Source: Bacteroidales bacterium (lineage in GTDB: Bacteria > Bacteroidota > Bacteroidia > Bacteroidales > UBA932). From it: a stretch of DNA of 37,131 bases. Below, piece by piece: positions 1 through 37,131 of the stretch. Made by a program: the position numbers and the translations under genes. The stretch's first letter is position 1. Every line of letters begins with the position of its first letter. Location: contig SUYV01000022.1 in NCBI GenBank assembly GCA_015060255.1, positions 1-37,131 on the forward strand, in the 5' to 3' direction. The notes below the pieces were generated by a model. That model was not told the origin of the DNA and did no database searches. It saw nothing but the letters and a program-made list of their open reading frames with translations.

Positions 1-22
1 ACAGTAAACTGTCGAGTGAAAG

Positions 23-898
23 TCAAGACAGTTTGTATTCCATGGAAAAGGCGAATGTCTGCCCCGGGTCTATGCAGAAGTCTATGTAGGGCTCTATGCA
101 GGCTATGCGGTGGTTGGACCAGAAGACAGCCTTGGTCATAGGCTCGGAGCAGGAGGCGTCAACTCCTCTGCCGGTCTGCTTTTCGCGAAGCGCAAACGCA
201 TTCGGACTGCCGTTCAGACCGCTGCCCTCCTCATGAAGATTACCGGTAAACACCGATTCCCCTTTCTGCAATGTCCTTGTAAAGCGGATGCCGCTGCCGG
301 TAAACCCGACTTCAGAGTACTCGGCGCGCCAGTCTCCTTCTGGCTTGAACGGGAAATCCAGCTGACGCGACTCTCCCGTCTCAAGGAGTCCGAGAGTGAA
401 GAAGTTATGATTATAGACATCGCCCTTGAGGGCCTTTCTGCCTGTGTTTCTGAGGCTGTGGGTGATGCGGAATGAATTCTCGCCGGTGATGGTGATCTCC
501 TTTATGTATTCATATTCCGAATCTATGAAATGTCCGAACACAGCTGCATTTTCAGTCACGCAGAGCGTCCTGCGACCGGGGTCTATGATATTGTGCAGCT
601 TGAAACGGTCATATGGACCTTCCATCTTTTCAAGCACTCCGACGCCTATCTTCAGAAACGGCTCACCTGGCCGGGCATCATCCAGACCTATGGGGCTGAA
701 CTCCTCGGCAGGGCCGCAGACTGCGTCATGCATCACCGGAGAATAGTTCTCGAACCACTCCTCGGTGTAGTTGCAACCTTTATATTCTATGCTCCGGAAG
801 ACTCCCGCCCAGTCGAAGCGGGTTCCACGATAATAACCCTTCTCGCCGTCTGGAGCGTGAAGGGTTATTTTCAGGGTGTCGTTTTTTATTTCAATCAT
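23..898 (-). CDS. aldose 1-epimerase (galactose mutarotase)-like protein
   Basis: A 291-residue cytoplasmic protein with no signal peptide. It resembles the galactose mutarotase superfamily: N-terminal beta strands, a central YNHNFF histidine region, and a C-terminal CIEPYID segment where the family usually has its catalytic glutamate. Such enzymes interconvert alpha and beta anomers of free sugars, which would suit a locus that releases monosaccharides. The start is taken at the ATG at 896-898 (MIEIKND). A longer open frame reaches 943 but runs through a dispersed repeat (908-941), so the longer N-terminus is not credible. It is the third and last gene seen in the leftward operon behind the GH127-like gene. 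The stop codon at 23-25 lies inside the window, so the gene is complete. Specificity cannot be assigned. Confidence 0.8.
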   Translation of the reverse strand: MIEIKNDTLKITLHAPDGEKGYYRGTRFDWAGVFRSIEYKGCNYTEEWFENYSPVMHDAVCGPAEEFSPIGLDDARPGEPFLKIGVGVLEKMEGPYDRFKLHNIIDPGRRTLCVTENAAVFGHFIDSEYEYIKEITITGENSFRITHSLRNTGRKALKGDVYNHNFFTLGLLETGESRQLDFPFKPEGDWRAEYSEVGFTGSGIRFTRTLQKGESVFTGNLHEEGSGLNGSPNAFALREKQTGRGVDASCSEPMTKAVFWSNHRIACIEPYIDFCIDPGQTFAFSMEYKLS

Positions 899-907
899 GG
901 TTATAAA

Positions 908-941
908 GATTTCTCCACTCGCTTCGCTCGGTCGAAATGAC
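908..941 (-). repeat. dispersed intercistronic repeat, copy 1 (GTCATTTCGA type)
   Basis: On the minus strand this reads GTCATTTCGACC then GAGCGAAGCGAG and TGGAGAAATC, an imperfect palindrome. A shorter relative (GTCATTTCGAGCGAAG then TCGAGAAATC) lies at 18788-18813. Both copies sit between two co-directional genes of an operon and end a few bases before the next start codon, in the same orientation relative to transcription. Function is unknown; an RNA hairpin or a mobile repeat are both possible. Confidence 0.7.
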
Positions 942-962
942 AATTGATGAGTAGGATCTGCG

Positions 963-2978
963 TCAGAGTCTGGTAGGGAATTCCGCTATGCGGAGGGTTG
1001 TGCAGCCGTATGGGATGAGCTCTATCCATACTTCTTCGCCTGTGTCGTCTCCGTCCTCACGATAGTATGCAATCTGGCCTGTGGATCCGTTGTATTCCTT
1101 CCATGGCTTGATGACAACCGCTTTGGCTTTGATGGTCACTGGAGCGTTTTCGAGGTTCCATGGATACAGGCCGGCGTCCTGACGGACTTCTACCTTGAAA
1201 TTCTCCGCCATCTTCTCCGGAGTCATGTCCTTGAGGCGGAAGCCATAGTTCCATGGAGTGTCAGAGACACATGTCCAGTAGTATGGTCCGTATTTTCCTT
1301 CATATGAAGACTCGAATTCGTGCTTCTCCCACTTTTCTTCCATCTTAAGCGCATACACGAGCGGTCCGCGCTCCACGACTGTCGCGCCGTCATACCAGTG
1401 GCTGATGCGCACTTCCATAGGGAATGTGAGCGTGACCACGTCACCCTTTGCCCATACACGCTCTATGCGTACGGCCTCGCCGGCCTTCGGAGCGCCACAT
1501 ACGGATTCGCCGTTCACCTGCACCTGAGCATTCTGACACCATTCCGGAATCCTGAAATATAGCGGGAACTCAGCTTTCTTCACCTTCCTTGACGGGTAGC
1601 TTACAGTCACTTTCACTGTCTCCTCGAACGGGTAGAGAGTCTCCTGCTTTAGAGACACCTCAACTCCGTCAGCGACCTTTGCAGTCACTGTTGATGGGGC
1701 GTATACGAATGCTGCCAGACCGCCGTCCTCGCTTGCATACCAGAGGTTCTGTGTGAATTTCGGCCAGCCCTGGTGCATGTTGCATGAGCAGCATGGATAT
1801 CCGTTCAGTACACCGAAGACATTGTCATTGTCCTCATGCTGGGTAACGAAGTTCCTCCATTCGCGGGAGCATGCTATCTGGTTTGTCTGCTGGTAGTACT
1901 GGCGTCCGTCATAGGCGTCCGTCGCCTGGGTCGGAAGGGCGTTGTACGCCACCCTTTCCAGGTGGTCGGCCCACTGGAGGTCAGCCGTGGCCTGGAGCAT
2001 TTCCTCGAGAGAATACATCATCTCCACTGCGGTGCAGAGCTCCGATCCGCGTGTCGGGTCGCCGAAATGCACCTGCTCGTCGCCGGCCCACAGACCTGTA
2101 GGGAGACCGAATGTGTGTCTCATTATCTTCAGGGCGTTCTTCGGAGCGTTCAGGTCCTTCTCGTCGTGCGATCTCTGCCACCAGATCACCGGCTCCTTGA
2201 AGCCGTGAGCCAGGTTTACAGTGTGCATTGAATTCTGAACTCTGAGTTCGTTGGTCTCGCCCCAGAACATCGCTGTCCAAGGGGTCGTCTGGCTGTGAAT
2301 CAGGTCGCCGAGTTCAAGAAGGAACCCGTCTCCTGTAATGTTGTAGAGCCAATATACCATGTCGAGGTTGTCTCCTCCTCTCCATTCTCCCCAGAATGTC
2401 CAGTAGTCGAGCGGCTTCTCCGGAAGGTTGGCAAGCTGATATCTGAAGTAGTTGGTCATCACGGTGATGACGCGCTCGTCGCCTGTGGCCATATAATATT
2501 GCTTGAGGATCTTCAGGGCCACCATCTTCGGCCACCAGTCCTCGGCCTTTCCGCGCTGGAACCCTTCTATGTATTTACGCGATATCCTGTTGCCGAAGTA
2601 TCCGTCCTCGAAGGTCATGGTGAGCATCGACTCCGTCCAGACTCTTGATTTGGCTATAAGTTCCTCGTCACCAAGAAGATAAGCAAGCGGCACGAGACCG
2701 TCAAGCCAGTATGGCCCACGCTCCCAGGTGTCGCCTTCACCGCCTATCCAGGCGTTGTCGGCTCCCACCACTTCGCTGTAAAGCTCGTCAAGATGTCCGG
2801 TCATCCCGTCCTTCTGACGCACGAGTTGGTCATGGAGCCAGCCATCGGCCTTGATGGCACCGATCGGAAGCTCCGCAAAAGCTGTCGGAGCCAGAGGCGC
2901 ACGGTTGAACACATACTCCTGGGCAAATGCTCCACATCCTATAAAGAATAAAACTAAAATTGATAGCGATCGTTTCAT
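963..2978 (-). CDS. GH127-type (DUF1680) glycoside hydrolase, secreted
   Basis: About 671 residues with an N-terminal signal peptide (MKRSLSILVLFFIGCGAFAQ). It matches the DUF1680/GH127 family, whose founding member is a beta-L-arabinofuranosidase using a cysteine nucleophile and a zinc site. The expected residues are visible, numbered from the first possible Met at 2990: Glu317 and Cys319 in GSELCT, and adjacent Cys400-Cys401 in GYPCCSCN, with spacing close to the Bifidobacterium enzyme. Trp-rich (alpha/alpha)6-barrel segments precede them and beta domains follow. The start could be 2990 or 2978; the latter gives the cleaner signal peptide. It is the middle gene of the leftward operon. The family and its relatives act on several linkages, so arabinofuranosidase activity is not certain; the predicted location is periplasmic. 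Confidence 0.85.
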   Translation of the reverse strand: MKRSLSILVLFFIGCGAFAQEYVFNRAPLAPTAFAELPIGAIKADGWLHDQLVRQKDGMTGHLDELYSEVVGADNAWIGGEGDTWERGPYWLDGLVPLAYLLGDEELIAKSRVWTESMLTMTFEDGYFGNRISRKYIEGFQRGKAEDWWPKMVALKILKQYYMATGDERVITVMTNYFRYQLANLPEKPLDYWTFWGEWRGGDNLDMVYWLYNITGDGFLLELGDLIHSQTTPWTAMFWGETNELRVQNSMHTVNLAHGFKEPVIWWQRSHDEKDLNAPKNALKIMRHTFGLPTGLWAGDEQVHFGDPTRGSELCTAVEMMYSLEEMLQATADLQWADHLERVAYNALPTQATDAYDGRQYYQQTNQIACSREWRNFVTQHEDNDNVFGVLNGYPCCSCNMHQGWPKFTQNLWYASEDGGLAAFVYAPSTVTAKVADGVEVSLKQETLYPFEETVKVTVSYPSRKVKKAEFPLYFRIPEWCQNAQVQVNGESVCGAPKAGEAVRIERVWAKGDVVTLTFPMEVRISHWYDGATVVERGPLVYALKMEEKWEKHEFESSYEGKYGPYYWTCVSDTPWNYGFRLKDMTPEKMAENFKVEVRQDAGLYPWNLENAPVTIKAKAVVIKPWKEYNGSTGQIAYYREDGDDTGEEVWIELIPYGCTTLRIAEFPTRL

Positions 2979-2994
2979 GTCAAACTGCATTTCA

Positions 2995-3071
2995 TCCGTA
3001 AAAACGGGCTATTTACGGACAGACCGTTAATTTTCATACCTTTCATCCGTAAAAATGCCTTTTTTTACGGA
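2995..3071. repeat. pair of TCCGTAAA...TTTACGGA inverted repeats
   Basis: Two near-identical palindromic units lie in the gap between the phosphodiester glycosidase and GH127-like genes. Unit 1 has TCCGTAAA at 2995-3002 and TTTACGGA at 3012-3019. Unit 2 has TCCGTAAAAA at 3046-3055 and TTTTTACGGA at 3062-3071. Both are preceded by TTCA and followed by C-A. They could be RNA hairpins that protect or attenuate the polycistronic mRNA, or a tandem protein-binding site. I did not see this motif elsewhere in the window. Confidence 0.75.
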
Positions 3072-3079
3072 CAAACATA

Positions 3080-4744
3080 CTATTTTTTAAAGAATCCGAG
3101 GGTTGATTTTACCGCTCTCCAGCTGCTGCCGTCCATGTGGTTGATCATGCCGGCTCCGCTGACCCACATTCCTGTGGAGCCGCCGCCGTCAAGGTTCATG
3201 GCATGCACGCAGCCGAGACTCTTCATGATCGGGCCGAGCTCCTTCATGTATGCTCCCTGGCTCGCATCAATGCGGCCGTCGCATATGAAGAGGACGATCT
3301 TGCCGTCTGCAGTCACTCCGACAGCAGACCTGTCCGGATGAGCGGAATATACTCCAGACTCGTCCCAGCACTCGTAATTTGTATAATAATGAGTGTCGTC
3401 GACCATCGTGTTATCAGCCGAAACCTTTCCGTCATAGAGGACCATAGGACCGCAGCTGATTGCATAATACGGCTTCCAATCCACTGCAGCCACAGGTGAT
3501 GTGGCGCTTACTTTTCCATATTTCGCCTGACCTACGACATTGGCCTGCGGTCGGTCATAGTAATAGAATGTGCCCTGCTGAGGGACTCCCACCCAGTATG
3601 CGGCCGCCTTTCCATCCTTGTCAACGCCTATTATCGGTCTGGTGACCTGATAGAGCTGGCTGTTTGTTGCCCAGTAACATCCTTCGATCTCGCCATGCCA
3701 CTCCTGGGTCATCTGACCTTCAGTGAAGATCACTCCGATGTTGTAGTTTCCGTATATGGCTCCGTTAATCAGAGCAAGGCAGTCGCCTGCTGCCTCTGCC
3801 TGAGCCTGGACAGTCTTCTTTGACTTCACAGCTTCAGGATACATCACCCGGAAATCGACCTTGGAAGGGTCTGCAACGGCATACCATGCATTGAAGTTGC
3901 GGCCGTTCAGCTGCGATGTGGTCTTATATATCTCGACTCCTTCAACACCTTCGTAAGTCTGCTTTTCCCATGCAAGCTGAGGTGTTTCCGGCTGAGCTTC
4001 AAGCTTCACTGTCTGAGACTCGCTGTAGCGGTATGTGTCGCCGTCCTTGATGAATGCGCTCATCTGATATTCCTTGCCTTCCTCGAGGTATGCGTTCGGC
4101 ACTACCTGGAGGATTTCAGCGTTGGCAGAAATCTGAGGTCCAAGCACCTTTATGTCATCCACAGAAGGCGCGCCAGTCTCGCTGAAGCAGATACCATGCT
4201 CCGGATTGGATCCCGTGATCTGCTGCACCTTGTAACTGACTGCTACATAAGTATATGAGGTCTTGACTGACTTTATCTCAGGAAACTTTTTCGGGTCTGT
4301 TTCAGGCACTGCAGGGTCGTCCTTCGGGTCTTCAGGATCTTCCGGGTCCTCAGGGTCCTTTGGGTCCTCCGGAATTTCAGGAGCAGGAAGCTCATAGTTC
4401 AGAAGATAAACCACCTGGGAGTTCAGCTTGAAATCCTCCGAGACAGCCTGGACACCGAAGTCATAGACAGCCCCGGCCTCAAGTCCCGAAAACTCATATT
4501 CAACAGCATCTGCCGCTATGGTTGCCACCGGATCCACATAGTATGAATCCCCTTCTCCACGGAGGAATATCCTGTATCCTTTTTCGCCCTGGGCGTTGTC
4601 GGTCCAGGTGAGGACTACGGTCGTAAGGTCTTTCGGCTCCGCCTTGAGACCTGAAGGGTCTGCAAGAGGTGTTGCTTCCGGAGCCGGCTTCTGGCACGAA
4701 GAAGCCATCATCACAATGGCAAGAAGTATAAGGTGAATTTTCAT
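3080..4744 (-). CDS. phosphodiester glycosidase (NAGPA-like) lipoprotein with Fn3 domain
   Basis: A 554-residue lipoprotein: signal peptide with lipobox ending at Cys17 (MMASSC), then a fibronectin-III-like domain (about 25-115). A Pro/Asp/Glu repeat linker follows (about 118-150), then a second beta domain and a C-terminal phosphodiester glycosidase domain (about 300-554). The C-terminal domain carries the family signature NLDGGGSTGMW near residue 517 and an ISCGPMVLYDG segment. Known family members, such as the mammalian uncovering enzyme, hydrolyse GlcNAc-1-phosphodiesters; bacterial relatives act on other sugar phosphodiesters or are uncharacterised. The start is the ATG at 4742-4744; the longer frame to 4870 runs through the divergent promoter and is rejected. 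It is the first gene of a leftward operon, divergent from the MFS operon. Predicted location is membrane-anchored, possibly the cell surface. Confidence 0.85.
   Translation of the reverse strand: MKIHLILLAIVMMASSCQKPAPEATPLADPSGLKAEPKDLTTVVLTWTDNAQGEKGYRIFLRGEGDSYYVDPVATIAADAVEYEFSGLEAGAVYDFGVQAVSEDFKLNSQVVYLLNYELPAPEIPEDPKDPEDPEDPEDPKDDPAVPETDPKKFPEIKSVKTSYTYVAVSYKVQQITGSNPEHGICFSETGAPSVDDIKVLGPQISANAEILQVVPNAYLEEGKEYQMSAFIKDGDTYRYSESQTVKLEAQPETPQLAWEKQTYEGVEGVEIYKTTSQLNGRNFNAWYAVADPSKVDFRVMYPEAVKSKKTVQAQAEAAGDCLALINGAIYGNYNIGVIFTEGQMTQEWHGEIEGCYWATNSQLYQVTRPIIGVDKDGKAAAYWVGVPQQGTFYYYDRPQANVVGQAKYGKVSATSPVAAVDWKPYYAISCGPMVLYDGKVSADNTMVDDTHYYTNYECWDESGVYSAHPDRSAVGVTADGKIVLFICDGRIDASQGAYMKELGPIMKSLGCVHAMNLDGGGSTGMWVSGAGMINHMDGSSWRAVKSTLGFFKK
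4319..4372 (-). repeat. 9-bp tandem repeats encoding the PED/PKD linker
   Basis: Imperfect 9-bp units related to GGGTCCTCA encode a Pro-Glu-Asp/Pro-Lys-Asp linker within the phosphodiester glycosidase gene. Multiples of three keep the frame open, so unit number could vary between strains and change the distance between the Fn3 domain and the catalytic domain. Confidence 0.75.
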
Positions 4745-4764
4745 AATCACTGAATTATCGAGTG

Positions 4765-4797
4765 CAAAATTAGTAATTTTGTATTGGATATTGCAAG
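4765..4797 (-). promoter_or_regulatory. Bacteroides-type promoter for the phosphodiester glycosidase operon
   Basis: On the minus strand the -7 element reads TAATTTTG (4772-4765) and a weak -33 element CTTG lies at 4797-4794 with a 21-bp spacer. The predicted transcript starts near 4758, about 14 bases before the ATG at 4744. The TGTGGT operator pair lies just upstream of the -33 element. Confidence 0.6.
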
Positions 4798-4813
4798 AAT
4801 TTGCGTACTTTTG
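4782..4813 (+). promoter_or_regulatory. Bacteroides-type promoter for the MFS-susCD operon
   Basis: The -7 element TACTTTTG is at 4806-4813 and a -33 element TATTG at 4782-4786, with a 19-bp spacer. It overlaps the divergent promoter. The predicted transcription start, near 4820, falls inside the direct-repeat operator that follows. Confidence 0.65.
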
Positions 4814-4814
4814 C

Positions 4815-4830
4815 ACCACACTACACCACA
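4815..4830 (-). promoter_or_regulatory. putative operator: two ACCACA (TGTGGT) repeats, 10-bp period
   Basis: ACCACA occurs at 4815-4820 and 4825-4830 on the plus strand. On the minus strand the stretch TTTAGTGTGGTGT then TGTGGTGCAAA is almost identical to the site at 30154-30178. It begins two bases after the -7 element of the MFS promoter, where a bound protein would block RNA polymerase. The most likely ligand is the GntR-type regulator encoded at 25173-26204; this assignment is inferred. Confidence 0.65.
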
Positions 4831-4859
4831 CTAAATTTAAAAAACACATTTTCAGCACG

Positions 4860-6098
4860 ATGAAAGGCACTCACAAGTACTATAAATGGGAGGTTCTGGG
4901 ACTCCTCTGGATGGCATATCTGCTCAACCAGGCAGACCGTCAGGTGTTCAACACAGTGCTCCCTGCAATCCGTGACTCTCTCAACCTCACCGACACATCG
5001 GTAGGTCTCATCGCCACCGTATTCAACCTCTGCTACGCATTCATGGTGCCGCTCGGAGGAATGGCCGGCGACCGCCTCAGCCGCAAGTGGGTGACCACCA
5101 TAGCGATCCTCTTCTGGAGCGTTGCGACCATGTTCACAGGACTTGCAACAGGGGTTGTGATGCTCATACTCATGCGAAGTGTGGCCACCGGCGGCGGAGA
5201 AGCATTCTTCGGACCTGCCAACTATTCGCTCCTGGGCCAGTATCACACAGACACCAGAGCCCGCGCGATGTCCATCCACCAGACTTCATACTATGTGGGA
5301 GTGATCCTGGCAGGATGGCTTGCGGGATATATAGCTGACAAGCTCGGCTGGCAGTACTCGTTCATCATCTTCGGTGCAGCCGGCATCATCTGGGGCATTG
5401 TGATGGCCTTCCGCCTCAAGGACAAGGAGGACGCTGACGCTCCTCGCAATGACGAGAAGAAGCCAGGCATCTTCGACGGCTTCAAGACAGTGTTCACCAC
5501 ACCTACAGCCCTCGTTCTGACAATAGGATTCAGCGGATTCATCTTCGTTATCACAGGCTACATGACCTGGGTGCCTGCCTTCCTCCAGGAGGAGTTCGGC
5601 CAGACACAGGCCGCAGCAGGCTTCAACTCGATGTTCTGGACATACCTCGCAGCATTCGCCGGAGTGCTCCTCGCCGGCACGCTTTCCGACAAGTTCGCTG
5701 TCCGCGACCGCAAGGTAAGGATGGTCATCCAGGGCGTGGGACTCATCCTCGGAGCAGCATTCCTCTTCTTCGTGGGAAGCAACATGACCCTCTGGCTCAT
5801 ATACCTCTGCTTCGCCGGATGGGGATTCTTCAGAGCATTCTTCGATGCAAACATATATACAGTGCTCTATGACGTGACGCCGGCAAGGCTCCATGCCTCA
5901 TGCTCAAGCGCCCTCATCACCACAGGATTCGCCGTCGGAGCCCTCGCTCCGGTGATCCTCGGAGCCATGAAGGACAGCATGGGTAGCCTCTCGGCGACAT
6001 TCCCTGTCCTTGGAGCCGTATGGATCGTATGCGGAATCCTGATGCTCATTGTCAGCAGGACGCACTACCAGAAGGATTATGACAAAATAAACAGATAA
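4860..6098 (+). CDS. MFS sugar/sugar-acid transporter
   Basis: A 412-residue inner-membrane protein with about 12 hydrophobic segments. The loop between TM2 and TM3 carries the MFS signature GGMAGDRLSRKW. The N-terminus NQADRQVFNTVLPAI resembles transporters of the anion:cation symporter or hexuronate type, but the substrate cannot be read from the sequence. The start at 4860 follows a short leader after the promoter at 4782-4813; a longer frame from 4779 would begin upstream of the transcription start. It is the first gene of a long rightward operon, and its stop is two bases before the ATG of the isomerase gene. The position suggests that it imports the sugar handled by the three following enzymes. 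Confidence 0.9.
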   Translation: MKGTHKYYKWEVLGLLWMAYLLNQADRQVFNTVLPAIRDSLNLTDTSVGLIATVFNLCYAFMVPLGGMAGDRLSRKWVTTIAILFWSVATMFTGLATGVVMLILMRSVATGGGEAFFGPANYSLLGQYHTDTRARAMSIHQTSYYVGVILAGWLAGYIADKLGWQYSFIIFGAAGIIWGIVMAFRLKDKEDADAPRNDEKKPGIFDGFKTVFTTPTALVLTIGFSGFIFVITGYMTWVPAFLQEEFGQTQAAAGFNSMFWTYLAAFAGVLLAGTLSDKFAVRDRKVRMVIQGVGLILGAAFLFFVGSNMTLWLIYLCFAGWGFFRAFFDANIYTVLYDVTPARLHASCSSALITTGFAVGALAPVILGAMKDSMGSLSATFPVLGAVWIVCGILMLIVSRTHYQKDYDKINR

Positions 6099-6100
6099 TT

Positions 6101-7564
6101 ATGAAAGCCGAACTTAAAAACAGGAAGCCGAAAGCAGGAGTACTTCTGATAGCTTCCCCAAGGTTCAAGAACCTTTCCGGTCCTCAGAGAGGAACATACG
6201 GAGAGAGAAAGGAAAAAGCGGTCAAGGAAATCCTCGGAACAATGGACTTCCTTGACTTGGTGTATCCGGGCATTACCTATGAAAGAGAGGATGCACAGAA
6301 GGCCATGGACATGTTCTACGCTGAAAAAGTAGACTTCATCTATGCCGAGTTCCTATCATGGAGCGAGGACTTCGCATGGATCCGTTTCCTGCGCGACTGC
6401 CCTGATATCCCTATCATCTTCTGTAACGTGGCAAAGCCTAAGATGACTTTCGAGACCACTCTTGACGAGGATGACTTCGTTGATTATCTATGCGCCGGCA
6501 CGCTCGTAGGCTCGCTCGAGGCTTCCGGAAGCATCAGGAGGGTACCTCGCAAGAACGTGAAGACCGTCATGGGAACACGCGAGGAAGTTATCGAAAAGCT
6601 CAAGGTCTATGCAAACGCAGCAAAGACACGCGCAATCCTTCGCCACTCGAACGTAGGCCTCATGGCCAACATGAACGAGGCGATGTGGAGCACATATTTC
6701 GACAACTATGACCTTTTCACCAAGATAGGTCCGGAAATCCATTATCTCCCATATAGCGACTATGGCACCGAGATCGACAATCTCACCGACGAGGAGGTGA
6801 AGGCATACGCCGACGAGCTCACAGGCAAGTACAGGATGATGGAGGACGTGGAATATGACAAATTCATCGGATGCGTCAAGGCTACCCTCGGCATCAAGAA
6901 GCTCGCAGAAAAGAACGACATAGACTGCTATGTATATAATGACATAGACCAGGCAACATTCAGGACAGCAGGCTGCCGTGCCGGATTCTATCCTCAGTGG
7001 TTCAACGAGAACGTGAGCGTGCTCGTGCCTGAGGCCGACATAGGAGCAGGTCTTATCACATACATCCTCAAGCTGATGAGCGGCAGGAACGTGAACTTCG
7101 TGGAGCCGTTCCACATCGAGGACGAGTTCGGCACATTCGCCGGAGGACACGCTGGTCCTAACGACCACAACGACCCTGACTGGCAGGAGAACGTCATCAT
7201 CTCACGCGACGTACGCTTCGCAAAGACCAGCTGGAAGTATGCGGGAGCTCCATTCGCATGGTACCGCTTCAGCCCGGGAATGAAGACTGTCGCAGGCCTC
7301 TACGAGGAGGGTGGAAAGTACAAGCTCATCACCTTCATGGCAGAGAGTCTCTCGGAGAAGGACACTCCGCAGAGCGACAAGAAGCATCTCCTGGCAACAT
7401 ACAGCCACACTATATTCAGGCCGGTTGTCCCTGCAAAGGAGCTGTGGGAGCAGGTGCTCCGTATCGGAGCGACACAGCACTACGCCATCGTGGACGGCGA
7501 CTGGCGCAAGGAGCTCGAGGACTTCGCGGAGATCATGGGATTTGAATTTTACAGCATCAAATAG
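6101..7564 (+). CDS. L-arabinose/L-fucose isomerase-like sugar isomerase
   Basis: A 487-residue cytoplasmic protein of the AraA/FucI fold. The metal and catalytic residues of L-arabinose isomerase have clear counterparts: Glu311 (PEADIGAG), Glu335 (FVEPFHIEDE), His350 (GGHAG) and His460 (THYAIVDGD-like stretch, here QHYAIVDGD). The spacing closely follows the E. coli AraA set of two Glu and two His. An aldose-ketose isomerisation of an imported sugar is expected. Overall sequence is distant from classical AraA, and neither araB- nor fucK-type kinases are nearby, so the substrate may be different. It lies two bases after the transporter and about 30 bases before the cupin isomerase gene, supporting one catabolic unit. 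The ATG at 6101 is the only good start. Confidence 0.8.
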   Translation: MKAELKNRKPKAGVLLIASPRFKNLSGPQRGTYGERKEKAVKEILGTMDFLDLVYPGITYEREDAQKAMDMFYAEKVDFIYAEFLSWSEDFAWIRFLRDCPDIPIIFCNVAKPKMTFETTLDEDDFVDYLCAGTLVGSLEASGSIRRVPRKNVKTVMGTREEVIEKLKVYANAAKTRAILRHSNVGLMANMNEAMWSTYFDNYDLFTKIGPEIHYLPYSDYGTEIDNLTDEEVKAYADELTGKYRMMEDVEYDKFIGCVKATLGIKKLAEKNDIDCYVYNDIDQATFRTAGCRAGFYPQWFNENVSVLVPEADIGAGLITYILKLMSGRNVNFVEPFHIEDEFGTFAGGHAGPNDHNDPDWQENVIISRDVRFAKTSWKYAGAPFAWYRFSPGMKTVAGLYEEGGKYKLITFMAESLSEKDTPQSDKKHLLATYSHTIFRPVVPAKELWEQVLRIGATQHYAIVDGDWRKELEDFAEIMGFEFYSIK

Positions 7565-7593
7565 TAGTGTAATCATATAAATAAGTATCCATC

Positions 7594-9465
7594 ATGAGTT
7601 TCATGTACAACCCGTTTCCGTTTGACGATCCGAAACCGATCAACAGACCGAAACTTTCAGAAAAGACCATCAACTCCATAGTGGCAGGAGGAACTCCGAA
7701 TGTCGCAAAGAAATTTGTCGCGCAGATCGCCGACAGGGCAAAGGCAGAGGGTGTGATCGTAGGTATCGACGGATACACTACAGCCAACTGGAACCTCTTC
7801 GTCAACCTTGTGGCAAGAGAGTGTGTCATCAACGGCCTTGAGCTTGAAGTTGTCGATGCAGCCAAGGCTGTCCTCAAGTCAGGCAAGGAGATCGATGACA
7901 TGATCGACCCGCTCCTGATCTGGGACACAAAGATCGACCCTACCCTCCTCTATGGAAAGCTTTACCACGGAGGTTACATCGGTCTTTTCGACCAGACGAA
8001 GATGGAACAGTTCCGCAAGGACGTCCCTGCCATGAAGGCGCCAGGAAAGCTCGTCGTAGTAGCCGGATACGGCTGCATGGTCACAGAGCTCCGCGACCTC
8101 TATGACATCAAGTGCTGGTTTGACATCACTCCGATGAAGACCATGCTCCGCATCAGAGGCGGTGAATATTCAAACATCGGAAAAGAGCGTCCGGGTATCA
8201 TCAACCGCACCATCCGCCGCTGCTACTACTGCGACTTCGAGTGCGCAGTGCAGCTGAGAAAGGACCTCTGGAAAAACAATGTTCCAGACTATTTCTTCCT
8301 TGACAACGACCCTAAGAAACTCCAGATGATGCCTTTCGAGGCTTTCTCGGAGATCTGCGCAGAACTCGTGAAATATCCGTTCCGTGCAAAGCCATGCTAC
8401 CTCGAGGGAGTATGGGGCGGTTCATATATGAAGAAGCATCGTAACCTTCCGGAAGAGATGAGGAACGCCGCATGGGTGTTCGACTTCATCCCTATGGAGG
8501 TCAGCGTGCTTGTAGAGGCAGGCAAGGAGATGCTCGACATCAACTACTGCTCATTCGTTCACAAGGAAGGCATCAACCTCATGGGTGAGAAATGCGTGAA
8601 CAAGTACCAGGGATATTTCCCTATCCGCTTCAACTGGGACGATTCATACCACTCTACAGGAAACATGTCCATCCAGTGCCACTCGGACGGAAAGTTCAAC
8701 ATCGAGAACTACAACGAATTCGGCCGTCAGGACGAGAGTTACTACGTGGTGGTCACAGGCCATGAGGCAAAGACTTTCATCGGATTCCGAGACGATGCTG
8801 ACATCCCTCAGTTCTTCAAGGAGATCGAGGATGCCGATACAAAGCAGATACCATGTGACTACATGAAATATGTAAGCTATGAGGATTCCGTTCCCGGCCT
8901 CCAGGTGATGCTCCCTGCAGGAACAATCCACTCAAGCGGACGCAACCAGGTGATCCTTGAGATCGGCTCGCTCACTATCGGTTCATATACATATAAGATG
9001 TATGACTACCTCCGCCTCGACTTCGACGGCAAGCAGCGTCCGATCCACACTTACCTTGGAGAGAAGTGTGTGAACCAGAACAGAAGGGCTTCTGTCATCC
9101 ATGATCCGGACAGCCCTGACTACATAGTGCAGAAGCCTCGCCTCGACGCGAAAGGAGAAGGCTGGGAGGAGTACATCCTCGGTGAGAATCCTCAGATGTA
9201 CATCTCGCTCCGCCGCCTCGAGTTCGAGAAGATGTGCGAGCAGGACACAAAGAACGAGAAGTTCCATGTCCTTACTCTCGTAGACGGCGACAGAGCCCGC
9301 GTACGCAGCGTGGAGCATCCTGAGCGTTACTACGACATGGAGTTCATGGATATCGTCTGCGTTCCTGCAGATATGGGAAAATATGTTGTGGAAAACCTCG
9401 GCAAGGAGCCGATCCGCATCCATAAGACAACTCTTCGTGAAGGATTTGAAAATGATGAAAAATAG
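7594..9465 (+). CDS. class I mannose-6-phosphate isomerase-like cupin protein with long N-terminal domain
   Basis: A 623-residue cytoplasmic protein. The C-terminal half (about 330-560) resembles class I mannose-6-phosphate isomerases: SIQCHSDGKF matches the QxH zinc motif, Glu residues follow in NIENYNEFGRQDE, and MLPAGTIHSSG matches the PAGTIHA motif. The N-terminal half (about 30-280) looks like a nucleoside-kinase-like fold (VIVGIDGYTTANWN) but lacks a normal GxxGxGK Walker A loop, so ATP use is doubtful. A cysteine-containing RRCYYCDFEC segment lies near residue 210. It is far longer than the roughly 390 residues of E. coli ManA. Placed between the isomerase and the ROK kinase, it probably isomerises the phosphorylated sugar. 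Mannose-6-phosphate as substrate is a family-based guess. Confidence 0.75.
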   Translation: MSFMYNPFPFDDPKPINRPKLSEKTINSIVAGGTPNVAKKFVAQIADRAKAEGVIVGIDGYTTANWNLFVNLVARECVINGLELEVVDAAKAVLKSGKEIDDMIDPLLIWDTKIDPTLLYGKLYHGGYIGLFDQTKMEQFRKDVPAMKAPGKLVVVAGYGCMVTELRDLYDIKCWFDITPMKTMLRIRGGEYSNIGKERPGIINRTIRRCYYCDFECAVQLRKDLWKNNVPDYFFLDNDPKKLQMMPFEAFSEICAELVKYPFRAKPCYLEGVWGGSYMKKHRNLPEEMRNAAWVFDFIPMEVSVLVEAGKEMLDINYCSFVHKEGINLMGEKCVNKYQGYFPIRFNWDDSYHSTGNMSIQCHSDGKFNIENYNEFGRQDESYYVVVTGHEAKTFIGFRDDADIPQFFKEIEDADTKQIPCDYMKYVSYEDSVPGLQVMLPAGTIHSSGRNQVILEIGSLTIGSYTYKMYDYLRLDFDGKQRPIHTYLGEKCVNQNRRASVIHDPDSPDYIVQKPRLDAKGEGWEEYILGENPQMYISLRRLEFEKMCEQDTKNEKFHVLTLVDGDRARVRSVEHPERYYDMEFMDIVCVPADMGKYVVENLGKEPIRIHKTTLREGFENDEK

Positions 9466-10333
9466 CAATATGATTCTCCTTGACGTAGGAGGCACTTTCG
9501 TGAAGTCATCTCTGGGCATCGCCGGCAAAGGCGCTGTCGAGGGAACTTTTGCAAGCACTCCGATGTCGTCAGACGGTTCTGCAGAGGAGATCGCGGCATC
9601 GTTCCGCGCAGCAGTGGCAGGACAGATGGAAAGAGCAGCGGCAAACGGCGCACACATTGAGACGGTAAGCGTCGTAATGCCCGGCCCGTTCGACTACAAG
9701 AACGGCGGCGTATTCCTTATGAAGCACAAGTTTGCGGCAGTATACGGAAAGACCTTCCGCGAAATACTCGGCGAAGTCATCTCTCCTGAGACTCGTCTTG
9801 TCTTCGCACATGACGTGAACGGAGCACTCATGGGAGCGCTCATGCTGCGTCCTGAACTGAAGAAAGGAAACGTGGCCATGTCAACCCTCGGAACAGGTCT
9901 TGGATTCGCTTACGCAAAGGATGGCGTGATCCAGGAATCCTCTATGGGCTCGCCCTCTGTCGACCTCTGGGACACACCATATAACGGTGGCATTCTTGAA
10001 GATTTCGTGTCAAGAAGAGCAATCCTGCGCTTCTTTGCCGAGCAGGGCGGAGTCCTTGCCGAAGGAGAGGATGTGAAGGAGATTGCCGACAAGGCTCGCG
10101 AGGGTGACGAGAAGGCTCTCGAGGCATTCCGCTGCGCAGGCAGGCATTATGCCGCCGGAGCGAAGGATGTCGTGGAGAGGCTTCAGATAGGCCACCTTCT
10201 TTTTGCAGGCCAGATCGCGAAGTCGTTCGACCTCATGGAGAAGGAGATCGTGGAAGGACTCGGAGGTACTGTTGAAGTGTCTGTGGTGGATGACATCCAG
10301 GGCACCGTCCTCGTGGGAATCGCTTCACTGTAA
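9452..10333 (+). CDS. ROK-family sugar kinase (first of two)
   Basis: About 293 residues, cytoplasmic. The N-terminal phosphate-binding motif MILLDVGGTFVKSS, the central VSVVMPGPFD, the catalytic-type aspartate in FAHDVNGAL and the STLGTGLGFA loop mark a ROK kinase. The CxCGxxGC zinc motif of classical ROK glucokinases is absent. The start overlaps the end of the upstream gene by 14 bases: ATG at 9452, with GAAGGA about eight bases before it; ATGs at 9455 and 9470 are alternatives. The overlap suggests translational coupling with the cupin isomerase. It likely phosphorylates the sugar produced by, or feeding, the two isomerases. It differs clearly from the second ROK protein at 32518, so the two probably act on different sugars. 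Confidence 0.8.
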   Translation: MMKNSNMILLDVGGTFVKSSLGIAGKGAVEGTFASTPMSSDGSAEEIAASFRAAVAGQMERAAANGAHIETVSVVMPGPFDYKNGGVFLMKHKFAAVYGKTFREILGEVISPETRLVFAHDVNGALMGALMLRPELKKGNVAMSTLGTGLGFAYAKDGVIQESSMGSPSVDLWDTPYNGGILEDFVSRRAILRFFAEQGGVLAEGEDVKEIADKAREGDEKALEAFRCAGRHYAAGAKDVVERLQIGHLLFAGQIAKSFDLMEKEIVEGLGGTVEVSVVDDIQGTVLVGIASL

Positions 10334-10366
10334 ATTCATAGAAATAGATAACAAACTAACCTTATT

Positions 10367-13300
10367 ATGATGCTAACAAAACGTATGAACGGATTCAGAA
10401 GAGTGCTCGCGCTATGCTTCGTATCCGCTTGCGCCATGCTTTCAGCCTTCGCGCAAGACAGAAACGTCTCCGGTGTCATCCTGGATGAAACTGATACAGG
10501 AATCGCCGGTGCCTACGTTGTAGTAAAGGGAGAGACCCGTGGTGCGATGACCGACGACCAGGGTAGATTCAACATCAGCGTCTCTCCATCAGATGTACTC
10601 GTCGCATCATTCCTCGGATATCTTGACGAGGAAGTGAAAGTCGGCGACCAGACAAAGCTTACAATCAAGCTGGTTCCAGCTGCCAATGAACTCGAAGGAG
10701 TAGTCAAGGTGGCTTACGGTACCCAGAGAAAGGCTTCCGTTATCGGATCCATCAGTACCGTTGACATGGGAACCCTCGCTCAGTCACAAGGAAATCTCTC
10801 TACCAGCCTCGCCGGTAAGCTTGCCGGTGTGGTTGCAATCCAGAAGACCGGTGAGCCGGGTGCTTCAGCAGACTTCTGGATCCGTGGTGTGAGTACCTTC
10901 GGTGCCAACTCTACTCCGCTCATCCTCGTGGATGGTGTAGAGCGCAGCATGGACATGGTAGACACCGAGGACATCGCTTCCCTCTCTATCCTGAAGGATG
11001 CGTCTGCTACAGCGCTTTACGGTGTGCGCGGTGCGAACGGTATCGTGCTCATCACTACAAAGCGTGGTTCAGAGTCAAAGCCTCAGCTCACAATAAAGGT
11101 GGAGACAGGTATGACTTCTCCTGTAAAGCTTCCTGAAATGGCAAGCACAGGCGAGTTCATCGACTTCCTCAACAATATGTATGTAAACAGCGGCCAGGCA
11201 GCTATCTTCAATGATTTCCAGAAAGAGCAGTATCTTGCTACAGCCATGGGACTCGAGGGATGTGATCCTGATCTCTATCCGTCAGTAGACTGGGTGAACG
11301 AGACATTCAAGAACCAGGCTATGACTACAAGGGCCAATGTCGGAGTATCCGGAGGAACAAAGAGCGTCCGTTACTACGTCGGCGGTTCATACTACCTTGA
11401 AGACGGTATCCTCAACACTGCGGCAAACGACCGTTATGACGCCCAGATGAGCTACCAGAGGTTCAACTTCCGTACAAACGTGGACATCAACCTCACAAAG
11501 TCTACGGTTCTCGGCATGAACGTGTCTACACAGTTCACCGTAAAGAACTCTCCTGCAGCGGGTCTTGACGCTCTCCTCACTCAGACAATGACCATGACCC
11601 CTACTGCGATTCCGCTCAAGTATACAGACGGAACACTTGCTTCAATCAAGGGTACTCCAAACCCTTACAACCTCCTCAACGAGAGAGGTTATTCAAATAC
11701 CAGCAGTAACGTAGCGCAGTCTACGGTATCCCTCACTCAGGACTTCTCTGATTTCGTGACCGAGGGTCTTACCGCCCGCGTGGCTTTCTCATTCGATGCT
11801 ACCAATACCAACGTCCTGTCACGCAGCATCCTGCCGAAGACTTACAGGGCAATCGGAAGGGACGATGCAGGAAACATCCAGTATGAAGTGATCGATGATT
11901 ATGCCGGCTACATAACCCTCGATACATCACTTCCTAACACCAAGTCTCAGAACTCAAGGTACATCAATTTCGAGGGATCAATCAATTATGAACGTCAGTT
12001 CGCATACGCCCACAGGGTGAGTGCAATGGTGCTCTACAGTATGAGAAGCCTTCACCTCACCAACCCGGGAGCATATATCGCAGCTTTCCCATACAAGTCA
12101 ATGGGTGTTGCGGCACGTGCGACATATTCATACAAGGACCGCTACTTCTTCGAGTTCAACATGGGTTATAACGGATCTGAGAACTTCGCTCCGGGACACC
12201 GCTTCGGTTTCTTCCCTGCAGTAGCTGTCGGATACATGATCAGCAACGAGCCTTGGTGGGAGCCGGTATCTGACGTGATCAACCTCCTCAAGATCAAGGC
12301 TTCATATGGAAAGGTAGGTAATGATGAGATCGGTGGAAGCCGCCGTTTCGCATACAACACCACCATCAATACAAGCGCAACAGGTGCTGCATGGGGTACA
12401 GTTCCTAACTCTTCTGCTACCGGCTATCAGACCGTAGGCGGCATCACAACCGCAGAGATGGGTAACTCCGAGGTCGAGTGGGAGCAGGCTACAAAGAGCA
12501 ACGTCGGCATCGAGCTCGGTCTCTTCAACGACCTCACCATCCAGGCGGACCTTTTCCGCGACTACCGTGACGGCATCTTCCTCATGCGTCAGTCCACTCC
12601 TTCTGCAGTAGGTCTCCAGAAAGACCAGTATGTGAACATCGGAGAGATGCTCAACCGCGGTTTCGACATGTCTGTAGAGTATGACCATACATTCCTCAAC
12701 GGCTTCCGCGTTTCTGCAAGAGGAAACTTCACATTCAACCGCAACCGCCTCATCTATGACGACCAGCCTACACCGGTAGAGGAATACCTCAGCAACGTAG
12801 GATTCGCATACAACCAGAGAAAGGGTCTGATCTCATGCGGTCTCTTCGAGAGCCAGGAGGACATCGACAACTGGCCTGAGCAGACATTCGGTGACGTTCA
12901 GCCTGGTGACATCAAGTATAAGGACATCAACGGTGACGGTTATATAGACCAGTATGACAAGGTGGCCATCGGATATACCGCAATCCCTGAAATCAACTAC
13001 GGATTCGGCGTCAGCCTCGGCTACAAGGGCTTCGACCTCTCTGTATTCTTCAGCGGTGTTGCAAACGTTACACGCCAGATCGGAGGTTCCAACCTCTACG
13101 GTGCATCATCATCACCTCAGCTCACAGGACAGGTGTTCAGGGATGTGGCCCTCAATCACTGGACAGTAAGCAATCCAAATCCGAACGCACCATATCCAAG
13201 ACTCGGCACTACACGTTCGAACAACAACGTGCAGACTTCAGACTACTGGACTCGCGACATGAGCTTCCTCCGTATGAAGAACGCAGAGTTCGGATACACC

Positions 13301-13477
13301 TTCCCTAAGAAGTGGACAAAGAAGGCAGGAATCCAGGCCCTCCGCCTCTATGTGGCAGGAACCAACCTCCTCACCTTCTCCGAGTTCAAGCTCTGGGATC
13401 CTGAGCTTGAGACAGCAACAGGTGCAAGATATCCTATCACACGCAACGTAAGTCTCGGATTGAACATCAATTTCTAA
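10367..13477 (+). CDS. SusC/RagA-family TonB-dependent outer-membrane transporter
   Basis: A 1036-residue outer-membrane receptor. A signal peptide (about 1-30) is followed by a carboxypeptidase-D regulatory-like domain (about 32-110: NVSGVILDE...GAYVVVKG...DDQGRFNI). Next comes the plug with the typical SusC segment SILKDASATALYGVRGANG (about 205-225), then a beta barrel ending in aromatic Phe (LGLNINF). It imports large oligosaccharides with its SusD partner, powered by TonB-ExbBD. There is no extra N-terminal secretin/TonB-like signalling domain, so an ECF sigma/anti-sigma circuit is unlikely. It starts 33 bases after the ROK gene and is followed 10 bases later by susD. Its placement inside an operon headed by cytoplasmic catabolic genes is less common than susCD leading the operon. 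Confidence 0.95.
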   Translation: MMLTKRMNGFRRVLALCFVSACAMLSAFAQDRNVSGVILDETDTGIAGAYVVVKGETRGAMTDDQGRFNISVSPSDVLVASFLGYLDEEVKVGDQTKLTIKLVPAANELEGVVKVAYGTQRKASVIGSISTVDMGTLAQSQGNLSTSLAGKLAGVVAIQKTGEPGASADFWIRGVSTFGANSTPLILVDGVERSMDMVDTEDIASLSILKDASATALYGVRGANGIVLITTKRGSESKPQLTIKVETGMTSPVKLPEMASTGEFIDFLNNMYVNSGQAAIFNDFQKEQYLATAMGLEGCDPDLYPSVDWVNETFKNQAMTTRANVGVSGGTKSVRYYVGGSYYLEDGILNTAANDRYDAQMSYQRFNFRTNVDINLTKSTVLGMNVSTQFTVKNSPAAGLDALLTQTMTMTPTAIPLKYTDGTLASIKGTPNPYNLLNERGYSNTSSNVAQSTVSLTQDFSDFVTEGLTARVAFSFDATNTNVLSRSILPKTYRAIGRDDAGNIQYEVIDDYAGYITLDTSLPNTKSQNSRYINFEGSINYERQFAYAHRVSAMVLYSMRSLHLTNPGAYIAAFPYKSMGVAARATYSYKDRYFFEFNMGYNGSENFAPGHRFGFFPAVAVGYMISNEPWWEPVSDVINLLKIKASYGKVGNDEIGGSRRFAYNTTINTSATGAAWGTVPNSSATGYQTVGGITTAEMGNSEVEWEQATKSNVGIELGLFNDLTIQADLFRDYRDGIFLMRQSTPSAVGLQKDQYVNIGEMLNRGFDMSVEYDHTFLNGFRVSARGNFTFNRNRLIYDDQPTPVEEYLSNVGFAYNQRKGLISCGLFESQEDIDNWPEQTFGDVQPGDIKYKDINGDGYIDQYDKVAIGYTAIPEINYGFGVSLGYKGFDLSVFFSGVANVTRQIGGSNLYGASSSPQLTGQVFRDVALNHWTVSNPNPNAPYPRLGTTRSNNNVQTSDYWTRDMSFLRMKNAEFGYTFPKKWTKKAGIQALRLYVAGTNLLTFSEFKLWDPELETATGARYPITRNVSLGLNINF

Positions 13478-13487
13478 CAGACACATC

Positions 13488-15473
13488 ATGAAAAAATTCA
13501 TATATACATTATCGACATTCGTAGTGCTTGCGCTCGGCGCCGTGTCTTGCGACTCATACTTCGATGTGGAGCTTCAGGACCAGGCGACCATCGAGGAGAT
13601 GTTCAGCAAGAGAGGAACAGCCCGTCAGCTCGCAGCACACATGTATGCTTACCTTCCTAAGGAGGAGAATCCTGTGGATGCCACCACCGAGGGAGGTTTC
13701 TCAGGACGTACTGATGCACGCCAGGTCAACGCTTCTGCATATGCGAACAACGTATTCGACCTCCGCGTAGGTGACTACAGCCCTGCGTCAATCACAGGCT
13801 ATCAGCTTTGGGAGAATTACTACAAGGCAATCGCTCACTGTACTCTCGTCATCGACAACATTCACCTCGACAAGGAGGATAATGAGCAGGTTCGTGATTA
13901 TATGAAGGCTGAGGCCCGCTTCATGCGCGCTTTCTACTATTTCTGCCTTTTCCGTACATACGGTCCTGTCATCGTGTGGGGCGACAAGGCCGCTCCTTCA
14001 GATGCAGTGGGTTCTACTCTCGACAGAAATACTCTCGAAGAGAATATCAATTTCATCGTGTCGGAGCTTGACAAGGCTATCGAGGTGCTTCCTATGAGCA
14101 TCACCGAAGTCGGTCTTCAGGAAGGTTCGGACATGGGCCGCGCGACAAAGGGTGCAGCCATGGCCCTCAAGTCAAGAGTACTCCTCTATGCAGCGTCTCC
14201 GCTTTACAACGGAAACGAGCTTTATGCCGGCATGACAAACTACTACGGCAAGGAGATCTTCCCTCAGACCTATGATGCAAAGAAATGGGAAGAGGCCAAG
14301 AAGGCAGCCAAGGATGTCATCGACCTCAACTATTACAAGCTCGTAGATGCTGGTGCAGAGGCTACCGGTGACAGGTTCACCGACGGTATCAAGGCATACC
14401 AGAACATCTTCTTCGAGCAGTGGAACGACGAGACCATCTGGGGATGGTGGATGAACTTCTACACTGACTGGCTCGGCCGTACAGGAGGATTCATCGGTGC
14501 TTGCGCTCCACGTAACATCACAGTCGAGGGATGGCAGTCGCTTACTCCTTCATTCAAGCTTGTCGATGCATATGCAATGTATGAGTCAGGCCGTTATCCT
14601 GTGACCGGATATGACAGGACTTCGGGAATGGACGACTACTCTAAGCCTATCATCGACGCACAGGCAGGATATGAGGCTGAAGGATTCAGCATGACAACTC
14701 AGTACGAGGCTGAGTGGGCAGGCGAATTCGAGGCGCACAACTCTACTCTCGGACGTGAGCCGCGCTACTATGCTTCACTCGTTCCTAACGGATACTACTG
14801 GCCATGCGACCCTAAGCTCAAGACCATGACCAATCCTAAGACATCGTCTACAACATGGACTGCAGAGGACATGAGATGTCATTTCTGGAGAGGTTCAGGC
14901 GCGCTTTGCGAGCGTTGGGACCAGACTTCGTCAAACAACTATTTCGGTTATGCATGGCGTCGTCTCTACAAGGCAAACAACCCTCTTGACGTAGGAGCGG
15001 ACTATCAGCAGCTCAAGTATGTATACCCTGCATTCCGTCTTGCCGAGATCTTCTTCAACTATGCAGAGTGCTGCATCGAGACAGGAGACTATGCCGAGGC
15101 CATCAAATACCTCAACATGATCCGTAACCGTTCGGGCCTGAACAACCTCGAAGAGGCTTATCCGGGCATCGCAAGCGATCCTGAACTCCTCAGATGGTGC
15201 TTCCGTCAGGAGAAGATGATCGAGTTCGCTATCGAGGGTCCTATGCATTTCTATGACAGCTGCCGCTGGATGACCGCCGAGGAGAACTTCCCTGTTCTCA
15301 ACTGGACACTCAACCTCAACGACGCAGTCGACTATCATGATTCATGGGTTCGCTCAAGCGAAGACTTCCCTCTTGCAAAGCATGCGAAGTTCACAAAAAG
15401 AGACTATCTCTTCCCTCTCGATTCGGATCAGCTCGCAGAGATGACAAACTATACACAGAACTACGGATTCTAA
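13488..15473 (+). CDS. SusD/RagB-family surface glycan-binding lipoprotein
   Basis: A 661-residue lipoprotein with a lipobox ending in Cys21 (LGAVSCDSYFD). SusD features include the FMRAFYYFCLFRTYGPVIVWG helix (about 145-165), a RAT-like GAAMALKSRVLLYAASPLYNG segment, and the TPR-like FRLAEIFFNYAECCIETGDY near residue 515. It forms the lid of the SusC channel on the cell surface. It follows susC by 10 bases and precedes the next lipoprotein gene by five. At 661 residues it is somewhat longer than many SusD proteins (about 500-600), with inserts in the ligand-facing half. The glycan cannot be deduced. Confidence 0.95.
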   Translation: MKKFIYTLSTFVVLALGAVSCDSYFDVELQDQATIEEMFSKRGTARQLAAHMYAYLPKEENPVDATTEGGFSGRTDARQVNASAYANNVFDLRVGDYSPASITGYQLWENYYKAIAHCTLVIDNIHLDKEDNEQVRDYMKAEARFMRAFYYFCLFRTYGPVIVWGDKAAPSDAVGSTLDRNTLEENINFIVSELDKAIEVLPMSITEVGLQEGSDMGRATKGAAMALKSRVLLYAASPLYNGNELYAGMTNYYGKEIFPQTYDAKKWEEAKKAAKDVIDLNYYKLVDAGAEATGDRFTDGIKAYQNIFFEQWNDETIWGWWMNFYTDWLGRTGGFIGACAPRNITVEGWQSLTPSFKLVDAYAMYESGRYPVTGYDRTSGMDDYSKPIIDAQAGYEAEGFSMTTQYEAEWAGEFEAHNSTLGREPRYYASLVPNGYYWPCDPKLKTMTNPKTSSTTWTAEDMRCHFWRGSGALCERWDQTSSNNYFGYAWRRLYKANNPLDVGADYQQLKYVYPAFRLAEIFFNYAECCIETGDYAEAIKYLNMIRNRSGLNNLEEAYPGIASDPELLRWCFRQEKMIEFAIEGPMHFYDSCRWMTAEENFPVLNWTLNLNDAVDYHDSWVRSSEDFPLAKHAKFTKRDYLFPLDSDQLAEMTNYTQNYGF

Positions 15474-15478
15474 TCTGA

Positions 15479-17518
15479 ATGAATATGAAGAAGATTTTCA
15501 AGAATATCTTGCTTTCTGCACTGACGATTGCTGCCGTAGCATCCTGTGCGGATGACAGAAACAACTTTCTGCCTGAAGATTCATTCGGCTTCAACAACAA
15601 GGCCGGTGAAAACGTGCTTACCCTTCCTCTCTACGGAGGTTCATATGACATCGACGTGATCAAGAGCGGAAAGGGACTCAACGAAGGAGTTGTGAACATA
15701 ACAACTTCAAACCATGACCTGCTCAACTTCAACAAGCAGTACGGAGTCGAGTACATTCCTCTCCCAAGCGACCAGGATCTTTACTCATTCAGCACCGAAA
15801 GCCTTACTTTCGGCCTGGACGAAGTGACCAAGCCTGTGACCGTGTCATGGGATATTGCCAAGGTTGCCGCTTTCATGGAGCAGGAGCCTGCAAACCAGTA
15901 TTGCATCCCTGTGGCTCTCCGTTCGGACAATCTTGAAGTGAACGAAGGAAGAGAGGTGTTCATCCTCAACCTCGTGACTTCTACTATCACTGCAGAGCAG
16001 ACACTCCTCAGCCGCACTTACGAGTGGGAGTCTGAGCCTGCTTCTGAGACTATGGACATCACAGTACGCATCGACAAGGCCATCCCGGGCATCGACCTTA
16101 CAGTCGATTTCGAGGTTGACAACAGCCTTATCGCCGCATACAACGAGGCTAACGGAACCAACTATGAGGCTGCGCCGGAGGGACTTGTAACCGTAGGCGC
16201 CGACCCTGTCCTCAAGGCAGGTGAGGGATATGTCCTTCTCCCTGTGACCATCAATACCGAAGCTATCGCCGAAGATATGGAGATTGAGGTGGACGGCAAG
16301 ATGGAAACCAGACATCTGGTGAAGAGAAACTGGGACGGATATGTGGTTCCTCTCAAGATTTCTGGCATGTCTGTGGACGGAGTGAAGGTCACCAACGACC
16401 TTACATACATCGTAGTGAAGGGTCTCGAGCCTATACCTCCACAGCTCTTCAACCGCGTATGGGGCATCTATGCCACTTCATCTACAAATCCATGGCAGGC
16501 TACATTCGGACTTTCTGACTGCCGTAACTTCACTATGGACGATCAGTATATCTATATTCCTCAGTCTGCAGGCGGAGACCCTGTATTCAAGGCCATCAGC
16601 ATCACTGACCCTACTCAGGTGAAGAACGTGAATGTCGAGGGCGTAGCAGGTGGTACCCACACACTCTCATGCGCCAGAATGATTCCTAACACAGACCCTG
16701 CAGTCAACAATGGCAAGGACATCCTTTCTGCATGCTGTCTGTCTGTCGGAGACGGTTCACACCTCCACTTCTATGTATGGCTCAACGGCATCGACAACGC
16801 TCCTACCCTCAGCATGGTAGAGGACTCAGGACGTCGTCTCGGTGACAAGTACATCGTTGTCGGAAGCTGGAACAACGGTGAGGTATACTGCAAGGACTAC
16901 AACACAGGAAACATCGTTCGCTACGCAATGCTTGAAGGACGCTTCGGTGAATGGCCAGGCGCTGACGGCCTTGCATACGCACGCGGACGTTGCGACTACA
17001 ACGCATCAGTTGCTGACGCTGCAGGCTGCATCGGTTCTGCATACATCTATCCTGGCGCAGCAGGAGCTGTAGCAGGCACAGTTCCAGGATTCCTCGTTTC
17101 TTCAACTGCAAGTGCTCATTATGTAGCAAATGTTTCAGGTAATGTATACGCTTCATCTGCAGACCTCGGCCTGCCGTTGACTCACGGATACAGCTTCTTC
17201 AAGGATGACAAGACCAACCTGAACTACATCGCATACGTTGCACTCACTGCAAGCCAGGATCAGGGAAGCGTAAAGGTTATCTCAGACTTCAACGGAACTG
17301 CTGACGGATTCATGAGCGTGCTCCAGAAGAATGAGGTCATCTTCGAGGCTCCTGTCCAGGACGGCATGGACGCAACAGTGCTTTCACCATGCCCTGCAAC
17401 TCACTCTACAGGTGACTGCGTGGTACGTGAAATCAATGGAGAGACCTATATGGCAGTAATGATCCAGAACGTAGGTATCTCTGTATTCAAGATGAACGCA
17501 GGCTTCATCGCAGAGTAA
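15479..17518 (+). CDS. surface lipoprotein, DUF1735-like domains plus C-terminal propeller-like domain
   Basis: A 679-residue lipoprotein (start at 15479 or, more simply, at the ATG at 15485), lipobox AVASC. Two DUF1735-like beta domains occupy about 30-165 and 190-315, followed by a large repeat-rich beta domain from about 323 (LFNRVWGIY) to the end. That C-terminal domain is clearly related to residues 386-731 of the lipoprotein at 27913-30108; shared anchors are RVWG, MDD-YIYIP, VNNGKD and NGIDNAP. Proteins in this place after susD are usually surface glycan-binding proteins (SusE/F or SGBP-like). No enzymatic motif was seen. A strong hairpin follows the stop at 17554-17580, which may set the ratio of this gene and susCD to the downstream enzymes. 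Confidence 0.8.
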   Translation: MNMKKIFKNILLSALTIAAVASCADDRNNFLPEDSFGFNNKAGENVLTLPLYGGSYDIDVIKSGKGLNEGVVNITTSNHDLLNFNKQYGVEYIPLPSDQDLYSFSTESLTFGLDEVTKPVTVSWDIAKVAAFMEQEPANQYCIPVALRSDNLEVNEGREVFILNLVTSTITAEQTLLSRTYEWESEPASETMDITVRIDKAIPGIDLTVDFEVDNSLIAAYNEANGTNYEAAPEGLVTVGADPVLKAGEGYVLLPVTINTEAIAEDMEIEVDGKMETRHLVKRNWDGYVVPLKISGMSVDGVKVTNDLTYIVVKGLEPIPPQLFNRVWGIYATSSTNPWQATFGLSDCRNFTMDDQYIYIPQSAGGDPVFKAISITDPTQVKNVNVEGVAGGTHTLSCARMIPNTDPAVNNGKDILSACCLSVGDGSHLHFYVWLNGIDNAPTLSMVEDSGRRLGDKYIVVGSWNNGEVYCKDYNTGNIVRYAMLEGRFGEWPGADGLAYARGRCDYNASVADAAGCIGSAYIYPGAAGAVAGTVPGFLVSSTASAHYVANVSGNVYASSADLGLPLTHGYSFFKDDKTNLNYIAYVALTASQDQGSVKVISDFNGTADGFMSVLQKNEVIFEAPVQDGMDATVLSPCPATHSTGDCVVREINGETYMAVMIQNVGISVFKMNAGFIAE

Positions 17519-17553
17519 TCTTTTTGCAGATTTTTCTGAAATTTGATAATTTT

Positions 17554-17580
17554 ATGGGGCTGAATCTGATTCAGCCCCAT
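17554..17580 (+). terminator. 12-bp stem hairpin, probable attenuator or leaky terminator
   Basis: ATGGGGCTGAAT (17554-17565) pairs perfectly with ATTCAGCCCCAT (17569-17580) around a three-base loop. Only a TTT follows, so it is a weak intrinsic terminator and may instead be an mRNA-stability hairpin. It separates the susCD/lipoprotein block from the DUF4855-like genes, whose first ATG is at 17597. Confidence 0.7.
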
Positions 17581-17596
17581 TTAAAGATATAAGTAC

Positions 17597-18784
17597 ATGA
17601 AGAGATTGTCATCATATATCATTGCGGCTTTGCTCCTGACCGGCTGCGGAGCGCAGAAGAACCTTTACAAGTGGGAGAAGGACGAAATACGTCCTATCGC
17701 CGATGCCACCATATGCTATGGCGGCCACAGCGCCCGCAACCCATATCTCTGGACACCTGAGCGTTTCGAGAAGAGCGTCATCTACACCGACGAGCAGGGT
17801 CAGGAGCACTGGTTCTTTGACAATATGATAATGATGGAGCTCTGGACCGACAATTACGGCGTGACGTATTCAATCGCCAACGACGGCAGATATTCCTCAA
17901 GAAAGGAGCACTGGCAGGAGCAGCTGGACTACTGGTTTGACCCTCAGCATGGATTCGCGGCTCTGGAGCAGTGCATCACCGATGCAGCGAAGAGGATAGG
18001 AAACCCTCCTGCAAAGCGCGGAATCATATTCTCACTGCCGGATCCTGTCTATTTCGAGCATTATACCAATGCCATGAAGGGCATAAACAGGAATACTGTG
18101 TATTGGGGCGAGATCGACGGCGTGCAGATGGATTTCGCAAAGGCAGAGGACCGCGTCAAGGCATACAGGTGGATGATCGACCAGGTGCGCGCGAAGTTCG
18201 CAGAGGCGAAATATAAGCATATAGAACTCATAGGATTCTATATCCTTTCCGAGGAGCTATCCGCTCCGGGCAGCTTCCGCTATGAGTACAAGGAGCACGA
18301 CAAGACCATACGGCGAGCGGCCGATTACTGCCATTCTGTAGGCGAAGGCTTCTACTGGGTGCCGTATGCAATGGCTCCTGGAATCGAAAGCAGCAAGGAA
18401 TTCGGCTTCGACCTCGTGGTGATGCAGCCGAACTACTACTGGACTGATGCAAAATGGAGCTGGGACCAGATCGAAAAGAAAATCATGGACAACGGCCTCG
18501 GCATGGAGCTTGAGTTCGAAGGCACGCATGGCGAGCCGCTGAAGTCATCTATTCTCAGCAAGCTCAAGAACGGCCAGGCCAACCCATACGCTGCGCGCAA
18601 CAAGGCGCGTTTCCAGGAATACCTGGACAACGCCAAGGCGCGCGGCATATACGGCACAAGGCCTTTTGTGCTCTACACAGGCACCAACGCGCTCTATGAA
18701 ATAGCCGTATCCGAGGATCCGGAGGACCAGAAGATGTACCACCAGCTCGGAAAATTCATCATAGAAAACCCTTTGAAGCATTAA
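17597..18784 (+). CDS. DUF4855-like lipoprotein, candidate glycoside hydrolase (copy A)
   Basis: A 395-residue lipoprotein (lipobox LLTGC, Cys17). It resembles the DUF4855 family, whose function I do not know from experiment. The protein is one compact domain with alternating beta and alpha segments, as in a TIM barrel. Segments shared with its neighbour at 18815 are: PDP near 149, NTVYWG or TTYWG, GFYILSE (Glu219), a YWVPY/YWIPY strand, MQPNYYW/IQPNKYW, MELEFEGTHGE (Glu304, 306, 308), NPYAARNK and YTGTNALYE. Glutamates at the ends of predicted barrel strands (219 and 304-308) would suit an acid/base and nucleophile pair. It follows the hairpin at 17554-17580 and is part of the rightward operon. 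Confidence 0.7.
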   Translation: MKRLSSYIIAALLLTGCGAQKNLYKWEKDEIRPIADATICYGGHSARNPYLWTPERFEKSVIYTDEQGQEHWFFDNMIMMELWTDNYGVTYSIANDGRYSSRKEHWQEQLDYWFDPQHGFAALEQCITDAAKRIGNPPAKRGIIFSLPDPVYFEHYTNAMKGINRNTVYWGEIDGVQMDFAKAEDRVKAYRWMIDQVRAKFAEAKYKHIELIGFYILSEELSAPGSFRYEYKEHDKTIRRAADYCHSVGEGFYWVPYAMAPGIESSKEFGFDLVVMQPNYYWTDAKWSWDQIEKKIMDNGLGMELEFEGTHGEPLKSSILSKLKNGQANPYAARNKARFQEYLDNAKARGIYGTRPFVLYTGTNALYEIAVSEDPEDQKMYHQLGKFIIENPLKH

Positions 18785-18787
18785 ATT

Positions 18788-18813
18788 GTCATTTCGAGCG
18801 AAGTCGAGAAATC
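18788..18813 (+). repeat. dispersed intercistronic repeat, copy 2 (GTCATTTCGA type)
   Basis: GTCATTTCGAGCGAAG followed by TCGAGAAATC fills almost the entire 30-base gap between the two DUF4855-like genes and ends one base before the ATG at 18815. It matches the element at 908-941 in position and orientation relative to its operon. It leaves no room for a normal ribosome-binding site, so the downstream gene may depend on the repeat or on coupled translation. Confidence 0.75.
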
Positions 18814-18814
18814 C

Positions 18815-20356
18815 ATGACAAAGAAATTGATCTACATACTGCCGCTGCTTCTCCTCCTCCTTTCCTGCGGAAGGGAGAAGACACCCGTGTATGTTCCCAA
18901 CCCTGTAATCGAACTTTCATTCAAGAGTTTTCATGAAGACGGGGTGATATTGGAGGTCAAAAGCCTCAACACAGACGCAATTCATGTGCTTGTACTGCCT
19001 ATGGGCGCAGAAAAGCCTTCAGTGGAACAGATATGCAACGAGGGAAAACCGGCAGAGGAGGAAGATGTCTTCATAGGCGGGCTGGAGTCTGACACTGACT
19101 ATGCCGCCTATGCCGTGGGCAGTCTGAAGGACAGATACAGCAAGATATCCGAATGCCTGTTCACCACCCCGTTCAGAAGCACCGAAAGAACAGAGATTCC
19201 TGTTTTTGCAGATCTGGACCTGATTCCAGGAGGCATCACCAACAAGACACCGAACACATGGGATGAGGACAGGATAAAGCCGCATGTGACCTTTACCGAC
19301 GAGAACGGGCAGGAGCAGTGGCTCCACGAGGCATTCCTGCTCATCGGAGGAGAAGATGCCAAGAGGGATATGATCCTGTCCATCGACTCCGGAGGACGAA
19401 GGTCGGGCACTCAGGAAGCATGGACGGATTTCGCTGATTACTGGCTCAAGGACGGAGGCGTAGTGGATGTGCTGGACCAGACCATCTCTAATGCCAAGAC
19501 GCGCATAGGAAGGCCTTCATTCAGGCATAAAGTGGTAATCACAATGCCGGATCCGATAATGCTGGAATACTTCACAGACAAGGGCTCGTCCACCACATAT
19601 TGGGGCTCTGTACATGACAGGACACTGGACTTCCAGAACACTGCAGACCAGGTGCTTGCCTATCAGTGGTACATCAACTATGTGATAGAGCAGTGGGAGA
19701 AGCTGACGCCTCAGAATGTGGAGCTGGCCGGCTTCTATATCCTTTCAGAAATCCTTGTGGCCAAGCCGAGCGGATGGAACTACAAGTATAAAAGGTGGGA
19801 CAAGATCCTCCCTCTGGTGGCTTCATACCTCCATGAGATGAAATATGGCCTATATTGGATCCCATATTATCAGGCTGACGGATATGACATGACAGAAGAG
19901 CTCGGCATAGATTACACATGGATTCAGCCGAACAAATACTGGGACTATCCTGAAAAGGAGCAGAAGAAGAACTGGAGCTGGGTGTTCAGCACAATGAACA
20001 CTTATGGTCACGGAATGGAGATCGAGTTCGAGGGCTCGCACGGCGAAGCCGGATGGAGCCAGTGGGAAGAAGGAGTCGCAAGGACAAGTTCATCGATACT
20101 GGAGACCGTCCGCACGAATAATGACGCCCAGGGCACTGCCAAGGGCAAGCCTAACCCGCAGGCGGCGCGCAACAAGCAGCTGCTGCGTGACTATATGGAA
20201 GAATTCAAGAAGGCAGGACACTACGGCAAATCCCGCATAGCGACATATTCAGGCACAAATGCCATGTATGAACTGGCGACATCGCCGGACGAAAAAGACC
20301 GCGAAATGTACCTTGAATACTGCAGATTCATAGTAGAAAACCCATTGAGACAATAA
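18815..20356 (+). CDS. DUF4855-like lipoprotein with N-terminal Fn3-like domain (copy B)
   Basis: A 513-residue lipoprotein (lipobox LLLSC, Cys18). Residues about 25-120 form a fibronectin-III-like domain (VIELSFKSFHEDGVILEVKS, LESDTDYAAYAVG). Residues about 130-513 are a paralogue of the preceding protein, with the same segments: MPDPIMLEYFT, GFYILSE (Glu312), YWIPYY, IQPNKYW, MEIEFEGSHGE (Glu402, 404, 406), NPQAARNK and YSGTNAMYE. Conservation of these glutamates between divergent tandem copies argues that both are active. It is separated from copy A by a dispersed repeat and lies one base before the next gene, so co-transcription is certain. It is probably exported and lipid-anchored. Function is unproven; an endo-acting or exo-acting glycosidase is my preferred hypothesis. 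Confidence 0.7.
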   Translation: MTKKLIYILPLLLLLLSCGREKTPVYVPNPVIELSFKSFHEDGVILEVKSLNTDAIHVLVLPMGAEKPSVEQICNEGKPAEEEDVFIGGLESDTDYAAYAVGSLKDRYSKISECLFTTPFRSTERTEIPVFADLDLIPGGITNKTPNTWDEDRIKPHVTFTDENGQEQWLHEAFLLIGGEDAKRDMILSIDSGGRRSGTQEAWTDFADYWLKDGGVVDVLDQTISNAKTRIGRPSFRHKVVITMPDPIMLEYFTDKGSSTTYWGSVHDRTLDFQNTADQVLAYQWYINYVIEQWEKLTPQNVELAGFYILSEILVAKPSGWNYKYKRWDKILPLVASYLHEMKYGLYWIPYYQADGYDMTEELGIDYTWIQPNKYWDYPEKEQKKNWSWVFSTMNTYGHGMEIEFEGSHGEAGWSQWEEGVARTSSSILETVRTNNDAQGTAKGKPNPQAARNKQLLRDYMEEFKKAGHYGKSRIATYSGTNAMYELATSPDEKDREMYLEYCRFIVENPLRQ

Positions 20357-20357
20357 T

Positions 20358-22484
20358 ATGAAAAGACTGATAACAATCCTGACAATTCTGGTACTGATTC
20401 CAGGCTGCAATGAGCCAAAAGCAACGGAAAACTTAACTGCTGATACTCCAGGCTTCGTCCTCAGTGACGGAAACGTCGAGGTGAAGATCGGAGAAGACGG
20501 TGCGCTCCTGTCGCTTGTCAACAAAGAGACCGGACACAACTACGCTTCCGGAGAAGGCCTCTGGAGGATGTTCTACAACACCCATCAGGAGAAGGAAATG
20601 CAGATTGACGGCACAGAAAACACCCCTGCAGTGTCGCAGGAGGGTGATGTGATCACCATTGCATACAAAGACCTCGTACACAGGGGAAAGGCCCTCAGGA
20701 TGGACCTTACCCTCACTGTGGAGGTTGAGGACGGAGCTGTTCGCTTCGGCTCTGTAGTGAGCAATAACGAGCCGGGAACCATAATCCGCGAGCTCCAGTA
20801 TCCTCTCGTGGGCAACATGAGACTTCCCGAGGGACATAAACTTCTCACTACACACACAGGAGGACAGGTACACGACGACGCTCTCGACCTCATCGTGAAT
20901 GTCAACCCGAAGACCCTCTACATGAAGCCTGACCAGTATTTCCGTCAGTATGACCTTCAGTACCCCCGTCACGCCGCATCGAACTGCTACGCGTTCTTCG
21001 GCGAGAACGACGGTCTCTACTTCGGAAGCCACGACCAGAGTCTCCAGCAGACATGGCATGGCCTGCGCGCATATCCGTCCGCTCCCAATCAGTTCGACCG
21101 TCTCGAAGCAGGCTTCTACCGCTATCCGAACGCGATGTGCGGCGACACATGGAGCTGCGACGCGAGCGTCGTGAAGCCGTATATGGGCTCATGGACAGAG
21201 ACATCGCATATCTATAGAGAGTGGATCAACACATGGTGGGACAAGCAGGATGTGCCTCAGTGGGTAAAGGAAATGACCGGCTGGCAGCGTATTATATTCA
21301 AGCACCAGTACGGCGAATACCTCCGCAGATACACCGACCTCCCGGGCCGCATCAACGACTGTGGAAAGAGCGTCGGATGCAACGCAGTGCTTGCATTCGG
21401 ATGGTGGAGCGACGGCATGGACAACGGATATCCTAACTACTACATAGACGAGACCCAGGGTGGCGAAGAGGCATGGAAGAAGGCCATCGCCGAGTATCGT
21501 GAAGACGGCAACCGCCTCATTCTCTATTACAACGGACGCCTCGTGGACCGCGAGAGCGACTGGTATAAGCATGGGAACGGAAAGAAGGCCGTGAACAGGG
21601 ACAACACAGGCGCCGAGTTCGCCGAACATTATAAGTTCACAGGCGAAGGAACCACCCTCGGATACTATGATACCCGCACATTCTCTATCGCCAACATGGC
21701 CAACCGCGAATGGCGTGACATGCTCCTCGACTGGGCCGACAGGGCGATGTCATATGGAGCTGACGCAGTGTTCTATGACCAGCTCGGTGTTGCCGAAGAG
21801 TTCCCGAACTGGGACATTTCAGGAGAATTCCCTGTCCAGGACATATACACCGGCCGTTACAAGGCTGAGGCACTCAAGGAGATCCGTGACCATATCAAGG
21901 CTATAGATCCGGAGTTCTGCCTCGGCACAGAGTGGCTCAACGACTGCACAGCGCAGTTCTGCGACTTCGTCCATATCGTAGAGTTCACTGCAGAGCCATT
22001 CAGCTTCCCTGAATGGTTCAAGTATACATTCCCAGAAGTCATATGGTCTGACCGCTGCGTACGCGACGACACAGACATCGAGCGCAGGCTCAACAACACT
22101 CTCCTGAAGGGTCTGGTGAACGACATCGAGGTATTCCGCTGTCGCGGACTCATCGACGAGACGCCTCATTATCAGCAGTATCTCGCACAGATCAACGCCA
22201 TCCGCCACAAATACCCTGAGCTGCTGCTCGGAGCAGGCCGTTTCGTGCACATGGACGGCTTCACATGCTCGTCAGAAGACATCATAGCACGAGGCTATGC
22301 CGGAGGCAACCGCCTCGCCATCGTAGCGACAACCCTCGCTGAAGACGGAGCATCGGGCAATATCTCAGTACCTGGCTACAGATTCGTGGAAAGCAGCTCG
22401 ATCGGCAACGTGACAGTAGACCGCACCGGCACGAAGCTCTCCCTCGGCCAGCACGGCATCACAGTCCTTATCTTCGAAAAATAG
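20358..22484 (+). CDS. DUF6259-like lipoprotein, candidate TIM-barrel glycosidase
   Basis: A 708-residue lipoprotein (lipobox LIPGC, Cys17). The N-terminal part (about 30-280) is a beta-sandwich like those preceding catalytic barrels in alpha-galactosidase-type and related hydrolases. The middle (about 300-620) reads as a TIM barrel with strand ends AFGWWSDGMD, ILYYNGRLVD, ADAVFYDQLG (Asp474), CLGTEWLND (Glu525) and VIWSDRCVRDD. The C-terminus (about 630-708) is a small beta domain. The overall layout resembles proteins annotated DUF6259. Asp474 and Glu525 are my catalytic candidates. It is the last gene of the rightward operon, starting one base after the upstream stop. No strong terminator follows; only a 6-bp CGGAAT/ATTCCG stem at 22509-22521. 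Confidence 0.65.
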   Translation: MKRLITILTILVLIPGCNEPKATENLTADTPGFVLSDGNVEVKIGEDGALLSLVNKETGHNYASGEGLWRMFYNTHQEKEMQIDGTENTPAVSQEGDVITIAYKDLVHRGKALRMDLTLTVEVEDGAVRFGSVVSNNEPGTIIRELQYPLVGNMRLPEGHKLLTTHTGGQVHDDALDLIVNVNPKTLYMKPDQYFRQYDLQYPRHAASNCYAFFGENDGLYFGSHDQSLQQTWHGLRAYPSAPNQFDRLEAGFYRYPNAMCGDTWSCDASVVKPYMGSWTETSHIYREWINTWWDKQDVPQWVKEMTGWQRIIFKHQYGEYLRRYTDLPGRINDCGKSVGCNAVLAFGWWSDGMDNGYPNYYIDETQGGEEAWKKAIAEYREDGNRLILYYNGRLVDRESDWYKHGNGKKAVNRDNTGAEFAEHYKFTGEGTTLGYYDTRTFSIANMANREWRDMLLDWADRAMSYGADAVFYDQLGVAEEFPNWDISGEFPVQDIYTGRYKAEALKEIRDHIKAIDPEFCLGTEWLNDCTAQFCDFVHIVEFTAEPFSFPEWFKYTFPEVIWSDRCVRDDTDIERRLNNTLLKGLVNDIEVFRCRGLIDETPHYQQYLAQINAIRHKYPELLLGAGRFVHMDGFTCSSEDIIARGYAGGNRLAIVATTLAEDGASGNISVPGYRFVESSSIGNVTVDRTGTKLSLGQHGITVLIFEK

Positions 22485-22524
22485 ATCGTACAACATAACA
22501 ACATCCGTCGGAATGATTCCGTGA

Positions 22525-22545
22525 TCAGAATGTGCCGCGTCGGGG
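22525..22545 (-). other. remnant matching the 3' end of the GntR-type regulator gene
   Basis: TCAGAATGTGCCGCG (22525-22539) followed by T and CGGG is almost the same as 25173-25192, the last codons and stop of the regulator gene (RRGTF-stop on the minus strand). The frame and stop codon match. It lies 2.65 kb from the real gene end, on the far side of the RHS mosaic. It may mark a rearrangement or duplication that accompanied the insertion. Confidence 0.5.
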
Positions 22546-22562
22546 CTACGAATATTTCTAGC

Positions 22563-22684
22563 AATCCTCGCAGAAGAAATGTCACTTTTTTATACGAAGA
22601 TTCCAAATAGAGACTCAAAAACGGTCATTTTGGCCTGAAACTGCAATCCTTGCAGAAAAATGACTTGATTCTTCTGCAAGGATT
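22563..22684 (+). repeat. 122-bp direct repeat, left copy, containing two palindromes
   Basis: It aligns without gaps to 25024-25145, about 80% identical by hand count. It contains AATCCTCGCA (22563-22572) with a decayed partner TACGAAGATT (22593-22602). It also holds a perfect palindrome AATCCTTGCAGAA (22645-22657) with TTCTGCAAGGATT (22672-22684). The two copies bracket the RHS mosaic. The right half forms the apparent start of the RHS reading frame. Confidence 0.7.
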
Positions 22685-23513
22685 GGTAAATTATTCCTAT
22701 CTTTCGGATGGAACGAAGCTGAGTGCATTGGACGGCAGCGGTGAGGGACTTGTTTACAGAGGTCCGTTCGTGTACAGGAAGAGTTCCGGCGGCAATGCCG
22801 GCAGTTCATTGACATTGGAGAGCGCAGCCTTCGGCGCAAGACAGTACAGCCCAGCCCTCCGCCGCTGGATGACCCCGGACCCTCTCTCGGAGAAGTACTA
22901 CGGCACCTCACCATACGCCTTCTGCAACAACAATCCGGTGAACTTTGTGGATCCGGATGGTAGAATGCCCATTTTAGTTCTTCCTGCTATACCATTTATA
23001 GTTGAGGGACTTAAGGACCTTTTTTTTGTTGCGACAGCAGCATGGGCAGTATATAAAACTCATGAATATGTTCAGGAGAAATCTAAATATAATCCTGAAT
23101 ATGGAGAACAACAAAGAAGAGGGAATAGAGCCAAAGGAGAACTGGACCGAGCCCAATTAAACATACAAGAATCCATTGAGAGAAACTTTAATAAGGACAA
23201 TCTAAATGGAGGGCCTCATCTCGATCCTAATAGAAAAGGTGAAGCGGCATTGATAACTTTTTTATATCTTGTTTATAATACTGCTATTAATCCGAATACT
23301 AATATGCCATATGATTATGTTGTTAAATTTTTAACAGGTAATACAGATGAAAATAATAATGATGATTCCAGTAGTAATATGAACGGCCAACCTACAATAT
23401 TACCGGCCAAAACAGATTCCAATAGCGAAGATTCTGATAGCGAAAGTGGCGATGAGATAAAAGATCCGTTTGAATATTATAGATTAAAATTTCATCTATA
23501 TGATATTGAATAA
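22650..23513 (+). CDS. N-terminally truncated RHS core with AT-rich C-terminal tip (candidate polymorphic toxin fragment)
   Basis: The open frame encodes 287 residues but has only a TTG start inside a repeat; real RHS homology begins at about 22689 (YSYLSDGTKLS). Residues 14-62 are an RHS/YD-repeat segment (GLVYRGPFVYR, LTLESAAFG). Residues 63-104 are the RHS-associated core end (ARQYSPALRRWMTPDP, YGTSPYAF, PVNFVDPDG). After that a tip of about 180 residues begins with a hydrophobic stretch and ends in an acidic Ser/Asp/Glu-rich tail. The middle of the core is missing: FG joins directly to ARQYSP. The DNA becomes strongly AT-rich from about 22965. No known nuclease or deaminase motif was recognised in the tip. 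Without the long RHS N-terminus and signal it is probably not secreted, so it looks like a silent cassette or a pseudogene. Confidence 0.7.
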   Translation: MQKNDLILLQGLVNYSYLSDGTKLSALDGSGEGLVYRGPFVYRKSSGGNAGSSLTLESAAFGARQYSPALRRWMTPDPLSEKYYGTSPYAFCNNNPVNFVDPDGRMPILVLPAIPFIVEGLKDLFFVATAAWAVYKTHEYVQEKSKYNPEYGEQQRRGNRAKGELDRAQLNIQESIERNFNKDNLNGGPHLDPNRKGEAALITFLYLVYNTAINPNTNMPYDYVVKFLTGNTDENNNDDSSSNMNGQPTILPAKTDSNSEDSDSESGDEIKDPFEYYRLKFHLYDIE

Positions 23514-23889
23514 AATATACGCGATATTAGGTTCATTATTGTTTTTAGACCTAATAGTATTAGTTGATGTTATTTTCAATTTATCCATTTTTATTTTTGG
23601 GGCAGGTAGTGTTCTGGGAATTGTTAAGATACTGACTAATTTAATGATCCTTATACTTGGACTGATATGGGTTTTCACTAAGGATGACAAATGGTCGAGG
23701 TATATGCGCTATGAAAATGGGAAAAGTTGGATCATAGCTAAAAATATGCTTCTAATTTCTATTTTGCTCAGAGTCCTATTTATAGGAAATCCCATGCTTT
23801 TGATGGTACTTCAAATAGTTAGCATCATCTGCGGAATTTATTTTATCGTAATACAGGCCTGGTACATAAAGACAGGTAGATGGACGTAA
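23500..23889 (+). CDS. small integral membrane protein, candidate immunity protein
   Basis: A 129-residue protein with about four hydrophobic segments (near 5-30, 35-58, 80-95 and 98-120) and a short charged loop TKDDKWSRYMRYENG. The ATG at 23500 overlaps the RHS tip gene by 14 bases, and the AT-rich composition is the same as in the tip. In polymorphic toxin loci the gene immediately behind an RHS tip normally encodes its immunity protein, and membrane immunity proteins are usual when the toxin acts on membranes. This role is inferred from position only; I do not recognise the family. Confidence 0.6.
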   Translation: MILNKIYAILGSLLFLDLIVLVDVIFNLSIFIFGAGSVLGIVKILTNLMILILGLIWVFTKDDKWSRYMRYENGKSWIIAKNMLLISILLRVLFIGNPMLLMVLQIVSIICGIYFIVIQAWYIKTGRWT

Positions 23890-23900
23890 TTGTGGAGAAA

Positions 23901-23939
23901 AATCCTTGACTACACTGTAATTATACATGGTGAAGGATT
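23901..23939 (+). repeat. AATCCTT...AAGGATT palindrome between membrane protein and secreted protein genes
   Basis: AATCCTT (23901-23907) pairs with AAGGATT (23933-23939). It resembles the other AATCC-type palindromes at 22563, 22645, 24804, 25024 and 25106 and, like them, lies at a boundary between modules. Confidence 0.5.
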
Positions 23940-23965
23940 GTAAATCAATAATTTAAGACAGCATA

Positions 23966-24445
23966 ATGAAACCAATAAGAAATTTGATAGCAATTGTCTT
24001 CCTGTTGTGTGGACTGTCCGCACAGGGAAGCGCAAAGGTTTACGACCAGAGTGACATGGCCGGGACCTACAAGTATGAGATTCCGGAATACGTCCTGAAT
24101 CTGCATCTGCACACTGACAACACCTTTATGGTCACAAACACCGTCAGTGACAATACCTACAAACATTTCGGCAAGTGGGAGGTCAAGGAGGACTTAGTCG
24201 TCCTTCATTTTGATGAACATAAGGACGACACGCTCCAAGTTCACGAACTTGACAAGTACGTGATGAAGGAGATGGAGATCCTGGACAAGGACAGCCTCTT
24301 CTGGGGCCACCATCTGCAGGACGGGTATGAGAAGAGGGTAGTCCTGCAACGTAATGACATAAGTGGCTCATCCCGCAGACGCAAAGACAAGAACGAAGTC
24401 TGGAAGGACCTGATCGAGCAGGTCGTGAAGGACGTCGTCGGATAG
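23966..24445 (+). CDS. small secreted protein of unknown function
   Basis: A 159-residue protein with a signal peptide (MKPIRNLIAIVFLLCGLSAQGSA). The mature part is rich in beta strands and reads like a lipocalin-like lipid-binding or stress-type domain (MAGTYKYEIPEYVLNLHLHTDNTF, FGKWEVKEDLVVLHFDEH). It ends in a basic then acidic helix (SSRRRKDKNEVWKDLIEQVVKDVV). No catalytic motif was seen. Composition is closer to the host than to the AT-rich RHS tip. A truncated duplicate of its first 41 codons is at 24870-24992. It follows the candidate immunity gene by 76 bases with a palindrome between, so it may be a second module rather than part of the toxin operon. Confidence 0.65.
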   Translation: MKPIRNLIAIVFLLCGLSAQGSAKVYDQSDMAGTYKYEIPEYVLNLHLHTDNTFMVTNTVSDNTYKHFGKWEVKEDLVVLHFDEHKDDTLQVHELDKYVMKEMEILDKDSLFWGHHLQDGYEKRVVLQRNDISGSSRRRKDKNEVWKDLIEQVVKDVVG

Positions 24446-24460
24446 CAGTCTCTTCAGCTG

Positions 24461-24504
24461 TGTCACGATACACCCGAAGAAAACAATTTGAGTGTATCGT
24501 GACA
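24461..24504. repeat. TGTCACGATACAC palindrome, copy 1
   Basis: TGTCACGATACAC (24461-24473) pairs perfectly with GTGTATCGTGACA (24492-24504), an 18-base loop on a 13-bp stem. No T-run follows, so it is not a typical terminator. With copy 2 it resembles paired REP/BIME-type elements. Confidence 0.8.
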
Positions 24505-24531
24505 TCGCAACGTTCAAATTGCCTGATTCTG

Positions 24532-24575
24532 TGTCACGATACACATGAAAACCATACTTTAGCATGTATCGTGAC
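24532..24575. repeat. TGTCACGATACAC palindrome, copy 2
   Basis: GTCACGATACA (24533-24543) pairs with TGTATCGTGAC (24565-24575). The stem sequence is the same as in copy 1, but the loop is different. The two units are 27 bases apart and lie directly before the second RHS fragment. Confidence 0.8.
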
Positions 24576-24586
24576 GCAGTATAAAG

Positions 24587-24803
24587 AATTATTCCTATCT
24601 TTCGGATGGAACGAAGCTGAGTGCATTGGACGGCAGCGGTGAGGGACTTGTTTACAGAGGTCCGTTCGTGTATAGGAAGCGTTCCGGCAGCAATGCCAGC
24701 AGTTCATTGACATTGGAGAGCGCAGCCTTCGGCGGCGGCCTGATGACTCCATCGGGAGCGATGTTCTATGTGACGGATTACCTCGGCAGTGTCAGGGCTG
24801 AAA
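24587..24803 (+). pseudogene. second RHS core fragment
   Basis: The first 148 bases (24587-24734) match 22689-22836 at all but about four positions (YSYLSDGTKLS ... LESAAFG). It then continues with the normal RHS sequence missing from the first copy: GGLMTPSGAMFYVTDYLGSVRA. The frame leaves RHS homology after GSVRA at about 24803, where a palindrome begins. There is no start codon of its own, no C-terminal core and no tip. It is a remnant that shows what the parent RHS gene looked like upstream of the core end. Confidence 0.75.
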
Positions 24804-24841
24804 GATCCTTCGCTACGCCAGGATTGTGTGTGGCGAAGGAT
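24804..24841. repeat. GATCCTTCGC...GCGAAGGAT palindrome
   Basis: ATCCTTCGC (24805-24813) pairs with GCGAAGGAT (24833-24841). It interrupts the second RHS fragment exactly where homology ends and precedes the truncated secreted-protein copy. It resembles the short repeats dispersed in many bacterial genomes with a CTTCGCTACGC core. Confidence 0.6.
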
Positions 24842-24869
24842 GTCAATCAACAATTTAAACAAAACCACA

Positions 24870-24992
24870 ATGAAACCAATAAGACATTTGATAGCAATTG
24901 TCTCCCTTTTGTGTGGATTGTCCGCACAGGGAAGCGCAAAGGTTTACGACCAGAGTGACATGGTCGGCACCTACAAATATGAGATTCCGTGA
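24870..24992 (+). pseudogene. truncated duplicate of the small secreted protein gene
   Basis: It encodes a signal peptide and the first residues of the protein at 23966 (MKPIRHLIAIVSLLCG to GTYKYEIP) and then a stop at 24990-24992. About 121 bases match 23966-24086 with roughly seven differences. The break occurs after GAGATTCCG. It may still be translated as a 40-residue exported peptide but is most simply a broken copy. Confidence 0.75.
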
Positions 24993-25023
24993 TGAAGAAG
25001 TGGGATAAGCTCGTAGCATTTTT

Positions 25024-25145
25024 AATCCTCGCAAAAGGAATGGCACTTTTTTGTGCGAGGATTCCAAATAACGACATAAAAACGGTCATTTAGGCCCACA
25101 ACTCTAATCCTTGCAGAAGAATTGGTTGATTTTTCTGCCGGAAAT
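25024..25145 (+). repeat. 122-bp direct repeat, right copy, containing two palindromes
   Basis: It aligns without gaps to 22563-22684. Here the first palindrome is perfect (AATCCTCGCA at 25024-25033, TGCGAGGATT at 25054-25063) and the second is decayed (AATCCTTGCAGAA at 25106-25118 against TTCTGCCGGAAAT). The intact and decayed palindromes are thus swapped relative to the left copy. It ends 27 bases before the stop of the regulator gene. Confidence 0.7.
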
Positions 25146-25172
25146 GACGGATGTCGTTTTATTCTCCTATGG

Positions 25173-26204
25173 TCAGAATGTGCCGCGGCGGGTCATGGTG
25201 AAGTCGCAGTGGACTTTCCAGGTCTTGCGGTTGAGGATCATCGTGGCGGCCGTATGGCCCATCTGCTTGAAGTCTGTCGAGATGGTCGTCAGACCGTTCA
25301 GGACCACTTCGTTGAGGTCGAACTCGTTGTATGATATGATGAACACATCCTTTCCCACTTCGAGGTTCTGCGCCTTGATCCTGCGCGCCAGCGCGGCAAG
25401 GCCGGAGTCGAGCTGCGAATTGATGACCAGATAGGCCTCTCCGGGAGCGACTGTCTCCGGAGCGGAATTCATGAACTCCACAGGAATGTCATATTCCATG
25501 CAGAATCTGTCGACACCCTTGCAGATCATAGGACCATAAAGGCTGGACGGAAGGGTTATGACCTTCAGGCATGAAGATGCCTTCAGCTTGTCCAGACCCT
25601 GCTTCAGACCGTCATATACATCATTCTCAAAGTCCTGATATACAGCGCCGTAATTGCCTGTGTAGCTCTGCAGCCAGTTGTCCACCATGATGAGCTTGCG
25701 GTTTGGAACGCGCGCTATCAGCTTGGTCGCAGCCGCCTGCGTCCTGTCGTCAAGCGGGAAGTGCGGGCTGATCACATAGAAGTCATATTTGTCAAGACTT
25801 GTGTCCAGGTAATATGTAAACAGCTCAAGATTCTGGTTGTGGGTGAGGATGGTGAGGTCCGCCTTGTCCCCCAGTTCTTCTGCAAGAGAGTTGAAAAGCA
25901 CCTCCTTGTAGATGCTCAGCTTGTCAAAAAGCACCAGCACGCGTGGCTTCGAGGCCTCGCCGGCCTCCGCCACATAGAATCCCTTGCCCTGCTGAGGCAC
26001 CAGCAGTCCCTTCTCGCGAAGGATTCCATAGGTCTTCTTGACTGTCTCTTTTGAAATGCCGAGCTGCGCGGCGAAGTCGTTCATAGAAGGAATCTGTTCG
26101 CCCGGCTTGAGCTTGCCGGAACGTATTGCGTCCTCGAACTGCTCTACGAGCTGCTTGTAGATCGGAGCCTTGCTCCCTGTCTCAAGAATGATCTGTATAG
26201 GCAT
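25173..26204 (-). CDS. GntR-type transcriptional regulator with LacI/PBP-like sensor domain
   Basis: A 343-residue cytoplasmic regulator. Residues about 8-75 are a GntR winged helix (APIYKQLVEQFEDAIRSG, LKPGEQIPSMNDFAAQLGIS, TVKKTYGILREKGLL). Residues about 85-335 resemble periplasmic-binding-protein/LacI sugar-sensing domains (VLVLFDKLSIYKEVLFNSL, DVFIISYNEFDLNEVVLNGLTTI). Such proteins usually repress sugar-use genes until an inducer sugar or sugar phosphate binds. The start is 11 bases after the GH20 stop, so the two are one operon whose promoter carries a version of the TGTGGT motif. It is the only transcription factor in the locus and therefore the best candidate for the shared operator at 4815, 30159 and 32476. 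Its 3' end abuts the RHS mosaic. Confidence 0.9.
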   Translation of the reverse strand: MPIQIILETGSKAPIYKQLVEQFEDAIRSGKLKPGEQIPSMNDFAAQLGISKETVKKTYGILREKGLLVPQQGKGFYVAEAGEASKPRVLVLFDKLSIYKEVLFNSLAEELGDKADLTILTHNQNLELFTYYLDTSLDKYDFYVISPHFPLDDRTQAAATKLIARVPNRKLIMVDNWLQSYTGNYGAVYQDFENDVYDGLKQGLDKLKASSCLKVITLPSSLYGPMICKGVDRFCMEYDIPVEFMNSAPETVAPGEAYLVINSQLDSGLAALARRIKAQNLEVGKDVFIISYNEFDLNEVVLNGLTTISTDFKQMGHTAATMILNRKTWKVHCDFTMTRRGTF

Positions 26205-26215
26205 GGTTATAGGTT

Positions 26216-27778
26216 TTATAGCAATTTGAATGTAGGGTCGTCGAAACGCAGTCTTCCTGTCTGCGCCCTGAGGCTTTCATTGAAGAGGTCAAAGGTGTTG
26301 TAACCCATGTTGCGGAAGATGGTTATCAAAGTCAGGCAGCGCTCGCGGAAGTGGAAGAACTCGCGCTTTTCCTGAGGTGTCCAGCCGATCTCGGCGATTG
26401 CGAAAGTCCTCGGATAGAGCATGTATTCAGCGTGAGCGGCGTATGGAATGAGTTCGCACCATAGATTGCCCTGAAGGCCGAGGATATGGTGGTGAAACTC
26501 AGGGGCTATGCCCTCGAGAGGGTCATATTTATATACATGGCGAAGCGACTGCATATGGCCCACCGCCTTCGGTTCCTTCCTTATGAGGTCCTGGTAATAA
26601 TCCAGATATACATAACTGTTCGGAGACATTATCACGTCGTGACCCTCCGCAGAGGCCTTGACTCCTCCCGGGGTGCCTCTCCAGGACATCACCACCGCCT
26701 GCTCAGGAAGCCCGGTCTCGAGGATTTCGTCCCATCCTATGACGGTCTTTCCCCTCTCGCGGAGGAACTGCTCGATATGGCGCACCAGGTAGCCCTGAAG
26801 CTCATTCTTATGCTTCATTCCCTCTTCCTGCATCCTCTTCTGGCAGTTGACGCATACTTCCCAGTCCTTCTTCACCGCCTCGTCGCCTCCGATGTGGATA
26901 TATTTATATGGGAAAAGTTCTATGACCTCCTCCAGAACAGTCTCGAGGAACTCGAAAGTACCGTCATTACCCACGCAGAGGTCCCATGAGAAAGGCCTTG
27001 GCCTTCCGTCCGGTCCCACGCATGCAATCTCCGGATATGCCCTGTTGACCTCCATGCTATGTCCCGGCATCTCGATCTCGGGAATGATGTCTATGTGACG
27101 CTCTGCAGCATATGCGACAATCTCGCGTATGTCGTCCTTTGTATAGAATCCTCCATATGCATTAGGATCCTCGGCATTTGTGAACGGATAGCCGAGGCCT
27201 TCCCACTCGTGGTAGGTCTCGCCCACCCTCCATGCCACATGGTCCGTAAGGTTGGGATATGCATCGATCTGGAGGCGCCAGCCGGCAGCATCAGTCAGAT
27301 GCAGATGCATGACATTCATCCTCAGCAGCGCCAGAGCGTCAATCTGCTTCTTGACGAACTCCTTTCCCTTGAAGCTGCGGGACTCGTCAAGCATGATACC
27401 TCTGTGCTGGAAACGCGGATAGTCGAATATCGTGCAATGCTGGATGTCACGGTCGATCAGGCGCATCATCTCAAGGCTTTGCTTTGCCCTGAAAGCGCCT
27501 TCCTCGGTCATGGCATATATCTTCACACCCTTCTTGCCGACTATAAGTTCATATGCCTCTTCCTGCGCGAAAGCAGGAAGACCGGCAACTTTGGCAGCAA
27601 ATTTCGCGTCACTTAGGTATACCTTGACATCCGAACCATCCCCCTTCAGGTTATAGAAACCGTCGGAAACCGAATGTTCCACCGGCTCAGGAATAATCTT
27701 ATCCGGACTTGAATATGCTGATAATGAGGTTATTGACACCATCAGAGCGATGAATGCCAATAAATTTTTCCGTATCAT
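26216..27778 (-). CDS. GH20 beta-N-acetylhexosaminidase, secreted
   Basis: A 520-residue protein with a signal peptide (about 1-24). A short N-terminal GH20b-like domain (about 28-120) is followed by the GH20 barrel (about 125-470). The family signature YIHIGGDEA places the catalytic Asp299-Glu300 pair. Substrate-pocket segments are RGIMLDESRSF, MHLHLTDAAGWRLQ, IIPEIEMPGH and VIGWDEIL. It removes terminal beta-GlcNAc or beta-GalNAc residues by substrate-assisted catalysis, most likely in the periplasm. There is no lipobox. It heads the two-gene operon with the GntR regulator. It is shorter than many Bacteroides GH20 enzymes because it lacks C-terminal carbohydrate-binding modules. Confidence 0.93.
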   Translation of the reverse strand: MIRKNLLAFIALMVSITSLSAYSSPDKIIPEPVEHSVSDGFYNLKGDGSDVKVYLSDAKFAAKVAGLPAFAQEEAYELIVGKKGVKIYAMTEEGAFRAKQSLEMMRLIDRDIQHCTIFDYPRFQHRGIMLDESRSFKGKEFVKKQIDALALLRMNVMHLHLTDAAGWRLQIDAYPNLTDHVAWRVGETYHEWEGLGYPFTNAEDPNAYGGFYTKDDIREIVAYAAERHIDIIPEIEMPGHSMEVNRAYPEIACVGPDGRPRPFSWDLCVGNDGTFEFLETVLEEVIELFPYKYIHIGGDEAVKKDWEVCVNCQKRMQEEGMKHKNELQGYLVRHIEQFLRERGKTVIGWDEILETGLPEQAVVMSWRGTPGGVKASAEGHDVIMSPNSYVYLDYYQDLIRKEPKAVGHMQSLRHVYKYDPLEGIAPEFHHHILGLQGNLWCELIPYAAHAEYMLYPRTFAIAEIGWTPQEKREFFHFRERCLTLITIFRNMGYNTFDLFNESLRAQTGRLRFDDPTFKLL

Positions 27779-27802
27779 TTATTATGCAGTCTTTAATCCA
27801 CA

Positions 27803-27831
27803 CAAAGATAGGTAAAAAAGACCACACCACA
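27803..27831 (-). promoter_or_regulatory. promoter and TGTGGT-type operator of the GH20-gntR operon
   Basis: On the minus strand the -7 element is TATCTTTG (27810-27803), about 25 bases before the ATG. ACCACACCACA at 27821-27831 (TGTGGTGTGGT on the coding strand) covers the spacer and -33 region. Here the two hexamers are spaced by 5 bp rather than the 10 bp seen at the other sites. Autoregulation by the GntR protein is inferred. Confidence 0.55.
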
Positions 27832-27845
27832 GCTCACTCACGCAT

Positions 27846-27877
27846 AAAAAAGCAGCGGATCCCGAAGGAACCGCTGC
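27846..27877 (-). terminator. intrinsic terminator of the BACON lipoprotein gene
   Basis: On the minus strand GCAGCGG (27877-27871) and CCGCTGC (27858-27852) form a GC-rich 7-bp stem with a 12-base loop, followed directly by TTTTTT (27851-27846). It lies 35 bases after the stop at 27913 and insulates the gene from the GH20 operon. Confidence 0.85.
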
Positions 27878-27912
27878 AGAATCCATATAATCAAGTATCA
27901 GACGTTTCTGAA

Positions 27913-30108
27913 TTACTCGAGTGTGAGTTTAATGAGTGACAGACCGCAGTTCTCACCTAAAGCAGCGATATAAACAGCATCCTCGGTAACACGTACATCA
28001 CAATCACAAAGAGTCTTAGCTGCCGGATTACCTGCAAAATCAAAATCATTGTCAGCATTTGAGAGTGCGAACTCTGCAACAAGACGCTCAGAATAATTAG
28101 TAAGAGCATCCTTGAGCGACTCCATTGTGCTTCCATCACCCTCGATTACCTGAAGACGAGGTTTAGAGTTTCCGTATTTCAAAGAAGTCCACGCGATAAA
28201 TTTCTTTCCGCCAAACTCAAAGAACTTATAACCAAATGTCTTTGCAAGCTCAGGGAATACAGCTTCCTCTGTTGCAGCACCCGCAACAGAACATCCCTTC
28301 ATAAGGTGAACTCCGATATCAGAAGTGGTTGACATAAGGCAATAGTCCTGCTTTGTATTATCCGAAACAGGATACCATGATATTTCACTGATACACTCGT
28401 CATCTTCATTAGTGATACGATATGGATCAATCCAAGTCTGAAGAGCACCATTATTGATAGGAATAACAGCCTCAAGCGGACTATCCTGATTAGATCTCAA
28501 CCAGATGATACCGCTCTGCCAAGTACCCGAAACAGAGAACTTATCGCCGAATCTTCTTGCTGAATTGAGAGAATATACCTTTACAGGAGCATTGTCAATT
28601 CCATTTACATATGCATAGAAATTGAGAGGCTCGTTAGCCAATGCGAGATTACCGACAAGAAGAACGTCTTTTCCATTATTGACAGATGAATCTGTATTCT
28701 TGACAATTCTGACGCAAGATGTAGGATATGTACCGCCACTTATTCCATCAACAGGAAGAGTTGAAATCTCCTGAGTCTTGATGTTTATCTTGTAAATGCC
28801 GGGAGTTCCAGTACCAAAAGGAATGTAGATATACTCATCATCCATTGCAAGATTAGTATCACCGCCATACCAAGATCCCTTCAGATTGTCGGCAACACCA
28901 TCAAACCAGTTTGATTCAGGCACAGAATAATAACCCCATACGCGTGTGAACAGAGATTTTGCAACGCCTGGCTGAGTGATAGTCACAGTCATGAGAACCT
29001 CCTCAGTACCCTTACGCACGAAATCTACCTTTGCAGAGCGCTCCTCGCCTTCATTCTTCTCAGCTGCGAAAGTGAGCTCGAATGCCGACTTGGTCACTAC
29101 CTGAGTGAGCCATGCTGCCTCAGCAGGGATAACCACCTCGAAAGGAACGTTTGAAACACCTTTTACAACTACCTGACCACCATCTCCTGGGATCACATAG
29201 TCAACAGCCTCAACGCTGTAGCTCTCAGCTGCGAACACCACCTTCCTGATTGAAGTCTTGCCCTCGCCGTTGTCAGCGAAAACGAGCATCTGAGCACCGG
29301 CAGCGATGTTTGAAACCTTGATCACCTCAGCCTCAACGACAGCCTCGCAAGCTACTGCAAGAACATCAACAGTTGTAGTTGCGTTGGCACCCTTTACTGT
29401 ATAAGGGATCTCGACTGAAGTCTGATCCTTTGCAAGACCTATGCTTTCAGCAATCTCGAGAGCGAACTTCTCGGCGAGCGGGAGATCGAATGAATCACCA
29501 GCCTCACCGTTCTCACCGACAAAAGTGAATGTAACTGTTCCTTCTTCCTCGTTGACAACAACAGACTTGAAGATAGACACACCTGTAAGAGCACCTACGA
29601 ACTGAGGCTCTCCACCTGGATATGTTACATAGAGGTTGCCGTCCACGCTTGTGAATACAGGGGCCTCCTCATATACTGCAGGGCCCTGCTCACCGTTGAT
29701 GAACCAATAGAGGACACCGTCAACTTCCTTTACGGCAACGGTAGGAGTCTTGCCGTCAACACCTGCTGCGCCGGTGTCACCCTTGTCTCCCTGGTCTCCA
29801 GTCTCACCCTTGTCACCCTTCTCACCGTTCTTTATAACGATTGTCGTCTCGTCTGAGAAAGTGATGGTGTAGCCTGTACCGTCCTCGAGAGCAACTACAG
29901 ACTCGATATACTTGCCTGTCTTGAGAGCCTCTGCAAGAGTCTTCATGGCTGCAACATTGAGTTCAAGTGTAGCAAGATCCTCCTCTACCTTTGTGAGGCG
30001 GTCGTCGAGATTGTCGATCTGCTCCTTGATGGCAGTGTCGTCATACGCCTCCGGAGTACATGCGCAGATCGCAAGACCCATCATAAGCGCGAAAAATATC
30101 TTCTTCAT
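27913..30108 (-). CDS. surface lipoprotein: coiled coil, collagen-like stalk, BACON domain, propeller-like C-terminus
   Basis: A 731-residue lipoprotein (lipobox AICAC, Cys17). A heptad-rich coiled coil (about 23-64, EQIDNLDDRLTKVEEDLATLELNV in part) leads into a DUF4988-like region. A short collagen-like Gly-X-Y run follows at about 95-119 (GEKGDKGETGDQGDKG). Beta domains come next, with a BACON-type domain at about 300-383 (AAWLTQV, RSAKVDFVRKGTEE) and a C-terminal domain from about 386 (LFTRVWGYY) related to the lipoprotein at 15479. BACON and collagen-like stalks suit a surface glycan-binding protein that reaches away from the membrane. No catalytic motif was seen. It has its own promoter with the shared operator and its own terminator, so its level is set independently of susCD. 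Confidence 0.8.
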   Translation of the reverse strand: MKKIFFALMMGLAICACTPEAYDDTAIKEQIDNLDDRLTKVEEDLATLELNVAAMKTLAEALKTGKYIESVVALEDGTGYTITFSDETTIVIKNGEKGDKGETGDQGDKGDTGAAGVDGKTPTVAVKEVDGVLYWFINGEQGPAVYEEAPVFTSVDGNLYVTYPGGEPQFVGALTGVSIFKSVVVNEEEGTVTFTFVGENGEAGDSFDLPLAEKFALEIAESIGLAKDQTSVEIPYTVKGANATTTVDVLAVACEAVVEAEVIKVSNIAAGAQMLVFADNGEGKTSIRKVVFAAESYSVEAVDYVIPGDGGQVVVKGVSNVPFEVVIPAEAAWLTQVVTKSAFELTFAAEKNEGEERSAKVDFVRKGTEEVLMTVTITQPGVAKSLFTRVWGYYSVPESNWFDGVADNLKGSWYGGDTNLAMDDEYIYIPFGTGTPGIYKINIKTQEISTLPVDGISGGTYPTSCVRIVKNTDSSVNNGKDVLLVGNLALANEPLNFYAYVNGIDNAPVKVYSLNSARRFGDKFSVSGTWQSGIIWLRSNQDSPLEAVIPINNGALQTWIDPYRITNEDDECISEISWYPVSDNTKQDYCLMSTTSDIGVHLMKGCSVAGAATEEAVFPELAKTFGYKFFEFGGKKFIAWTSLKYGNSKPRLQVIEGDGSTMESLKDALTNYSERLVAEFALSNADNDFDFAGNPAAKTLCDCDVRVTEDAVYIAALGENCGLSLIKLTLE

Positions 30109-30158
30109 AAATTTGAAAATTGGTTATTTATTGATTTTTACTATACTTTTCAGTTTAG

Positions 30159-30195
30159 TGTGGTGTGCTGTGGTGCAAATCACGCGGCAAATATA
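30159..30195 (-). promoter_or_regulatory. promoter and TGTGGT operator of the BACON lipoprotein gene
   Basis: On the minus strand the -7 element is TATATTTG (30195-30188); no clear -33 element was found. TGTGGT occurs on the plus strand at 30159-30164 and 30169-30174, 10 bp apart, within the predicted 5' leader. The surrounding bases (TTTAGTGTGGTGT and TGTGGTGCAAA) match the MFS operator almost exactly. Confidence 0.65.
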
Positions 30196-30255
30196 GCAAT
30201 TAAAACAATACTCGCTCCGTTTTTCGCAATAATTTTATTTCAAAAGCATTGATTT

Positions 30256-32442
30256 CTAAAGACCATATCTGGAAATGATCTCACGGGAAAGGGTGACAGG
30301 ACATACCGGTTCATTATACACGACAGGGTCGTCTGAAACAGCCCATGACTTCTCAAACTCTGTAAGGCGCTCAAAAAATGCCGTCTGGTCATATTCGCGG
30401 CCGTCCTCTATGCATGAAAGAATTTCAGCAATGTACATTTCCCAACGAGGAGCGCAATATGACTTCACCAGTCCGCTCCACAGTCTTGTCGCATAGTCTA
30501 GCAGAGTCTTAGAATCTCCCCATACGGTAATGATGGTCCGTGCATTGCAACGATAATACGCTGACTCCTCCGGGGTCCTGCCCCAGGCTGAAGCATCGTC
30601 CAGCCAGCGCTTAAGACTGAGTTGAGGGTCACACGCCGCCAAAGCATCAAGATCATCAAGAAGCTGCAGCATCTGATCGGCAACCGAGCGGGCAGCCTCC
30701 AGATCCGAAGCCCTGTAGGCTGCTGTAAACTGATCGCGAAGCACGGCAAAGTGGTTACCCAACGCCTGAGTTCCGAGATTTACCACATCGGAATAATAGG
30801 TATCACGGTCGGAAGACACCTCAAGCAGTTCCTTCCAAGCCCTGATCAAAGTAGCATTGTCATATCGCGTATTATGTATCGAAGTCCAGCTCCAATATCC
30901 TTCCATGCAAGGACGTGCACAGGTCAGAGGAGTCTGGCTTGAGAATGAACCTGCTATATATATGCTGTCCGTCAATGTCTTCCAGACATTCTCGGCATGC
31001 GGATCGACCCGGCCTGTCCTGCGCGAAGCCAAAGTCCTTACCCAGTCCTCATCTGAAATCCCTGAAGACCACGCCTTGTCCAAGACGAATTCATACATGA
31101 ACTGGTTGATGCCGAAGCCCTCAAGTGTCGACCCTATTCCACACATGTTGTCTCCACCATTCACAATAGCATCATCGATGCGCTCTGAAGCCTGATGGAA
31201 GTTACCCGCAAGCCTGACATTGCCTCCGAAATTGCCAAGATAGCAAAGGATATAAGGCTGTCCGTAGAACTTGTCGGTCAATGTCCATACAGGAGTATGC
31301 TCAAGATAATAATCCAGAATCACCACCTTACCTTGAGGGACGGCCTGGAGATAGGCCTTGACATTCTCCGGAGTCCAATGCTCACGATCGTAATAGAACA
31401 TCCATCCCATCTGGAGCCACACAGCTTCCGGATCTACAGAAGCCATTGATTCATAAGCACATCGCGATATCTCAGCCAATGTCTCCGGATCCCATGAAGG
31501 GGCATCCACCTCATTGAAAAGATCCACTCCATAAATATGATCCGTTCCGAACATCTTCTCCTGCTCGGTCATGTACTCGCGTTGTATCTGCGCATAAAGC
31601 GGGTCCATAGGCGCAAGGAAATGACATAGATTTTCTGACTGAAAGCCGCCCCAGGACGGTATATCGGTAATCTGCGCTTCGGGATATATCTCCTTCAGCT
31701 GCTCAGGCACATGTCCACCGAAGGCCTGAAGCACCGGACGCATGCCCAGGCCACGCTCGCGCCTGAGGATCCGCTTCTGGAGCTTCGCCTGCGAGTCGAT
31801 CCAAGTCTGTGGAAGCGGACCGTCATAATGGTCGATGTTGCACATGCGATGCCATGCCAGATGCGCCGGGCCGGTAAAATATGAACGTATCTCGTCATCA
31901 GAAAGACCATGCCTGCGCCATACCTTCTGCCAGACCGCCTCCTGACCTGTATTTGCCAGCGGCATATTGATTCCGTTCAGGGCCATCCAGTCTATGAACC
32001 TCTCCCAGTCCTCCCATTTCCACCAAGGCATCGTGTAGCCGAAAGTACAATAGTTCAGGAAGAATCTGTCCTTGACCTTCGCCTCAACGCGCACTGGAGT
32101 CTCCACAGCAGGCATCTGAGCAGGATACTGCACCGGCTCGAAAGCATACCATGACACGGTCACTCCGCAATAGTTCTTCAGGTAATGATTAAGACCGGCA
32201 GCCATGGAAATTGCATCATTTCCCTCGATGACAAGTTTAGATCCTTCAGAATGAATACAGAATATATCGATGGTGGTGTCATCGGTCTGTCTGAAATCTA
32301 TCTTGCCGGCATATAACGGGACTATCCTTCGGGCCAGTCCCCTCGCCTGGCGCTCTGCCTCTGTTGCTGAGAAGAAGCCAAGACATAAAGCGAAAAGAAC
32401 CGCAAACGACGCAATGACAGCAAATAATCTCCTGTATTTCAT
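30256..32442 (-). CDS. GH89 alpha-N-acetylglucosaminidase (NAGLU-like), secreted
   Basis: About 728 residues with a signal peptide (MKYRRLFAVIASFAVLFALCLG). The GH89 layout is clear: a small N-terminal domain (LVIEGNDAISMAAGLNHYLK), the barrel with FFLNYCTFGYTMPWWKWEDW, the GMRPVLQAFGGHVP strand, and an all-helical C-terminal domain. Catalytic glutamates are visible in IYGVDLFNEVDAPSW (Glu311 from the chosen start) and GIGSTLEGFG (Glu441). Family members release terminal alpha-GlcNAc, as in heparan sulfate or alpha-1,4-GlcNAc-capped mucins. The start is taken at 32442; 32454 is possible, and the longer frame to 32496 would overlap the operator. It is monocistronic, divergent from the ROK-GH2 operon, and shares one operator with it. 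Confidence 0.93.
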   Translation of the reverse strand: MKYRRLFAVIASFAVLFALCLGFFSATEAERQARGLARRIVPLYAGKIDFRQTDDTTIDIFCIHSEGSKLVIEGNDAISMAAGLNHYLKNYCGVTVSWYAFEPVQYPAQMPAVETPVRVEAKVKDRFFLNYCTFGYTMPWWKWEDWERFIDWMALNGINMPLANTGQEAVWQKVWRRHGLSDDEIRSYFTGPAHLAWHRMCNIDHYDGPLPQTWIDSQAKLQKRILRRERGLGMRPVLQAFGGHVPEQLKEIYPEAQITDIPSWGGFQSENLCHFLAPMDPLYAQIQREYMTEQEKMFGTDHIYGVDLFNEVDAPSWDPETLAEISRCAYESMASVDPEAVWLQMGWMFYYDREHWTPENVKAYLQAVPQGKVVILDYYLEHTPVWTLTDKFYGQPYILCYLGNFGGNVRLAGNFHQASERIDDAIVNGGDNMCGIGSTLEGFGINQFMYEFVLDKAWSSGISDEDWVRTLASRRTGRVDPHAENVWKTLTDSIYIAGSFSSQTPLTCARPCMEGYWSWTSIHNTRYDNATLIRAWKELLEVSSDRDTYYSDVVNLGTQALGNHFAVLRDQFTAAYRASDLEAARSVADQMLQLLDDLDALAACDPQLSLKRWLDDASAWGRTPEESAYYRCNARTIITVWGDSKTLLDYATRLWSGLVKSYCAPRWEMYIAEILSCIEDGREYDQTAFFERLTEFEKSWAVSDDPVVYNEPVCPVTLSREIISRYGL

Positions 32443-32462
32443 AGAAACAAACATAAAGTTCT

Positions 32463-32508
32463 TATCTTTGTAAACTGTGGTACACTGTGGTAACAACTTG
32501 CAAATATA
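32463..32508. promoter_or_regulatory. divergent promoters for GH89 and ROK-GH2 with a shared TGTGGT operator
   Basis: Rightward, a -7 element TATCTTTG is at 32463-32470; leftward, TATATTTG reads on the minus strand at 32508-32501. Between them, TGTGGT is at 32476-32481 and 32486-32491, again with a 10-bp period. A single bound protein complex could therefore control both transcripts. Confidence 0.65.
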
Positions 32509-32517
32509 AATAAGTTT

Positions 32518-33342
32518 ATGAAAATAGGAGTAGACCTTGGCGGAACAAACGTAAGAGCCGCCCTTGTGGACGGCACGACCGTCATAAGAAAAGAAAAGAC
32601 CCCATGCCCGGCGAAAGGCACGCAGGAGGAGGTCATAGAGGCAATTGCGGCACTCATAGAACCTCTTGTCTGTGAAGAAGTGACATCGGTCGGAATGGGC
32701 GTTCCATCGGTCGTGGACACAACCCGAGGCATCGTATACAATGTAGCCAACATACCTTCATGGCAGGAAGTGTACCTGAAGGACATATTCGAGGAGAGAT
32801 TCGGAATTCCTGTCCATATCAACAACGACGCAAACTGTTTCGCCCTCGGCGAAAGCCGCTTCGGCCAGGGCCGCGGCTATAAGGACATCGTGGGTGTGAC
32901 CCTTGGAACAGGAGTGGGATCCGGCATCATGATCGGCGGACATCTCTACGAGGGCCGCAACGCAGGAGCCGGCGAAATCGGCTGTCTGAGCTACCTTGAC
33001 AAGGATTATGAAAGCTACTGCAGTACTCCTTTCTTCGTATCACACAACACCTCAGGTGCAGAGCTCGCAGCCAAGGCACAGGCCGGTGATGCAGAGGCTC
33101 TGGCACTATGGGATGAGTTCGGACACCATATCGGCGAACTCGTGAAGGCCGTTCTCTTCGCTTATGATCCCGAAGCGATAATATTCGGAGGCGGTATCGC
33201 GGCAAGCCATCCATATTTTAAAAAGGCCATGCACGAGACCGTACAGACCTTCCCTTATGAGACTGCAAAGGACGTGAAGATCCTCTTCAGTGAAGACGGA
33301 GACATGGGACTTTACGGAGCATCGGTACTTGACGAAAAATAA
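32518..33342 (+). CDS. ROK-family sugar kinase (second of two)
   Basis: A 274-residue cytoplasmic kinase. It has the phosphate-binding motif GVDLGGTNVRAALV, the GMGVPSVVD strand, the catalytic Asp in HINNDANCFALGE, the GVTLGTGVGSG loop and GRNAGAGEIG. The family zinc motif CxCGxxGC is replaced by GCLSYLDKDYESYCS. This variant keeps the Tyr-Cys pair seen in many Bacteroidota ROK proteins as I recall them, so it is probably a clade trait rather than damage. A GlcNAc, glucosamine or glucose kinase is plausible given the hexosaminidases nearby. It is the first gene after the divergent operator, nine bases before the GH2 gene, so its product is likely made together with the exo-enzyme that supplies its substrate. 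Confidence 0.85.
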   Translation: MKIGVDLGGTNVRAALVDGTTVIRKEKTPCPAKGTQEEVIEAIAALIEPLVCEEVTSVGMGVPSVVDTTRGIVYNVANIPSWQEVYLKDIFEERFGIPVHINNDANCFALGESRFGQGRGYKDIVGVTLGTGVGSGIMIGGHLYEGRNAGAGEIGCLSYLDKDYESYCSTPFFVSHNTSGAELAAKAQAGDAEALALWDEFGHHIGELVKAVLFAYDPEAIIFGGGIAASHPYFKKAMHETVQTFPYETAKDVKILFSEDGDMGLYGASVLDEK

Positions 33343-33351
33343 CACTGCCAT

Positions 33352-35961
33352 ATGAAATACTTTAGAATCTTAGCTATCGCTGCTGCCTTTACGGCCATAT
33401 CCGCATGCAGTACCCCTGCAGAGCCGCAGACAGAAGACATCCAGCTGAACGGAACCTGGGCCTGGAGGCTTATTCCGGCTTCATGGACAGAACTTGACGG
33501 GCTGGAATTGACCACCGATGGAGATCTTGGCCAACTAGGATACCTGGCAACCGTTCCATGCACGGTGATGGGGGCAATTGCTAATGACGAAGTGCTTGTC
33601 GGAATGAACTACAAGGATATAGACCGCACCCAGTTCGAGGAACCTTGGTGGTATATGACAACGTTCGAGCTGCCTCAGCTTAAAGACAATCAGCGCGCCG
33701 AGCTCGCATTCGACGGCATCAGCTATCGTGCTGATGTATGGCTCAACGGCACACAGGTGGCTTCATCAGACGAACTCTATGGACCGTTCCGTCAGTTCTC
33801 ATACGACGTTACTGACCTTCTCAAAGCAGATAACAAGCTTGCTGTAAAGGTGTACAGATGGCAGCCTGGCGAGTTCAATATAGGTTTTGTGGACTGGAAT
33901 CCGAGACCGGCAGACGAAAGCATGGGTATCTTCCGTCCTGTATGGATCCGTTACAGCGACGCAGTATCCATGAAGAATCCTGTGATAACCTCCAAAGTAG
34001 ACACCGTAGAGCTTGACGAGGCCTGGCTGACAGTAGAGGCAACCCTCTGCAACAGCTCCGACGCCGAGGTCAGCGGAAAGCTTATCGGTAAGTTCGACGG
34101 AAAGAAGTTCTCATATCCGGTGACTCTTGCAGCAGGAGAAACCAGGACCATAAAGGTGACTTCAGAAGATGCCAAGGCGCTCCACATGAAGAATCCGCGA
34201 CTGTGGTGGTGCCACAACCTCGGTACTCCGGAGATGTACAACATGGATCTTTCGTTTGTTGTCAATAATAAGGTATCTGACTCACATTCAATCGATTTCG
34301 GAGTAAGACAGATAGACTCATACATCAATGAATCAAAGGGAAGGCAGTTCACCCTCAACGGAAAGAAGGTCCTCATCAAGGGGGCCGGCTGGACAGATGA
34401 CATCTTCCTCCGCAATCCTGACGGAAGAAACATGATCGAGGTCATGTACGTCAAGCACATGAACCTCAACACCATCCGCTTCGAGAACGTATGGGGCACA
34501 TCGCAGAACATATACGACACCTGCGACAAGCTCGGAGTGTTCGCACTCGTGGGCTGGAGCTGCCAATGGGAATGGGAAGTATATACAGGAAAGCCTAATG
34601 ACAGATATGGCTGCATTGCTACCGAAGAGGATATGGAACTCATAGCAGAGTCATTCGAGGACCAGGTGCTCTGGCTCCGCAACCACCCTTCGATCATCGG
34701 ATGGTATGCAGCCAGCGACATGCTCCCACGTCCTGAACTCGAGCAGAAATACCTCGACATACTCGCAGAAACAGACACTACGAGACCATACATGGTGCAT
34801 GCCGGCTCGGCTACGAGCCCGCTCAGCGGCCCTGCCGGCATGAAGATGTGGGGACCGTACGAGTGGCAGGCTCCATATTACTGGTACAGCGAAGAGGCAA
34901 AGGGTAATGCGACAGGATTCAACACGGAGATCGGTATCGGTGCGCAGTTCCCTGTAAAGGAGACTATCCTCAAGATGATCCCTGAAGACCAGCTCTGGCC
35001 GATCGGTGAAGCATATGATTTCCATTGTACTACATCACGAGATGCCCTGCATGACCTCAACGAACTCAAGACAGTAATTGAAAAACGCATGGGCGGTGCC
35101 GACAACCTCGATGAGTTCATCCGCAAGGCACATTTCATCGACTATGAGGGTACCAGGGCCATGATCGAGGCGCACCGCGTCAACGTTCCACGCTCTACAG
35201 GAGTGATCCAGTGGATGCTCAACTCCGCATGGCCTTCACTCTACTGGCAGATGTATGACTGGTATCTTGTTCCTACTTCCGGATTCTGGTCGGTAAGAAA
35301 GGGTTGTGCTCCTCAGCAGCTGATCTACAACTATGGGGACAACCATATTTATGCTGTGAACGACGAAAAGGAGGATGTCGAGCTGAAAGCGAACCTGAAG
35401 GCATATGGTCTTGACGGAAAGCTCCTTTGCGACGCTTCGGCAACCGCCGACATGCCTATAGGAAGCTCTGTAAGGCTGTTCGAGGTACTTCCGAAGGGCG
35501 AGGATATCAACGACGTGATGTTCCTCTTCCTCACTTTGACTGACAAGAAGGGCAATATAGTATCAAAGAATGAATATGTCATCGCTGAAGTGATGGACAA
35601 GCACGACTGGAACAAATACAGATGGTGGAGGACGCAGTTGGAGAGCTATGCAGACTTCTCTGCACTTGACGATCTTGCGCCTGCCGAAGTGGTTGTTTCA
35701 GTATCGAAAGAAAGCACGGAACGTGGCGCAATGCCATCTGTCACAATTGAGAACAAGTCAGATGTTGTGGCGTTCTTCGTAAGAATGGACATCAAGTATG
35801 GTAACGGCGAGATTTTCCCTGCACTGTGGAGCGACAACCTCGTGACACTGCAGCCTGGCGAAACATTGACCGTGAATACCGGTACGATGATTATCGACGG
35901 CATAGATGCAGAACTTGTCATTTCCGGCTGGAACGTTGCCGAGCAGGTGATTATTTTGTAA
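33352..35961 (+). CDS. GH2 lipoprotein, exo-beta-D-glucosaminidase (CsxA)-like
   Basis: An 869-residue lipoprotein (lipobox AISAC, Cys19). A GH2 sugar-binding jelly roll (about 30-200: LNGTWAWRLIPASW, ADVWLNG) comes first, then an immunoglobulin-like domain (about 205-315) and the barrel (about 318-650), with further beta domains to the end. The nucleophile is expected at Glu526 in GFNTEIG. Where most GH2 enzymes have an Asn-Glu acid/base, this one has Ser455-Asp456 (WYAASDMLPRPELEQKYL), as in the exo-beta-D-glucosaminidase clade typified by CsxA. Activity on beta-linked glucosamine, or on beta-mannosides as in the neighbouring clade, is therefore likely. It is co-transcribed with the ROK kinase. 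The promoter of the following ThiL-like gene lies in its last codons. Confidence 0.88.
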   Translation: MKYFRILAIAAAFTAISACSTPAEPQTEDIQLNGTWAWRLIPASWTELDGLELTTDGDLGQLGYLATVPCTVMGAIANDEVLVGMNYKDIDRTQFEEPWWYMTTFELPQLKDNQRAELAFDGISYRADVWLNGTQVASSDELYGPFRQFSYDVTDLLKADNKLAVKVYRWQPGEFNIGFVDWNPRPADESMGIFRPVWIRYSDAVSMKNPVITSKVDTVELDEAWLTVEATLCNSSDAEVSGKLIGKFDGKKFSYPVTLAAGETRTIKVTSEDAKALHMKNPRLWWCHNLGTPEMYNMDLSFVVNNKVSDSHSIDFGVRQIDSYINESKGRQFTLNGKKVLIKGAGWTDDIFLRNPDGRNMIEVMYVKHMNLNTIRFENVWGTSQNIYDTCDKLGVFALVGWSCQWEWEVYTGKPNDRYGCIATEEDMELIAESFEDQVLWLRNHPSIIGWYAASDMLPRPELEQKYLDILAETDTTRPYMVHAGSATSPLSGPAGMKMWGPYEWQAPYYWYSEEAKGNATGFNTEIGIGAQFPVKETILKMIPEDQLWPIGEAYDFHCTTSRDALHDLNELKTVIEKRMGGADNLDEFIRKAHFIDYEGTRAMIEAHRVNVPRSTGVIQWMLNSAWPSLYWQMYDWYLVPTSGFWSVRKGCAPQQLIYNYGDNHIYAVNDEKEDVELKANLKAYGLDGKLLCDASATADMPIGSSVRLFEVLPKGEDINDVMFLFLTLTDKKGNIVSKNEYVIAEVMDKHDWNKYRWWRTQLESYADFSALDDLAPAEVVVSVSKESTERGAMPSVTIENKSDVVAFFVRMDIKYGNGEIFPALWSDNLVTLQPGETLTVNTGTMIIDGIDAELVISGWNVAEQVIIL

Positions 35962-35966
35962 TTTTG
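35935..35966 (+). promoter_or_regulatory. Bacteroides-type promoter of the ThiL-like gene
   Basis: The -7 element TAATTTTG is at 35959-35966 and GTTG at 35935-35938 serves as -33 with a 20-bp spacer. It overlaps the end of the GH2 gene. The implied transcript starts near 35972, favouring translation from the ATG at 35988 over that at 35976. No TGTGGT operator is present, consistent with a gene outside the regulon. Confidence 0.55.
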
Positions 35967-35987
35967 CATTAATAAATGCATAAAATC

Positions 35988-36998
35988 ATGGCAGAAGAGA
36001 GATTTTCAGACCTCGGCAGAGTCGAGGCTATAGCAAGACTTTACGAAGGCACACCTTACAGACCTTACAAGACCAGCTGGTTCGAGACAGCAGGAAAGAG
36101 CATCATCAGCTCTCAGTCCAGGACCTTCCTTGAAGGCATAGACTTCGACCTGACATATTTCCCGCTCAAGCACCTCGGATACAAATGCGTGACAGCTGTG
36201 ACGGGAGAGCTTTATGCTGAGTTCTCACATCCGAAGGTAATGGATGTCCGCATCGGCATATCAGCAAAACTTGATTTCGAGCAGATAAGAGAAGTATGGT
36301 CAGGCATCGTATCTGCTGCAAGGGAGCATGGATACAAGGAAGTCTCACTTGACCTTGTCCCATCACCTAACGGACTGGCAGTCAGCATCTCGTCGGTCGG
36401 CGAGACTTCGCTTCTGATGGCCAGGCGCCGCCCTGCCGGAAAGAGCATGGACCTCATCTGCGTGACAGATAATCTCGGCGCGGCATACCTCGGATTCCAG
36501 GTACTGGAAAGAGAGAAAAGGAAATTCGAACAGAGCGCTGACGCACAGGCGCAGCCAGATCTCGACACATACAAGAATCTCGTAGGAGCATACCTCAAGC
36601 CACAGATCAACCCTCAGATAATCGGTCAGATGGAAGAAGCGGAGATAATGCCTTCATACGGCTACCTCGTGACCCGCGGACTTGCTGACGCCGTCCGCCG
36701 CCTCGTCCGCGACAGCGGCCTGGGAGCGAAGATATACGTCGACAAGCTCCCGTTCGCAGGAAAGACCTTCGATGTCAGCAAGGAACTCAATATAGACCCT
36801 ATTTCGGCAGCCCTCAACGGCGGAGAAGACTACAGACTCCTCTTCACTATTCCTATCGGCAAGCACGAAAAGTTCCGTCACGACTTCCAGACATTCGACG
36901 TGATCGGCCACCTCGCCAAACCAGACGTAGGAGCAGTGATCGTCACCCCTGACGGAGTGGAACTCCCGATAAAGGCTCAGGGCTGGATCAATGACTAA
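35988..36998 (+). CDS. thiL: thiamine-monophosphate kinase-like protein (ThiL family)
   Basis: A 336-residue cytoplasmic protein of the ThiL/AIR-synthase fold. Segments typical of ThiL are LEGIDFDLTYFPLKHLGYKCV near the N-terminus and LNGGEDYRLLFTI near residue 275, the GGEDYELLF family signature. ThiL converts thiamine phosphate to thiamine diphosphate with ATP. The N-terminal metal/ATP motif (usually DDAAV) is not obvious; the residues before ISSQSRTFLEGIDFD differ, as in other Bacteroidota versions as far as I recall. It has its own promoter and terminator and lacks the shared operator, so it marks the right edge of the glycan locus. An upstream ATG at 35976 would add four residues. Confidence 0.8.
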   Translation: MAEERFSDLGRVEAIARLYEGTPYRPYKTSWFETAGKSIISSQSRTFLEGIDFDLTYFPLKHLGYKCVTAVTGELYAEFSHPKVMDVRIGISAKLDFEQIREVWSGIVSAAREHGYKEVSLDLVPSPNGLAVSISSVGETSLLMARRRPAGKSMDLICVTDNLGAAYLGFQVLEREKRKFEQSADAQAQPDLDTYKNLVGAYLKPQINPQIIGQMEEAEIMPSYGYLVTRGLADAVRRLVRDSGLGAKIYVDKLPFAGKTFDVSKELNIDPISAALNGGEDYRLLFTIPIGKHEKFRHDFQTFDVIGHLAKPDVGAVIVTPDGVELPIKAQGWIND

Positions 36999-37004
36999 AA
37001 AAAT

Positions 37005-37041
37005 AGAAGGCGACTAATAAGTGATTAAGTCGCCTTCTTTT
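37005..37041 (+). terminator. intrinsic terminator after the ThiL-like gene
   Basis: AGAAGGCGACT (37005-37015) pairs with AGTCGCCTTCT (37028-37038), an 11-bp stem with a 12-base loop followed by TTTTGTATTT. It lies six bases after the stop codon of the ThiL-like gene. Confidence 0.9.
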
Positions 37042-37094
37042 GTATTTATATGGATATGACGACAGTGGTGGTAGGGTAAGTTTGGCTTGGTTCC

Positions 37095-37112
37095 GTCGGA
37101 ACAAGTTCCGAC
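37095..37112. repeat. GTCGGAAC-AA-GTTCCGAC palindrome
   Basis: A perfect 8-bp inverted repeat around AA in the noncoding stretch after the terminator. A shorter relative with CGGAAT-G-ATTCCG is at 22509-22521. It could be part of a downstream hairpin or a dispersed repeat; the window ends too soon to tell. Nothing else is recognisable between 37042 and 37131. Confidence 0.5.
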
Positions 37113-37131
37113 TCCATCCCTCCCACGACTA

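Follow-up and report, generated by a model that had tools for sequence, protein, structure and literature searches.

NanR-type repressors carry a FadR-type C-terminal domain, the operators of AraR of Bacillus subtilis are two-fold symmetric, and PUL control in the Bacteroidota is usually ascribed to hybrid two-component systems, SusR-like regulators, and ECF sigma/anti-sigma pairs. In E. coli, the GntR protein NanR (FadR subfamily) represses sugar catabolism from the tandem repeats (GGTATA)3, which lie downstream of the RNA-polymerase site, and its 32-residue N-terminal extension is needed for cooperation (PMC8012715). Direct repeats are also the sites of the HutC-type GntR proteins NagQ (TGGTATT) and FarR (TGTATTAWTT), and NanR is placed among FadR/HutC-type exceptions (PMC4494728). 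In B. thetaiotaomicron, ManR (BT2103) and FucR (BT1272) are GntR regulators of monosaccharide/PUL genes, with ManR predicted to control a SusCD operon too (PMC3878776).

The window–the whole stretch of 37,131 nucleotides of Bacteroidales DNA analysed here–encodes a regulator that matches PF00392 at 50.7 bits (cut-off 27) over residues 16–78, which makes it a member of the GntR family, and a sugar sensor domain of LacI type comes after it, the domain order of the AraR subfamily. AraR likewise combines a GntR winged helix with a LacI-like sensor, but the window sites are without a dyad, and the regulator is therefore classed as AraR-like in architecture but different in operator geometry, and not as an AraR proper. 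As with NanR, the window operator is a tandem direct repeat downstream of a promoter; unlike NanR, the regulator has 15 residues before its GntR domain, a LacI-like sensor, a step of 10 bp, and usually two units, and without a FadR-type C-terminal domain or a long extension it may work like NanR while standing outside that group. NagQ and FarR share the direct-repeat sites and differ in sensor (HutC-type), half-site, and step, and the likeness to ManR and FucR is drawn from their described functions. From comparative sequence evidence, we consider it very likely that the TGTGGT-N4-TGTGGT sites beside TAnnTTTG boxes are operators of this GntR-LacI hybrid repressor.

Probable operator sites and predicted transcription units of the window

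The initial annotation had described three pairs of TGTGGT hexamers spaced 10 bp apart, and all three are exact matches (Table 1, sites 1–3), against 0.01 expected from 100 dinucleotide shuffles, none of which contained three. A scan of the whole genome, the check suggested there, places all three exact matches of the organism's own assembly (2,048,183 bases in 63 contigs, 84.7% complete) inside the window; three more with one mismatch are on other contigs, and a reversed control pattern has four matches in the assembly at up to one mismatch. With up to two mismatches the window has five matches where 2.83 are expected, which is within chance. The near-identity of sites 1 and 2, originally put at about 25 bases, is borne out at 23 of 26 bases. 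The three claimed sites thus stand but the total does not, as there are at least four with the overlooked degenerate site 4 (TGAGCTGTGGTGTGGT, a two-mismatch match), whose TGTGGTGTGGT core and following promoter block TTTTTTACCTATCTTTG are conserved in 13 out of 15 promoters from close orthologs. Site 4 differs in placement from the other sites, being upstream of its promoter box.

Table 1. Coordinates of the regulator, probable operator sites, promoter boxes, and predicted target units in the window
Feature	Position	Strand	Remarks
Regulator, GntR winged helix (residues 16–78) and LacI-type sensor	25173-26204	-	AraR-like architecture
Operator site 1	4815-4830	-	Units AGTGTGGTGT / AGTGTGGTGC; between NAGPA-GH127 and MFS-susCD operon
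Operator site 2	30159-30174	+	Before BACON-GH20-gntR, itself transcribed on -
Operator site 3	32476-32491	+	Common to divergent GH89 (-) and ROK-GH2 (+)
Operator site 4, degenerate	27821-27836	-	5' of GH20-gntR promoter box
TAnnTTTG box TACTTTTG, MFS operon	4806-4813	+	1 base ahead of site 1
TAnnTTTG box TATATTTG, BACON operon	30188-30195	-	13 bases from site 2
TAnnTTTG box TATCTTTG, ROK-GH2	32463-32470	+	5 bases from site 3
TAnnTTTG box TATATTTG, GH89	32501-32508	-	9 bases from site 3
TAnnTTTG box TATCTTTG, before GH20	27803-27810	-	Downstream of site 4
Predicted target operon: MFS transporter, isomerase-like, mannose-6-P-isomerase-like, ROK-like, SusC, SusD	4860-15473	+	Boundaries predicted from gene order
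Predicted target operon: DUF4988/BACON protein, GH20, then gntR	26216-30108	-	Boundaries predicted
Predicted target: GH89 alpha-N-acetylglucosaminidase	30256-32454	-	
Predicted target operon: ROK kinase, GH2, ThiL-like protein	32518-36998	+	Boundaries predicted

The claimed sites do adjoin TAnnTTTG elements, although at measured distances of 1–13 bases and not the 2–14 given initially. The window contains 17 such boxes (11.8 expected, near chance), four of which adjoin sites 1–3. The probable operator is common to the MFS-susCD, BACON-GH20-gntR, GH89, and ROK-GH2 units, as had been proposed, and an exact site is present in 49 of 78 related regulator loci; the further suggestion of a regulon without a hybrid two-component or ECF system agrees with a Pfam search of 24 window ORFs, which turned up neither histidine kinase nor AraC nor sigma domains. 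The MFS-susCD operon probably extends beyond SusD. As to the inducer, GH20 and GH89 hint at GlcNAc glycans, and the MFS operon, with its isomerase-like and mannose-6-phosphate-isomerase-like genes, hints at another monosaccharide.

Geometry, recognition, and distribution of the repeat

The operator is a 10-bp unit, A[G/C]TGTGGT[G/A][T/C], repeated head-to-tail without a dyad. Among loci L031–L130, TGTGGT pairs at a spacing of four occur in 54 unique contexts and the overlapping TGTGGTGTGGT form in 27, with at most two for each other direct spacing, one inverted, and one everted arrangement. Across 53 unique sites a direct offset of 10 scores 0.72 (weight 20.3). A hidden palindrome was sought by scoring dyad centres across the logo of the same 53 sites, and none exceeds 0.37. 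Two units are the norm, with more than two in one of 55 distinct sites. The reversed pattern TGGTGT-N4-TGGTGT has 11 matches in 11 of the 78 regulator loci, but this control is contaminated because it overlaps true sites at a two-base shift, and the conclusion on geometry uses the spacing histogram together with the shuffles.

Across regulators, the letters of the unit tend to vary with the recognition helix of the GntR domain. Residues S51, E53-T54, K56-K57, and Y59 are kept in all of 26 relatives aligned, the most distant at 42% identity. An E53D change is seen in one relative (L122, outside that alignment), both units of which read TGTGAT; base 4 is T in all four units of the Met52 relatives L282 and L284 (145 of 341 residues identical), and G in 63 of 72 units where residue 52 is Lys or Arg. 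Few changes underlie these links (one E53D and two Met52 regulators), in a comparison that scanned about 500 bp on each side of the regulator and scored a tandem for 38 of 131 regulators; for many of the others, the operator is farther off or none was found within about 500 bp. In AraR, the same helix contributes Arg41, which touches base G5 in the operator (PMC4218819).

Operator and regulator are statistically tied across the genus and family, which supports the link to the 25173-26204 protein in the initial annotation. In 300 genomes of the genus, the strict operator STGTGGTRYRSTGTGGT has 107 sites in 57 genomes and the regulator (E<=1e-60) is in 76, of which 53 also have the strict operator (Fisher p 1.3e-35); 78 of the 107 sites share a contig with the regulator, 76 are no more than 30 kb away, and 13 are within 400 bp upstream of its gene. 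In 299 genomes of the family, RYRS-spaced sites are found in 7 of 20 with the regulator vs 1 of 279 without it; the loose exact pattern is unspecific alone, occurring in 50 of those 279. The strict operator is missing from 23 of the 76 regulator-bearing genomes of the genus, and 11 of the 13 inspected have a match with 0–2 mismatches in the surrounding stretch. The match in genome G450 sits inside the regulator gene, and two-mismatch matches may be due to chance. Four of the 57 operator-bearing genomes have no detected regulator. In genome G058 the 17 kb inspected contain no counterpart of any window gene, and the operator match there is therefore probably a chance site. Distant orthologs lose exact sites, with one in seven loci at 40–47% identity. 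A close regulator is also present in a Dysgonomonas record (L101).

Predicted mode of action

TAnnTTTG starts 8–26 bp ahead of 49 of the 54 distinct strict sites (0 of 54 in control windows 100 bp farther out), and repression at the start site is therefore the likely mode of action, as read from site placement. Most sites fall within the predicted first transcribed bases. Each 10-bp unit would be bound by a single winged helix of the GntR type, with SKETVKKTY as its recognition helix, placing two winged helices on the same DNA face one helical turn apart, either from one dimer or one each from two dimers as in NanR. These would cover the start site, so that RNA polymerase would be unable to start. 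The LacI-like domain may bind a sugar that the locus releases, probably a monosaccharide used by the MFS-isomerase-kinase operon; the sugar-bound repressor would leave the DNA, and transporter, SusCD, and hydrolases would thus be induced together. Sites 2 and 4 are upstream of gntR, so the regulator would set its own level. We note that a two-fold symmetric dimer has no obvious fit to a direct repeat.

The GntR protein could instead bind these sites as an activator, which would suit site 4, located upstream of its TAnnTTTG box, and site 1, which precedes a TAATTTTG box of the divergently transcribed NAGPA gene by about 42 bp, but this is unlikely given that the 49 sites are just downstream of a box, the position of a NanR-like block (PMC8012715). 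That another DNA-binding protein (e.g. a response regulator or AraC/HTCS) owns the repeat, with GntR a mere neighbour, we regard as very unlikely: in B. thetaiotaomicron, direct repeats of conserved spacing are predicted for HTCS and for SusR-like regulators, but HTCS tandem sites average 21 bp apart and those of SusR 67 or 77 bp, as against 10 here (PMC3878776). Moreover, no response-regulator or AraC/HTCS-type protein is among the 24 scanned window ORFs, the unit letters tend to track the GntR helix, and distant GntR-LacI loci have 10-bp repeats of their own. The location of most sites in the first transcribed bases would also suit a repeated 5' leader RNA signal, or the repeat could be fortuitous, but the chance of either is negligible, since both orientations relative to the box occur (46 boxes on one side and 5 on the other), site 3 sits between two divergent promoter boxes, and chance yields 0.01 sites.

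Distant GntR-LacI relatives

Repression through tandem 10-bp units may extend beyond this locus. Direct repeats of 10 bp are present in 28 of 80 flanks of 40 distant regulators of the same architecture (27–36% identity), against 5.1 in shuffles and 1–10 at other offsets; the flank control used 40 of 40 GntR-LacI, 23 of 30 LacI, and 16 of 21 HutC-type loci. The letters of these repeats differ from those of the window and tend to follow the recognition helix. The initial remark that direct repeats are unusual for GntR proteins thus holds family-wide, though with precedents in NanR, NagQ, FarR, GabR, and MocR types (PMC4494728), but seemingly not for the GntR-LacI hybrid subclass, in which a one-turn direct repeat looks common. 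Open-licence titles and abstract openings gave no description of a 10-bp direct-repeat operator for Bacteroidota GntR-LacI hybrids; an earlier sighting is possible. We think it reasonably probable that Bacteroidales GntR-LacI repressors have a common grammar, in which at least two head-to-tail 10-bp units of approximately ACTGTnnTGT stand one turn apart, residues 52–53/56–57 set the letters, and binding is head-to-tail and not as a two-fold dimer; the TGTGGT of the window would be one word in it.

A one-component repressor seems to govern a whole PUL here via a short, searchable operator, and it is a structural puzzle how a repressor whose LacI-type sensor is probably dimeric reads an asymmetric head-to-tail site. 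If the one-turn tandem rule is true for the subclass, many regulators not yet studied could have their operators and regulons read from sequence, and the operator code would offer simple building blocks for controlling genes in gut bacteria.

Predicted operator sites and neighbouring genes of the locus

All three copies of TGTGGT-N4-TGTGGT reported in the initial annotation are exact in the window, where dinucleotide shuffles give 0.01, and a scan of the assembly (85% complete) returns these three as its only exact copies. The near-identity described for sites 1 and 2 is borne out, with 23 of 26 bases in common. Beyond the four transcription units originally linked by the operator, the NAGPA-GH127 genes could be a fifth controlled unit.

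Features of the window, with the distance of the TAnnTTTG box from each exact operator site
Feature	Position	Strand	Remark
TAATTTTG box	4765-4772	-	divergent NAGPA-GH127 genes; site 1 lies about 42 bp upstream of the box
Operator site 1	4815-4830	-	box at 1 base
Two sugar-isomerase-like proteins	6101-9465	+	after the MFS transporter
ORFs adjoining gntR	22650-24445	+	
Regulator (GntR winged helix, LacI-type sensor)	25173-26204	-	
TTTTTTACCTATCTTTG block	27803-27836	-	before GH20; the span also takes in site 4
Operator site 4, degenerate	27821-27836	-	upstream of GH20's TATCTTTG box
Operator site 2	30159-30174	+	box at 13 bases
Operator site 3	32476-32491	+	boxes at 5 bases (+) and 9 bases (-)
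Thiamine-phosphate-kinase-like protein	35976-36998	+	end of the ROK-GH2 unit

The isomerase-like proteins have weak, below-cut-off matches to L-arabinose and L-fucose isomerases and a match to mannose-6-phosphate isomerase (1qwr, E 7.5e-5); a module of MFS, isomerase-like and ROK-like genes is seen again near distant regulators (loci L050, L064, L081, L092, L106 and L108). The ORFs adjoining gntR look like a lineage-specific insertion, since they are present in at most one of 78 regulator loci and an RHS repeat-associated core domain is encoded by the first of them. The thiamine-phosphate-kinase-like protein (TIGR01379, 120.5 bits, under the cut-off of 184) is unusual beside glycan genes.

Conservation, geometry and association with the regulator

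The operator is conserved in related loci, with an exact site in 49 of the 78 loci fetched from genome contigs around the best 80 of 169 regulator matches. By regulator identity, exact sites are found in 15/18 loci at 70% or more, 30/44 at 55–69%, 3/9 at 48–54% and 1/7 at 40–47%. Among the most distant loci, L100 has an exact operator by the regulator start, L097, L098 and L103 have a one-mismatch operator there, and L101 has one on the regulator's other side. In unique contexts from loci L031–L130, a spacing of 4 occurs 54 times, the remaining direct spacings at most twice each, and inverted and everted forms once each; the sole other frequent spacing is the TGTGGTGTGGT form, a half-turn step of 5 bp, with 27 contexts. 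The logo built from 53 sites shows two copies of A-[G/C]-TGTGGT-[G/A]-[T/C] 10 bp apart, and scores 0.72 for direct symmetry at offset 10 and at most 0.37 at every dyad centre; the sites were chosen for two exact TGTGGT in direct order, which fixes 12 columns, so the independent evidence lies in the flanking columns, the N4 columns and the spacing counts. In locus L049 (18982-19017) the 10-bp unit stands four times in succession, with an MFS gene on one side and a GH127 gene on the other.

Among 300 genomes of the genus, the strict operator (the exact pattern with an RYRS spacer) is present in 57 and the regulator in 76; both occur in 53, the operator only in 4, the regulator only in 23 and neither in 220 (Fisher p 1.3e-35, which is optimistic because the genomes are related to each other). 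The strict pattern reversed matches in 2 of the 300. A contig is shared with the regulator by 78 of 107 strict sites, 76 of them no more than 30 kb away, and 13 of the 107 lie within 400 bp upstream of it. Across 299 genomes of the family the exact pattern in its loose form lacks specificity (10/20 with the regulator vs 50/279 without), whereas with the RYRS spacer required the counts are 7/20 vs 1/279, the one being G058. Three of the four operator-only genomes of the genus were inspected (all but G473): the site is upstream of the same MFS module in G313 and adjoins GH89 on a 3.2-kb contig in G402, and the 17 kb fetched from G058 hold no homolog of a window gene. Of 13 regulator-only genomes inspected among the 23, 11 have a match with 0–2 mismatches; G251 has an exact match with a spacer not of the strict form, G248 has one change shared by both units (TGTGAT twice), and in G450 the match falls within the regulator gene. 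The named records are mostly metagenome-assembled, and many genomes are incomplete.

Tandem units and recognition helices of distant regulators

Forty loci of distant regulators with the same architecture (27–36% identity) were gathered at order level, and their flanks were searched for repeats of 9 bases with at least 8 matching. Such repeats at offset 10 are present in 28 of 80 flanks (shuffles 5.1, largest of 20 being 9); between 8 and 30, every other offset yields 1–10. The corresponding values are 6/46 flanks for LacI-family controls (23 used of 30 fetched loci; shuffles 2.95, largest 6; other offsets 0–9) and 5/32 for HutC-type controls (16 of 21 loci; shuffles 1.45, largest 8; other offsets 0–5). 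The units vary, for example ACTGGTAGGT, ACTGTGCTGA, ACTGTCCTGT, ACTGTTCTGT and ACTGTTATGT, and align approximately as ACTGTnnTGT; a readable tandem is absent in about half of the 40 loci.

Scored with bases 4 and 7 ignored, a tandem lies within about 500 bp in 38 of 131 regulators. Base 4 is G in 63 of 72 units with Lys or Arg at residue 52, and T in all four with Met52. Of the 19 regulators with [K/R]52-E53-...-KK, 17 have GG at bases 6–7 in one unit or more and 13 have it in both; both units have GG in two of the remaining 19, which are the two Met52-Glu53 regulators. A few tandems, including those of L029 and L215, were counted in a shifted register. Lys52 aligns with the recognition-helix Arg of AraR, as judged by an equal-length match (12-79 to 21-88) and residue count; this Arg is described as directly contacting G5 (PMC4218819; PMC4494728). 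For 27 hand-picked regulators (7 nearer ones, and 20 chosen from those of the 40 distant loci whose tandem is clear; L193, L204 and L216 are among those omitted), unit similarity correlates with helix-domain similarity (Mantel r 0.45, p 0.0002). The correlation with sensor-domain similarity is almost as strong (r 0.42, p 0.0002); the partial correlations are 0.21 for helix given sensor (p 0.008) and 0.10 for sensor given helix (p 0.09). The trend could thus in large part reflect common descent, with a remainder that favours the helix.

Predicted mode of control and precedents

We take the TAnnTTTG box to be the -7 element of Bacteroidota promoters. The window and the 78 loci together hold 54 distinct strict sites, and at 49 of these such a box starts 8–26 bp before the operator, on either side; none of 54 control windows set another 100 bp away contains one. 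The ACCACA strand is faced by 46 of 51 boxes and the TGTGGT strand by 5, so the operator has a preferred polarity. This position fits a repressor that blocks transcription at its start, the mode described for NanR (PMC8012715). Activation by the regulator is less likely, although it may apply at site 4. Among 15 GH20 promoters of close orthologs, chosen by us from 43 loci with a GH20 match, 13 keep TGTGGTGTGGT followed by TTTTTTACCTATCTTTG; the exceptions are L041, where it is changed, and L042, which has no TGTGGTGTGGT-TTTTTTACCTATCTTTG. This conservation is partly common descent, as the promoters compared are from close relatives (regulators 71–87% identical). The TTTTTTACCTATCTTTG block is itself identical in 13 of the 15, beyond the need of the promoter box alone. 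The analysis is comparative throughout, and what it says on regulator binding and repression, on the ligand and stoichiometry, and on start sites is prediction.

In the relevant excerpts, direct repeats are listed for FarR, NagQ, NanR and the MocR-type GabR, TauR and PdxR (PMC4494728), characterised MocR regulators have direct repeats two or three turns apart (PMC5320631), and none of these papers' direct-repeat regulators is described as a one-turn GntR-LacI hybrid. The GntR regulons FucR and ManR of B. thetaiotaomicron are predicted in a further source (PMC3878776). The protein architecture and the idea of direct-repeat operators were thus known already; in a comparison that excludes the FucR and ManR motif logos, what is new is their combination and the geometry.
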